Positions 1 to 64,000 of a DNA stretch of 64,000 nucleotides are shown here, piece after piece; the stretch's first letter is position 1, and the number at the start of each line of letters is the position of its first letter. The DNA is from Phaeodactylum tricornutum CCAP 1055/1. Lineage: Eukaryota; Bacillariophyta; Bacillariophyceae; Surirellales; Neidiaceae. The notes under the pieces are model-generated. The model did not search any database. It saw only the letters and a program-made list of their open reading frames with translations, and had not been told where the DNA came from. A program made the position numbers and the translations under genes. The stretch covers positions 377,227-441,226 of the forward strand of contig NC_011694.1 in NCBI RefSeq assembly GCF_000150955.2, written 5' to 3'.

Positions 1-1
1 C

Positions 2-1249
2 GGATACCAGCGAGCACTGACGCTCGTCGAAAACAAGTTGTTGCCCGATCTAGTTTGTGATGGAGTTACCGACTTGAAGGACAAGCATCAGCTTCTCAAG
101 ATTCTACAGCCGGTACTTGCTTCCAAGCAGTACGGATCCGAACAAACGCTCGCTCCCATTGTTGCCGACGCTTGTTTGACCGTTATGGACGCGCAGGGAA
201 AGTTCAACGCCGAATCCGTTCGCGTTTGCAAGATTCCCGGTAGTTCCGTTTCGCAATCGACACTTCTGGAAGGCTACGTTGCCATGCGGGGGCTCGAAAC
301 CGTCGTGACCAACGCGACTGACGCCAAGATCGCGGTCTACGCTTGCGGCTTTGAAGCGTCGTCTACCGAAGCCAAGGGCACCGTCCTCATGAAGACGGCC
401 GCCGATTTGCTGTCGTACAACCGTACCGAAGAAGCAAAAATGGAAGAAATCGTGCAAGGGATTGCTGCTTCGGGGGTCAAAGTTGTGGTTACGGGTGGCA
501 ATCTTTCCGACATGGCCTTGCACTTTTTGGATCGCGCCAGTCTGATTTGTTTGCGCATCGGCAGCAAGTGGGAATTGCGTCGCTTGTGCCAAGCCGTCAA
601 CGCCACTGCTTTGGTGCGTCTCGGGGCTCCGACCCCGGACGAAATGGGGTTTTGCGAATCCATTCGAACCCAAGAACTGGGGGGCAAAACGGTTACGGTC
701 TTTCGGTCGCACGAGACCAAACTCGCGACGATCTTGTTGCGGGCCAGTACCAGTTCCGTCCTCAACGATTTGGAACGGGCCGTCGACGACGGAGTCCAGG
801 CCGTCGTTCAGGCCGGAAAAGACGGACGACTGGTGTACGGCGGCGGGGCCGTCGAAATGGCCCTGTCCATGGCACTCCAGCAGGAAGCCAGTCGTGTTCC
901 CGGCCTCGAACAGTACTCCATCGCCGCTTTTGGTAAGGCTTTGGAAATTGTACCCCGCACGCTGGCGGAAAACGCCGGCTGGGATGCCGTACGCGTCCTG
1001 GCGGACTTGAAGGCTTCCCACGCCCAGCACGGTACCGAGTCCGTTTGCGATGTTGGAATTGACATTGAACGATACGGAACCGAAAACGACGACACCGGTG
1101 GCACGTGTTCAATGAAGGAGCGGGGTGTCCTGGATTTGATGTCCACCAAATTAGCGGCATTGCGCTTGGCCGTCGATGCCGCCACGACTATTCTCAAAAT
1201 TGATCAAATTATTATGAGCAAACCGGCGGGTGGACCGAAACCGCAGTAA
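2..1249 (+). CDS. CCT8: T-complex protein 1 subunit theta (CCT8), 3' part
   Basis: The reading frame is open from base 2, so the gene begins before the window; about 415 C-terminal residues are present. CCT8 is one of eight subunits of the cytosolic chaperonin CCT/TRiC, which folds actin, tubulin and other proteins using ATP. Family-typical stretches are visible: VVVTGGNLSDMALHF in the apical domain, SKWELRRLCQAVNATALVRL, DLERAVDDGVQ, the GGGAVEMAL return to the equatorial domain, PGLEQYSIAAFGKALEIVPRTLAENAG, and the C-terminal DQIIMSKPAGGPKP that marks the theta subunit. The charged tail found after this motif in animal CCT8 is missing, so the protein ends at GGPKPQ. No intron is needed in the visible part. 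Antisense open frames here are shadows. Confidence 0.95.
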   Translation, partial: GYQRALTLVENKLLPDLVCDGVTDLKDKHQLLKILQPVLASKQYGSEQTLAPIVADACLTVMDAQGKFNAESVRVCKIPGSSVSQSTLLEGYVAMRGLETVVTNATDAKIAVYACGFEASSTEAKGTVLMKTAADLLSYNRTEEAKMEEIVQGIAASGVKVVVTGGNLSDMALHFLDRASLICLRIGSKWELRRLCQAVNATALVRLGAPTPDEMGFCESIRTQELGGKTVTVFRSHETKLATILLRASTSSVLNDLERAVDDGVQAVVQAGKDGRLVYGGGAVEMALSMALQQEASRVPGLEQYSIAAFGKALEIVPRTLAENAGWDAVRVLADLKASHAQHGTESVCDVGIDIERYGTENDDTGGTCSMKERGVLDLMSTKLAALRLAVDAATTILKIDQIIMSKPAGGPKPQ

Positions 1250-2201
1250 GCGACATGAAACATCCTCCGCAATGCATGCCAGGCTTTTGATGGAGTGTGG
1301 CCGGTAGCGTACGGCATTGTGGCCAATTGTTCACAAAGCAATCACGAATAGTTTTCGAACGCGATAGAGATATATCCTAATAGTAAAGCTATTGACGTTG
1401 ATGCGTTCGTCACCAATGCCCAGTGAAATGGCATTGAAACGTATGTTTGTGTTGTAAAGTTACATTCCTTATTGCTGCCTGGCATTTCTAGAGATAGCGT
1501 GTAGTACAAGATTTCCTCCCCACCTCTTGTCTTTCTGGAATTGTGTCGTATGCGGGCTTTTAGGTCGTGCCGCTTGTCCAAATGCATGTCGCAAACCGGG
1601 GTCAATCAGGTCCTACATCGTCAAACTATAGCTTGGCCACCAAACCTTCCAGAAAGCCTGACTGCAAAGGTCGCTATCCGCATTCGGACCCAAAAGAAAC
1701 CCAAGCGGTTTCTCCCTTCTTACGCAGTAGAGCTAACTTTTTTCTCTTTCGTAGTCACTTTCTGTTTCCTAAGTGTAAAAACGCAAAATGTGGCTATTGG
1801 TGTGGACACATAATCAATCGTGTCCACCTTAACATATAATTAATTACTCATCCAAGAAACAAGACAAGGCTTTATATAAAAGGGTTCAAAACGCAAGTTT
1901 CGCGCTGCTTGATTCGCAACGTGTTTGCCGTCGCTGGAATCGTGAGTCCTACGATCCGAACCAGAGCCATTCGAGACGATACACCACTGGAAACGAAAGT
2001 CGGTCCAGTCCAAGCCCCCTCTAGACTCCACTATTTTGCATCGTTCGTTGGTTGTTCCAGCGTGTTCCATGCCATTACAACGAGTCTCCGAGTCCTCAGT
2101 CTCCGAGTCCATTGGTGGTCTTAATTTGTTCTCCACACTCGCAGCACCGCTCGGGTCCGCAGTTCCATTTTGGTAGCAATCCTGGTTTTTCTAGTTGCAG
2201 G
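1250..2201. other. Intergenic region between CCT8 and the nitrate transporter
   Basis: No convincing gene. Short frames on both strands have no recognisable domain. The last 150 bases are open in frame with the NRT2 gene (an upstream ATG lies at 2052), but the translation looks like leader sequence. The bases just before the chosen NRT2 start (ttttctagttgcag, ending at 2200) resemble a splice acceptor, so a 5' UTR intron is possible. Confidence 0.5.
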
Positions 2202-4090
2202 ATGAACACACGTAACTCTTCCGACGGCGACGAGAGTCCGTCGCAGGCCATTTATTCCAGAGACGAACAAGACTCGGCGCTGACCGTGGCGATGGATACT
2301 CGAGGGCTAGAAGACCGAGCGACAGTGACTTTCTCAGTCGAAAACGACCCCTCCTCCATTGGTGTAGACGACGAGGGAGGCACGCCTGCAACGTCAATAC
2401 CACCGTTGGAAGTTCATTTGGACCATGGCTCTTATCCCCCGTCACCGCCGTCGCTGTCCGTCGACGTCGAAAGTTCCGTTCTGGTCGCGCCTTGGCGCGA
2501 TCCCTACCAAGCCTCACCGGAGTCCATTTACGAGCGGTACGATGTCACCGTAGACGATGCGGAGGCGGATCGTGCGACGGAAATCAAGATATTCTCTATC
2601 CGACGCCCGCACATGCGAGCCTTTCACGTGGCCTGGTTTTCCTTCTTTTGGGCCTTTACCATTTGGTTCGCTCCCGCGCCACTACTAAAAGAAATACAAA
2701 AGACACTCGGATTGACCAGAAAAGAGATTTGGACGAGTTCCATTACCAACGATATCACCGCCATTTTCTTGAGAATTTTGATTGGCCCCTTGTGCGACGT
2801 CTACGGCGCGCGCTTGCCCATGGCGGCCGTCCTGGTCCTCGCATCGATTCCTACCGCCATGGTAGGACTCATTCAATCGGCGGCGGGGCTTTCCGTCACA
2901 CGCTTCTTTATCGGTATTGCCGGAAGTTCCTTCGTCATGGCACAGTTTTGGCCTTCCCGTATGTTTACCCGGGAATTGGCGGGCACCGCCAACGGGATCG
3001 TTGGTGGTTGGGGGAACCTGGGGGGTGCCTTTACACAACTCCTCATGGGCACAATTTTGTTTCCGGCTTTTCGGAATCTGTACGACGGGGACTCGGAAAA
3101 AGCATGGCGCGTTATTTGCGTCATTCCCGCTGCCGTCGCCTTTTTGTGGGGTATCGCCGTCCCGTGGATTTCCGACGATGCCCCGATGGGAAATTATGGA
3201 GAAATGAAAAAGCGTGGCGCCATGGATCGAATTCTGATGACGACGGCCCTCCGACAGGGCGCGGTCGTCAATACGTGGATACTGTACGTCCAGTACGCCT
3301 GTTCCTTTGGAGTCGAGCTCGTCATGAATAATGCAACCGTGCTCTACTACACGGATGAGTTTGGATTGAGTACGGAAGACGCGGCGGCTCTCGGTTTTAT
3401 TTATGGTTCCATGAATTTGTTTGCTAGGGGCATGGGTGGATATCTCTCGGATCAGCTTAACCTCAAGTTTGGCCTACGGGGTCGCTTATGGCTTCAAACC
3501 TGTTTATTGGTAGTCGAAGGCATCGTCATCATTATTTTTCCATTTGCTGATACACTCAGAGGAGCCATCGTTACCATGTGCATTTTTTCTATTTTTACGC
3601 AAGCCGCAGAAGGTGCCATTTTTGGTAAGCCTTGACATAAGACGCTATATCTCTTTTTGTGTTTGAGTCCTATTGCGACTAATAGTTTGCTAATCTCTTG
3701 CTGCTTTTGACTACATTAGGGGTGGTCCCATACGTGACCAAATTGTATTCGGGCTCGGTTTCGGGTTTGGTCGGCGCTGGAGGCAATGCCGGCTCCGTCA
3801 TTTTTGGTCTCGGATTCCGGTCGCTTTCGTACCGGCAAGCTTTCATCATGATGGGGTGCATTGTGATCGCTAGCTCTGGTTTAAGTGCCTTCATCAACAT
3901 TCCGTTGTACGCGGGCTTACTCTGGGGTAAGGACAATCACTCCGTTATTAAATCCCGCGAGCGATTTTTGGAACGTCGGGCACGCGAAAAGGAGCTCAGG
4001 AGTCGGTACGCCGCTGAGGAAGACGTCGCCGCCGCCGTCGACCCTACTAGTGCATCTCGAGCAACGGAAGACGAACAACACGTATCGTGA
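2202..4090 (+). CDS. NRT2: NRT2-type high-affinity nitrate/nitrite transporter, two exons
   Basis: Exons are 2202..3624 and 3720..4090; the 95-nt intron runs from gtaagc to acattag and contains a ctaat branch-like site. The product (about 597 aa) is a major-facilitator permease expected to import nitrate at the plasma membrane. The first membrane helix starts near residue 140 (MRAFHVAWFSFFWAFTIWF). The NRT2 signature region SSFVMAQFWPSRMF / GTANGIVGGWGNLGGAFTQ follows, and the conserved helix-11 motif GNAGSVIFGLGF is in exon 2. The C-terminal tail is charged and cytosolic. The roughly 137-residue acidic, Ser-rich N-terminal extension is long for the family. I chose the ATG at 2202 over the in-frame ATG at 2052 because the extra 50 residues look like translated leader. 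Family membership is strong; the start is uncertain. Confidence 0.9.
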
Positions 4091-4458
4091 ACAACCGATA
4101 TTACACGGCACTGTCGAAGCTGGATCACGTGAGGCACTTTATGGTTACAGGTAATAGGGGCTGGCCCAAAGGACCGCTACTGTCATACTGTTCGCCGGAA
4201 GAAAACTGAATGTGCGTCAACCAGTGGCAAACAGTTTTTCATTCGGAGACAATGTTTGCCAACTTGGTCTAGGCATTTGTCGTCTGGAGTGTGGGCACTT
4301 CTTAAGGTGTTTGCAAAAATGGCCTTCTTTGCAGCTTGTCAATAACGAGATTGTGCTATTAAAATGAATGAACATACCCTTTAAGGCATCCATATCCAAC
4401 GGATTGACCGCTTTTGCTATTTCCATCAAGTTCAGCCTTGAATGAGCTCTGCTACTTT
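4091..4458. other. Intergenic region between convergent genes
   Basis: This is the 3' flank shared by the plus-strand nitrate transporter and the minus-strand coiled-coil/PH gene. I see no conserved coding frame or RNA gene in it. Confidence 0.5.
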
Positions 4459-4815
4459 CTACCGTTCCATTTGCTTTCCGACAGCCATCAACGTCGGAAT
4501 TTTAGGGTTCGACCGGCGAGCTATAGAAGGCATAGAAAGTTGGGAGACGACGGAAGCGCATCCATCCACGTCGCCGTCATTCTTCTTCCCAGTAGCCTTT
4601 TCCAAGCCCGAACACCAAAGGATGAAATCTGCATTTGAGGGGACCGAGAAGTGTATACTGGGCGCTTTGGGATCATGATTATCGACGTCGACACGGAAGC
4701 AATGCGAGTAGGACGACTTCTCTATCTTTGCATGGACAACTGCGTAAGACGAACGTCGTGAAACCAGATCGTATATTCGGGGATCCATCATTTCGGGAGA
4801 CTGTGAGAGTCTCAA
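4459..4815 (-). pseudogene. Rest of a PH domain, in frame after a TAG codon
   Basis: This frame continues the upstream coiled-coil ORF directly: the TAG at 4818-4816 is followed without a phase change by LRLSQSPEMMDPRIYDL and then FRVDVDNHDPKAPSIHFSVPS and NADFILWCSGLEKATG. The latter reads like the last strands and C-terminal helix of a pleckstrin-homology domain (strands, then a helix with a conserved Trp). The first PH strands (TGTVFMRNIFYRWQPFYAILY) lie before the stop. It is therefore either the cut-off tail of a broken gene, a read-through product, or the result of a base error at the stop. A tail of about 40 residues follows the helix. Confidence 0.55.
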
Positions 4816-6201
4816 CTAATAGCATGATTGGCACTGATATAGAATGGCGTAGAATGGTTGCCAACGATAGAAGATATTCCGCATAAAAACAGTCCCGGTC
4901 AAGAGTCGTCGTCCAGTTCGAGGCTGGTATGGAATGTGCAGACGGCAAGAAAAAGTGGAAGAACTATACGACATGCGCGAAGATACGGAAGACCCAGATG
5001 AACCCTTGCTGTATGACAGCGTCTTTTCCTTGGAATCCGTGATGTTTGCTCCGAGTGGCTCGTGCTGTGATTGTAAGTTCTGGGATCCTGTGTCCAGAAA
5101 GGGCTGAAATGTGTCCGATTCACTTGAGGAAAGTCCTAGTGTATCACTTGTGCTCCGACTCAAGGTAAGATCGACACTATTGTTGGCAGGCTTGCTGAAG
5201 GAGTCGGATGAGATTGGAAGAGTCAGGAAGGCTGTTTGTTCCGGTCTCGTTTTTTCAGTGACGTCCGGTCTTCCGTCCTCAATCTCCCGTCCTTCGGTAT
5301 TGGAAGGTGTTACTCGGAACGAAGGTCTCATCGGGTGGTACGGAGCTTCTTGGTTCAAAGTCGGTCGTGACGAATTGAACTCCGTCGACGTTGCCAGAGA
5401 TTTATTGTCGGGTTGTGTATTTTGTCTGTTTTTGATGCTATCTGCTTCTTGATGACCGCGCGATGTAAGCAAGGATCCTGCTTCCGCTCCCTCGGAAGAC
5501 AAAAATTTCTCACATTCACCTGCTATCGAAACGACTTCTTTTCTATTTTCCATTGAAATCGTCCCTAAATCTTCAGAAAAAGGCCCATCGCGTGCTGGAA
5601 CCAGTTTGGCGTTCAGGACTATATCTTTCGATTTTTGCTGGGAATCGTTTTCAACCAACGAAATGGGCCCCTTCTCGTTCAAGAACTTTTCAAAGTACGC
5701 TAGCTGTTCCAGAGCTACTTCGAGTGTCATTCGCTGCTGCACAATTCCAGCTTTCAACGACTCCCTCTCTTCTTTGAGATCGTCGACTTGTACCTGTAGA
5801 ATCACTTTCTCTTGCATAACAGTTCGAACAACACTTTGGTGCTCTTGCGCTAGGCCTTCCAATATTTGTATTTGCTTTTTATGGTCCATTTCGGTTCGAC
5901 ACACGACTTCATTCATGATAGAAACTTGCTTTTCTAGATTGTCTTTCTCAACTGATTGATTCCGACTTTTGAGCTGTAGAATGGAAATTTGGTCCACCAA
6001 GGCTTCGACATGAGCTTCCTTAATATCACGCTCCCCTCCCCCGATGAGAGCCGGCTGGACAAGTTCAGGCATGTGAGCTAGAGGGGACGACTTTCTGATT
6101 TCTTTCTGAGAGAATGTGTTTGTTTCAACTAGAAAGCCTGCCAACGTGTTGATGGTAACAGCAGTTGAGTTCCCTTTGAGGGAAACATTCTTTTCTCCCA
6201 T
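4816..6201 (-). CDS. Coiled-coil protein with truncated C-terminal PH domain
   Basis: About 461 residues from the ATG at 6201 (MGEKNVSLKG). The frame is open further upstream to 6342, but that part is basic and Cys-rich and looks like leader. Residues roughly 60-190 form a Leu/Glu/Gln heptad coiled coil (ALVDQISILQLKSRNQS, QVQVDDLKEERESL and similar). A long Ser/Thr/Glu-rich, probably disordered section follows, then the beginning of a PH domain cut by TAG at 4818-4816. PH domains usually bind phosphoinositides or proteins at membranes, so a membrane-associated scaffold is a reasonable guess, but no specific family is recognised. It is convergent with the nitrate transporter gene. Confidence 0.6.
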   Translation of the reverse strand: MGEKNVSLKGNSTAVTINTLAGFLVETNTFSQKEIRKSSPLAHMPELVQPALIGGGERDIKEAHVEALVDQISILQLKSRNQSVEKDNLEKQVSIMNEVVCRTEMDHKKQIQILEGLAQEHQSVVRTVMQEKVILQVQVDDLKEERESLKAGIVQQRMTLEVALEQLAYFEKFLNEKGPISLVENDSQQKSKDIVLNAKLVPARDGPFSEDLGTISMENRKEVVSIAGECEKFLSSEGAEAGSLLTSRGHQEADSIKNRQNTQPDNKSLATSTEFNSSRPTLNQEAPYHPMRPSFRVTPSNTEGREIEDGRPDVTEKTRPEQTAFLTLPISSDSFSKPANNSVDLTLSRSTSDTLGLSSSESDTFQPFLDTGSQNLQSQHEPLGANITDSKEKTLSYSKGSSGSSVSSRMSYSSSTFSCRLHIPYQPRTGRRLLTGTVFMRNIFYRWQPFYAILYQCQSCY

Positions 6202-9200
6202 GATGTAAAAGTTAGCAAACTTGTGAGTTTTTCTATCGGGTTGGCAGCTGCAAGCAAAACTCCGGTTTCGCCGAAAGCGGAAAATTAGCGACAATTGGCG
6301 ACAATCGTCCGACAAGCTAAATAATTCAAAACTATTGCTCACAGTTGCTCTGGTGATAACAATTGCCCGATGAACAGGAATAAATGTAAAAGCTCGACAT
6401 ACGCTATTTAAAGCAATATATAAGAAGCTTCGAGCTCATTTCTGGATTTCGGTATGATCGGCTTAAATATGGATGCACACAAATCTACGTAAGTAGAAAA
6501 TAGCTGAATTTCAAATTGAGCAATAGCTGATCGCTCGCATGGACACATCGTAGCCATCTCACAGGAAGCGAAATAACACAAGTTGTGAGCATACTACCTA
6601 TCCGGGTTTCGGATTGTATGAAATGTATATCCTTTATCTGGCTCTACAGTTCAATCTGTCAACCCCATGTAAACCAAAAATGCCAAATCGATAGAGGTAT
6701 TAACTGCAAGCTGAACATACGTGTTCGGCGTGTCTAGACTCAATATGGCATTGCCGACTAGCGAGATCCCATTCAAACGCTGGAAAATGAAGATTTAAAT
6801 AATTCTAGAAAGTAATTACAATTAGTTCCTTGTAAATACCAGTTCCTTGTACCTCAATAAATTTACTATATTGGCGGTCAGAGATCAACTTTAAAAATAA
6901 GAGGAAAACCGCTAATTCGGCCTCTGCGACATGAAAAAACCGCAATTTCGGCCAAATTTGAAAATTTCTAAGTACCTTAGATTGAACGCGAAACGGCTTT
7001 TAAGTAAAATTAGCAATTAGAAAATAATCCAATGCTTGGTGTATGCTCTGTATATGATATAGTAGAGGTATCGCGCTGGCATGGATGAGCTGCTTCCAAC
7101 CCGTCAAACTTCGATCAATCTAGAGAGGACAGCAATTGACTGTGAACACTTTACCCTACGCATACAGAGAACAAACTGTAGCCCGGGAGTCATACAGACT
7201 GATGTCGAAGGTCGTTCACGGTCAGAAATTCCGACAGTAAAGTTGACCAAAAAGCATGATGTGAATTAGAGGTCAATGTCGACAATTGACCTTTTGATCA
7301 TTTTCCGCTCCATAAAACATATGCCTTAGCTACTAGCCACACACAGATAATTACCTCCGTTTATACTACTCTGCATCAGGCAAATGTTTATTTAGCATGC
7401 TTCGGCCACTACGCATCGTATCTTCTAGGGAATCGATCAACCTGTCGAGCAACAGTGAACGACCCGCGCAGACCTTTGATGTTTGTGTCTATGCATTTTC
7501 AGAGACAAACATCTTGCAAAAAATGTTCGTTATTAGCGAGATGCGTGCTGATGATACAGAATAGTGAAGCTTTTTCATACAAAAGAAAGAGGAACAGCTC
7601 TTAGGTGAGTGGCAAATCACGCAAGATCCTAGTTAAAGAGTTCTCTGTCTGCGGTGCGAGCGCAACGACAGTGCTTCAGCCGACATGCATCTTGTTTTAG
7701 AGTGAATCAACCTGCAGTGGACAAGCGAACAGATTTCAGCCGACGTGCATCTTCTTTAGAGGGAATGAACCTTCAGTGGACAAGCAAACATATTTCCATA
7801 TAGGAAATGAAACAGACTCAAGTAAATCGTCTCCACCTCCATCCCCAACAAAAACAGCAGGGCTGAATCACTTAAGAAAGCTCAAACTTACGTTGACAAA
7901 AGTGAATTATGAATAGAGGAAATTCAGTTGTCAAGCGCTAACATAACGAACAGCCGACCCACCCGCGCAGAAGTTTGAGCACGTACACATGCGGTTTCAA
8001 AAAAGCGTATAGAAAATTTGTCCATTTCCAAACAGTGAGATCTTAAAAAAACGCGCTTATATAAATATTTTGATTGGGTCGAGATAAAATAGCTTTGCTC
8101 ATCCAAATTAAAAACATAGAAAGACGTTCCAGTATCATTGCCAAAATTTTAGTCGCTTTAAAGCTTGCATTTTGTAACGTTTATCGAAGTCAAACGCTTG
8201 ACATATGCGATTTTCACAGCCCAATTTGTGCTCAGTCCAAGCCATTTTTTCCGAATTGATTTCGGCAGTGGCTGAAAAAATCTACGGGGAAAGGGAATTA
8301 CGGACCGAGAGATACTCTCTTTCTTTTTCACTTTTAATTGAAAGAAGCTAAATCACAAAAAATTGAAATACAATTAACTGTAAGGGGTATTAAAAACTGT
8401 ACAGAATGAACGTCGAGGTCGATTTCAAAAATCTATTAAGAAAAAAGAAAAACAAAACTTGCACAACAAAGTCGAACCATTTATGGGTGAACTTTCCTGA
8501 AGGACTACCTGCTCTCAAAAAGAAAATGGAGAAAGAGCACGCATACTATACAATCTCCTTATCAAATGACAATTTGTGATGCATTGTCCTACATGAGATC
8601 ACAACAATCAATTCATGTACGTGATTTAGCAAAGCAATGAAATATCTAAGCGATTGTAGCATCAAGTTAGCACGACTCAAATTCCATGAGCGCAAGAAAA
8701 AATGCTCAAATACGTATGAATGCGCTAACAACATTTATTTTTGTGGCTTTTTTAGCTTCATTCGACAATTTTTGTCCCGTTTGAATTCTTTCCAGTTCAT
8801 TGCATTTGAAGATTTTCTCTTGAAACAATCCTGGACCTTCAAGTTTAACTACATTGTGATGACAAAGCATTTTAACATAGCTTATAATGATCTTAAATAA
8901 ATAAGACATTTTACGATAAATTGATCAATCCTTATCTATTTGGAATCTTTCGTAGATTTTGGATTTGAAACATATTTTTTTCTTCTCAAGTTTGAGCTCG
9001 AGTCGAATAACATCTCGGCTCCCTTTATTTTCCCTACGACGACATGAATTATATTCTCTGTTGTGGACTAGATAGTCTAAAGCAGAATGTGCATGAATTA
9101 AATTGCCATTTGATTGTTGCGAACTGCAGCTCTTTTATTCTAACAAAATGACTCCGTCTATTCAACGGGTTGCAAATAATTCCAGCAGGATTTAAGACCA

Positions 9201-10905
9201 GTAAATGCGTGTATACTTGAATATTACTGTGCATCAGTTCCTACCGTTTCATTACGAAATCAATACATTGATTGCGAAAACAGAAAATAAACAAATTGGC
9301 ATTGAAAGGCCATTTTTTCATCGACTTTCAGAAAAATTAGCAACAAGAATCTCCAAGATTCTATTTATGTTTCGACGATGACCATTTTTCTGCGAGTCTT
9401 TTACTTGGTACCAGCCGAGTATCTGACATTTGATGCTGATACCGTTCAAGTTCGTCTCGTGTGCAGCCTAGATTTATTACTTTTCCTCCTGTCTTTGCAG
9501 TTTCTGGCTCTGAAGTTGCCCAGATTTGAATCTCACGACTTGTAATTCTTTGTCCAGAGTTTGCCACAAGATCTTGTTCGTGCTATAATTTTATGTATTT
9601 GATCAGACTTTTGTACTGACAAAAGTAAGCCGAAAAAACCTCACGAGCCTCAGAAGAGTATTTGACTTTAAATGAATAAATACTCGGCTGGTTATATTGT
9701 TCGTGCACCCTTTTGATTGAATTTTAATTTTTAGTTCATGTCCTATTCTTTTGATAAAGTCAAGTGTATATTTGTTATAAAGTTATCATGAAGGAGTCAC
9801 AAGATCAAACTGGGTTGGCTCCGACGGTTCTTTTTTCTGAAAAATTTACCAAAATTACAACATTCTGCTTGCATTACCAAAAGTGTGTGGAGGTTGGTTG
9901 GTCTGTACCATGGAGTTGTACCGCATGGCGAATAAAGAGCTACCTCCACTTTTGATTTGGAAAGAGTCGCATTACAAACTAATGTGACGCCCTAGTAAAA
10001 TGCAAGGATATAAAGTAAGTCCTACTACTACGAAATGGGAACATGCTAGCCAAACCCGAACTTATTAGGGCTCCCTTTCAACAAAACCATTTGAGATATT
10101 TCAATTGGAAAAAGACAGGTGGCGGGTCCGGATTTTGGGTCTCGCTTTTCTAATCGAAACGTATAATTTACAGTAAGCGCTTGTAGCGGAGCAGATGCCG
10201 TCTGTCAATACAACAACAAGCGCTTTTACTACTATGTAATACTTGATTGGTTCCTAGCTCTGCCTGAACTGACTGTGAATGCACCTAATCCTCATATCAG
10301 CACCTGAATCTTCAGTAGAAGAGGTACACAATGACCCGCTCCTGACAAAAAAATGTACTTTGTTCAAAGGCATGTCCCAATGCTGCGGTTGCCTTTGAAT
10401 GTGAAAGAACAATTTACGGATTAAAGAGTCTCCTTCTCACAGGAACTATAGCAACACATGTGAGTAAGCGGAGAACTCCCTCGTGTTTTTCCAAGCTTAC
10501 TGGTACATATTGTGTTTTGAAGGTGACGCCTATAGCCGTTTTCTCAAAAAGTCGAGAAATTCATAAGCGTAAATGTTCCAGACCCTTTTTCGCCAACCAT
10601 TTCTTCGTGTCCTAACACAGTGTGCAACTTGCAAGAAACAGTTGTCGCATGAGAGTGGCTACAAGAACGTACATTGACTCCGAACCATATCAAGATCATG
10701 TCTTGTCTGAAAATTCAGTGGTGCATTGGTGTATGTCATGCATGTCAATGCTTGCTCAAGATCTTTCATTGTAGTGACTGAGCACGGATAGTGCATATTG
10801 CAGATTATTATTAGCCATCATACAGGATTGATAGGCGAAATATTGAAGACGCGGAAATAGACTTCCATACCCTGGCTTTGAGGTTAATATTAGGGTCTGT
10901 CTATC
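6202..10905. other. Gene-poor AT-rich region
   Basis: About 4.7 kb without a convincing gene. Open frames are all below about 90 codons, with atypical composition and no recognised domain. GC drops to about 20-38 percent on the lines I counted between 8.0 and 9.4 kb, clearly below the flanking genes. A 60-bp imperfect tandem duplication lies at 7675-7793. No tRNA, rRNA or transposon protein was seen. Confidence 0.5.
7675..7793. repeat. Imperfect 60-bp tandem duplication
   Basis: Two head-to-tail copies (7675-7734 and 7735-7793) both start ttcagccgac and share gcatctt..ttag, gaatgaacct or gaatcaacct, and cagtggacaagc. A few substitutions and a one-base length difference separate them. It is non-coding. 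Confidence 0.8.
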
Positions 10906-13677
10906 ATGACAGAAGCTGTAAATTTTGTTGGCACCCTACTACATGAGTCGAACTCCCAACATTTGTCTACCATTTCGTTTTGCCCCACAATCAACTCTTC
11001 TACAGCCTATTTATATGAAGCCATGACGCGGTCGGCAACATCAAGCGCCAAATCCTCGGTGCCGGAATCGTCCACTTCCGTGCTATCGGCAGGTACCGTA
11101 GAAGGACGCGGGCACGGCGTGAAGCATACCGATTCTAGACAGCTCGTGCACGCCGAAATCCAAGCGTTTTTAGACGGTCAAGACAAAATTGGTTGGCGCT
11201 CCGAGACTCGGTCGTTTTTCACAGTTTGGATGTTTCTTACTCGTTTACCTGGCCCTTCCTGGATCGATCACCATCCAGGATACGTCATGAGGGGAATGGC
11301 CTACTTTCCTGTAGTAGGAACGTTTATAGGGGCTTTCGTATCCGTTTTTTTCGATCTAGCTGTCTGTTCTCTAAGCTTGCCTCACTTTTTGGGAGCGACC
11401 TTCTCGTTGGCGAGTTCCTTTTGGGTCACTGGGTGTTTTCACGAAGACGGGGTACGTTTTTTGCATGGTCGATGAGCGTAAGACCTTTTGCCTGAACGAG
11501 TTGCGGCTGACTTTACAAGATGTTAAATGGTTTTGTAAGGGATACCGTAGCTCCTCTCCTCTTCCTCACTGTTTTGCTCTAATATTGTCGAGCAGCTCGG
11601 CGACACGGCTGACGGTTTTGGTGGTGGGTGGTCTCGATCGCAGATTCTAACTATCATGACGGACACACGTTTGGGCACTTACGGTTGCGTGGTCCTGGTA
11701 CTTTATATCTGTACCAAGCTAGGTCTTCAAACAGTCCTCGGTGTCTCGTCCTACATTTGGATGGATTGTACAGGTGCCGGACCCGCCATGATTGTTACAC
11801 ATACTATGGCTCGTTGGGTTGCAGCAATTATGGTGCGCACTCGGAACTATGTTGAAGAAGCCGGTCCCAAACAACCATTCTATCGATTCATGATTCATGC
11901 CAAACATCTGGTTTCGTGGGCACGGGTAGGTTTTGGCTTGTGCACGTGCTTCATAGTAGCAACCATCTGCTACGGACCAGCTGTTGCCATTGCTTTACTC
12001 ACCGTCGTTGTTGGGATGGGGTACTTAGCTGGGGCCTATGGCGCATACGTACTAGGTGGTGTCATGGGGGATTTTTTGGGCGCCAGTATATGTATTACCG
12101 AGATAGTTCTGTATGCGAGCATCCTTTCCAAAGACAGTGCTAGCAAATGTCTTCGAAGTTGGCTATTCAAAGATACATGGATACAATGGAATGCCTCCTT
12201 TTGTTGGAAGGATGTTTCTGCGTTTTCCACCTGTATTACAGACACGGGGTTGAACTTTTTGGAAGACGATCGAGCATTCGCATTGGTACGGTTTACTACG
12301 GTGATTTTCCTGACGATACTATGGTCGAAATCTGTGGGATGTCCCAATGTCGTTTTGAACGACACTCTCAATTCTTTGAATGCTGAAGACGTAGTCGCGG
12401 CTACGTCCGATTTGGTACAATCCCACAGCGCAGTCGAAGAGCTACCAGGAGACTCCGATAGAGAACCGAATAGTGGAAAGAGTAAACAACACAATACTGA
12501 TTCCGTTAAAAATGGGAGTTGGATGGCTGGACAAGGTATCTTGACAAACCCTGAAGTGGGGTTTTCCACACGGTATAAGAAAGCTCGTGAATACGTTGAT
12601 TCGTTGGCCAAACCCATGGGGTCGCTCGGAACATTGGAAGACTGGGCCGCTCGGATTGCCGCTTTGCAGCGTACCCTGGTACCCAGTGTAGCCAACGTTA
12701 CATGTCTGATTTTCGCCGCTGATCACGGTATGGCCGCTGACGCCGAACAAGGAGGGGAAGGCTGTTCCTCCTATCCACAAACAGTCACTCGAAGTATTTT
12801 AGATGGTTTAAAGCGAGGCGTTGCTGGGGCTTCCGTCCTAGCCCGTGCAAATAAGGTGCACCTAAAGGTCATTGATTTAGGGGTACTTGATGCAAAACCG
12901 TTACCTGAAAACAATCATTCCATTGATGGAGTTGCCGTCTCAAAGTATAAACTACCGAACGGGACCAGAAACGCCTGCCAGTGCGCTGCCATGACGCTGG
13001 AAGAAACGAATGGCTGCATGCAAGAGGGCAAGGACGCTGTGCGGAGCTGCCATTTTCAAGGATGTCAGCTGCTGGTTTTCGGGGAAGTTGGGATCGGTAA
13101 CACGACGACATCATCGCTGTTGCTGGCAGCCATAATGGGAGGTAGCTGTAGTGCGGCGAGTGTTTGCGACGGCGGAGCTACCCTGGGGCGAGCTGTCGAC
13201 GAGGCGGCCGTCCAAAAAAAGATCGACATTGTAGAAAAGGCGCTTTCCTTTCACAGGGAGACACTGCGGACGGCGGACGTAATGAGCATACTGACGCTTG
13301 TCGGTGGGGCTGAGATAGCCGCATTGGTGGGAGCCATGCAAGAAGCGTCCAGGCTAGACGTACCTTTCTTGGTGGACGGCTTTATAGTGACGGTAGCTGC
13401 GTTAGTTGCTGTTTGTCTGAACCCGCAGTGTTGTCGTGGGATGTTATTTGCCAGCCGGTCGCCAGAGCGGGGACAATGGATAGCGTTACAGAAAATTCGA
13501 GAAATTGCCGTGGAGGGCAATCTTCCGGTCCCTGCCGAACCGGCTCTTTCGATGGGACTGCGCATGGGGGAGGGATCTGCTGCGCTCTTGGCAGTCCCAA
13601 TTGTGCAAAGTGCAACCGCAATGCTGCGAGAAATGGCAACGATTCAAGATATTTTGGGCGGTGGGGATTCGAGGTAA
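10906..13677 (+). CDS. CobS-CobT fusion: cobalamin-5'-phosphate synthase joined to NaMN:DMB phosphoribosyltransferase
   Basis: Exons are 10906..11451 and 11596..13677 with a 144-nt phase-0 intron (gtacgt...gagcag), giving 875 aa. Residues about 100-360 are CobS/CobV, a polytopic membrane enzyme joining alpha-ribazole phosphate to adenosylcobinamide-GDP. Splicing exactly rebuilds its Mg-binding motif HEDGLGDTADGF (about 179-190). Residues about 503-875 are CobT, which makes alpha-ribazole phosphate from nicotinate mononucleotide and dimethylbenzimidazole: PMGSLGTLEDWA, AADHGMAA, GEVGIGNTT (about 677) and GLRMGEGSAA with the catalytic Glu (about 837) are all present. The two steps are consecutive, so fusion makes functional sense. 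Diatoms lack de novo corrin synthesis, so salvage or remodelling of the lower ligand is the likely role. An alternative start is the ATG at 11023; no clear targeting peptide is seen. Confidence 0.9.
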
Positions 13678-14957
13678 GAGCCAGAAGGCCTATATCACAA
13701 CGGGGGGACACTTTGTTGATTGTACCCGTGTAGCCGAGGCTTGTAAATACAAAGGATAGTAAACGTGTTGGACTTGGTCGTATTTGGCACCTTTTTGGTC
13801 TAGGTAATTTTCAAATGGTAAGCTATGTCACGTCAAGGGGTCGTCTGCCGGCAAATGTCTTGTTGTGCACGCGTGAAAATACATACGATTGTCTATTGAA
13901 CAGTGGTTACAGTTCGCCCTTTTGCTCGAGTGTTCCTATCCATGGTCTGCATGTGACTGCGTCACGGGTCTCGCATCCAACACTCTTGGGTCGGCATTCT
14001 TACACTTACTAGAGTAGGTTACTGGGATGTAGTACCTTTTCATAGTGAGTGACCGTGGGTGCGTGACCTGCGATCAACTCACTGTCAACGACCGACCCGA
14101 CATAGTATGGTAGTCGCACGCCACAGGCGTATTTTTTTGGGCGACGTTGAACGAATAGATTTCGTGTTGATATCTGTCGTTCCAGATATTCTCTATGGAT
14201 CGTGATAGGACGTAGTCCCAGTAGGCGTGGTCCGTGTCGTGAGACGGTGCATGGCAGGTATCCGGTATGTCTCACCCAACCACGGTCCAATATCGAATGA
14301 CGTACGTCTTCGCACCGATGGCTGCGGACGCGCGGGTGTGTTTGAATTTACGCTGGTGGTTTTGGATCGCACCACGCCGGACGGTTTCCCGCGCCTCTAA
14401 TGTCAGAGTAGCCGTGATACAGCGGTAGGTACGGTCGGTCGAAGACGCGTGTACGTACGTGTGTACGTCCCGGATCCTCCGGTGGCCTCGGCCCTGCCGA
14501 TCGAGGAATTGTTCGTTCCGTATTGCTTGTGTGTGTGTGTGTGTAGTGTAGTATAGTGTAGTGTAGGTAGGTGGGAGCGACGGCTTGCACTCCGATGGAA
14601 CGATATCCTTGGACGACCAAAAAGTCTCGTTCATCAATCCGGTTCATCTAGTCAATCTCTGTCCCGTCATCTTGGACATCTTTTGCATTTCGTTTATTCG
14701 GGTGAAACGTAGATCGATCCTCACAGGACCTAAAGCAGTACCGGTAGCACCAAATTAGCAGGAGCAGTTGGAGTACCCTTAGCAGTACCAACGTTGGCGT
14801 ACGCATTGGCTTGTTTTGGTCGACCCGTCCTTGTCGTTGCAACAACTACCACTACTACAACAACAGCTATTCCAAGAACTACCCAATACTACTTCTACTG
14901 TTACTCCTGCTAGTCCAAGTACTACTAGTACAGACAAACAAGCATCTACCAACTACC
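13678..14957. other. Intergenic region and 5' leader of the plastid-protein gene
   Basis: No supported gene. It holds a GT microsatellite near 14528-14545, followed by imperfect gtgta/gtata units to about 14570. Just before the next ATG lies a stretch of ACT/ACA/CAA-like triplets (about 14835-14945) that looks like a 5' leader. Open frames on the minus strand at 14.0-14.65 kb have low-complexity translations and no domain. Confidence 0.5.
14528..14570. repeat. GT microsatellite with degenerate GTGTA tail
   Basis: A run of about eight TG units is followed by agtgtagtatagtgtagtg. It is a simple-sequence repeat in non-coding DNA. Confidence 0.9.
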
Positions 14958-17900
14958 ATGCGATTCAGCCGGGCGACACTCGTCGCCTTGCTGGTGGGCA
15001 GCTCCGTTCCGGGGACTCCTTGGGAGTCCGTGTCGGCCTTTGTGATTCCAAAGTCCCCGTTGCCCCGCACGGGTCCTCACCGAAGCATTTTAACAACGGG
15101 ACAGTTGCGGTCACAGTCACGCTGGATCCCCCACCCGCACGGCGCCAGTCGGACGCCCCAAGCGCGTCCCGTGACACCAACCACCTGGCGATTGTACGCC
15201 AACAACGACAGTAACAACAACAAACTGCAGGGCGACATTCAAGCGGCCGAAGACGAGCTTCGTGCCATTGAAGAAGAAATCCGCAAGGCTCAAGAATCGG
15301 CCAAGAGTGGCCCAGCCGCGACGCGGCAGACAAGGACCAATCGAAGCCAAAGTCAACGGAACCCAAAGCCGACAACACTGTCTTGGCTGGAACGGGACTC
15401 TTTCTTCCACTCGTTACTGTCGCCGCCAGTCGCTTCGTTGTCGCCCAAAAGGAACGTCGGGAAGAAGCCGAAGAGCAAGCGCGGCTCGAAAAAGAACAGG
15501 AATTGCGAGCGAAGCAGCTGGCGGCGGCCCAGGCGGGAGCCGGAGCCGGACCCATTGCCGTGGTACGTATGCCACCACACCATGGCTTAATCGGCGTATC
15601 ACTGTGTTTCCATTCGTTATTGGTCAACCACCCGTTGGATCTCACCCCTTTTATTTCCTTTGGTTCTTTTTGATGTCGTAGCCCGGAGCCTTGGCGGCGT
15701 TGGCGTTGGGGGGTATGTTCTTGTTCAGTCAAGGAGTCAGCCAGGACGCGGCTACCCAAACCGTGGCAGGGAGCACAAGCGGCGGGCCGACTTCTAAAGA
15801 AGTCGTCGTAGCACAGGCCAATAAACTTTTACCCCCGCCGCCATCCGCCGATCTCTCCAAGACGGCTCAGGCCCTGGTCCAACAACAAACACCACTGTTG
15901 GCCAAAGGAGGCGTAGCCATCAGCCCCACCGACGACAACAGACTCCAAATCCTGCAAGAGAATGCCAAGGCTGCTCAAGCCAAACTCGACGCTCTGAAGT
16001 CCCAACAGCAAACCGCACAGGAAGAAGCCAAGAAACAGGAGGCTAAAGCCGAGGAGGCCAGAATTAAGGAGCGGGAAAAGGAGGAGGCCAAGCTGGCCGC
16101 CGAAGCTAAAGCCGAAGAAGCCAGAATCAAGGCAGAAGAAAAGAAAGAAGAGGCCAGGCTTGCTGCGGAAGCTAAAGCCGAAGAAGCCAGGATCAAGGCG
16201 GAGGAAAAGAAGGAAGAGGCTAAGCGAGCCGCCGAAGAGGCCAGAATCAAGGCGGAAGAAAAGAAGGAAGAGGCCAGGCTGGCCGCCGAGGCAAAGGCCG
16301 AAGAAGCCAGAGTCAAGGCGGAAGAAAAGAAAGAAGAGGCCAGGCTCGCCGCGGAAGCCAAAGCTGAACAAGCCAAGATCAAGGAGGAGGAAACCAAGAT
16401 GGCCGCGCCGATAAAGTCCGACGAAAGCAAGGTAGAGGAAAAGAAGGACGATGCCAAGGTCAGCGTGGCAGCTAAAGCCGACGAAAGCAAGCTAGAGGAA
16501 AAGAAGGAGGATTCTAAGTTCAAACTGACAGCCAAAACTGACGAAAGCAAGGTAGAGGAAAAGAAGGAGGATTCTAAGGTCACCGTAACAGCAAAAACCG
16601 ACGAGGCCAAGACTAAGGCTGAGGAAAAGAAGGAGGAGGATTCCAAAGTCGCCGTGCCAGCAAAAGCCGACGACGCCAAGACTAAGTCTGGTGGAACGAA
16701 GGACGATGCTAAGGTCTCCGTGCCAGCAAAAGCCGATGATCTAATGACAAAAATGGAGGAAAAGAAGGAGGAGGCCGCACTTGTCATGACGGGAAAAGTC
16801 GACGAGGTCAAGAACAAGTTAGAGGAAGTACAGGGTGCTGTCCAGGAAAAGGACCCAGGCAAAACCAAGGTGGAGGTTAAGAAGGAAGATGCGCAGGTTG
16901 GTAATAAAGAGAAGGAAGCAGGCAAGGAGGAAGCACCGCCTGCTCTTGAAGAAATTAAGAATGCTTTCGAAGAAAAGAAGGATGTAGCTAAGGCTGCCAT
17001 TGAGGAAAAGACGGAGGAAATCAAAGCATCCCTCTTGGAGACAAAGGAGAAAGTCACGGCTGTCATTGAGGAACAGAAACAGGGTGACAATCAAGAGAAG
17101 GAGGAAACGGCATCATTGGAGTCATTCGTTAAGGAGGGGCGTTTTGCGGCTGCCATACAGTCCACGGCTGGGACGGGGGATTTACAGACTGGACTTGTAG
17201 TGGCGGGTGTTGTGACTGTTGCAGGTTTGGCAGGGTTTGCTGCTTTGCAAAAGGAAGACGTTGTTTCATCTGACCGTCAGCCTAACTACTCAGGTGCGCC
17301 GCCAAAACCCAAGAAAGATAGCGGGTCTGCGAACGCTCAGGGAATGAAAAAACCTCCCCGCAATTCCTATTTACCTGGTGCAAAGCCTTTTCGTCCAGCC
17401 TCGCCTCCCGCTAGCGACTCCTACTTAGATAAACTGGCTTCAGGCCGGCCAATGCAAAGTTTCTCGTCGCCAACGACAGCGCCTACCCCAATGCCCGCCC
17501 CAAAAGTGGCTCCAGCGGCGGTGAAGTCCGTCGAAAGAATTGAGCAAGTCGTAGTAACAAAAACCCCGCGATCTCCTAGTGTCGACGATGGTAGCATCTC
17601 CAGAGACTCAGAAAGCGCACCACCGCAGATGGCTCCCAGAGAGACGTTTCCACCTGCCCCGACCAGCGTACCGAAAAGCTACATGCCAAAGGCGAATTGG
17701 AAGACTTCGGGTGCCAGTTCCTCCTCATCGAGTTCAGTAAGCAGCTCATACGTGGAAAGACTCGCTTCCAGTCGCCCAATGCAAAGTTTCTCGTCCCCAG
17801 CAACAGCGCCTGTCCCTATGCCTGCACCGGAAGTAGCATCGAGCTCTTTTGAAGCGAATCAGGAATCTGAAAAGATGGGACCACCGTCTTTACCTCCTAG

Positions 17901-18081
17901 CAATGACAATGATTTCAGAGACTCTTTGAACGGGCCGCCTCAGATGGCTCCAGGAGAAGCTTTACCATCAGCTCCAACAAATACGCCAAAAAGCTATATG
18001 CCTAAGTCAAACTGGAAGACTTCGGACAGCAGTTCCTCTCGTCCAGCGAAAGGAAGTTCGTATTTGGACCGACTTGAATAG
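14958..18081 (+). CDS. Plastid-targeted membrane protein with Lys/Glu/Ala repeats and SYLDxL/NWKTS motifs
   Basis: The ATG at 14958 opens a signal peptide (MRFSRATLVALLVGSSVPG) ending at VSA|FVIPKS, the diatom bipartite plastid-import motif with Phe at the cleavage site. A short coiled coil follows (AAEDELRAIEEEIRKAQE). The frame must then shift from this frame to the one two bases later around 15300-15330 to continue into a membrane helix (VLAGTGLFLPLVTVAASRF). An intron at 15563-15681 (gtacgt...tcgtag) joins it to PGALAALALGGMFLF. Then come about 15 units of a KAEEKKEEARLAAEA-type repeat, a third hydrophobic segment (GLVVAGVVTVAGLAGFAAL), and a disordered C-terminus with repeated SYLDKLASGRPMQSFSSP, PPQMAP and KSYMPKxNWKTS units. 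Its function is unknown; a thylakoid or pyrenoid scaffold is only a guess. Confidence 0.7.
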
Positions 18082-18734
18082 GTTGTGGAAGGTTTCATGT
18101 GAAACCCTGCAACTCGGAGGATTCGAATCCATCTTTTTTAATCGCTATAGAAAAAATCGGAATGGTGCTGTCACCCTGATGCTGAAGTAATGTTATATTG
18201 TTCGCCCGACGACTAAAGAGCTTCTCTGGAAAAAGAATGGTACTTTTGTGACTTTATCGATTTACATAAAGGCTTGTGCGAGGCGTAGAATCAAATAAAA
18301 GACGTCGCCTTGACTCGTCATGAAAACGAGCTTCACGAATGCTTGGATACCTTGCAAGATTTCATTTTAAACATGTGAAGCTCAAATGAATGTTACTGTA
18401 GGATGATAAGCTAACTGTAAGTCAGATCATGCATGGTAGCCGGCACGGTTGACTTATACAATCATGCGGAGGGAAGCTGCCATGAAGAAGGTGAAAGTTG
18501 CTTTATTGTATGCTCCTCTACATGTGGATGGTTTCGATCTACAGTGATACGCGGTTTGCATGGTGTGTCCAAAAAGTATGGCGATGTAATTCAAGATGGT
18601 TGTGTTGCATAACAATACGGCCTCGTCAAGCCGTGTCTACACAATAGACTCTTCCTTTGGTGTCGATTACCTCTATTCAAACGCAAAGCGGAAGTTCTCT
18701 TCTTCCGAATTTTAATTTGGTTCAGTGCTAGTAT
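18082..18734. other. Intergenic region (convergent 3' flanks)
   Basis: This is the 3' flank of the plastid-protein gene and of eS28. No coding frame is supported. A tRNA B-box-like string near 18118 (gattcgaatcc) has no matching tRNA fold around it. Confidence 0.5.
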
Positions 18735-19169
18735 TTATCGAAGACGACGGGCTTCTCGCTCCCATTCGAGCAAACAAAGAATATCGCCTTCCCGGACCGG
18801 CCCCTTTACGTTACGAACAATCGAGCGGCCAGCTCCTTCGGCGTCCATAAATTCGACACGAACTTGAGTCACATTTCCAGTATTTCCGGTGCGACCAAGC
18901 ACACGGTTAACCTTGGCAAGTTTCACGGGTTGATCCTATGACAAGCAAAACGAAAGTGTAGTAGAGCGGTAAGTTACACGTAGACTCACGTAGAAACAGT
19001 ACTACCGGGAAGTTTGCCGTTCATTGCTCCGTCCCAAAAGCAAGGCGTCCAATGTTTCGACATTCCGAGCCAGTCTTTAACGCCGTAGACCGGTAAATTA
19101 AAGTAGAGCAGGCCAGTAGTGCAACACAGATGCATCCGAATTGAAAGACAAGGAGAAGGAACGTACCAT
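18735..19169 (-). CDS. RPS28: 40S ribosomal protein eS28 (RPS28), start codon alone in exon 1
   Basis: The coding part of exon 1 is only the ATG at 19169-19167. A 231-nt intron (gtacgt...catag, 19166-18936) leads to exon 2 at 18935-18735. The spliced protein is 67 aa and begins [18 protein letters not shown], followed by the family blocks [25 protein letters not shown] and the C-terminal EREARRLR. eS28 is a small-subunit protein near the mRNA exit channel. The length matches the family, and the splice sites restore the expected N-terminus exactly. There is a two-residue Gly-Ala insertion in DAEGAGRS. Confidence 0.95.
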
Positions 19170-19730
19170 TGTGAACTTTGCTCGAACTGTAAAAAAAGAT
19201 GTGTCCTAATGATGTGAAGGTGATTGATCGAAGGGAGCGCAGTTTCGCTCTGCTGCGAAAAAGACCTAGTCAAGGGCTGATATACGGTAAAGCATAGTAG
19301 TTGTCCGTGCTATTTTTACCAGCTTTGTCATTTCGAGCTCTAGCTAGCAAGAGAGTTCCATGATTTTTTTCAAGAGCTGACTAATGGAAAAGATAGATAT
19401 CAGACAGCACTTATTTATGACTTATGACAAATTTAACCATTTTTTAGGAACTCACTGTCACTTTTTCTATATATTGCGTTCCCGCAGCGAAATAGTCATG
19501 AGAAGGATTCTGACAGTGAAATTGATGATATCACCTGATGTAGTTGGACTTTCAGATGACACTTGGGATGTGCAAACCCTACACTAATTAACTGTAATGT
19601 GAGAAGTTTGTCTGTTTCGGAAATGGATAGGATGGCTGGCTCTACGTGACATACTCGCAAAAAGTATATAATGCATATCACTAAATTATTCGTATGCTAA
19701 CATAAACGCATTTCTTTTCGTCTTTTCTGT
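19170..19730. other. Intergenic region between eS28 and the giant repeat gene
   Basis: This is the upstream flank of eS28 and the 3' flank of the giant gene, both on the minus strand. It is AT-rich with only short unsupported frames. Confidence 0.5.
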
Positions 19731-22700
19731 CTAAAGTAGCAAGCTTCCGCCATCGTACAACTGCGTCAAACTTCGGGTGACGCCAACTAGAAGAGCCACC
19801 TCTGTGAAAGTGGTTCCTGATCCCGAAGTGTCAACTGAAACAATGGTATTCAGCCCTTGGGCAGTTGTCTGGACGAAATTTGTTATGTCTGAGAAAACTG
19901 GATCGAAACGCGGCATAAATAAGGCAAAGAGATCCAATACATCAACATCCGGAGAAATTGTATTGAAAGCATTGATCGTGTCTCGACCGTTTAGATCACC
20001 CGGCATGTAGACAAAGACATCTGGACCGGCTGATGCCACAAGAGTGTCAGCTCCCATTCCACCGCGAACGCGATCTGCTCCCCCAGCTGTTCGCAAAACG
20101 TCTGCGAAGGGAGAACCGATGATGAAATCATTGCCTAGGGTCCCATTAAACGTAATTCCTGACATGTTCGAAGTGAAGTTAGCAAGCATTCCAGGCGTGG
20201 TGGCGTTCCGCACGACCAGGCGGAAACTGTCTATCACTCCAGGGGAAAGACGTTGCGTACCGTCCAAAGAAAATGCTTCAACAGCAACTCGCAATGGAGG
20301 CACTGTAAAGCCGTTTGGACCGAGTGCCAGTTTCAAGTTGTTTGCTTGCATCTCTGTTCCAGTAAATGTAAACCCGCCAGATATGGCTTCGACTTGACCT
20401 CCTCTCTGCGGAAGCAAGTATACACCTTCTGGAACGTTGCTAAAAACGAGCTGAATCAACTCTGCCGGAAGCTCACCCGGAAAGTCACCTCGCGTGTCTG
20501 ACATTCTTACATTCAAGATCAAGTCACGGACAGTAACACCCGGTCCGAGATCGTCCACATCTTCAACAAGAATCAAGAACATATCAGCCACTGGTGCAAT
20601 ATCGACCATAAATAATGTGGAAGATGAATTAACATCGCCATTGGAAGACTCGATGGTAAAGGAAGTTAGATTCATGGTAATCGTGCCTGCAAAATTTGGC
20701 GGAGGCGTGTATCGTAGACTTGGTAGACTTGCAACCGGGATGGTCCAGGATTGGTCACCATTGTTTGAACCTGTGCTAAACAAAGAGTTCGGGGGTACGT
20801 TTGAAATGACTGCTGACAATATTTCGGCTCCATTGTCAAATACTGTATCGGCAAGCATGGAAGACAATCCAAGTAAGTCGAATTCTGTGTCTTCCTGGCC
20901 GAGAATGGTCATCATTGGTACCGTGATAAGGGGGGCATCTGCATCCGCCACGACAGATACCTCAAACGTGAAGAATGCACTATTCATACGGTCTGGGTCA
21001 GCCAGGTCGTCCGTTGGTTCCACAGATGTAGACACCACAGAAACTGGAAATTGACCATGAAAATTTGGCGGTGGAAGAACTTGAAGTCCCGGTACATCAC
21101 CTGTGGGAACACGCTGAAACCCGACAACGCTAAAGTTTCCAATCATTGCGTCACTGTCCAATAAAGTAACCAAGTCATAGCTTCCAAGGAGTGTGGCACC
21201 TCCTGAAACATTGAGGTATGTGAAATTGCCGACAATCTCACTCCCGTCAATGTCTGTTGTACCAACAATAAGGTTGAGACCTATGGGTGTATCTTCCGTT
21301 CCGGTCGGTGGGGAAGCAGAAATGCTCGGAATGTCCGCCACTGGATCAACAGTGATCTGCAACTGGAAAGGCCCAGTCGAATTCCTCAAAAGTGATACAG
21401 GATTCAGTGCAATTCCCTCAGCGGTAACGTTAAAAACTCCTGAAAAATCCGGTGGCGCGGTAATGAATACCAGCCCGCTATCAATTGCAGCTTGAGTAGT
21501 GACAAATGTGTTTGTAACAGGGTTGAACGTGCCGCCAGTAAAAGTGGCTCCTGGTGGGATATCTGAAATCACCAAGGAGATTACAGGAGTGGTAGGATCC
21601 AGAGGATCGACCGTCGCGTTGATGCTGAAAAATATCGATCCGTCTTCGTTCCCTTGGGATGGGCCGACATCAATAAATGGAGCCAAAGGTAAAACGTCAG
21701 TTCCGTTTCCTGGGCTACCTGATGCCGAGACATTGTAGACGAAATTTATCGAGTTTCTTGCCCGATCTCCATCATCAACAGCGACCGAGGTCAGAGTAAA
21801 ATCAATGCTTCCATTTACTGCAGCTGATGACCGGATGTAGATTGTGTTGTTGACCGTGGCAGTCAAATCAGACTCAGTAAGAACCCAGCTTTGGCTATCA
21901 CCAGCCACTCCAATTGGTGTCCCGCCGGCGTTTGTTACAGCGAAGTCGGAGATACCCACTCTTCCGACAGCTTGTATGATGTAATACACTTCCTCAGAAA
22001 GATTTCTTAAGAGTGCAATATCAGTGTCCGTCGACACTCCGCCGATAGTAATTGGAATTGGATCACCGGCGATACCACTTATTGCCGTGGAACTGACCGA
22101 GACGGTCGGAACGTCGGCCGTTCCAGTAATGCTCACGAGAAGATTGCCAGACTCCGTGGTGTTGACGGTAATGTTTGAACCATCACTAAAAGTTGCTAAA
22201 TCCTCGACCGTAGCAGTCACCGGGAGAGTGAAGTCAATGTTGCTGTCCAGAAACAGAGAACCGTCCAACTCCACCGTTGCAACATCGTCGGGAAGGATTG
22301 TAATGATTCCAGATCCGTCAAAGGTAAATATCCCTCGCAGAAGGTTGTTATCAATAAGGGCCTGGATTGTGGTAGAGTTGAGATCTGCGGCTCGCTGATT
22401 GATTTGGGCCCCAGCCAAAAGATTTGTTAAATCAACCGTAAAAAGTGTGGCGCTCTCGGAGTCAGGATCAGCGAGATTATAATTCAACAAGCTGCCAAAT
22501 CGAACTGGCGTTCCGCTCTCTGCCGCGCCCTCCGTGGTAGCTTCTCCTAGGCCCCAGGAGGAAAATCCATCTGCTTGTGCTCCTGTAATCTGAGGTTGCA
22601 CGTCAATCCTCAATATCCAGAAATCGGAGACTGTCTGATTCGCGTCCTTCTCTTGTGAGGTCGTTCGCAGTGTCAACGTATTGTTGTATGGGTCGCTTCC

Positions 22701-25700
22701 AGAATAGTTCGGAACCGACGGAAGCCGCAGAGTTGGGATGGCTTCGGGCGACACTTGCCATAAACCGCCTCCCAAAAAGCTTACGCCGCCGTCGACGTCG
22801 CTTCTTGGTACCACTCCAGGCGGCACTCCGCCAATAATAAGGGAGAGTCTCTCCGATCCATCGAGATCGTTCAGCGTGAGCGTAATGTTCATCATTGGGG
22901 ATGCTGCGAGAATAGCAGCGCCCAGTAAGTACGGCTGATCCTCCACGGCGAGCAACGTCACGTTCAGCACATCAGGTTTGTCGGCTACACCCTCAACAAA
23001 AACTGTGATATCCTCCTGAAAGGATGACAAGGCAGTCACACCGTTGACTGTATCGTTCACGGTAACGTTGACCCTCAAAACAATATCCCCTTGCTGTATA
23101 CTGGAGTAATTGCCCGGAGCAATGATCGTCCAATCGATGACATCCGCTGGGGTCAGAATAAAGTCACCGTTAAGTTCGGGTAGAATCACCCGATTGCCCG
23201 CTCCAAAAATTTGGGTACCAGGAGGGACGCCGTCGTAGATTACGAGAGTGAAGTTTTCGGATCCATCCACGTCAGTCAACGTGACCTCGACAGGAATATC
23301 AATTGGAGTGTCTTCAAATCCAATAGCGTTACCTCTGATGAGCGGCGTATCTGGAATTGGTTGGATAGTAATATTCAATGTCGTTGCAGCAAACGTCGAC
23401 TCGTTCTTGGCGAATGCGTTGGTGAGGCCAAAAGAGTTGGGTGCGAGATCGACTCCGTTGGCCTGTTCCGTGGAAATGGCTTCTACCTGAAGAGTGACGA
23501 TACCGGCAAAGTCTTCACGCGGGAAGAACTTGATTCCGGTTGTATCCGACGAAGTCAGAAATGTATTCAGATCGTTGAACCTCATTCCTGCATCACCAGT
23601 CGTAGCTTCAATCAAAAATTGGTCACCGGCGGCGTTCGGTGTGACACGGATGGAGCTAGACGCGCCGGTACCTCTGCCGATGACTCCAAACGGGCCGTTC
23701 CCATCGGACGGTACATAAATTCGTACGGACAGAGTTTCTGATCCATCCGTATCCGCACTCCGAAAGGCATTGATCAGTATCGGCACGCCACCCACCACGT
23801 CTTCGTTGACGGGAGCCGAATTGACCACGGTCACGTTGGGAGTGTCGGCATTGGCATCGATTCCGATAGTGAACGGCAGGGTCGTATCAAGTAGATTGGC
23901 TAGCCCCAAGTTGACGTCTACGGTTGTGACCGTGACGCTGATGACCGGATTATCGTCCGAATGAGCCTCGGTGTTGACCGAGAAGAGAGCCAGAGCGTCT
24001 CGAATCAATGCTTCTTCCGCTAGCCTCTGCATCTGTGTGAGCGTCGCGAGCATGGCCATGTTCGCGGTTAGCAGATCGCTCCGAATAATAGCCCGGTCCG
24101 CCGAATAGGAAATGGTCACCCCGTTTCCCAGACTCACGGGGCCAGCGGCGGTAGGGACGGCGGTGCCGTTGAACAAGGCGCTGAGGGTCATTGGGAAGTC
24201 CAACTGGATCACGGAAATGGTCTCGGTCGCGGGGTTGTTGGGAGGATTGGGCAAACCGTTGTCAACAACGCTCAAAGTATCTTCCAGGGCCAATCCAAAG
24301 AGAACGGGATTGATGTCTTCGATGGCTGGTAAATTTTGCGTGAAAAGGACCGCATCCGCCACGGGTTGCACGTTAACGAGGACTGGTTGCTCCATCCCGG
24401 CCACTTGATTGTCTCCGGTAGCGGTCAAGTCGACAATAACACCGCGGACGCTAATATTGAATGTTCCACTGAAATTGGGCGGTCCGCGAACGCCCAGATT
24501 AGTAAATTCACTCTGAGTGAATCGAATGTAGTCGACACTCGTATTGGCGTCCGTGATCCTCACGCCGACGCTTTGATTGGCCCCGTTGAAGAATGTGACG
24601 CCCATCAATACGGACGGGTCGTCCCGAATCTCCAGAAAGGGCAATTCGGAACCATCGGGATCGGGTGAGAGTGCCACGACGGAAATACCGGATATCCGAA
24701 AGATGGTGTCTTCCATGCCGGTCGCCGTCCCGGTAATATTGAGTACCGGTTGCGAGATGACCGGGTTGACGGGGATGAGGAACGACGCCGTGCCGGCAGC
24801 GATGGGTGAGGAAATCTCCGAGCCTCGTACTCCCGGACCCATGTCGTTGGGTTCCGTGGTGTTTGTTTCCACCGAAAAGACGGTAACGGCGACCGAAATG
24901 TCTTCGCCATTGTCGGATCCCGGACGCACTTGCAGCGCTTGCAGTGCCGCCGCGAGGGCGGCTTCCGTGCCTTGGACGACCGCGGTCGTCGTTGCTCCCG
25001 ACGTGGTCAATCCGACCGTGAATCCGGTACCGTTGCCAAAGTTCAAGTCCGGGGGCATTCCCGCACCCACCGTCGACGCGACGATCTGCACGCGTGTGAT
25101 GGATTCGGACCCGTCCGTATCGCGGGACGTAAAGCTGACGGGGTAAGTGACAAAGGGAGAGCCCTCATCGACAAAGGGCTTCGTCGCTGTCCCCACAGTG
25201 ACCTCGGGCTCATCCGCGGCGGCTTGTACCACAACCTCAAAGGTCAGACTGAACGGATTGGACGTATTGGACTGTCCGTTGGTGTCGAAGGCCGACCCCG
25301 CCAAGGTCAATACAAAATTCTCGTCGTCGTCGTTCGCCAACGTGACCAGTAAGGATTCCAACACGGTCTGGACGTTCGTCCCGTTGGCAGCGGCAATCGT
25401 CGCCACACCCGTGGCCAGATTCACTGTCGTTGCGACACCCGGAAGACTCGTGTTGAACCGCAAGTTCGTCGCGTCGGTAGGAAACCCGGAAATCGTCATG
25501 GCGACCGTTTGGGATCCATCGGCGTCGGCGCCCATGGAAAAGTTGAGGGATTGGCCAATGGGCACGACCAAGGCGGGATCTCCGACGGAGGCGTTGTTGT
25601 TTTCCTGGACGATCAGGTTGGGACTCACCAGGAAGGGCAGGTCCGACAACGGCCGGATGGTGACGCTCACGTAGGCTGTGGCGACTTCAATCTTGGTGTC

Positions 25701-28700
25701 CAAGTCGTTGGCGGTGCCGTCCGGGAGACTGTCGTTCGGCGCCAAGTCGGCGGCGGTGGCGTTCACTTCCGTGGACACTGCGTCGACGCGGATTCCCGAC
25801 ATGCCGGGAAAGACTCCGGACAGCTGCGGGCGTGGAGTGAACCGGATGTTGCCGGCAATCAAAAAGCTGTCCAGCACCAGTTCGCGAGCCGACGGGGTTT
25901 CCGTTTCGAGGCCCGTCGTGTTCACCGTGTACACGCCGTTCCCCAAATCCGTAAACACCACGGTGCCAATAGTGGCCAGGGGATTACGGGACAAGGTGCC
26001 GATAGGACCGTTGCCGTCGTTGGGAACCGTCAACACTATCGACAGTACTTCGGAATTGTCGTTGTCCACACTGCGACCGGGATTGATCGACACGGGAATG
26101 TTCACTTCGTCTTCGTTCATATCGATCGGCAGCGTCCCGATACTGGGCGGGTCGGCTCTCGCCAACACCGTCACGGGGAACAGTACACTCTCGGCACTAT
26201 TGCTGTTGGCCGGCGACGACGTTACCGTCACGTTCAACACGATCTCCACGTCCGAGTTCGCCGGCGCCGTAAAGTTCAACGCGTTCAACCGACTCAACAC
26301 GGTGCTTTCGTCCGGACCCGTGATCTCGATGGCACCGCCCGCAGGATTCAGTGGAGAAAAGGATACCAAACTGCCTCCACTATTCGTGTACACCACGGTC
26401 GCACCGAACGGAATGTTTCCGATACGAATCGAGGCGATCGGGTCCGTCCGCGGACTGATCTTGGTTATCACCAGGTCCCGACCGATTTCGTTCGCAATAT
26501 CTTCAATCACCACGGACGAACCAGAAATTGTAAAAGGATACGGGAACAACGATGGAGCTTCCGAAGGCGTACTGGAAGGCCTTGCCGACGGCAAAGTCGA
26601 AGGTTGAGACGACGGTGAGCCGGATGGCGCACCCGACGGTCTCAACGAAGGTGCACTCGAAGGATTCATTGACGGCGTGGCTGACGGTGCGCTCGACGGC
26701 GCTCCAGAGGGCGACGCACTGGGACTACCCGAAGGAGATGCGGACGGTTGACCGGAAGGCAGGCGGGAAGGCACCAGCGAGGGGACACTGGAGGGATCTC
26801 GTGATGGAGAAACCGAGGGCAGTCGCGATGGCACATCCGTTGGACTGGCCGATGGAAGTCTGGACGGACTCTCCGATGGTGACAATGACGGCATGGAGGA
26901 CGCCAGGGGCGACAAGATCACACCGATGTATCGGATTGTGGACGCAGTCTTGGTATCCGCGTCACCACCCGTTCCGTCGGCGGAACTGTTGTTTGGCGCC
27001 AGGTCCGAGTTAGTAGCGTTCTCGGTGGAAACGACTTCGACCTCTATACCGGCACTTCCTAGAAACATTCCCACCAGGCCGATTCGCGGTTGAAACTGCA
27101 GCAAGGTGGAATTCAAAAACAGATCCAGCGCGATTTCGCGGAGTTCGGGCGTGCCGAGGGTCGAGTTCACCGTGTATACGCCGGAACTGACCTCGGTAAA
27201 GGTTACGCCTGGAACAGTTCCCAGCGGGACCAGTTCACCAATGAGGTTGCCGCTGTCCATTGGTACCCGTAATATCACCGATAGAACTTCGGTGCCGTCC
27301 TGGTCGACACTACGACCGGGATTCACTCCGATCAAGCCAGGAGCGTTCTCTCGAAGGTTCAGCGGACTCACCACCGTGACTGTTACGTTGTCAGCGACCG
27401 CGAGGACCTCCACAGGAAAGGGAAAGGTTTGGTTGGAATTCGCATTCATGGGAGTAGTACGTACAGTGATATCCAGGATAAAGTCGGTGTCGGATTGCGG
27501 TGGGCCAGTGAGAATAATGCTGTTCAAAACCGCTCGTATCTGGGCCTCGTTGGCACCAGGTACGTCGAACGTGCCTCCTGCTGGATTCACAAACGTAACG
27601 GTTTGGTTGTTGCCTACAAGATCGGTGTACAACAGTATTGTCCCGGGCGGAATGCTGGAGATGACAATGTCGGCGATCTGGTCCGGTCGACCCGTGTCGA
27701 TCAGTGAGACAGTGATGTCGGGACCGATAAGCTTTGGAACATCCTCAACGATAGTTGTAGACCCCGTGATGTTGACGTTGAAGTCGAATACTGACGGAGC
27801 TTGCGAGGGCATGAGACTAGGCTGAGCTGAAGGTACACTACTCGGGACGGCTGAGGGGCTTGTAGAGGGTACAGAAGTAGGCATTCGTGATGGATCCGTA
27901 GACGGTACTGACGAAGGAGACATAGAAGGACTGCTGCTTGGTACCGAAGAGGGATTCTGGGAAGGGTTCTCCGACGGAGAAGAGGACGGTTGCACTGACG
28001 GAACAGTCGAAGGCAATGCGCTAGGACTGTTTGATGGCAGCAAGCTCGGCTGCGCCGACGGGACAGCCGTTGGGTTTCCGCTGGGTGTGGAAGAGGGAAT
28101 GCTACTCGGCCTGGCACTCGGCAACTCGGACGGGACTGCTGAGGGATCTCTTGAGGGTAGTAAGGATGGACTCGCAGAGGGAATGGCAGAAGGAGCTGAA
28201 GTTGGTTCGAGAGACGGCTGCGCCGATGGCTGCTGGGAGGGTTGACCGGAAGGCAGGCGGGAAGGCACCAGCGAGGGGACACTGGAGGGATCTCGTGATG
28301 GAGAAACCGAGGGCAGTCGCGATGGCACATCCGTTGGACTGGCTGATGGTAGTCTGGACGGGCTTTCCGATGGTGACAATGACGGCATGGAGGACGCCAG
28401 GGGCGACAAGATCACACCGATGTATCGGATTGTGGACGCAGTCTTGGTATCCGCGTCACCACCCGTTCCGTCGGCGGAACTGTTGTTTGGCGCCAGGTCC
28501 GAGTTAGTAGCGTTCTCGGTGGAAACGACTTCGACCTCAATACCGGCACTTCCTAGAAACATTCCCACCAGGCCGATTCGCGGTTGAAACTGCAGCAAGG
28601 TGGAATTCAAAAACAGATCCAGCGCGATTTCGCGGAGTTCGGGCGTGCCGAGGGTCGAGTTCACCGTGTATACGCCGGAACTGACCTCGGTAAAGGTTAC

Positions 28701-31700
28701 GCCTGGAACAGTTCCCAGCGGGACCAGTTCACCAATGAGGTTGCCGCTGTCCATTGGTACCCGTAATATCACCGATAGAACTTCGGTGCCGTCCTGGTCG
28801 ACACTACGACCGGGATTCACTCCGATCAAGCCAGGAGCGTTCTCTCGAAGGTTCAGCGGACTCACCACCGTCACTGTTACGTTGTCAGCGACCGCGAGGA
28901 CCTCCACAGGAAAGGGAAAGGTTTGGTTGGAATTCGCATTCATGGGAGTAGTACGTACAGTGATATCCAGGATAAAGTCGGTGTCGGATTGCGGTGGGCC
29001 AGTGAGAATAATGCTGTTCAAAACCGCTCGTATCTGGGCCTCGTTCGCACCAGGTACGTCGAACGTGCCTCCTGCTGGATTCACAAACGTCGCTGTTTGG
29101 GTGTTACCTGCGGGATCTATGTACGTTAGCATTGTCCCGGGCGGAATGCTGGAGATGACAATGTCGGCGATCTGGTCCGGTCGACCCGTGTCGATCAGTG
29201 AGACAGTGATGTCGGGACCGATAAGCTCTGGAACATCCTCAACGATAGTTGTAGACCCCGTGATGTTGACGTTGAAGTCGAATACTGACGGAGTTTGCGA
29301 AGGCAAAAGACTAGGAATATTTGATGGATGACTGGTGGGCATTCTAGACGGAGAAGAGGACGGTTGCACTGACGGAACAGTCGAAGGCAATGCGCTAGGA
29401 CTGTTTGATGGCAGCAAGCTCGGCTGCGCCGACGGGATAGCCGTTGGGTTTCCGCTGGGTGTGGAAGAGGGAATGCTACTCGGCCTGGCACTCGGTAACT
29501 CGGACGGGACTACTGAGGGATCTCGTGAGGGTAGTAAGGATGGACTCGCAGAGGGAATGGCAGAAGGAGCTGAAGTTGGTTCGAGAGACGGCTGCGCCGA
29601 TGGCTGCTGGGAGGGTTGACCGGAAGGCAGGCGGGAAGGCACCAGCGAGGGGACACTGGAGGGATCTCGTGATGGAGAAACCGAGGGCAGTCGCGATGGC
29701 ACATCCGTTGGACTGGCTGATGGTAGTCTGGACGGGCTTTCCGATGGTGACAATGACGGCATGGAGGACGCCAGGGGCGACAAGATCACCCCGATGTATC
29801 GGATTGTGGACGCAGTCTTGGTATCCGCGTCACCACCCGTTCCGTCGGCGGAACTGTTGTTTGGCGCCAGGTCCGAGTTAGTAGCGTTCTCGGTGGAAAC
29901 GACTTCGACCTCAATACCGGCACTTCCTAGAAACATTCCCACCAGGCCGATTCGCGGTTGAAACTGCAGCAAGGTGGAATTCAAAAACAGATCCAGCGCG
30001 ATTTCGCGGAGTTCGGGCGTGCCGAGGGTCGAGTTCACCGTGTATACGCCGGAACTGACCTCGGTAAAGGTTACGCCTGGAACAGTTCCCAGCGGGACCA
30101 GTTCACCAATGAGGTTGCCGCTGTCCATTGGTACCCGTAATATCACCGATAGAACTTCGGTGCCGTCCTGGTCGACACTACGACCGGGATTCACTCCGAT
30201 TAAGCCAGGAGCGTTCTCTCGAAGGTTCAGCGGACTCACCACCGTGACTGTTACGTTGTCAGCGACCGCGAGGACCTCCACAGGAAAGGGAAAGGTTTGG
30301 TTGGAATTCGCATTCATGGGAGTAGTACGTACAGTGATATCCAGGATAAAGTCGGTGTCGGATTGCGGTGGGCCAGTGAGAATAATGCTGTTCAAAACCG
30401 CTCGTATCTGGGCCTCGTTCGCACCAGGTACGTCGAACGTGCCTCCTGCTGGATTCACAAACGTCGCTGTTTGGGTGTTACCTGCGGGATCTATGTACGT
30501 TAGCATTGTCCCGGGCGGAATGCTGGAGATGACAATGTCGGCGATCTGGTCCGGTCGACCCGTGTCGATCAGTGAGACAGTGATGTCGGGACCGATAAGC
30601 TTTGGAACATCCTCAACGATAGTTGTAGACCCCGTGATGTTGACGTTGAAGTCGAATACTGACGGAGCTTGCGAGGGCATGAGACTAGGCTGAGCTGAAG
30701 GTACACTACTCGGGACGGCTGAGGGGCTTGTAGAGGGTACAGAAGTAGGCATTCGTGATGGATCCGTAGACGGTACTGACGAAGGAGACATAGAAGGACT
30801 GCTGCTTGGTACCGAAGAGGGATTCTGGGAAGGGTTCTCCGACGGAGAAGAGGACGGTTGCACTGACGGAACAGTCGAAGGCAATGCGCTAGGACTGTTT
30901 GATGGCAGCAAGCTCGGCTGCGCCGACGGGATAGCCGTTGGGTTTCCGCTGGGTGTGGAAGAGGGAATGCTACTCGGCCTGGCACTCGGCAACTCGGACG
31001 GGACTGCTGAGGGATCTCTTGAGGGTAGTAAGGATGGACTCGCAGAGGGAATGGCAGAAGGAGCTGAAGTTGGTTCGAGAGACGGCTGCGCCGATGGCTG
31101 CTGGGAGGGTTGACCGGAAGGCAGGCGGGAAGGCACCAGCGAGGGGACACTGGAGGGATCTCGTGATGGAGAAACCGAGGGCAGTCGCGATGGCACATCC
31201 GTTGGACTGGCTGATGGTAGTCTGGACGGGCTTTCCGATGGTGACAATGACGGCATGGAGGACGCCAGGGGCGACAAGATCACACCGATGTATCGGATTG
31301 TGGACGCAGTCTTGGTATCCGCGTCACCACCCGTTCCGTCGGCGGAACTGTTGTTTGGCGCCAGGTCCGAGTTAGTAGCGTTCTCGGTGGAAACGACTTC
31401 GACCTCAATACCGGCACTTCCTAGAAACATTCCCACCAGGCCGATTCGCGGTTGAAACTGCAGCAAGGTGGAATTCAAAAACAGATCCAGCGCGATTTCG
31501 CGGAGTTCGGGCGTGCCGAGGGTCGAGTTCACCGTGTATACGCCGGAACTGACCTCGGTAAAGGTTACGCCTGGAACAGTTCCCAGCGGGACCAGTTCAC
31601 CAATGAGGTTGCCGCTGTCCATTGGTACCCGTAATATCACCGATAGAACTTCGGTGCCGTCCTGGTCGACACTACGACCGGGATTCACTCCGATTAAGCC

Positions 31701-31733
31701 AGGAGCGTTCTCTCGAAGGTTCAGCGGACTCAC
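19731..31733 (-). CDS. Giant adhesin-like protein, C-terminal section (after the frameshift)
   Basis: About 4,000 codons, continuing the upstream section in a frame lost by one missing base near 31733. It starts inside a 498-residue repeat and holds three further FDFNVNITG repeat copies with PSxxPS stalks. A different PS stalk (SASPSGSPS, ~26.6-26.75 kb) follows, then about 2,200 unique residues of Ig/cadherin-like repeats. Each has an EDTP- or NEDV-type start, a D-x-DGSE-x-L motif and a closing ADxP, the pattern of bacterial type I-secreted adhesin repeats. Near the C-terminus (about 20.15-19.96 kb) lies GTLGNDFIIG, AGGADRVRGGMGADTLVAS and GPDVFVY, an RTX-like calcium-binding repeat. Many N-x-S/T sites suggest glycosylation. 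A cell-surface adhesion or matrix role is inferred. Long plus-strand frames over it are compositional shadows. Confidence 0.85.
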   Translation of the reverse strand: MSPLNLRENAPGLIGVNPGRSVDQDGTEVLSVILRVPMDSGNLIGELVPLGTVPGVTFTEVSSGVYTVNSTLGTPELREIALDLFLNSTLLQFQPRIGLVGMFLGSAGIEVEVVSTENATNSDLAPNNSSADGTGGDADTKTASTIRYIGVILSPLASSMPSLSPSESPSRLPSASPTDVPSRLPSVSPSRDPSSVPSLVPSRLPSGQPSQQPSAQPSLEPTSAPSAIPSASPSLLPSRDPSAVPSELPSARPSSIPSSTPSGNPTAIPSAQPSLLPSNSPSALPSTVPSVQPSSSPSENPSQNPSSVPSSSPSMSPSSVPSTDPSRMPTSVPSTSPSAVPSSVPSAQPSLMPSQAPSVFDFNVNITGSTTIVEDVPKLIGPDITVSLIDTGRPDQIADIVISSIPPGTMLTYIDPAGNTQTATFVNPAGGTFDVPGANEAQIRAVLNSIILTGPPQSDTDFILDITVRTTPMNANSNQTFPFPVEVLAVADNVTVTVVSPLNLRENAPGLIGVNPGRSVDQDGTEVLSVILRVPMDSGNLIGELVPLGTVPGVTFTEVSSGVYTVNSTLGTPELREIALDLFLNSTLLQFQPRIGLVGMFLGSAGIEVEVVSTENATNSDLAPNNSSADGTGGDADTKTASTIRYIGVILSPLASSMPSLSPSESPSRLPSASPTDVPSRLPSVSPSRDPSSVPSLVPSRLPSGQPSQQPSAQPSLEPTSAPSAIPSASPSLLPSRDPSVVPSELPSARPSSIPSSTPSGNPTAIPSAQPSLLPSNSPSALPSTVPSVQPSSSPSRMPTSHPSNIPSLLPSQTPSVFDFNVNITGSTTIVEDVPELIGPDITVSLIDTGRPDQIADIVISSIPPGTMLTYIDPAGNTQTATFVNPAGGTFDVPGANEAQIRAVLNSIILTGPPQSDTDFILDITVRTTPMNANSNQTFPFPVEVLAVADNVTVTVVSPLNLRENAPGLIGVNPGRSVDQDGTEVLSVILRVPMDSGNLIGELVPLGTVPGVTFTEVSSGVYTVNSTLGTPELREIALDLFLNSTLLQFQPRIGLVGMFLGSAGIEVEVVSTENATNSDLAPNNSSADGTGGDADTKTASTIRYIGVILSPLASSMPSLSPSESPSRLPSASPTDVPSRLPSVSPSRDPSSVPSLVPSRLPSGQPSQQPSAQPSLEPTSAPSAIPSASPSLLPSRDPSAVPSELPSARPSSIPSSTPSGNPTAVPSAQPSLLPSNSPSALPSTVPSVQPSSSPSENPSQNPSSVPSSSPSMSPSSVPSTDPSRMPTSVPSTSPSAVPSSVPSAQPSLMPSQAPSVFDFNVNITGSTTIVEDVPKLIGPDITVSLIDTGRPDQIADIVISSIPPGTILLYTDLVGNNQTVTFVNPAGGTFDVPGANEAQIRAVLNSIILTGPPQSDTDFILDITVRTTPMNANSNQTFPFPVEVLAVADNVTVTVVSPLNLRENAPGLIGVNPGRSVDQDGTEVLSVILRVPMDSGNLIGELVPLGTVPGVTFTEVSSGVYTVNSTLGTPELREIALDLFLNSTLLQFQPRIGLVGMFLGSAGIEVEVVSTENATNSDLAPNNSSADGTGGDADTKTASTIRYIGVILSPLASSMPSLSPSESPSRLPSASPTDVPSRLPSVSPSRDPSSVPSLVPSRLPSGQPSASPSGSPSASPSGAPSSAPSATPSMNPSSAPSLRPSGAPSGSPSSQPSTLPSARPSSTPSEAPSLFPYPFTISGSSVVIEDIANEIGRDLVITKISPRTDPIASIRIGNIPFGATVVYTNSGGSLVSFSPLNPAGGAIEITGPDESTVLSRLNALNFTAPANSDVEIVLNVTVTSSPANSNSAESVLFPVTVLARADPPSIGTLPIDMNEDEVNIPVSINPGRSVDNDNSEVLSIVLTVPNDGNGPIGTLSRNPLATIGTVVFTDLGNGVYTVNTTGLETETPSARELVLDSFLIAGNIRFTPRPQLSGVFPGMSGIRVDAVSTEVNATAADLAPNDSLPDGTANDLDTKIEVATAYVSVTIRPLSDLPFLVSPNLIVQENNNASVGDPALVVPIGQSLNFSMGADADGSQTVAMTISGFPTDATNLRFNTSLPGVATTVNLATGVATIAAANGTNVQTVLESLLVTLANDDDENFVLTLAGSAFDTNGQSNTSNPFSLTFEVVVQAAADEPEVTVGTATKPFVDEGSPFVTYPVSFTSRDTDGSESITRVQIVASTVGAGMPPDLNFGNGTGFTVGLTTSGATTTAVVQGTEAALAAALQALQVRPGSDNGEDISVAVTVFSVETNTTEPNDMGPGVRGSEISSPIAAGTASFLIPVNPVISQPVLNITGTATGMEDTIFRISGISVVALSPDPDGSELPFLEIRDDPSVLMGVTFFNGANQSVGVRITDANTSVDYIRFTQSEFTNLGVRGPPNFSGTFNISVRGVIVDLTATGDNQVAGMEQPVLVNVQPVADAVLFTQNLPAIEDINPVLFGLALEDTLSVVDNGLPNPPNNPATETISVIQLDFPMTLSALFNGTAVPTAAGPVSLGNGVTISYSADRAIIRSDLLTANMAMLATLTQMQRLAEEALIRDALALFSVNTEAHSDDNPVISVTVTTVDVNLGLANLLDTTLPFTIGIDANADTPNVTVVNSAPVNEDVVGGVPILINAFRSADTDGSETLSVRIYVPSDGNGPFGVIGRGTGASSSIRVTPNAAGDQFLIEATTGDAGMRFNDLNTFLTSSDTTGIKFFPREDFAGIVTLQVEAISTEQANGVDLAPNSFGLTNAFAKNESTFAATTLNITIQPIPDTPLIRGNAIGFEDTPIDIPVEVTLTDVDGSENFTLVIYDGVPPGTQIFGAGNRVILPELNGDFILTPADVIDWTIIAPGNYSSIQQGDIVLRVNVTVNDTVNGVTALSSFQEDITVFVEGVADKPDVLNVTLLAVEDQPYLLGAAILAASPMMNITLTLNDLDGSERLSLIIGGVPPGVVPRSDVDGGVSFLGGGLWQVSPEAIPTLRLPSVPNYSGSDPYNNTLTLRTTSQEKDANQTVSDFWILRIDVQPQITGAQADGFSSWGLGEATTEGAAESGTPVRFGSLLNYNLADPDSESATLFTVDLTNLLAGAQINQRAADLNSTTIQALIDNNLLRGIFTFDGSGIITILPDDVATVELDGSLFLDSNIDFTLPVTATVEDLATFSDGSNITVNTTESGNLLVSITGTADVPTVSVSSTAISGIAGDPIPITIGGVSTDTDIALLRNLSEEVYYIIQAVGRVGISDFAVTNAGGTPIGVAGDSQSWVLTESDLTATVNNTIYIRSSAAVNGSIDFTLTSVAVDDGDRARNSINFVYNVSASGSPGNGTDVLPLAPFIDVGPSQGNEDGSIFFSINATVDPLDPTTPVISLVISDIPPGATFTGGTFNPVTNTFVTTQAAIDSGLVFITAPPDFSGVFNVTAEGIALNPVSLLRNSTGPFQLQITVDPVADIPSISASPPTGTEDTPIGLNLIVGTTDIDGSEIVGNFTYLNVSGGATLLGSYDLVTLLDSDAMIGNFSVVGFQRVPTGDVPGLQVLPPPNFHGQFPVSVVSTSVEPTDDLADPDRMNSAFFTFEVSVVADADAPLITVPMMTILGQEDTEFDLLGLSSMLADTVFDNGAEILSAVISNVPPNSLFSTGSNNGDQSWTIPVASLPSLRYTPPPNFAGTITMNLTSFTIESSNGDVNSSSTLFMVDIAPVADMFLILVEDVDDLGPGVTVRDLILNVRMSDTRGDFPGELPAELIQLVFSNVPEGVYLLPQRGGQVEAISGGFTFTGTEMQANNLKLALGPNGFTVPPLRVAVEAFSLDGTQRLSPGVIDSFRLVVRNATTPGMLANFTSNMSGITFNGTLGNDFIIGSPFADVLRTAGGADRVRGGMGADTLVASAGPDVFVYMPGDLNGRDTINAFNTISPDVDVLDLFALFMPRFDPVFSDITNFVQTTAQGLNTIVSVDTSGSGTTFTEVALLVGVTRSLTQLYDGGSLLL

Positions 31734-34700
31734 ACCGTGACTGTTACGTTGTCAGCGACCGCGAGGACCTCCACAGGAAAGGGAAAGGTTTGGTTGGAAT
31801 TCGCATTCATGGGAGTAGTACGTACAGTGATATCCAGGATAAAGTCGGTGTCGGATTGCGGTGGGCCAGTGAGAATAATGCTGTTCAAAACCGCTCGTAT
31901 CTGGGCCTCGTTCGCACCAGGTACGTCGAACGTGCCTCCTGCTGGATTCACAAACGTCGCTGTTTGGGTGTTACCTGCGGGATCTATGTACGTTAGCATT
32001 GTCCCGGGCGGAATGCTGGAGATGACAATGTCGGCGATCTGGTCCGGTCGACCCGTGTCGATCAGTGAGACAGTGATGTCGGGACCGATAAGCTTTGGAA
32101 CATCCTCAACGATAGTTGTAGACCCCGTGATGTTGACGTTGAAGTCGAATACTGACGGAGCTTGCGAGGGCATGAGACTAGGCTGAGCTGAAGGTACACT
32201 ACTCGGGACGGCTGAGGGGCTTGTAGAGGGTACAGAAGTAGGCATTCGTGATGGATCCGTAGACGGTACTGACGAAGGAGACATAGAAGGACTGCTGCTT
32301 GGTACCGAAGAGGGATTCTGGGAAGGGTTCTCCGACGGAGAAGAGGACGGTTGCACTGACGGAACAGTCGAAGGCAATGCGCTAGGACTGTTTGATGGCA
32401 GCAAGCTCGGCTGCGCCGACGGGATAGCCGTTGGGTTTCCGCTGGGTGTGGAAGAGGGAATGCTACTCGGCCTGGCACTCGGCAACTCGGACGGGACTGC
32501 TGAGGGATCTCTTGAGGGTAGTAAGGATGGACTCGCAGAGGGAATGGCAGAAGGAGCTGAAGTTGGTTCGAGAGACGGCTGCGCCGATGGCTGCTGGGAG
32601 GGTTGACCGGAAGGCAGGCGGGAAGGCACCAGCGAGGGGACACTGGAGGGATCTCGTGATGGAGAAACCGAGGGCAGTCGCGATGGCACATCCGTTGGAC
32701 TGGCTGATGGTAGTCTGGACGGGCTTTCCGATGGTGACAATGACGGCATGGAGGACGCCAGGGGCGACAAGATCACCCCGATGTATCGGATTGTGGACGC
32801 AGTCTTGGTATCCGCGTCACCACCCGTTCCGTCGGCGGAACTGTTGTTTGGCGCCAGGTCCGAGTTAGTAGCGTTCTCGGTGGAAACGACTTCGACCTCA
32901 ATACCGGCACTTCCTAGAAACATTCCCACCAGGCCGATTCGCGGTTGAAACTGCAGCAAGGTGGAATTCAAAAACAGATCCAGCGCGATTTCGCGGAGTT
33001 CGGGCGTGCCGAGGGTCGAGTTCACCGTGTATACGCCGGAACTGACCTCGGTAAAGGTTACGCCTGGAACAGTTCCCAGCGGGACCAGTTCACCAATGAG
33101 GTTGCCGCTGTCCATTGGTACCCGTAATATCACCGATAGAACTTCGGTGCCGTCCTGGTCGACACTACGACCGGGATTCACTCCGATCAAGCCAGGAGCG
33201 TTCTCTCGAAGGTTCAGCGGACTCACCACCGTGACTGTTACGTTGTCAGCGACCGCGAGGACCTCCACAGGAAAGGGAAAGGTTTGGTTGGAATTCGCAT
33301 TCATGGGAGTAGTACGTACAGTGATATCCAGGATAAAGTCGGTGTCGGATTGCGGTGGGCCAGTGAGAATAATGCTGTTCAAAACCGCTCGTATCTGGGC
33401 CTCGTTCGCACCAGGTACGTCGAACGTGCCTCCTGCTGGATTCACAAACGTCGCTGTTTGGGTGTTACCTGCGGGATCTATGTACGTTAGCATTGTCCCG
33501 GGCGGAATGCTGGAGATGACAATGTCGGCGATCTGGTCCGGTCGACCCGTGTCGATCAGTGAGACAGTGATGTCGGGACCGATAAGCTCTGGAACATCCT
33601 CAACGATAGTTGTAGACCCCGTGATGTTGACGTTGAAGTCGAATACTGACGGAGCTTGCGAGGGCATGAGACTAGGCTGAGCTGAAGGTACACTACTCGG
33701 GACGGCTGAGGGGCTTGTAGAGGGTACAGAAGTAGGCATTCGTGATGGATCCGTAGACGGTACTGACGAAGGAGACATAGAAGGACTGCTGCTTGGTACC
33801 GAAGAGGGATTCTGGGAAGGGTTCTCCGACGGAGAAGAGGACGGTTGCACTGACGGAACAGTCGAAGGCAATGCGCTAGGACTGTTTGATGGCAGCAAGC
33901 TCGGCTGCGCCGACGGGACAGCCGTTGGGTTTCCGCTGGGTGTGGAAGAGGGAATGCTACTCGGCCTGGCACTCGGCAACTCGGACGGGACTGCTGAGGG
34001 ATCTCGTGAGGGTAGTAAGGATGGACTCGCAGAGGGAATGGCAGAAGGAGCTGAAGTTGGTTCGAGAGACGGCTGCGCCGATGGCTGCTGGGAGGGTTGA
34101 CCGGAAGGCAGGCGGGAAGGCACCAGCGAGGGGACACTGGAGGGATCTCGTGATGGAGAAACCGAGGGCAGTCGCGATGGCACATCCGTTGGACTGGCTG
34201 ATGGTAGTCTGGACGGGCTTTCCGATGGTGACAATGACGGCATGGAGGACGCCAGGGGCGACAAGATCACCCCGATGTATCGGATTGTGGACGCAGTCTT
34301 GGTATCCGCGTCACCACCCGTTCCGTCGGCGGAACTGTTGTTTGGCGCCAGGTCCGAGTTAGTAGCGTTCTCGGTGGAAACGACTTCGACCTCAATACCG
34401 GCACTTCCTAGAAACATTCCCACCAGGCCGATTCGCGGTTGAAACTGCAGCAAGGTGGAATTCAAAAACAGATCCAGCGCGATTTCGCGGAGTTCGGGCG
34501 TGCCGAGGGTCGAGTTCACCGTGTATACGCCGGAACTGACCTCGGTAAAGGTTACGCCTGGAACAGTTCCCAGCGGGACCAGTTCACCAATGAGGTTGCC
34601 GCTGTCCATTGGTACCCGTAATATCACCGATAGAACTTCGGTGCCGTCCTGGTCGACACTACGACCGGGATTCACTCCGATTAAGCCAGGAGCGTTCTCT

Positions 34701-35503
34701 CGAAGGTTCAGCGGACTCACCACCGTGACTGTTACGTTGTCAGCGACCGCGAGGACCTCCACAGGAAAGGGAAAGGTTTGGTTGGAATTCGCATTCATGG
34801 GAGTAGTACGTACAGTGATATCCAGGATAAAGTCGGTGTCGGATTGCGGTGGGCCAGTGAGAATAATGCTGTTCAAAACCGCTCGTATCTGGGCCTCGTT
34901 CGCACCAGGTACGTCGAACGTGCCTCCTGCTGGATTCACAAACGTCGCTGTTTGGGTGTTACCTGCGGGATCTATGTACGTTAGCATTGTCCCGGGCGGA
35001 ATGCTGGAGATGACAATGTCGGCGATCTGGTCCGGTCGACCCGTGTCGATCAGTGAGACAGTGATGTCGGGACCGATAAGCTTTGGAACATCCTCAACGA
35101 TAGTTGTAGACCCCGTGATGTTGACGTTGAAGTCGAATACTGACGGAGCTTGCGAGGGCATGAGACTAGGCTGAGCTGAAGGTACACTACTCGGGACGGC
35201 TGAGGGGCTTGTAGAGGGTACAGAAGTAGGCATTCGTGATGGATCCGTAGACGGTACTGACGAAGGAGACATAGAAGGACTGCTGCTTGGTACCGAAGAG
35301 GGATTCTGGGAAGGGTTCTCCGACGGAGAAGAGGACGGTTGCACTGACGGAACAGTCGAAGGCAATGCGCTAGGACTGTTTGATGGCAGCAAGCTCGGCT
35401 GCGCCGACGGGACAGCCGTTGGGTTTCCGCTGGGTGTGGAAGAGGGAATGCTACTCGGCCTGGCACTCGGCAACTCGGACGGGACTGCTGAGGGATCTCG
35501 TGA
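26748..35503 (-). repeat. Array of six near-identical 1,494-bp tandem coding repeats
   Basis: The same internal landmark recurs at 26893, 28387, 29761, 31255, 32748 and 34242. Spacings are 1494, 1374, 1494, 1493 and 1494 bp. Five spacings therefore equal 498 codons, except that one copy lacks 120 bp of the Pro-Ser stalk (in frame) and one lacks a single base (frameshift). Copies differ at very few positions; an example is the ILLYTDLVGN variant against MLTYIDPAGN. Each unit encodes two Ig-like domains and a PSxxPS stalk. The near identity implies recent duplication or gene conversion. Confidence 0.95.
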
Positions 35504-38278
35504 GGGCAATAACGTTGGCAGTGCTGAAGGCAAGAGACTAGGAAGCGAGGAAGGAAGTAGACTCGGTTCCTCGGAAGGTTTCCAGGTAGGATCGGTTGAT
35601 GGGTTTTTTGAAGGCGAGATCGACGGCAACCTTGTGGGGTAAGTCGACGGTTCTTTGGAAGGGAAACCCGAAGGAGTCGTACTTGGATTCATGGAGGGAG
35701 ATTCGGAATTTAATGGGGCAATGATGACATCAATAAATGTAAAGGAGGACTCTGTTTTTGCGTCTGGATCAGTTGGCGACGGCCCGGCTAGATCGGTCCC
35801 AACATTGCTTGCGTTCTCTGTTGATATCAATTGAATCTGAATGCCATCTGGACCGAGAAATGTGCCTATGAGAGCTGGACGGGCCGAAAATTCGACTCCA
35901 AAACTCAAAAACACGTCCAGTGCAGCCTCACGGAGTTCTGGTGTATCTCCTGTAGCGTTAACAAGGTACATGCCATTTCCCAAAGACGTAAAGACAACAT
36001 TTGGCACATTAACATTGGCAGCAGGGGAGATGCTTCCAATTGGCCCGACGCCATCGCTTCCGATTGTTATGACCAATGACAAAGTCTCAGTGTTGTCACT
36101 ATCACGACTGCGATTCGGAAATATCATGAGACGCTGTGATCCATTTTCGTCAATGAAAAGATTGTTGGCCGTGACAGTGGGCTCGTCAGCAACAGCAAGA
36201 ACGACCACAGGAAAATCGAACACCTCAATAGTGTTTTCGTTGGTAGCTGGAACAGTCGTGACAGTAATTGCCAAAGTGAAGTCAGAATCCGAGTCAGGTG
36301 GTGGTTGAACAGATAGAGTACTCAAACGCTGTCGTATTTCTGCTTCGTCACCCTCAATAATAACTGTTGCCCCAAAGGGACCGACTAGGGTTATCTCTAG
36401 ATTTCCCATGTTCATTATTGTCACGTTCGAGTTTGCGGGGAAGCCAGTAATGCTAATGGACGAAAGCGTGTCCGGGCGTTGAGGGAATAGATTAATGAGC
36501 TGGATATTCTGGCCGATGTTTGTGGCAGCGTCTTCATTTACAGTCGAGTTGCCTGACAGCTCGAACGCAAAGTCTCCTCCGGATGGCATACTCGACGGAT
36601 TGCCAGTTGATGGGAAGCCGGTAGGAAGAGTGCTCGGTGAGTCGGACAAAGTGGTCGAAGGACGAATTGACGGAACAAGAGAAGGTCCTACACTTGGCAA
36701 GCTTGATGGGCTGCTCGACGGTGACAAGCTCGGCTTCAAAGATGGCATCGTGGAAGGCGACAGTGACGGGACCACAGAAGGTACGTCAGTCGGAAAACTC
36801 GAGCTCCTGACCGATGGATCACTGGTGGGAGCAATAGCCGATGGAAAGCTGGGAGCACCAGATCTGATGGCTATCAAAACGACATTGATAAATCCGAAGG
36901 CTGACTCCACTTTTGTATTCATATCTCCTCCGGTGCCATCTAGAATGCTATCGTTGGGGGCAAGTCCTTCTCCAAATCTATCCGCCCGTTCCGTCGCGAC
37001 AACTTCAACAACTATTCCATTCGTACCGATAAATTCACCGCTCAAGCCAGGCACAGGTGTGAATTTGATACCGTTGGAAAGAAAGGTTTTAAGTGCGAAC
37101 TCGCTCAAGGCGGAATCTAGATTGGTAGAGATGACCGAGTATAGGCCATTGCCCAAGTTTGCAAAGACAATGCCCGGTGGGGAGATGTTTAAATCATTAG
37201 TCAGCTCTCCAATAGGTAGTCCTGTCCTGTTGTCGATTGGAACACGAATGGAAACGGAAAGAATCTCTGACCCATCGTGATCTCTGCTTCGACTGACGTC
37301 AATGCTCAAATTGTCGTCTTCGCTCTCAGCCAAAGTGACATTCCCAGCAGAGACACTGGGGAGGTCAGCAACTGCCTGCAGGATCACAGGAAAATTGAAC
37401 GAATTCTCTGTGTCGGCATCTATCCCATTGCTAGAAACCAAAGTGACATTCAGATCGAAGTCAACATCCGAATCGGCCGGAGGTGAGAACAGGAAGGAGT
37501 TGATTCGATCTCGTAATCTAGCTTCGTCGCTGTCAGTGAGAGTCAAGTAGGAACCTCCATTCGGGCCGACAAGCCAAATTTGCATGTTACCGGCATCGTC
37601 CACATAGGAAACATTCGAATTGGCTGGGAATCCTCGGAAAGTTATTGACTTAAGCTGAGCAGGGTCATTGGGATCAATCTTGACTATCGAGATTCCGCGG
37701 CCAATGTTCTTGGCAATATCTTCCACGACCGTGGCGTTCCCGTTTAGTTGGAATGGGAACTCAGCTGGAGGAAGCGAAGAAGGGTTTCCCGTGGGAACAG
37801 TGGATGGGTACGAGGTAGGCCTTGTGGAACCCTGACCGGCTGGATTTCGGGTAGGGATGACAGAAGGATAGGCAGTACGTTGGTGTGAGGGAGGGTCTTC
37901 TTGGTCGATTGACGGACTGGCGGAAGGTGTGCAGCGATCGGCGATGAATTTCAGGTATCCTTTCACACGTGGAGAATCCGAGTTGCCGTAGATACCATGA
38001 TTACCATAGCCAAACGCGTTGTTGTGATAGTAGCCGTTGAAGCCATCCAGGGTAGATTCGGATTTACCCTTTTTGGAGCCCAGACGTCTTGGATTTTTCT
38101 TATTGGAAAGAGGAGTCTTATGACTATCAGAGAATGAAGAAGACGAATCACTAAATCCTTTCCCCTTTCCTCCTTTGCCGCTTTTATGCGTAACAGGAGA
38201 CGAGGTCAGATCCTCGGTTGGAAAGTTTGTTGCAGGACTGAGGGTCGGATTACTGGAGGGAATTCCGGGACATTCAAT
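31730..38278 (-). CDS. Giant adhesin-like protein, exon 2 up to the frameshift
   Basis: Exon 2 begins at 38278, after a tgcag acceptor, with IECPGIPSSNPT. A Ser/Gly/Lys and Gly/Tyr/His-rich section follows, then two diverged Ig-like modules with their own PS stalks (about 37.8-35.7 kb). The tandem 498-residue repeats come next: QAPSVFDFNVNITGSTT, VEDVPKLIGPD, LNLRENAPGLIGVNPGRS and DADTKTASTIRYIGVILSP, each with a PSxxPS stalk. The frame ends at a TGA (31732-31730) only because caccaccgtg, present in the other copies, is cacaccgtg here. With that base the frame runs straight into the downstream section. Confidence 0.85.
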   Translation of the reverse strand: MECPGIPSSNPTLSPATNFPTEDLTSSPVTHKSGKGGKGKGFSDSSSSFSDSHKTPLSNKKNPRRLGSKKGKSESTLDGFNGYYHNNAFGYGNHGIYGNSDSPRVKGYLKFIADRCTPSASPSIDQEDPPSHQRTAYPSVIPTRNPAGQGSTRPTSYPSTVPTGNPSSLPPAEFPFQLNGNATVVEDIAKNIGRGISIVKIDPNDPAQLKSITFRGFPANSNVSYVDDAGNMQIWLVGPNGGSYLTLTDSDEARLRDRINSFLFSPPADSDVDFDLNVTLVSSNGIDADTENSFNFPVILQAVADLPSVSAGNVTLAESEDDNLSIDVSRSRDHDGSEILSVSIRVPIDNRTGLPIGELTNDLNISPPGIVFANLGNGLYSVISTNLDSALSEFALKTFLSNGIKFTPVPGLSGEFIGTNGIVVEVVATERADRFGEGLAPNDSILDGTGGDMNTKVESAFGFINVVLIAIRSGAPSFPSAIAPTSDPSVRSSSFPTDVPSVVPSLSPSTMPSLKPSLSPSSSPSSLPSVGPSLVPSIRPSTTLSDSPSTLPTGFPSTGNPSSMPSGGDFAFELSGNSTVNEDAATNIGQNIQLINLFPQRPDTLSSISITGFPANSNVTIMNMGNLEITLVGPFGATVIIEGDEAEIRQRLSTLSVQPPPDSDSDFTLAITVTTVPATNENTIEVFDFPVVVLAVADEPTVTANNLFIDENGSQRLMIFPNRSRDSDNTETLSLVITIGSDGVGPIGSISPAANVNVPNVVFTSLGNGMYLVNATGDTPELREAALDVFLSFGVEFSARPALIGTFLGPDGIQIQLISTENASNVGTDLAGPSPTDPDAKTESSFTFIDVIIAPLNSESPSMNPSTTPSGFPSKEPSTYPTRLPSISPSKNPSTDPTWKPSEEPSLLPSSLPSLLPSALPTLLPSRDPSAVPSELPSARPSSIPSSTPSGNPTAVPSAQPSLLPSNSPSALPSTVPSVQPSSSPSENPSQNPSSVPSSSPSMSPSSVPSTDPSRMPTSVPSTSPSAVPSSVPSAQPSLMPSQAPSVFDFNVNITGSTTIVEDVPKLIGPDITVSLIDTGRPDQIADIVISSIPPGTMLTYIDPAGNTQTATFVNPAGGTFDVPGANEAQIRAVLNSIILTGPPQSDTDFILDITVRTTPMNANSNQTFPFPVEVLAVADNVTVTVVSPLNLRENAPGLIGVNPGRSVDQDGTEVLSVILRVPMDSGNLIGELVPLGTVPGVTFTEVSSGVYTVNSTLGTPELREIALDLFLNSTLLQFQPRIGLVGMFLGSAGIEVEVVSTENATNSDLAPNNSSADGTGGDADTKTASTIRYIGVILSPLASSMPSLSPSESPSRLPSASPTDVPSRLPSVSPSRDPSSVPSLVPSRLPSGQPSQQPSAQPSLEPTSAPSAIPSASPSLLPSRDPSAVPSELPSARPSSIPSSTPSGNPTAVPSAQPSLLPSNSPSALPSTVPSVQPSSSPSENPSQNPSSVPSSSPSMSPSSVPSTDPSRMPTSVPSTSPSAVPSSVPSAQPSLMPSQAPSVFDFNVNITGSTTIVEDVPELIGPDITVSLIDTGRPDQIADIVISSIPPGTMLTYIDPAGNTQTATFVNPAGGTFDVPGANEAQIRAVLNSIILTGPPQSDTDFILDITVRTTPMNANSNQTFPFPVEVLAVADNVTVTVVSPLNLRENAPGLIGVNPGRSVDQDGTEVLSVILRVPMDSGNLIGELVPLGTVPGVTFTEVSSGVYTVNSTLGTPELREIALDLFLNSTLLQFQPRIGLVGMFLGSAGIEVEVVSTENATNSDLAPNNSSADGTGGDADTKTASTIRYIGVILSPLASSMPSLSPSESPSRLPSASPTDVPSRLPSVSPSRDPSSVPSLVPSRLPSGQPSQQPSAQPSLEPTSAPSAIPSASPSLLPSRDPSAVPSELPSARPSSIPSSTPSGNPTAIPSAQPSLLPSNSPSALPSTVPSVQPSSSPSENPSQNPSSVPSSSPSMSPSSVPSTDPSRMPTSVPSTSPSAVPSSVPSAQPSLMPSQAPSVFDFNVNITGSTTIVEDVPKLIGPDITVSLIDTGRPDQIADIVISSIPPGTMLTYIDPAGNTQTATFVNPAGGTFDVPGANEAQIRAVLNSIILTGPPQSDTDFILDITVRTTPMNANSNQTFPFPVEVLAVADNVTVTV

Positions 38279-38386
38279 CTGCAAAAAAAGGAACTAGTGT
38301 ATGAGGCTCTGTTCTGTACTTGCTTAGTGTGCCCTTCTATGCATTTAAAAACAACTCAAAAATCTTGAAGATCAACTCTTCCTTAC

Positions 38387-39262
38387 CTCGATATGATCCC
38401 ACCAATGACCCCCGCCCCCCTTTCCCTTTCCTTTTCCAGTAACAAAACCAGGAGAAGTTTCGTAGTAATATTCAGCCCAGTGGTCATCGTCATGCCAATG
38501 CCAGTGTCCAGGCTGATAGCCGGGTCCAAAGTACGGGGGGCCGTCAAAGTACCCAGAACCAGACTTTCCTGGAGGATCTCCTTTCTTAGAGCCATTGCCT
38601 TTTCCCTGAGAAGGCGGAGGGTAAGGATTATACCATGGTGGCGGGCCGAATAAATTTGGCGGCCCCTGTATTGGCGGTGGAGGCTCGGAGACATCGGGTT
38701 CATCAGCGCTATCATCGACGGATTTTGCTTTCCCCGCCTTAACGCTAGTTCTGGTCGGGCTAGTACTCTTGTTGCTTGTTGTTTGTCCTTCCTTGGTGGG
38801 ACTCTCAATGGGTGAGCTTCCAGCAGGCATGGAGCTCTTGCTAGTTCCTGCTTTGACACCCTTCGCACTGCTGCCCTTGGGAGCGTTTCCTTTGGAGCTG
38901 TTAGAAAGGGCATCACCGGGCGATGCTGTCTTTTTCGATGATCCTTTCGAGGAAGAAGATAGATCGTCTTCCGCAGCGGCGCTATCGTCTTGCGAGCCAG
39001 ATAGACGTGATGTTAAGACCTGGGACGACTCCCTGCTACGGTTAGCGTCTACCACTAGACGCATGAGGAAGGCACTTATCACGAGTAGCATGATCACAAC
39101 AAATCCTTGAAAGACACTGAAACGGCGTTTCTGTTTTCCGGGGTTGGGATATGAAAGAGGCTCCTCACCGTCGGCAGGATACTCTCCCGCAGCGAGGTCG
39201 CACTCCGTTGCCGCATACGAAACGGGTTCTGGCGAGCCGGATTCTTCTGCGACTGGCGTCAT
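38387..39262 (-). CDS. Giant adhesin-like protein, exon 1 (membrane anchor)
   Basis: This exon has 292 codons from the ATG at 39262 (MTPVAEESG); the open frame upstream stops shortly before and lacks an ATG. A 50-residue N-terminal tail ends in the basic KQKRR and is followed by one hydrophobic helix (about 51-71, FVVIMLLVISAFLMRLVV). This suggests a type II signal anchor with the huge C-terminal part outside the cytosol. The rest is a Ser/Lys linker and a Pro, Gly, His, Trp and Tyr-rich segment (GPPPWYNPYPPP, GHWHWHDDDHWAEYYYE). The exon ends WDHIE at a gtaagg donor. The 108-nt intron (38386-38279) joins in phase 0 to the giant exon 2. The total product would be about 6,470 residues. Confidence 0.8.
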
Positions 39263-41859
39263 GGTACTGCTGATTGAACCTCTCCTATAGGTGTACAACC
39301 CGCTCACCAAAGGTGATACGCCAACTAACAAGAGAAAGATCAATTGCACACCTCAGAGGAAGTTGCTCTCCCGGTGACTTATTTTGTCGTCCTGAAAATA
39401 CGTATGCTATGTTTTGTTTGCCTTTAATGCTCACAGTCAAAACAAATAATGAAAGCGAAATCTAGAATAAAGGAGTATGAGAACGCGACCAATCGTTGGA
39501 TATGTCGTGGGGAGATTTCTCTCTTTCATCGCCACTATCGCCGGTGAATAGGCCCGATCACGCCCTTCCGTACGTGGAGTACCTAAAAGCGTGTGTACAA
39601 TGGGTACTATTCAGGAAAAGCTGGATTTGGCTTTCTCCACCTTATCGACGAAACACGCCGGGCGATATTGAACAAAACTAATTACTTATAAATAACTCAC
39701 GTTCAAACAGCTGAAGATGTCCAAAAATAACGGCTTACTGTTCCCAAGACTCTTGACGGCTTTGGACAAACGGTAGGCCCAAACCCCTAAAAAAAATATA
39801 GCTTAATATAGATCAACGATTTTTTATTGTCACGGATTAACCAGGGTCAGATTTTGCTTAAGAAATTCAAATAGGATTCGGCGATTTTATCTAGGTGATT
39901 TTTACCCACTATTGCTCGCCTCAGGTATTTTGAAAATACAGAACACGCCCGTCGAGCTTCGATCTTACCAGGGTCTCTGCTCTCTAGCTAGAGAGGGGCA
40001 TTATTGGCTGTGAAAAAGTTATCGCTCGAAGTGCGAGTGCCTCTAATCGCGTCGACACTCTACTGGCCTCCATGACATTCCAAAGGCAAAACCTCTTTGA
40101 GGGTTTTCTGGAATTTCAGCGGACTTGGGAGTGACATTCACGATCAAGGAGACTTGCTGATGCAGAAATCGTGTAATCCTCCCATTCCGAAAAAAATAGA
40201 ATATAATCCAGATAGCTCTTTCCCAAGTTTACAGTTACAATTCTTTCTGTTAGTGTGCGCAGTAAACTAGAGTTGAGGGCCTAAAAAAGTCCATTATGTG
40301 CAGATGTTTATCACAGTCCTTGATATGAAACGACGGGCTTCTGCTATTACTGTCTTCAAGGTGATTCTTGAAGGGTTGCTTTGACCTGAGGCTTCACCAA
40401 ATTGGTTCCAACAGTCTCTCACAAGCTACCTCAGATACTTCATAGCTGTACACTTGCTAACACTGACTAGTCTTGGCAAAATAAGGAGGATAACGGAGTG
40501 CAATACAACCAAGGGTAAGTTTGCCTCATCCGGTATTGGCAGGGTGCTGGACTTTCTTGTTCACAAGGACATGCTTGGCACCTTGAAAGGATTGGATTGA
40601 GATGCTATGTGAAACATTTCTTCACACTAAACAGAATTTGTGGATATACTCAAGATAAGTTTGCATCCCGTGAGATCCATGATTTGGGCACCCTGAGACG
40701 ACGTGCACGAATGTCGCAAAGAGGGGTGTAGTGGAGACTGCCGGAGGGTAAGAAAAATAATTCGTCAACAGACCCTGTTAGTCAAGTAACACAAATCTCG
40801 ATAAAAGCACTTTTCGGAAAAACTCAATATCGGTTTGTGGTAATAATGCTGATGCTGTTAAACTTGTAGTTTGAAACGATCTATACGGTCAGGTTGTTTC
40901 AAGCTTGTGCAGTTTGACCACAGTGATCGACTCATGATTATTTTTGCCGGAAGGCCGCTCCTCAACACATGGTGTTTTTACATCTTGTGTTAATTGCATC
41001 AAATTTTTGGAAATTTGGTCCGAGTTTACGTTAAGTGTAAATCGATAGGTTTTCACTATTGAGTCAACGGAATGGGGGAGTCACTGGATGGTAAAAAGTG
41101 TGAGCGCAGAAGTAATTCAAACGTAAAAATACTTCTAGTGGATAGAAACAAACCTCTTCCTCATTTACTAGAATGGCTTATAAAACCCGTTAAATACAAC
41201 TTCTTTCGTTGCAACTTTTTAATTCTTGACCAGCCAGATCTCTAGGTAGTGGTGTCGTCATGATGCCTCAAAATAATACATATCTCAACGTCCTCGTCTA
41301 GAAATATTCTTGCTTTCTTAAGGCTCTATCCGAGATAGTTTCGCACATCCATGGATGTGTTTCTGACTTAGTCTTGCTTCAACCTTCAGAAAGAAGACGC
41401 TCAATTGATTTAAATGGGTACAAATAGACAAAAAAGAAACAGGAATAGCGAGAAGAACCAGAGAGATCGAAATTTGGATTTTGTAACCATCAGAGTACAC
41501 TGACGATAGGTCAACAGGACTCGAAATATTTAATTCGACAATAGTCTCTTCGTGGCCTCCAGCAGAGACTACTCTGACTTTGTCTCGTTGTTTTTATAAA
41601 GCCTGGAATTAGATGACGACAGTGCAGGATTCATTTTCTCCGGCGCCCCCACCTTCCTGGAAGTGCAGTTCACGCTACTGGGACCTTTTTGAGATGCCAG
41701 CAGAGAGTGAATGGAAACGAAAGCGAAAAGCTCAACCTTTGGTGGGCCATTCTAAGAATTGGAAAACAACACAACTCCTAGCGTAGATCACAGCTGTCTC
41801 TGGCCACTGTTGCCTGCCAGAAATATTTTGGGCCCACTTAGGACGGTTGGCGCAAACAA
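39263..41859. other. Intergenic region
   Basis: About 2.6 kb between divergently transcribed genes (the giant gene on minus, DUF6824 on plus). It should contain both promoters. Frames are short and unsupported. A perfect 16-bp palindrome, ctctctagctagagag, lies at 39980-39995. Confidence 0.5.
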
Positions 41860-43299
41860 ATGACAGCGTCGAAGAATCCAGACCATGGCCAGTCTCCGAA
41901 CCTCCCCGATCACCAACCAGCCGATGCTGACCCCCGTCCTCCTTCCGACGCACCTCCGGATCGATCGACTCTTCCGAAACCTACGATATCGCTGGTAGAA
42001 GCTTCTCCGAGGGACGTGCTGTTAGGACGTGGGCGAGGAAATGGGGGTAATAGCGGGAACCAAATGTTTCAGGCTCTGATAATTGAGAATCTCGCTCGCT
42101 ACCACAGCGCCGCAAACCGCCCCGAAAAGACCCAAATCATCAAGGAAATCCTGGTAGCAATCAGCAAGGCCGGTGGTCGCTTTCTGAAGCCGGACAAAGT
42201 TCGCGGTGGCCTTGTTAAAATCTCTGACGCTGAAGCACGGACTAAAGTAGGACAAGCGATCCGCTACCGTACTGTGAATCAAAAGGAAGTCCCCGGGAGA
42301 AGCACAGCCAGCGTTCCATCGACATCCGAACAGAGGCGAGAGTACTTACTCGAGTTTGGCCATTCTGACGGCGACATTGTAGATCGAAAGGGGTCGGGGC
42401 TTGGACTCCGCAGCCGTGGACGACAAGAGAACGTATTGGCACAGTTCCCCAGCAGGCGCTTCCATCAACAACATCTTCCGAACCCACTTACACATCATTT
42501 ACACCCATTCGGTAGAAACATCGCAGATTTCGACTCGTTCCGTGATCCCGATGGACAAACGCTCCCCCCACAAGCACTCAATCTAGCAGAGCGGAGTGTG
42601 GATGTTGTTGGGGATATCGAGCCTCGGCCGCTACCTCCTTCTCCAGAGTTCCTTCACCAACTTGGAGCTCTTCCAACAACTCAACGGTCAAGATACATAT
42701 TTGATATTGACTCCTCCTCGGAACCGACTCCAAGGGCGTCGTCACACCACATTCAAGAAGGTTCCTCATTTGTACGAGAAACAATATCCAATGTGGACAT
42801 TCTTTCGGTCCCTAGACAGTTCTGCTCTCCATTTGAAAGGCTCAATCCAACTTCACAATCTCATCTCCCCCATTCGCTACCGTCAGCGAATATCCTGTCG
42901 TTTCCTGATTCCTCCATGGGTATGGCCCTCAGGTCTACCTTCGGGCAACCCTCAGCGCAGTCGCAATATCAACGCTTTGCATCTTTGCAACCAGCTGCCT
43001 TAGATACCTCGAATACGAGATTTAATCAAGCTGAGAGCCTCTCACCATCTCGGCAACAACTCTTGATGATCCAGCAACATCAAGAAGAGAGACTTTGGAA
43101 CTCGCAGGAATTTGCAGATCCGTCAAACATCTATCGTGCATCTATGCATCCGAACTCTGGTAGAATACCTGACGTGGACACAACCGTCCCGCAAGATTTG
43201 TCCCGCTTTTATCGACCCAGCCTCCCAAACATGCAGTCCGAGGCTGGCCCCGAAACCGACTACCACTCTTTGTTTACAGAATTCGACAGGAAGAATTGA
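41860..43299 (+). CDS. DUF6824-type protein (diatom-expanded family)
   Basis: A single exon of 479 aa. Residues about 45-145 match the domain pattern I know from many diatom nuclear proteins: PRDVLLGRGRGNGGNSGNQMF, an Arg/Tyr helix (NLARYHSAANRPEKTQII), GGRFLKPD and a final Ala/Lys/Arg helix (ARTKVGQAIRYR). The remainder is rich in Ser, Pro and Gln and looks disordered, as in regulatory proteins. The molecular function of the family is not established; DNA binding or transcriptional regulation is inferred from the basic domain plus a disordered tail. Confidence 0.75.
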   Translation: MTASKNPDHGQSPNLPDHQPADADPRPPSDAPPDRSTLPKPTISLVEASPRDVLLGRGRGNGGNSGNQMFQALIIENLARYHSAANRPEKTQIIKEILVAISKAGGRFLKPDKVRGGLVKISDAEARTKVGQAIRYRTVNQKEVPGRSTASVPSTSEQRREYLLEFGHSDGDIVDRKGSGLGLRSRGRQENVLAQFPSRRFHQQHLPNPLTHHLHPFGRNIADFDSFRDPDGQTLPPQALNLAERSVDVVGDIEPRPLPPSPEFLHQLGALPTTQRSRYIFDIDSSSEPTPRASSHHIQEGSSFVRETISNVDILSVPRQFCSPFERLNPTSQSHLPHSLPSANILSFPDSSMGMALRSTFGQPSAQSQYQRFASLQPAALDTSNTRFNQAESLSPSRQQLLMIQQHQEERLWNSQEFADPSNIYRASMHPNSGRIPDVDTTVPQDLSRFYRPSLPNMQSEAGPETDYHSLFTEFDRKN

Positions 43300-45617
43300 A
43301 GCCGTCCATTGTGAGTTCTGGCAATTATGCTGATTCTAAACACAGTAGCAACTGTTGTTTGTGGCAACCAGATTGGGTAGAGTCAAAAATCTAGTGCGTC
43401 GGGCTTGAATTTATGAGAAGGGGGAAGTGTGCGTCCGCAAAACCATGCGACTTTTGAGAGTGATACGTTAGATACGGTTCAGAAGAGATCAAGCCCAGAC
43501 GACGATGAAACACTCCTGACGGAGACAAGCTGGTTCATCAAAGCACATACTTCTTTGATACACAGGGCCAAAAATGTTGTATTAAGTGGTTCTCTGCCTG
43601 TCTAAGTGGATCAGTCATCAGACTCTGCTTGTTGATACATACAAGGATCCGGAAGGTCATATCCGAGACGGATAAATTGTGCCCATAACTCCCATTCTAT
43701 AGAAAAGCCTGTATTGCAAGACGCACTGCAATTACTAACAGTAAGACAAGGAATAAAGTGTCAATTTCAGAGACCCACGTCAAACTCTCATCATACTGAA
43801 GAACACGAGTTTGCACATGGCAGGGTCAACAAGGGCTCCTTCGGCTCTTGAATTGACCTTCCCTTGTCCAAAGCCCAAAAGGCAAAGTCGCAATTCTTAC
43901 TACAATGCAACAGCATCCCTACCATTCTGTTAGTACACCAAAATGAATATAGTAAGATTGGCTTTACGGAGAAGAAATCGGGATCTCGCCCTAGTTGTCA
44001 AAGTTAGTCCGTCTGTATATGCAAATATATTCACTTCATTTCGCGATGCCACAATTTTTGATATAGGACGGCTTAAACATGCAGAATGCGTCACATCAGA
44101 AGCTGTACTTGTATTCATACTATCTGTTCTTTGTTTGAAAGTCTAGCCAGCAAGTTACAGTGCTCAATCTCTTTGAGATACTCTACACAAAACTGCGTGA
44201 TCAACTACTCCTCAAATGTTCCCATGCGACAATCAAGCATGTTGTTATTCATGAAGGACGACTCCGAGATTTGAAGGAAACATCACACATAACCAATTCA
44301 ACTTGTTCACTTTGGCAAAGACCCACAAAAGATAGCTATCCTAAGATCAATTGGTACAGCAATTAGCCAACAGGACAAACTGGAAAGCACGCAGATCTAT
44401 TTCTGGAAGCTTTGACAGTGAGTTGTTTTTTTCGAAAACTGAAAAGGACAAGATTTGCGGATAGTGGTCAGGGAGTGTCAGTTTGGATCCCAACATAAGG
44501 GACAAGAATGGACTTTGTCGATGTACACCACATGAATTCCTCTGTAGGATGCTGCTGTGTTATTGACTGGCATCAGGCAAAGTCGTTTGAAGGTAACTGC
44601 GGTTGGTGAGCCTTGAGAATGTCTATCCTGCCTTTCCAAACTCGAAATCATGTCCCATAGGCCAATCCACTACGTAGCAACCTAAATTAGGATTAGAGAG
44701 AACTTGTCTTCAACACTATTTTCAGCACCCTTTTGGACGCTGGGAAAATGCGGCAGCATTGAGTGTTTGGAAGAATATTCCTTGCGTTGGAGAAAAACAA
44801 GAAATGGGATCGCGAGGAGTTCACGCACCTACATTTAAGGACTGTGCAGTTAAAACAAACATGGACTCTAAAAGCAAGTTACTTATGTTACTCTCAGCAG
44901 CGGCTCGGAGCGCAAAACCTATTACGTACAGTTCCAGTTATAATTCCATATACATATCTATCGAGGCATTTACATGTTAGTATTCCTCCTTCCAGACGAA
45001 AAGACGGATCGATATGAATGTATGAATTTTATTTAGAACAAGGTCAATGTAAGTACTCAGTCGAAAGGTTTAAAGAATCTCTATGCCTTTGTAATATGCT
45101 GTAATTTTGGATCGACAGCGAGCAGGATCGGTCGAAAAATAAAACGGCTTACTGTTATTATATATAGGGCGTCCTGATGGACAACATTTGGTCCTCCCAT
45201 GAAGAGCCTTACAGACCAGCATAAATATAGCAGCCAACAAGCTTTGTGGAACACCCTCCTTGAAAAATGGTTCACCTCACAACCAAGTGCTTGAAAAGGA
45301 TGCTCTTTTAGCTGGTAGCCCCAAGCACGAGACTTCCTATTGTTGCTATGGTCTACACGGTCTTTGGGATAAATATTTGATGTGCCGTAGGCAATCTCGA
45401 CTCGGGATATGCGTCCGGAATAGAATATATTCGGCTTTGTCTCGCTCTCCTAGTGGCTAATAGCGGAAAAACGAAAAATTCATGTTTCTGTAGGAAGACG
45501 ACTGATATTTCTTAATTCTGTCCATTCCTAGTGACTGTAGAAAACTGCAACGGTAACGGGCTAAAACGTGTCTGTGGGACCAAAGGATTGTAGATACGAT
45601 AAAAAAAGACGTAAAAC
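43300..45617. other. Intergenic region
   Basis: About 2.3 kb with only short, unsupported frames. Near 45536-45570 a short string (tagaaaactgcaacggtaac) resembles the end of the LTR that begins at 45618. This may be a further decayed LTR fragment. Confidence 0.45.
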
Positions 45618-45780
45618 TAGAAAACTGCAACGATAACCGACTAGAATCGCACTAGAATAGCACAAGATCACTAGTGTAGTTACGAAACAGAGCAAAACAC
45701 AAATTATACCATTATCTGCCTGAGCAGACCAGTCTTAGTCTAACGTACATATGACAGACGCTTGACGTGGGGTTTTTCTA
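45618..45780 (-). repeat. 3' LTR of the copia element
   Basis: 163 bp bounded by tagaaaactgc and ggggtttttcta. It is nearly identical to the split copy at 52159-55117 and the solo copy at 58625-58784. The ends are short inverted repeats (TAGAAAA/TTTTCTA) rather than the usual TG...CA. Confidence 0.85.
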
Positions 45781-46005
45781 GTCCCCTCACATTGGAACTA
45801 TGACACACATAGGACGATGTGTCCCCTCAAAACCACAACGGGAAAAATAGAGGCACACACACACGACGCTGCACGCAATATGACAAATGCAATGCAATTC
45901 GTCCCGACCAGAATGACGGTCGAGAACGGGAAAGTCGGCAAACCCTTCAATAAACCAATGTCACCACAAAATTTGCCGTATGAGTTCTTGACGTTTCGGA
46001 GCAGG

Positions 46006-46455
46006 CTAGACCTTTGTAAGAACATCAGCCAAATTCGTATCCGTAGGTTCATACGCAATCTTGATAACTTTCGCGGCAACACATTCACGAACAAAGTGAT
46101 ATGCAATGGCATTACTCTTCTTCAACATTGACTCCGGAGCTGTAGTATTATAAACCACAGACATATTGTCGCACAAAACTCTAGCAGCACCGTCGATAGG
46201 AATACCCATCATACGTAGCTTGTATTGTAGACCTTGAATCATCTCAGTAGCGGTCTTAAGTGCAACAAATTCGCTTCCAAAAGTAGAGGTCTCGACTGAA
46301 TTCTGGCGCTTAGAAAACCACATAGTCGGAGCGCGATTCACATAAATCAAAACACATGTACGAGAACGACGAGTAACACGGTCTCCCGCATGGTCAGCGT
46401 CAACAAGCGTTGTAATTTCAACAGCCTTACCGCGAGGTTGCGGTGCATTTGCCAT
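46006..46455 (-). pseudogene. Copia RNase H domain (separate frame)
   Basis: The frame contains APQPRGKAVEI, the RNase H motif VDADHAGDRVTRRSRT, APTMWFSKRQNSVETSTFGSE, LCDNMSVV, YHFVRECVAAKVI and NLADVLTKV, the usual C-terminal block of copia polyproteins. It is out of frame with the reverse transcriptase: a disturbed segment at about 46444-46520, including one arm of an inverted repeat, interrupts the join. Confidence 0.8.
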
Positions 46456-47990
46456 ATTGCGTGCAGCGTCGTGTGTGTGTGCCTTGATGTTAAGGAACCG
46501 ATTCCTCCAAATGCACCGTAAAAGTCCGTCCAGTCCACATTTTCCTTAAATTGGTTGTTGATCACAGCAAATGTATCATCGAAAACCAAGCGTGACCGAT
46601 TGTGAGATTTCAGATAAGCAAAGACATTGAAAACAGCAGTTAAATGTCCCTCGCGCGGCATCGCAAGAAACGAGGACAACATAGACACTTCGCACATGAT
46701 GTCGATTCGACCAAGTTCAACTGCCCATCGCAATACTCCAATCAGTGACTGAAAATAATTAGCGCGATCAGGATCGAGAATAGAAGAAACATCTAACTCG
46801 GGGCGATAACTGGTCGACATCGGAGACGAAGCACGATTGCTTAACGCCCTTCCGATTTCAAGTAGGTCTTGTTCAACATTTTTCACGGCTTGTTTAACGT
46901 AATCCGTAGAACTCATTGACCATCGCTCTTTTGTCGGATTATCCGGCAACGAGAATGGCGCAATATTAGCTCCTAGATAATGATCAGGGGGCTTGATTGA
47001 ATCCGGCTTCAACTTAAAATGCTTTCCAATAGAATCTAGGATACTTTTCGGATCTGAACTGATACAAAGAAAGTCGTCAGTATAAATCAACACATATTCA
47101 TAATGTTCCGTACCGTCGGCCTTTTGAGCTGGACGAAGCCACACATCTGGATCAGCCAGGCACGAAATGAAGTTGAGTTCCTGCATCGTCGAGGCCAGAT
47201 GAGCGCGCCAAGCAGCACCACTGGACTTTAAACCATACAAAGCTCGAACGATGATCGCATACTGATTCTCGCAGGACGGTCCGAACTCAGGACCACAGAT
47301 GGTGTAAACCTTTTCACGGACAGGTGCGTTCAAATACGCATTTTGGGCATCAGCACCAAGGATGTCCAGGTCGTTGAGAGCAGCAACAAGAAAGGCAAGA
47401 CGGACACTATCGCGTGAGACGACACTGGCATAGGTGATTGAGCTCGGAGGATCCGTTACATGTCCCCCGGCGACGAGTCGGGCTTTGCGAGTGAAGTCCA
47501 TTTTCACATCGAAAATCATGTGACAGGGAATACGAGTGTGACCGACAGGCTCAGTGACTCCAGGATCAAGGATCTTGAAGGCCGGCATGACATTTTTCAT
47601 TTCCTTTTTGATTGCGTCGGCCCATAACGAAGTGTTAGTGTCCCTGTCAATTTCGAGAGCTTCGCGAACGGTTTTGGGAATATGTATACCAAACTTGTGC
47701 GTTCTCTTTTGATAACGAGTTTTCACAGCAGAGACAATGGTATCTCGCTTACGAAGAGTGTGGGGAACCCACCACGCAAAGGCAGGCTCGTGGACCAACT
47801 TGTTTGCAACGGCATACTCAGCGACTTCGACAGGGTTAGATTCCTTCAGGTCTTTAAGCGGCAACCAAGAGACGGATCCATCTTTCCACTGTACGGACAG
47901 TTTCCATCCCTTGGTGGTACGTCGCATATGCTGGTTGCCATTACGATCGGTGACATAAAGGTCGTCGGGAGCAACGGCCGAGCCGTCTTC
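46456..47990 (-). pseudogene. Copia reverse transcriptase (frame-shifted from gag-pol)
   Basis: A clear RVT_2 reverse transcriptase: RTTKGWKLSVQWKDGS at its start, IPCHMIFDVKMDFTRKARLVAGG, GADAQNAYLNAPVREKVY, IVRALYGLKSSGAAWR, and the catalytic YTDDF box (near 47080). The tail runs through DWTDFYGAF. The frame differs from gag-pol by one base, and reading from DGSAVAPDDLYVTDRNGN in this frame shows the break lies near 47990. Confidence 0.8.
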
Positions 47991-50900
47991 CGGTGATCAA
48001 CAATCTCATCTAAAATAAGATGGCGACGTCCTTCACTGTCAACCTGAGAATAGATGTGCTCGGCAATAACGTTAGCGGCAAACTCTTTGACAATTCCATC
48101 ATTAAACTGTACCTCAAGGACACGAGAGTCGAGGATAGGATTCGCGTTCGAACGGCCAACCGGGTTGCCGTCGCGGTCCTTTTTACGAGCAATAACTTTG
48201 CCGGTCAAAAGCGAGTCCCCTACAGGGAGTAATACTTCAGCATTGATATACTGATCGAATGCATCATGGTCATAGTCGTCGGCTTCCGGCATGGTTGCTT
48301 CGTCCCCCGTCGAGTCATCCGAATAAGGTTCAAATTCATCAGGGTCACCAATAAATACCGGAACACGATCTGGATTGCCAAACTCTGTCTTAATTGACTC
48401 ATCAAACTCTAGCTGCCGTTTCTTTACAGACGCTGAGTTGTGATTGGCAACAGACAGTGGGGAGTAAGTAGTACGAGCAAGTATTTGTCCATTTGCAGCA
48501 AGAACACGAGCACACATTACATGTCCAATATCATGAGACGGTCCAAGCCATCGACCAAGTTTGCGCTTGTCTTCCGGGAAGTCTACCGGATCATGATACC
48601 AAAGCCATTCATACCACGACAATTCACACAAGTGGGAAATATCCGACGTATCGCCGGAAACTGCAGTGTTAGGCACATCATCATGCAAAGTATAGATGTC
48701 GTGAGCAATGGAAGACCGAGTATGGCCTTGTAATTCCAAACACATATCCCACAAACACAGTGGGGCGCCTGACTTTGTCATTGCTGTATTTGTCATTCGT
48801 TTCAGCGCCTTGATGGCTGTTTCGGCACGGTTCAACCAGGGAGAGTAAGGCTCGATCTCTAATGCATGGGCGCCAGCTGAGCGCACCTTTCGACGGAACT
48901 CGCCATGGATGAGTTCCTTCGCACCATCCGATATGACTGCAGCTGGGACACCTTCGCGATGGAACAACAGATCCAACGCTTCATGGGCTTCGGCTTTAGA
49001 TTTCATGGGGTAAGCGCGTGTCCAGTCAATGTCATTGACAAAAACTTGGGCACACGTATTTCCACGCAACGATTGAAGCTTAGAAAACATGGTGTCAGTG
49101 TACAAATTCGTTCGAAGATGACGGAATCGTAGCTGCGAAGTAACCGGTTTGACGCGTTGCACGAGAGCACAATTAATAATGTTCTTCACACCGCGCTGTG
49201 TGGTGACGCGTAGGGTATGTTTGGCAGTAGCCAAGCCAATGTTCCAACGATGAGCCAACTCCTCAGGGCTGACTTTGTAACAATGATTTGACAATTGGGC
49301 AGAGCCAATGACAACAGTATTCTGAACGGAAGTCACAAAACGAGCGTCATCCAATGGAGTGGAGACGGACAACAAGGTCTCGGCAAGGGCACATGTTGTT
49401 GTAACAACACTTGTAACAGCACGGATAGTACGACGGGATTTACTCGGAATAACCAAACCACGGGTATTGGTGCAATGCTCCTCCTGACGGGAAAATTCCA
49501 AAGAATGAGGGTCCCATACAGGATTGTCGTACGTCATGACAAGGTGAGTACAAGTATCAAACTCTTTGCGACTGGGCTTGCGAGAGGGCAAATACGAAAT
49601 GACGCCATCAAGCATCAAAGGCAGACGAACATTTTCGCTGGGGAAGAAAATGGAGTGTGAGGACTCCGTGGGCTTGCGAGTCAAAAACTTTGGGCACTCA
49701 TCCACCTCGACATCGTTGATACGAAGTTGGTTTGGATTGATCAGGTTGTGTTCCATTTTTGGAAAGTGCAAAGCCTGATTGAAAACCAAAATAAAAGTTT
49801 CGTACGTGTGCGGGTGGTCGTAAGCAACAGCAGCGGACACAATGGGCACAGAATGGGCACGTCCGAGCGTGGACAAAAAGGGGCTCACATCAACGGTACA
49901 ATGAGTTTCTTCAAACACAAAAGCATGACGACCGACACAACAAGTATCGGCATGCGAATCCAAATTGGAGCGGGTCAAATGGCCCGTACCAACCGATTGG
50001 ACAGACACAACAGGGCAAGTGGACACAACAGACACATTTCGCTGGGACATGTTCTTGCCAGCAGAAGTGTTAGAAGACAAAGTTGTGTTGTCATCATGAC
50101 GAGGACGAGTATTTCGATCCGTGTCATTGGAAGTATCAATAGCAGACGCATTGCGACGACAATCACCATTACCATTTTGGCGCAAAGTGTGCACATGGTG
50201 ACGCTGTTCCGCATTCATGGACTCATACTCCTCGAAAGAGTAGTAGCGGTCGGTCATACCGCTTGTCAATCCGTTGTTAAACGGTTTACCTTTTCCACCA
50301 CCGCGACCGCCGCGACCATGACGACCGCCGCGACCACCGCGGCCGCCTCTTCCGCCGCGACCTCCTCGGCCGTTACCGCGACCACTGTGGCCTGTAGAGG
50401 CAGAAGAAATGTTACGAACCTGGGCCTGGTTCTGTTTGTCAATAAACTCACTCAAATAATTGACAGTAGCTTCAAAATCATTTTTCAACGCTGTAGTGGC
50501 ACGAACGGTCGCAATTGCCGATTCGAGAGACGGGGCTTTAATGCGCTTCAAAAACTTGCGGACCTTGGCAGCTCCGGTCAATGGCTCACCGAACTCGTCG
50601 AGGTCGGTGTGGGCTTGCTGATGAATCTCGGCAAAACGCTCGAAAGAAAAGTTTCGGCGCTCACCGCTATAAAACTTGTTTTCGAGGTCTCCCTCGGCCT
50701 TGTTCATGATCTTCGATTGGTTAGTCGGCCCAAGGTAATGAGAACGGAGGGCCAACCAAGCTGCACGACCGTTACGAGAACGAGCGTGAGCAGAAACCCA
50801 GCTCCAGACAGGACCCCCATGGGTACAAGCCCGGATTACGGACCAAACTCGATTGTTATCTGCGGCAAAATCTTCGCCATCATGCGGGCAACGGGCAATC

Positions 50901-51475
50901 ATTTCATCGAGAACACTTGGGTACATGTTGTCCGGATCGTCCGGGACTTCGTCGTCGTCGCGGATCACATGGCGCAAAGGAACGCCAGTAAAACCACGGA
51001 CCTTGGAGAGATAATCTTCGATATTCTCAAAGGCTTCGCGGATCTTCTTGAGGTCATCGATCATGGAAGGAGCCGTAGCATCCTTCGACAGAGTCTTGTC
51101 TTCCTCCTCACGGCGTTTAATCTCCGCCATGGAGAGGACTCGAGCCGCAACGAACTGGCCTGGGATCGGACGAGAGGTACGCTTAAGGTGACGGATATAA
51201 TATCCGAGCAAGATCAAACGCTCTTCAGCCGTTGGAGAAATGGCGACACCGGAGCGGGGAATCACCGCTGGGGCGCCTGGCTGAGCGGCGTTGGGGTTTG
51301 GGACGGTCCCCCCGGGACGACGGAGGGTGTTGCACATATCCTTGATGAACTTGTCCGTCAAGAACACGAAGTCCTCGACGGAAGTAATAGATTCGGTAAT
51401 GGCGTCGCGATGAGACGCGTCGACAATACCAATCGCCTGGAGGGCGTTACGGACTTGAGCGAGAGCTGCGGCCAT
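47846..51475 (-). CDS. Copia Gag-protease-integrase polyprotein (CoDi-like)
   Basis: A 1,209-codon frame from the ATG at 51475. The Gag part (about 1-400) ends in an Arg-Gly repeat region (about 362-400, RGGRGGRGG) that probably binds RNA. The aspartic protease motif DSHADT lies near residue 503. The integrase shows ELAHRWNIGLATAKHTL and a DDE triad in FVNDIDWTRAY (about 813), VISDGAKEL (about 848) and NRAETAIKALKR (about 885). The last 40-50 residues are out of phase with the true reverse-transcriptase frame after a single-base loss near 47990. Confidence 0.85.
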   Translation of the reverse strand: MAAALAQVRNALQAIGIVDASHRDAITESITSVEDFVFLTDKFIKDMCNTLRRPGGTVPNPNAAQPGAPAVIPRSGVAISPTAEERLILLGYYIRHLKRTSRPIPGQFVAARVLSMAEIKRREEEDKTLSKDATAPSMIDDLKKIREAFENIEDYLSKVRGFTGVPLRHVIRDDDEVPDDPDNMYPSVLDEMIARCPHDGEDFAADNNRVWSVIRACTHGGPVWSWVSAHARSRNGRAAWLALRSHYLGPTNQSKIMNKAEGDLENKFYSGERRNFSFERFAEIHQQAHTDLDEFGEPLTGAAKVRKFLKRIKAPSLESAIATVRATTALKNDFEATVNYLSEFIDKQNQAQVRNISSASTGHSGRGNGRGGRGGRGGRGGRGGRHGRGGRGGGKGKPFNNGLTSGMTDRYYSFEEYESMNAEQRHHVHTLRQNGNGDCRRNASAIDTSNDTDRNTRPRHDDNTTLSSNTSAGKNMSQRNVSVVSTCPVVSVQSVGTGHLTRSNLDSHADTCCVGRHAFVFEETHCTVDVSPFLSTLGRAHSVPIVSAAVAYDHPHTYETFILVFNQALHFPKMEHNLINPNQLRINDVEVDECPKFLTRKPTESSHSIFFPSENVRLPLMLDGVISYLPSRKPSRKEFDTCTHLVMTYDNPVWDPHSLEFSRQEEHCTNTRGLVIPSKSRRTIRAVTSVVTTTCALAETLLSVSTPLDDARFVTSVQNTVVIGSAQLSNHCYKVSPEELAHRWNIGLATAKHTLRVTTQRGVKNIINCALVQRVKPVTSQLRFRHLRTNLYTDTMFSKLQSLRGNTCAQVFVNDIDWTRAYPMKSKAEAHEALDLLFHREGVPAAVISDGAKELIHGEFRRKVRSAGAHALEIEPYSPWLNRAETAIKALKRMTNTAMTKSGAPLCLWDMCLELQGHTRSSIAHDIYTLHDDVPNTAVSGDTSDISHLCELSWYEWLWYHDPVDFPEDKRKLGRWLGPSHDIGHVMCARVLAANGQILARTTYSPLSVANHNSASVKKRQLEFDESIKTEFGNPDRVPVFIGDPDEFEPYSDDSTGDEATMPEADDYDHDAFDQYINAEVLLPVGDSLLTGKVIARKKDRDGNPVGRSNANPILDSRVLEVQFNDGIVKEFAANVIAEHIYSQVDSEGRRHLILDEIVDHRKTARPLLPTTFMSPIVMATSICDVPPRDGNCPYSGKMDPSLGCRLKT

Positions 51476-52158
51476 GGTGAACTTTTTACTTTCTTCCTAA
51501 GGACGGGAAGGAACTTCGAAAAGAGTACGAGTTGAGCATGTGTTAGCGAGGTCGGCTTGGCATAACGGGAACAACAATAGTTTCCTTTGATCACTGGTTA
51601 CGAGTTTTGCAAATATTTGGTTCGCATACGCTTAAATAGTGATAGCCGGCCTGATTGCCGGGTCAATAACTAAAATACCCATTGTGGTATATATATACAC
51701 ATTTGATAGCAAGAGTGGAGAAGCAGCAAATACCACTTGGTACGAGGTCCGATATTAACAATTGGTAAGTGGATGTTCGAAAACAGATCCTACTTAACAT
51801 CCAAGCTTAGGATGCCGCTCGGGCTAGAGCGTTGAGTAAAGCTTCGGTAGAAGAAGCTCCATGGAAGCGTCCAACCATGGGGAGTGCCTTGTTTCAAGCC
51901 GCTATTGCAGACGAGAAACCCAGTATCCGATCGACACGACTACCACGTGGACGATTACGAGATACCGTCAGTATGTTCTAGGCCTCTGCAGGCGTCGGCG
52001 ACTCGACAACAACATGAAGAGCCAGGTATTATGCTTGCCTCCCCAGGCACATTCGGCCTCGGCGCTTCCGTCAAAACACTCACAAACACTCAGACAATCA
52101 CAACAAACTTATACCTTTGATCCCACAGGGATACAGAACGACTTTGGGTCTGATAAAC

Positions 52159-52215
52159 TAGATAACTGCAACGATAACCGACTAGAATCGCACTAGAATA
52201 GCACAAGATCACTAG
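52159..52215 (-). repeat. 5' LTR of the copia element, left fragment
   Basis: This matches the first 57 bp (plus-strand order) of the LTR at 45618 and ends at the ctag target of the nested transposon. The terminal tagaaaa is changed to tagataa. Confidence 0.85.
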
Positions 52216-55007
52216 TGTCTAGTCTACTTCTGTCCTATATTGAGGACCCATCCTCAATAAAGGACATTTTCCAAACCTCTAGAACTATACATTATACTCA
52301 GATCTGTTTAAAACAAATGCTACCATCGTGTTCCCCATGCTCTGAAATGTCTTGGGAGAGCATGGCATGCTCTATTTCTTAACATTTTAAGAGCATTTGT
52401 CGTCAATGCTAGGGTTACTCAAAATATATTTGCTTTTTTTTTCGACCCGAACTGAGCCATTCCCGAGTCAATGTAGTGTCCATTGCATCCCTCATAGTCA
52501 ACCTTTTATACACAACTTACACCAAGCTCATTACAAATTATGTCAGAAGGGGATTCCCGCCGAAAGATTGGTGCTCAGGTGACAGCGAAGGCCTGTCATG
52601 TTGTCCATTTGAGTGAGTGTGCTCGGCGATACGGTGCTTTGAGGACCACCAAGGTCGTTGTGGGGACTGTTGTGGAGGTCAACAATACCAGAAAGGCGCC
52701 AAACAACCGTGTATCAACCTTCATTACTGCTGACTTTGATATTGGTGGAGGATCAGTCAAGCGGAGCACTCTGAACATCCGTAGCGTCAAACTTTTCAAA
52801 CCGGACCAGTCGACAGTACCAGCCAGTCCCGCAGCACCAATACCGGCAGTAGACAACGCAGACACAGATTTGGCCGTTCCAGAGCAAGAGGAAGGAGAAG
52901 CGGTCTTGCAGGAGACTTCTCCTGATGAAGAATTGGAATTTCCAGCACAACCGATGATGAAAATTGGAATAGCTGCGGGGGAACAGGTAGCAGGACCTAC
53001 CGCACAAGTAGCCACGCAGGTTTGGGGTGTTGAAGACGCTTCCTTTGTAATGGCTCATGAAACAAAGTGGTATGCTGACGAGCAAGCTACATTGATTGAT
53101 ATAAATGGCAGTGTCCAAAGTAAGCAGTTTGGCATCAATACACCAATTGGCGACCTTCTTGGTCCAGACTCTGACATTGATGGAAAATATTCGCGGCTGC
53201 AATTTTTTCTTCTCATGTTTCCACCCGACCAACTGAGCGCCATGTGTCAGCTAACAAATGTGCAGCTTGCCCAACAGAACAAGCACTGCATGTCAACAGG
53301 AGAGCTGCTTTGATTCTTTGGCATTCTAATTCTTGCGACAAAATTTGAATTTAGCAGTCGATCGCAATTGTGGTCCACAACCGCGCCGTCAAAATACATT
53401 CCTGCCCCTGCATTCGGAAAAACAGGAATGTCGCGGCAGCGCTTTGATGATCTTTGGCGAAATATCCGATGGAGCAACCAGTGTCCTGAACGGCCGGAAG
53501 GTATGAGCTCCCATACGTTTCGGTGGCAACTTGTCGATGATTTTGTTGAAAGATACAACAATCATCGAGCCAATACTTTCAAACCATCTCATCTTATTTG
53601 TGTGGATGAATCAATGTCGCGATGGTATGGACAAGGGGGGGAATGGATAAATCATGGACTCCCCAATTATGTGGCTATTGACCGAAAGCCCGAAAACGGT
53701 TGTGAGATTCAAAATGCCGCATGCGGCTGTTCGGGTATCATGCTTCGATTGAAGGTTGTAAAGGGTAAGACAGCAACAGAAAATGATGGGGACTACAATG
53801 AACAGTTGCTGCATGGAACAAAGATCCTCAAAGAGCTTGTCCTTCCTTGGTGGTGGACGGATCGGATTGTTTGCGCTGACTCGTATTTTTCATCTGTCGG
53901 TACAGCTATGGAGTTGCAGCGACATGGTTTGAGATTTATTGGAGTTGTAAAAACAGCAACAAAACAATATCCGATGAGATACCTTTCGACTTTAGAGTTG
54001 AACCAGAGAGGCGAACGGAGAGGGCTTGTGATGCGAGATGTTGATACAAATTATAGCACTCTGTTGGCTTTTGTGTGGATGGACAGGGACCGCCGATATT
54101 TTGTGTCGAGTGCTTCCAGTCTGGATGCAGGCAAGCCCTACGTACGCTATCGTTGGAGACAGATTGACCAATCTCCGGATGCAGATCCAGAGAGGCTGGA
54201 AATTATCATTCCACAGCCCAAAGCAGCGGAATTATACTATTCTGCATGTGGGATGATTGACAGGCACAATCGAAGTCGTCAGGATACACTGATGCTTGAA
54301 CGAAAGTTGGGTACAACAAATTGGTCGACAAGGGTTAACCTCTCAATATTTGGAATGATTGTTGTTGACACTTGGTTGGCCTACAGTCTGTGTACAGGAA
54401 TAGGAAGAGCTAACGGGAGAGAAGAAAAGCAGAAAGACTTCTACACTGCCTTGGCTGAGGAGCTAGTGGATAACCAATACGACAATGTTGGAAGTCGCAG
54501 AGTTTTCGTGGAGACAAATTTGGACAATGACAGCCCAGCACTTTCAAGGACTACAGGAGAACCAAGAAGTGGCCTGTACGCACATCTAACACCAACCAAA
54601 AAAAGAAGAAAGAACAAAGACGGTAGTTTTAGCAGCAATAGACTACAAGGACGATGCTTGGTGTGTTCCAAGAAGACAACATATGTTTGCTCAGTGTGCA
54701 AAGATGAAGAAACACCTCACTCCAGAGAACCGTGGGTTTGTTATACCACCAAGGGGAAGCTGTGCTATGCAAACCATATGGCTACCTGTCACGGCGCCTA
54801 ACGAACAATATGGTACAAGTTTTATGTATGCATGTCCTATTTTAAATAGTAAAAGTGTGATTCTTGATCACCATGGTCAAATTCCATTTTTGTGTAGAAT
54901 TTTGTACTACCGCTACAGGATTACTTTATGTTTTTGCTTCTTTTCTTGTCCTATATATAGGACAAAATGATGTCCTATATCTAGGACAACGGCCGGTAGA
55001 CTAGACA
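52216..55007 (+). mobile_element. piggyBac-like DNA transposon nested in the copia 5' LTR
   Basis: A 2,792-bp insertion. The ends are perfect 12-bp terminal inverted repeats, tgtctagtctac (52216-52227) and gtagactagaca (54996-55007), with repeated gtcctatat...aggac motifs inside both ends. The target ctag is duplicated at 52212-52215 and 55008-55011. Because cactagtg is a palindrome on both sides, an 8-bp duplication with shorter inverted repeats fits equally well. The uninterrupted target is visible in the two other LTR copies. The element encodes one transposase (52540-54801). Confidence 0.9.
52540..54801 (+). pseudogene. piggyBac-like transposase (DDE_Tnp_1_7) with one in-frame TGA
   Basis: The frame spans about 750 codons, interrupted only by TGA at 53311-53313; the same frame continues with FFGILILATKFEF. 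The catalytic Asp residues are in LICVDESMSRWYG, IVCADSYFSS and GMIDRHNRSRQ, the family pattern. The C-terminus carries a Cys-rich zinc-binding domain (CLVCSKKTTYVCSVC, then C and H residues to MATCHGA), as in other piggyBac transposases. A CGA to TGA change would explain the stop, since Arg fits at ELL-x-FFG. All other motifs look intact, so inactivation seems recent, unless the protein starts downstream or the stop is read through. Confidence 0.85.
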
Positions 55008-55117
55008 CTAGTGTAGTTACGAAACAGAGCAAAACACAAATTATACCATTATCTGCCTGAGCAGACCAGTCTTAGTCTAACGTACATATGACAGACGCTT
55101 GACGTGGGGTTTTTCTA
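55008..55117 (-). repeat. 5' LTR of the copia element, right fragment
   Basis: This resumes the LTR at ctagtgtagttacg and runs to ggggtttttcta, matching the right two-thirds of the copy at 45618-45780 almost base for base. Confidence 0.85.
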
Positions 55118-55300
55118 CGTACAAACTTGACTGTGAATTGAAAAGAAAATCGTGTCGTGCCACACCCAAAATCATGACAGCTTTCCGTTACATAAAAAAA
55201 GCCATTGCATGCTTTTGCAACATCAACCATCAGCAATCCGAAAAGCTTCTTTTGGAAGCCAGTAGAGTTGGAAGCAGAAGTAGCAGCAGTGGGGACCGCC

Positions 55301-56256
55301 ATGTCACATCGGAGAGGAAGAAGAGTTGGCGTTGGCCATGTGGGGGCATCTAAGTGCGTACTGTAGGCTTCTATATACTTACTTGCATTTAGGCGTCTAC
55401 TTCTTCTAGACGCCAGGAGGCTTTGCTAAATCTTACCGGCTGTCTTCTTTGTGTATTAGGTACGTCCAGAAAAAAGCGGACGAAATGAAGGCTGTCTCGT
55501 TGCAGTCTGCGCTGGACACTGTTGAGAAATTAGAGGTCAAGCTGACCGATTTTGCAAAGCAGCACGCAAAGGAAATCCAGCACGATCCCGTCTTCCGCCA
55601 GCGGTTTCTGAAAATGTGTGCACCTTTGGGAGTGGATCCGTTGGCTTCCAAACAGTCGTTTTGGGGCAAAGTTCTCGGTATGGTACGCATCTACAAAAAG
55701 TTAACGTACAAGAGCATTCCTGCCTGTCTGCCTCACACTATCCATTTTTCCGTAGGGCGATTTTTATCACGAGCTCGCCGTCAAAGTAGCTGAAGTGTGC
55801 CTGGCTAGTCGAGCCCGAAATGGTGGAATTATGAGTGTTACAGAGGTTCAGGATGTTTTGGAAAAGCGTAGGACTCGGCTAGGTACAACGACCTCGCAAG
55901 CTAAAGTGAGTACGGCGGACATTCAGGTGGCGATTACCAAGCTCGCCAAACTTGGAGGTGGGTTTCGGACGATTGAGGTAGGAAAGTCTACAATGGTTGT
56001 GTCTGTTCCGACTGAGCTCGATAACGATCACATGACGGTTATGAGCATTGCCAATAATTTTCAGGATCATGGAGTAAAAGTGGTCCAAGTGATTGAACTG
56101 ACGGGCTGGACAATGGACCGCGCGGAACGGTCACTAAAGCTGCTATTACAAGAAGGTATCGCTTGGCTGGATACCAAGGAGGGGATTGACTATTACTGGC
56201 TGCCTAGTATTTGGCAAGAATGTACCTCACAAACCTTTGCGAAGGAGTTTATTTAA
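55301..56256 (+). CDS. SNF8: ESCRT-II subunit SNF8/VPS22, three exons
   Basis: Exons are 55301..55353, 55460..55682 and 55756..56256, with introns of 106 nt (gtgcgt...attag) and 73 nt (gtacgc...cgtag). The 258-aa product has the same length as animal SNF8. It starts MSHRRGRRVGVG like the family, has the N-terminal helical segment ending MCAPLGVDPLASKQSFW, then GDFYHELAVKVAEVCLASRARNGGI across the second junction. Two winged-helix domains follow, ending EGIAWLDTKEG and YYWLP. SNF8 is a core of ESCRT-II, which acts on endosomes to sort ubiquitinated membrane proteins into multivesicular bodies. Confidence 0.95.
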
Positions 56257-56733
56257 GAAAAAGTTGATGTGTGGAAAGCTCCTTCAGAATTGTCTTCATA
56301 GCGATTAACACTATTTTGATGCACTTCGACTGATCCAAAACATCATTACCAACGGACGACTACATGCTGATACACTTTACTATTAGATACTTTTCGCTCC
56401 TTCCATTAAACCTTAAGAGTAGAGACTTACCAGGATCCCAACGGGGACTTGCATGAAGTCTACCTTGACCTACAATTGCGGCACCACAAGGACCGACGAG
56501 CGACTTCCTTCCCGTTGTAGAGGAGATCCAGAGAGTCAGTCAGTGCCCGCCGATACGTCGCCTCAGACGATCGAAATGGAAAGACATGACCTAGGACTTC
56601 TTCAATTCCCCTCTACTTTCTTGAAAGGCGTTGCGTTAACACTTGAACTTCCAAATGTCGTTACCACGCGGTAGCTTCAATTCCTGTTCGCACTCGGGCC
56701 ATCGCACTCCGGCAGCCCGTTCTGCCAGTGAGG
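56257..56733. other. Intergenic region (convergent 3' flanks)
   Basis: The 3' ends of SNF8 and the exostosin-like gene face each other here. No supported frame. Confidence 0.5.
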
Positions 56734-58431
56734 CTACCAAGAAATGGGCGGTAAAATATTTTCCCACAACGGATTGTCGGGAAGGTCGGGTCGGACTTGA
56801 TACCAGCTGTAAAGATCCCGAGCTTGCCGAAGTCCATTCCGAAGACGCCCTATTTCCCGAGCGGAAATCTGCTCCAAGTTACTTTGCAAACCTGGTTTAG
56901 AGGAATTAAGTGGACTGCACGTCGTGACGTCCAGCAACGGGTCTTCGTAGTCTTTTGCTGAGTAACGCAGAGAAAACACTGTCGGATCAAGCTCAAGGTT
57001 TGGATCAAACTCGTTTGTAAACGGCCAAACGAAATCTTGCGACAAGATGATTGGAATACATCCGGCCAAGACTGCGTCGAACATCCGTTTAGCGCTCGGC
57101 GAATCGCCTCCTGGGCACGGACAAAAGCTTGCCAAATTCATACCTATGACGTATGACGATATTTTGACGTTTTGCTTGAAAAGCTTACTGGACAGTGCAC
57201 ATTGCGAATAGTCGGAAGCCATTGCTTGACGCAATTGTTTGCAGGTTCCGTGGTTTCCTGCACCGTAGAATTGAGCGATGGGTCGCGCAGGCTCCTGGCC
57301 CAATAATTGTTCTTCTGGCAAGGCGGCAATTGAAACTTTCAGAGAGGCATTCCAAGCCGTAGAGGCTTTCACCGCTTCCGAGTGATGCTTGCCGTTGAAC
57401 CATCGTCCATCCGTGTTGGGGTACGGCATTAGAATATTTTTGGCGGCACACTTGGGGTACATTTTTACGAATGTGGTACTTAATTCGACTGAAATGACGA
57501 TTGGTGGATGCAGCTGCTTCTGCGAATGAATAAAATGGTAGTTCCCGCGTCGTTGACGAGGATGCCAGAGTCCATGCATAGGTTCGGAGAAGACAAGAAT
57601 ATGATCAGCCCCGCCATGACGTTTCCAGTACTTCGCCGTCAATCCAAACGTGTTTTCCCAAGCCGTGTAATTATCCTTGTCGAGAATATCGAGTATTGCA
57701 TTCCCATACGGAGATAACGCCATATCATTGATGTACTTGCTGCCTTTGTGATGCTCTACCGAGGGCAAGTAAGGTACGTAGAAAAGTGTGGCTTCGTCGG
57801 GATTGTACGTTCGTAGACAGGACTTGGGATTGATCATCACCTCTCTTACAAGTAGCTCTGTGGCGTACTGTACGTGTTGGCCTTCTATGTCGTAATGACT
57901 AGTTCGATTTGCCTGCGATTGTCGTCGCAGATCGAGCCAAGGCCAAGGCGGCAAGGTCGTTTGCCACTTTTGCCCTGCCGATGACAAAACGTCCGCTGTC
58001 CAACCGTTTGCGGTATCTCCATAGTCTGGATACACAAACACTTTTCGACGAATTGGAGAGTCGCGAAAAATGCAATCGGTGTCGTCCAATTCATCCGCGG
58101 TGTTCCGCCGTAATGCGGCGACTCGATCAGTCAGCGGTAGTACAACTTTATCCCACTTGTGGAACATGCCATCCTCCGCTTCTATTTCTTTTCCACGAGA
58201 AGCGGTAGCAGCAATCCAGTATCGGTGGACTCCCCACGCGGTAGCCCCACAGCAACAAATCAGAGCAAATATATAGCGTCGACGCTGAAGCGCATAGCTT
58301 CGTACACAGGTGCTGCTTTGAAGTCTCACATGTTTGCCAGCCACGGAAACGATCTGATTGCGTCCATCAGATTCTACTTCCGTCGTCGTCAGAGTTTGCT
58401 CCGACGAGAGCAATCCTTTTCGCCGAATCAT
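56734..58431 (-). CDS. Exostosin-like GT47 family glycosyltransferase, type II membrane
   Basis: A 565-aa single-exon protein. A roughly 50-residue Arg-rich N-terminus precedes one hydrophobic helix (about 53-75, YIFALICCCGATAWGVHRYW), giving the type II topology of Golgi enzymes. The exostosin fold is recognised from KVFVYPDYGD, YATELLVREVMINP, YNPDEATLFYVPYLP, GADHILVFSEPMHG, NILMPYPNTDG and the nucleotide-sugar region FCPCPGGDSPSAKRMFDAVLAGCIPII followed by FVWPF. GT47 members transfer sugars such as glucuronate, galactose, arabinose or xylose to polysaccharides; the donor cannot be predicted here. A role in cell-surface or extracellular polysaccharide synthesis is likely. Confidence 0.85.
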   Translation of the reverse strand: MIRRKGLLSSEQTLTTTEVESDGRNQIVSVAGKHVRLQSSTCVRSYALQRRRYIFALICCCGATAWGVHRYWIAATASRGKEIEAEDGMFHKWDKVVLPLTDRVAALRRNTADELDDTDCIFRDSPIRRKVFVYPDYGDTANGWTADVLSSAGQKWQTTLPPWPWLDLRRQSQANRTSHYDIEGQHVQYATELLVREVMINPKSCLRTYNPDEATLFYVPYLPSVEHHKGSKYINDMALSPYGNAILDILDKDNYTAWENTFGLTAKYWKRHGGADHILVFSEPMHGLWHPRQRRGNYHFIHSQKQLHPPIVISVELSTTFVKMYPKCAAKNILMPYPNTDGRWFNGKHHSEAVKASTAWNASLKVSIAALPEEQLLGQEPARPIAQFYGAGNHGTCKQLRQAMASDYSQCALSSKLFKQNVKISSYVIGMNLASFCPCPGGDSPSAKRMFDAVLAGCIPIILSQDFVWPFTNEFDPNLELDPTVFSLRYSAKDYEDPLLDVTTCSPLNSSKPGLQSNLEQISAREIGRLRNGLRQARDLYSWYQVRPDLPDNPLWENILPPISW

Positions 58432-58624
58432 GCCTTCGAACTGACTGTGAGCCGACTACAGAGACCGAATGAGCATTCCAAACACAAGGTCCCAACAGTA
58501 AAACGATGTCGCACATTTCAAAGATGCCAAAAAACCGACAAGAAATGTCCAGGCGTACTGCGAAAAGTCATTTTACAGTTAGTGAATTTCCTCTTTTGAG
58601 AGGAAATTCACAAATCCGGGTCTC

Positions 58625-58784
58625 TAGAAAACTGCGATAACCGACTAGAATCGCACTGGAATAGCACAAGATCACTAGTGTAGTTACGAAACAGAGTAAA
58701 GCACAAATTATACCATTATCTGCCTGAGCAGACCAGTCTTAGTCTAACGTATATATGACAGACGCTTGACGTGGGGTTTTTCTA
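58625..58784 (-). repeat. Solo LTR of the same copia family
   Basis: 160 bp from tagaaaactgc to ggggtttttcta, nearly identical to the LTRs at 45.6 and 52.2/55.0 kb, with no retrotransposon coding sequence beside it. It is bounded by tctc on both sides (58621-58624 and 58785-58788), a 4-bp target duplication that fixes the LTR boundaries. Confidence 0.85.
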
Positions 58785-59087
58785 TCTCGAAGAGGCCGCA
58801 AAATCACTAATCCTAAGTAAAAAAGCTGGGTCGCGAGTGCTTGCCTAAGTAGGGAACATTTTACGCGCCCTGTCGCTGTATTAATTCAAATACTTAAAGA
58901 CCACGTTTGTCGCTATTGCTTGAGATCATATGAAAATCTAAGGCTAGACTATCTTACCTGTAAAAACTAAAGATGGAATAAGGTTTAGAGACACATACCT
59001 GTCTCCAAATACAGAATTCGAGTGGCATTGTATTGACGGATGCGTCAACAGAAGCATCAAAAAGAGCATTGACGGGAGCATAAAGGA

Positions 59088-59466
59088 AATGAATCGGCCT
59101 CGTGGAAATGTTCCTGGTAAAAGCCGGTATTAAGGTTGAAGTCGGTTCCATCGAGAACGCTACTAACTCGGACCTATCGCTGATTAATAGCTCTGCGGAC
59201 TGGACGCGTGGCGATGCTGATACCAAGACTGCGTCCACCATCCCATACATCGCTGTGATCTTGTCGCCCCTAGCATCCTCCATGCAGTCATTGTCTCCAT
59301 CGGAAAGCCCATCAAGACTTCCATCGGCCAGTCCAACGGATGTACCATTGCAACTGCCCTCGGTTCCTCCATCACGGGATCCCTCCAGTGTCCCCTCGCT
59401 GGTGCCATTTTGACTGCCCTCGGTTCCTCCATCACGGGATCCCTCCAGTGTCCCCTCGCTGGTGCC
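59088..59466 (+). pseudogene. Relic of the giant gene's 498-residue repeat
   Basis: The translation RIGLVEMFLVKAGIKVEV, ENATNSDL, DADTKTASTIPYIAVILSP and LASSMQSLSPSESPSRLPS follows the giant gene's repeat with scattered substitutions, but lies on the opposite strand. It covers only the end of an Ig-like domain and the start of the PS stalk. A 60-bp stretch (tgactgccctcggttcc...) is duplicated in tandem (59353-59412 and 59413-59466). It stops abruptly at gcctaaggg, where the subtelomeric module begins. Confidence 0.85.
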
Positions 59467-60515
59467 TAAGGGCAGGAAGATCCCAGAGAAGCAGGGGTAT
59501 ACCTAGCTGTATACAATTTATCCAAAAACTATTTCTAAGTAATTGCTCCGGGATCTTCAAGTTGGTTTGTCTTTTGCGTAGGTAACTGCTCCGGGATCTT
59601 CAAGTTGGTTTGTCTTTTGCGTAGGTGACTGCTCCGGGATCTTCAAGTTGGTTTGTCTTTTGAGTAGGTAACTGCTCCGGGATCTTTAACATAGTTTGTC
59701 TTTTCAATAAGTAATTCTCTTTGATCATCGATAAGTTTACCTTTCCACCTAACAAACTCATCCTAAATCCCTGTCAGACCAGCACTGACCATACAGAGAC
59801 GTTCTCCCACCGCAATGCGGTTTTGCTGCAAAGCCGTCACCACTATCCAGCACCAACGCCGCCCAGCACGGCTTTGCAAGCATTCTTCGCGAGTACCGTA
59901 AAAGCACGAGGATCTGCAGTAGGAACGCTTGGGATCAAAAGAGTCCACCGGTCCCAATCTACACAACTTCTAGAGGAAAACGTAGCCTACAGGAATTGTC
60001 GTAGCCGCACGGTAGTGGAACTGTTTTCTTGGGTTGCGTGCCTGTTTGCAAAGCCCAAATTAAAATCGTCGATTTCACTGGATTCATTCCTCTGTCCCCC
60101 CCCCCCCTCAATAGTCGCTCCGCCGCCAACTTCAGGAACTTGTACGCATTGTCCGGGATAACGACGTCTAAGTCTGCTCCATATCCAACAATTTCACACT
60201 CCTCCGAGGATCCGTACAAAAGGCACTATCCCAATACCGCATTGAGCCAGCCAGTCAAACTCCGAACCGCCAAGACGGGGGAAAGAAGCCTCCCGGCTTG
60301 TTCTGGAAGGTGTCGTCCGCAAACAAAAACAGCACTCGCCAACCAGCACGCCGCGCCAAGTCAACCGCTGGCGGATTCAGCCTGGGTTGCACTGTCAACA
60401 TTCACATCACTCTGCAGCTGATGGAATAGTGGGAAGACGGCTTCGAAATTCGCAAACTTGCCACCTGCCGGACTGCGCTTGCCCGCACCCCACACAACGC
60501 CGCCATACACGCTGT
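59464..60515. repeat. Subtelomeric module, copy A
   Basis: It starts gcctaagggcaggaagatc and is similar along its length to the module at 60971-62085. It contains a 43-bp tandem array and then a GC-richer stretch including aaaatcgtcgatttcactgg and a 12-base C run near 60096. Similarity to copy B ends near cgccgccatac; copy A lacks the kinase remnant found there. Frames within it are not conserved between copies, so I do not call a gene. Confidence 0.75.
59540..59755. repeat. 43-bp tandem repeat array (copy A)
   Basis: Units start taattgctcc/taactgctcc at 59540, 59583, 59626 and 59669, with a decayed fifth near 59712. The core is ccgggatcttcaagttggt followed by ttgtcttttgcgtagg. Confidence 0.9.
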
Positions 60516-60970
60516 GATTGCTATATTCTAAGGAAACAGTATTGACTGTAAAGTAAGAATTTTTAATTTACAACCACTATGAATGTAAGCCTTTTTCTAT
60601 TATAATCACATAGCCACTTTTGCAGCTGACCGCAATGCTGGAGCCGCAACAACCTGTGCTTTTGTGAAACTGCTAAGAATGGACACGTTCCAAACATACT
60701 GTGCAAGTGGTGCAATTTGCGAACAACAAGCCCAACAAAGAAGTCTGTCATCCAAAGCGTTGCTTGAGTATTGCTTCTAGCAGTCTGATCCAAATCTTTT
60801 TGCTTGTATGTGCCATTGTTGCCCATCCCTACACTGTAAATTGTGTTGTCGTGTTTGTAGGATAGCACCCCACCTTTCACATTTGCGTGATTCTGGAACC
60901 GCAACAACCTGTGCTTTCGCAATACCGTAGAAGATTCAATAGGCCATTGTGCGGATAGTCACCGTCGTAT
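60516..60970. other. Subtelomeric spacer between modules
   Basis: The 119-codon minus-strand frame at 60922-60563 contains two related segments (KHRLLRFQNH and KHRLLRLQHC). This reflects an internal duplication around gcaacaacctgtgctt (60648 and 60901). No domain is recognised. Confidence 0.4.
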
Positions 60971-62085
60971 GCCTAAGGGCAAGAAGATCCCAGAGAAGCA
61001 GGGGTATACCTGGCTGTATAAAATTTATCCAAAAACTATTTCTAAGTAATTGCACCGGGATCTTCAACATGCCATGTCTTTTGCGTAAGTAATTGCACCG
61101 GGATCTTCAACTTGGTATGTCTTTTGCGTAGGTAAATGCACCGGGATCTTCAACATAGTTTGTCGTTTGGCTAAGTAATTGCTCTTGGATCTTCAACTTC
61201 GTTTGTCTCTCATTTAAATAATTCTCTAGGATTGTCTTTAAGTACATTTCTCCACTTAACAAATTCACCATAAATCTATATCAGACCAGTACTGACCACA
61301 TAGAGTCATTCTCCCACTACCGCAATTCGAGCTACCGCTGCCATACATCCTGGTTTCACTGCAAAGGCGTCACCATTGTCCAGCACAGACGCCGCCCAAC
61401 ACGGCGTTGCAAGCAATCCCCGCAAGTACAGTAGCATCTCGCGGAGCCGATAAGATGCAGTAGGAAACCATCGGGACGTGGAAGTTCCCCGAAGAGTCGA
61501 CGGTCCCGATCTACACAAGTTCTAGCTCAAGGTAAACGAATTTTACAGGAACTGTTGTAGACTCATGGTAGTGGAACTGTTTTCTCGGGTTGCTTGCCTG
61601 TTTGCATAGCCACAATTAAAATCGTCGATTTCACTGGATTCATTCCTCTTGCTCCCTCCTCCCCCTACCCCCTCCCCAGGGAAGACCCTCTCTAGAGCAG
61701 CTCCGCCGCCAAATTCAGGAACTTGAACCCATTGTCCGGGATAAGGACGTCTAACTCCGCTCCGTATCCAAAAATTGCACACTCCTCAGAGGATCCGTAC
61801 AAAATTCACTAACCCAACCCAATACCGCAACAAGATAGCTAATCAAACTCCGGACCGGCAAGACGGAAAGAAGCCTCCCGGCTCGTTCTGGAAGGTGTCG
61901 TCCTTAAGCAAAAACATCACGCCGCGCAAAGCTTGCTGCCGGCGGATTTAGCCTGGGCCGCACTGGCAACATCCACATCACTTTGCAGCTTACGGAAAAG
62001 TGGGAAGACGGCTGCTCCATACGCAAACTTGCCACCTGCCAGACTGCGCTCACCAGCACCCACGCGACGCCGCCGTACGTGCTGC
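60971..62085. repeat. Subtelomeric module, copy B
   Basis: It starts gcctaagggcaagaagatc and parallels copy A (59464-60515) through the 43-bp array, the segment with aaaatcgtcgatttcactgg, and cattgtccgggataa. It then runs directly into a decayed Tousled-like kinase. Many substitutions and small indels separate A and B, so the duplication is not recent. Confidence 0.75.
61047..61261. repeat. 43-bp tandem repeat array (copy B)
   Basis: Five units start at 61047, 61090, 61133, 61176 and 61219, with the same exact period as in copy A and the core ccgggatcttcaac. Confidence 0.9.
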
Positions 62086-62565
62086 TGGGGAAGATTTTTT
62101 GGAAGTGTGGCAAGCCTATGATCTGGTCGCACTCCAACCGTTGGCCATCAAAATTCATCAACTAGATTCTTGCTGGTTGGCCGGGAAAAAGGACAATTTC
62201 ACAAAACACGTCGCGCCAGAAATCGTCTTCATGAAAATGTTTGCCACCCTGGTATTATTTCCCTCTTTGATGTCTTTGAAATTGATGACAACGCCATTGC
62301 AATCATCTTGGAAGTGTGCAACAGGGTCGACCTAGACGCACGCCTCAAGCGCCAATGCCAGTTGTCTGAACAAGACACTTACATTATTCTGCTTCATATC
62401 TTGTCCGGCATGATGTATCCGAGTCACCCGTCCGAGGACGATTCTTGTTGGGGAATCATCCACTATGACTTTGAGCCCGCCAATAAACTCTTGGACCAAG
62501 ACGGAGACGGCAAAATCACGGGCTTTGGCTTGTATATGATTATGAACTTGCTCAATACGACCTAA
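62075..62565 (+). pseudogene. Tousled-like Ser/Thr kinase remnant
   Basis: Pieces of a Tousled-like kinase catalytic domain lie in three frames: YVLLGKIF; then EVWQAYDLVALQPLAIKIHQL and KKDNFTKHVAPEI; then HENVCHPGIISLFDVFEID, ILEVCNRVDLDARLK and IIHYDFEPANKLL. The breaks fall in a T run near 62095 and near 62222. Key residues are gone: the catalytic-loop HYDLKPxN is HYDFEPAN, and the DFG motif reads GFG. The end of the domain is absent, and the frame stops at the gcctaagggg boundary of the next module. It is clearly dead. Confidence 0.8.
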
Positions 62566-62567
62566 GC

Positions 62568-62810
62568 CTAAGGGGAGGGAGAACCCAGAGTAGTACTTTC
62601 CTACAATGATGGATAAAATCTATCTAAAAACTCCTCATAAGTTAACCCTCTGAGTTCACAGTGCGACATATAAATATTCCCTCTGAGTTCACAGTGCGAC
62701 ATATAAGTATTCCCTCCCAGTTCACTGTCCGATGTTGTAAGTAATTCCTCTGGGTTCAGTGTCCAACAACACAAGGAAACCCTCTTGGTTAACCCGGAGA
62801 ACAATACTTC
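62568..62810. repeat. Third module start with 33-bp tandem repeats
   Basis: gcctaaggggagggagaaccc resembles the start of modules A and B, followed by a similar taaaatctatctaaaaact segment. About five 33-bp units with the core ccctctgagttcacagtg come next, near 62646, 62679, 62712, 62745 and 62778. Confidence 0.75.
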
Positions 62811-63676
62811 TTTTCTAAAGCAATAAAATCTTTTTCAAATCCTTACTAATGTAAAGTGACGCTGTGAAAACACCCTACCGAAACACCCGTCCAACATTTG
62901 GAAATTTCTAATTTTCACAGTCATGCAACCAAAACAACTTCAACATTCAAATGATAGGCACACCCATTAGGAAGAGGTCTAGCTAGCAACTCCAACAAGC
63001 TGCCACGGACAAGGCATTAATGTAGTCGGTGCAGCAATTGTCCGCTTTGGAGGATTTCTGGCCTTTGCACATGGCAAAGTGGGAAAACCGTACCGGAGTG
63101 GAAGATCCCAGGCGCAATATCTTTGACGCGATTTCAAGGAGCAGGGGGAAGCGGCACAGAGGGAACAGGAGTTCCGCAAAACAAAGTTTGCGACAGGGTT
63201 TAAATGATGTCGAACAAAATCGGAATAAGGCTGGGATAAAGCTCAACGCGAGCAGTGTGCGCCAACCGACAAGTTTGCAAATACACTACAAACGCTACCA
63301 CGCTACAAAATGGAGACACTGCTTGCACTTCAGGAACAAAATCAACTAGTCTTTTTAAAGTTAGCATACTGTTACACATTTTTTTGAGTGTTTGTAGTAT
63401 CTATAGCTGTTCTACACACATGTTGGTTGTATTTTGATATCTGTTGTATCCTGTACTATTTTTATTGTGGATTCTATTTGGTTTTACTTGTCCCCCACAC
63501 TGCCTGCATCTGCAACTCTCTTGGTCCCTCCCATTATGGCTAGGGAAATGGAAAGCGTTGTTTGCGACGGATAGCAGCCAAGCAAGGTTTCCTCCGGTCA
63601 CAGATAGAGTGACCCAATACGACTGATATTTTGCCAACACCAGCTTTGGTCAATGAAACACTGGCAAGCCCCTTGC
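62811..63676. other. Telomere-proximal unique sequence
   Basis: No convincing gene. A 106-codon plus-strand frame at 63029-63349 begins LEDFWPLHMAKWENRTG but matches nothing I recognise. Confidence 0.4.
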
Positions 63677-64000
63677 TAGGGTTAGGGTTAGGGTTAGGGT
63701 TAGGGTTAGGGTTAGGGTTAGGGTTAGGGTTAGGGTTAGGGTTAGGGTTAGGGTTAGGGTTAGGGTTAGGGTTAGGGTTAGGGTTAGGGTTAGGGTTAGG
63801 GTTAGGGTTAGGGTTAGGGTTAGGGTTAGGGTTAGGGTTAGGGTTAGGGTTAGGGTTAGGGTTAGGGTTAGGGTTAGGGTTAGGGTTAGGGTTAGGGTTA
63901 GGGTTAGGGTTAGGGTTAGGGTTAGGGTTAGGGTTAGGGTTAGGGTTAGGGTTAGGGTTAGGGTTAGGGTTAGGGTTAGGGTTAGGGTTAGGGTTAGGGT
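63677..64000 (+). repeat. Telomere, (TTAGGG)n
   Basis: About 54 perfect TTAGGG units run to the end of the window with the G-rich strand pointing outward, so this is the right end of a chromosome. The junction with subtelomeric DNA (ccccttgc|tagggttaggg) is sharp, with no visible degenerate units. Confidence 0.98.

Follow-up and report, generated by a model that had tools for sequence, protein, structure and literature searches.

A giant diatom gene joins a putative eukaryotic signal-anchor to an array related to bacterial RTX adhesins

Anatomy of the giant gene

The stretch of DNA that we analyzed (the window, 64,000 nucleotides) corresponds to positions 377227-441226 of its contig in the Phaeodactylum tricornutum assembly in which we searched (27,450,724 bases in 88 contigs), and carries on its minus strand a giant gene that is adjoined by a copia-type RT and lies some 24 kb from the end of the chromosome, where a telomere-like TAGGGT array occupies positions 63677-64000 of the window. 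An ATG at 39262 opens exon 1, in which we observe the membrane helix and the Pro/His/Trp/Tyr-rich segment described in an initial annotation of this DNA, the latter segment being preceded by a Lys/Ser-rich stretch (Table 1). The helix has a Kyte-Doolittle mean of 2.67 over its 19 residues and, as judged by eye from the hydropathy and the KQKRR before it, is probably a type II signal-anchor. A search of the diatom's own genome with exon 1 returned only the self-match at E ≤ 0.001. Read from sequence, exon 1 joins an 18.5-kb coding stretch in phase, as had been proposed, across a GT-AG intron that would introduce four in-frame stops if it were retained.

This coding stretch contains nine two-domain modules, nine PSxxPS runs and a C-terminal array. 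The PSxxPS runs, which the initial annotation had recognized as stalks, total 1,328 residues and match the Pfam PT disordered repeat at 136 and 148 bits in frames a and b, respectively. The stretch is as long as the single 18.5-kb exon proposed earlier, but it is read in two frames separated by a one-base frameshift at 31.73 kb; frame a ends in a TGA at 31732-31730 and overlaps frame b by four bases. Placing the two assembled frames end to end gives 292+2182+4000 = 6,474 residues (about 667 kDa), in agreement with the earlier estimate of about 6,470, although, because unit 3 of the repeats is one base short, this length is inferred and does not correspond to one open frame. PSxxPS loci are spread across the genome, at least as judged from the loci listed, among which the next-longest open frames are of 3,432, 3,159 and 2,867 aa. 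The view that the gene is exceptionally large for a diatom therefore holds among these listed loci, but is limited by diatom trail proteins of ~900 kDa and >1 MDa reported in excerpts of PMC11420354.

Table 1. Features of the giant gene (positions in the window) and of its paralogue on contig 3
Feature	Position	Strand	Description
Exon 1	38387..39262	-	292 codons: N-terminal tail (1-52), signal-anchor (putative), Lys/Ser-rich and Trp/Tyr/His/Pro-rich segments
Transmembrane helix (predicted)	39050..39106	-	residues 53-71; KQKRR on N-side; probable type II topology
Trp/Tyr/His/Pro/Gly-rich segment	38387..38638	-	residues 209-292; 20 W/Y/H per 84 residues
Intron (predicted)	38279..38386	-	phase 0, GT-AG, 108 nt
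Exon 2 frame a	31730..38278	-	2,182 codons closed by TGA; covers stalks, modules 1-4 and the start of module 5
Exon 2 frame b	19731..31733	-	4,000 codons + stop
Frameshift point	31730..31733	-	in unit 3, one base fewer than the other five units
Module 1	36845..37759	-	residues 466-770; 38.8% identity to L028 1487-1763
Module 2	35657..36571	-	residues 862-1166; 38.3% identity to L028 1486-1778
Six tandem units (module + PSxxPS stalk)	26541..35137	-	period 1,494 nt
Unit 1	35137-33644	-	tandem unit
Unit 2	33643-32150	-	tandem unit
Unit 3	32149-30657	-	1,493 nt
Unit 4	30656-29283	-	1,374 nt
Unit 5	29282-27789	-	tandem unit
Unit 6	from 27788 up to module 9	-	compared as nominal 1,494 nt
Module 9	25626..26540	-	residues 4206-4510; 41% identity to L028 1488-1774 (stop-to-stop frame numbering)
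Bacterial RTX-adhesin array	19776..26531	-	residues 4209-6460; collinear with residues 1484-3689 of L028 (Hyphomicrobium)
RTX calcium-binding nonapeptide repeat (HemolysinCabind)	20040..20144	-	partly degenerate
Type I secretion C-terminal target domain (TIGR03661 T1SS_VCA0849)	19770..19982	-	bit score in text
Paralogue	contig 3, 358447-365030		spliced model of 2,118 aa, three introns removed

Units 1, 2, 3 and 5 of the tandem repeat are 99.7-99.8% identical to each other (3-5 bases apart pairwise), and for this reason the number of units and the missing base are the weak points of the assembly. The P. tricornutum reference genome was determined by Sanger sequencing, and tandem rRNA copies were collapsed in old reference assemblies (PMC8147415, in excerpts), so that the number of units in the giant gene is uncertain as well. 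With no stop across the 4,000 codons downstream of the break, we attribute the defect either to an error of sequencing or assembly or to a very young change, and the short unit 3 may reflect a sequencing error or a recent lesion. A programmed frameshift or a small intron at 31.7 kb is less likely than either of these, as the donor-like site found there is also present in the five sister units, where it is coding sequence.

The TGA read in the assembly, together with degenerate fragments in other parts of the genome (see below), would be expected of a recent pseudogene in which unit 3 is genuinely short and the lesion has become fixed, such that only a truncated anchor-plus-stalk protein of 2,474 residues is made and the array is untranslated; we regard this as unlikely, given the stop-free frame that follows and the location of the defect in one of four near-identical units, where assembly errors are expected. 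It is very unlikely that the two ORFs with their four-base overlap are separate genes, one encoding an anchored stalk protein (39.3-31.7 kb) and the other an RTX-type protein with its own start (31.7-19.7 kb), because the break falls within a module, and the five sister units are uninterrupted over the same stretch.

The C-terminal array and its bacterial relatives

The C-terminal array aligns with L028, a protein from a Hyphomicrobium MAG, in a single blastp stretch of 2,280 columns with 41% identity and 1,343 bits, the aligned part of L028 being its C-terminal 60%; identity of the array to a second bacterial protein, L029, is 40%. In a shuffle control the real sequence scored 1,347 bits and 50 local shuffles scored no more than 28.5 bits. 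This difference, together with open frames of 4,000 and 2,182 codons, rules out chance, and a match that is collinear over the whole array and collapses in shuffles likewise rules out a generic RTX likeness. The initial annotation had noted an RTX-like tail, and the tail does contain an RTX repeat (PF00353, 27.8 bits against a cut-off of 23), but it in fact closes a bacterial adhesin array of ~2,250 residues that includes a T1SS target domain. The bacterial origin of this array, which had not been seen in that annotation, is close to certain.

In a scan restricted to the last 249 residues, the target domain (TIGR03661) scores 20.7 bits and exceeds its cut-off of 17.6; a scan of the whole 4,000-aa frame does not list it at E ≤ 0.1. 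Both profile and fold identify the tail as an RTX beta-roll as in serralysins, the structure model of the tail being weak (pLDDT 61, pTM 0.39) and only its RTX part being used. In addition, the tail profile matches PDB entry 5juh, an “Antifreeze protein” that we take to be MpAFP, at 4e-7. The RTX motif is eroded in the giant gene, and a paralogue on contig 3 retains it better, a difference that suggests that constraint on the motif has been relaxed in the giant gene. No ligand-binding family is present among the Pfam matches of the giant protein.

Cadherins and integrins appear among the Foldseek and VIA rows, as they might if the array were an ancient eukaryotic cadherin-like protein and its bacterial likeness the result of convergence or of transfer from diatom to bacteria. 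Collinear identity over the full 2,280 columns, the bacterial secretion-target domain, the location of bacterial relatives beside type I secretion genes and the existence of more distantly related arrays in Azospirillum and in Desulfovibrio-type bacteria all speak against this explanation, which we consider highly improbable. A Pfam search at E ≤ 0.1 found no cadherin family in the giant protein, and only the bacterial L028 gave a Cadherin_5 match, which is below cut-off (17.7 vs 26.5).

Relatives were sought in prokaryote genomes, plasmids and viral contigs, and in the diatom's own assembly. Searching prokaryote genomes with the tail alignment, we confirmed 21 loci out of 99 pattern stretches; the first six of these loci come from five MAGs (Filomicrobium, Hyphomicrobium and an alphaproteobacterium; 40-57% over the best segment), with later loci from Azospirillum, Desulfovibrio-type bacteria and Ruegeria. 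An Ig-array alignment used in the same kind of pattern scan confirmed no relative in genome contigs (157 stretches) or viral contigs (114 stretches), and its patterns were too narrow for the genome contigs, since direct comparison showed relatives there. A targeted search of eight genomes gave matches in seven, Ruegeria being the exception, and in three of the eight these matches cover 1,973 to 2,262 of 2,266 residues at 42-46% identity. More distant arrays are found on four plasmids of Azospirillum, which cover 96-97% of a 973-aa part at 27%. Bacterial genes of this array type are rare: surveying the relatives of one matching genome, G003, we found matches in 6 of 103 genomes of its family (E ≤ 1e-40), 6 of 397 of its order and 8 of 385 of its class (both E ≤ 1e-20), sets that include genomes already found by the tail-alignment scan, and within the order and class sets G003 alone matches the full query.

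Complete bacterial ORFs (L029, L028 and L027) encode 3,394-3,848 aa. At the two loci tested, L027 and L028, genes for a TolC-family protein, an LssB-type ABC transporter and HlyD lie downstream; the TolC match at the L028 locus is just below cut-off (217.3 vs 225.15), and the other transporter-gene matches pass. The Hyphomicrobium/Filomicrobium-type adhesins (L028, L029, L049, L027, L030 and L026) share RTX repeats, a T1SS-type end and the two-domain module with the diatom protein. L028 and L029 match the diatom protein in order and sequence over their C-terminal 2,250 residues, and L027, L030 and L026 over roughly the last 1,200-1,440 columns, whereas the first 40% of L028, at its N-terminus, lacks a collinear counterpart in the diatom protein. 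Unlike these adhesins, the diatom protein has a putative signal-anchor, a predicted intron and PSxxPS stalks, and it contains the module nine times.

A structure predicted for one two-domain module consists mostly of beta strands and includes two short helices (pLDDT 84.8, pTM 0.66). No Pfam or NCBIfam model scores above cut-off for the modules, a sequence search of the PDB with a module found no relative (best E 0.16, unrelated), and a plasmid search with the module alone gave no match. Module 9 runs on unbroken into the bacterial-type array. In a tree of the modules, all nine from the diatom lie on one side of a branch and six bacterial modules lie opposite (100/100; L059 and L060 are absent since their alignment is too short). 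Because all nine group apart from the bacterial module, we conclude that the modules were amplified after the transfer, between PSxxPS stalks.

A second copy on contig 3

The paralogue on contig 3, which likely has a further in-frame intron, carries the array and tail seen in the giant gene, without the PSxxPS stalk, and contains RTX repeats and the TIGR03661 domain (38.5, cut-off 17.6). Predicted introns in both copies, the genome-wide PSxxPS loci, the adjacent copia-type RT and the telomere-like array rule out contamination. Identity between the giant protein and the paralogue is 36.6%, and identity of either to Hyphomicrobium is 40-43%. Degenerate fragments with stops were also observed elsewhere in the genome.

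An 11-row tree pairs the two diatom rows (98/98) among alphaproteobacterial rows, a pairing that was flagged as a meeting of long branches, and joins this pair to G280 without support (45/13). With G155, G280 and one diatom row removed (8 rows), the remaining diatom row, whichever of the two is kept, stays in the same place, between the Hyphomicrobium-G046 and Filomicrobium groups. Rows from Azospirillum and Halodesulfovibrio were kept out of both trees, since the repeated domains in these rows can be aligned in several registers. The simplest reading of these relationships would be one transfer followed by duplication; two transfers may instead have occurred.

At its N-terminus the paralogue has a different part, with a signal-peptide-like start (judged by eye) and no anchor of the kind predicted for the giant protein. 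It is possible, though improbable, that the giant protein too is released, as a matrix, trail or wall component, with its helix serving as a signal sequence or the protein being cleaved outside the membrane, and with its array cross-linking secreted polysaccharide. The start of the paralogue is consistent with release, as are the giant proteins found in the adhesive trails of another raphid diatom (PMC11420354, in excerpts) and the composition of the giant protein (14% Ser, 11% Pro and 117 NxS/T sites), which would permit heavy glycosylation. The helix, which begins 52 residues in and follows KQKRR, favours a retained anchor as judged by eye.

Proposed origin, function and meaning

We consider it probable that the diatom lineage gained a bacterial RTX adhesin horizontally, gave it a new, eukaryotic signal-anchor and lengthened it into a tether at the cell surface. 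The anatomy of the gene and its homology to adhesins encoded beside type I secretion genes support the earlier description of a single type II-anchored protein of the surface or adhesion kind, with the qualification that its frame is broken. The donor would have been a hyphomicrobial alphaproteobacterium or a close relative, from which a diatom ancestor took up a gene for an RTX adhesin of the type-I-secreted kind. A eukaryotic N-terminus (a tail of ~50 residues, the signal-anchor helix and the Lys/Ser- and Trp/Tyr/His-rich segments) would then have been set before the C-terminal part of the adhesin, and the two-domain module that heads the captured portion would have multiplied to nine copies with PSxxPS stalks between them. 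The paralogue presumably took another path, acquiring a signal peptide and another N-terminal part in front of the array and tail, with no stalks.

We infer that the anchor would direct the protein through the ER for insertion in the plasma membrane, leaving the C-terminus on the outer side, and that the membrane-near segments would sit in the zone of the cell wall. The stalks, which fully extended would reach roughly 0.4 µm, may act as spacers that carry the array beyond the wall. In RTX adhesins, calcium stiffens the extender array (PMC7493085, in excerpts), and calcium-stiffened beta-sandwiches of the diatom protein could in the same manner offer its distal end to surfaces, matrix or other cells; a role in adhesion is putative, as is any part in gliding. 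The near-identical 1.5-kb units might allow stalk length to change through recombination. We class the giant protein as descended from an RTX adhesin, and T1SS export is not expected of it, because it is encoded by a eukaryotic gene with a predicted intron and signal-anchor; the secretion-target domain would have no export role in the diatom and may be kept as structure or as a relic.

Several known systems resemble the giant protein in part. MpIBP/MpAFP, MhLap and AhLap are likewise giant, with a tandem beta-sandwich extender and RTX repeats (PMC7493085, in excerpts). The diatom protein differs from MpAFP-type adhesins in that its module has no sequence relative in the PDB and its host is eukaryotic. 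In addition, RTX adhesins of the MpAFP type have an outer-membrane retention module, where the diatom protein has its putative N-terminal membrane anchor. Diatom trailins (CaTrailin4, PMC10713564; Ca5609 in PMC11420354; both in excerpts) are also giant modular surface proteins, and CaTrailin_4 contains an ice-binding-like beta-helix (PMC10713564). The giant protein belongs to a different fold and family. Its Pfam/NCBIfam matches at E ≤ 0.1 do not include choice-of-anchor A (CAA), the family that we take the beta-helix domain of CaTrailin_4 to represent. Trailins were reportedly acquired from bacteria, as the title of a 2023 publication by Zackova Suchanova states. Giant diatom trail proteins of bacterial origin have also been reported (PMC11420354, in excerpts). 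In the raphid diatom Nitzschia inconspicua, excerpts of PMC8329260 note “outer membrane adhesin” families, with bacterial-type adhesin annotations (n = 11) that recall the giant protein; several such clusters are described as unique to that species. Among the best matches listed in our literature search, which is not proof of absence, we noticed no paper on the giant gene, and none of these matches concerned a eukaryotic membrane-anchored RTX-adhesin descendant with a secretion-target domain and post-transfer module amplification. RTX adhesins and giant trail proteins of bacterial origin are already known, and a membrane-anchored descendant with a kept secretion-target domain is new among the matches listed.

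Current models of diatom gliding require a complex that crosses the membrane and connects actomyosin to adhesive strands (PMC13056149, PMC11420354), and in the excerpts of these two sources the protein of this complex is unnamed. One possibility, which we think unlikely, is that the giant protein spans the membrane as the link of the raphid diatom adhesion motility complex, with its cytosolic tail connected to actomyosin, its stalks passing through the wall or raphe and its bacterial adhesin gripping the surface. If this were so, diatom gliding would run on a bacterial adhesin, with its reach set by the number of 1.5-kb units. The gene is a concrete and taggable candidate for this link, albeit one of low probability. 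Its host species is probably, we assume, a transformable model. What appears to survive here in the nuclear genome of a eukaryote is a giant bacterial adhesin of the type-I-secreted kind whose secretion-target domain can still be recognized, and with this gene diatom adhesives may have a second bacterial source in addition to the trailins.

Other copies of the array and of the module

In the paralogue of the adhesin gene on contig 3 of the source genome assembly (G000), the bacterial array that it has in common with the gene in the window is preceded by some 300 N-terminal residues that include cysteine and for which no Pfam match was found; the product of this paralogue is probably secreted. 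The array pieces on contig 22 are probably remnants of another copy. Fragments of the adhesin module are also carried by a small dispersed repeat, one copy of which lies near the telomere of the window, where the fragment shows 86% DNA identity to the units of the adhesin gene and contains in-frame stops.

Features in the window and elsewhere in the source genome assembly
Feature	Sequence	Coordinates	Remark
Array pieces (C-terminal array)	C22	355621-355899; 366481-366760	In-frame stops
Adhesin paralogue	C3	358447-365030	L014, from 3447
Module fragment	Window	59091-59406, within 58937-59421	DNA comparison with the gene's units
Further module-fragment sites	C55; C1; C57; C27	8127; 975397; 11; 316399	
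Repeat, ~336 bp	Window	59465-59800	
CobS-like/DBI_PRT ORF	Window	11656-13677	N-terminal/C-terminal parts
796-aa ORF	Window	15691-18081	
Copia-type RT (RVT_2), DDE transposase (PF13843), exostosin GT47 gene	Window	46347-58431	
Long PSxxPS-like stretches	C5; C13; C25; others	744796-754087; 112088-121567; 111295-114378	

Surroundings of the adhesin gene

The stretch from the adhesin gene to the telomere contains the RVT_2, PF13843 and GT47 genes. The ~336-bp repeat occurs at many genomic sites with up to 99% identity, several copies lying no more than 1.1 kb from a contig start (C3, C5, C19 and C24), and is probably subtelomeric. Elsewhere in the window, the 796-aa ORF contains tandem repeats of 60-66 nt, which are rich in Lys and Glu codons, and matched nothing in Pfam at E ≤ 1e-5. 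The CobS-like ORF, whose DBI_PRT part is CobT-like, is a fused diatom gene for late cobalamin assembly.

Stalk-bearing proteins in the genome

At the other PSxxPS-like loci, open frames reach 3,432 aa; with many such loci, the genome encodes a large set of stalk-bearing proteins.
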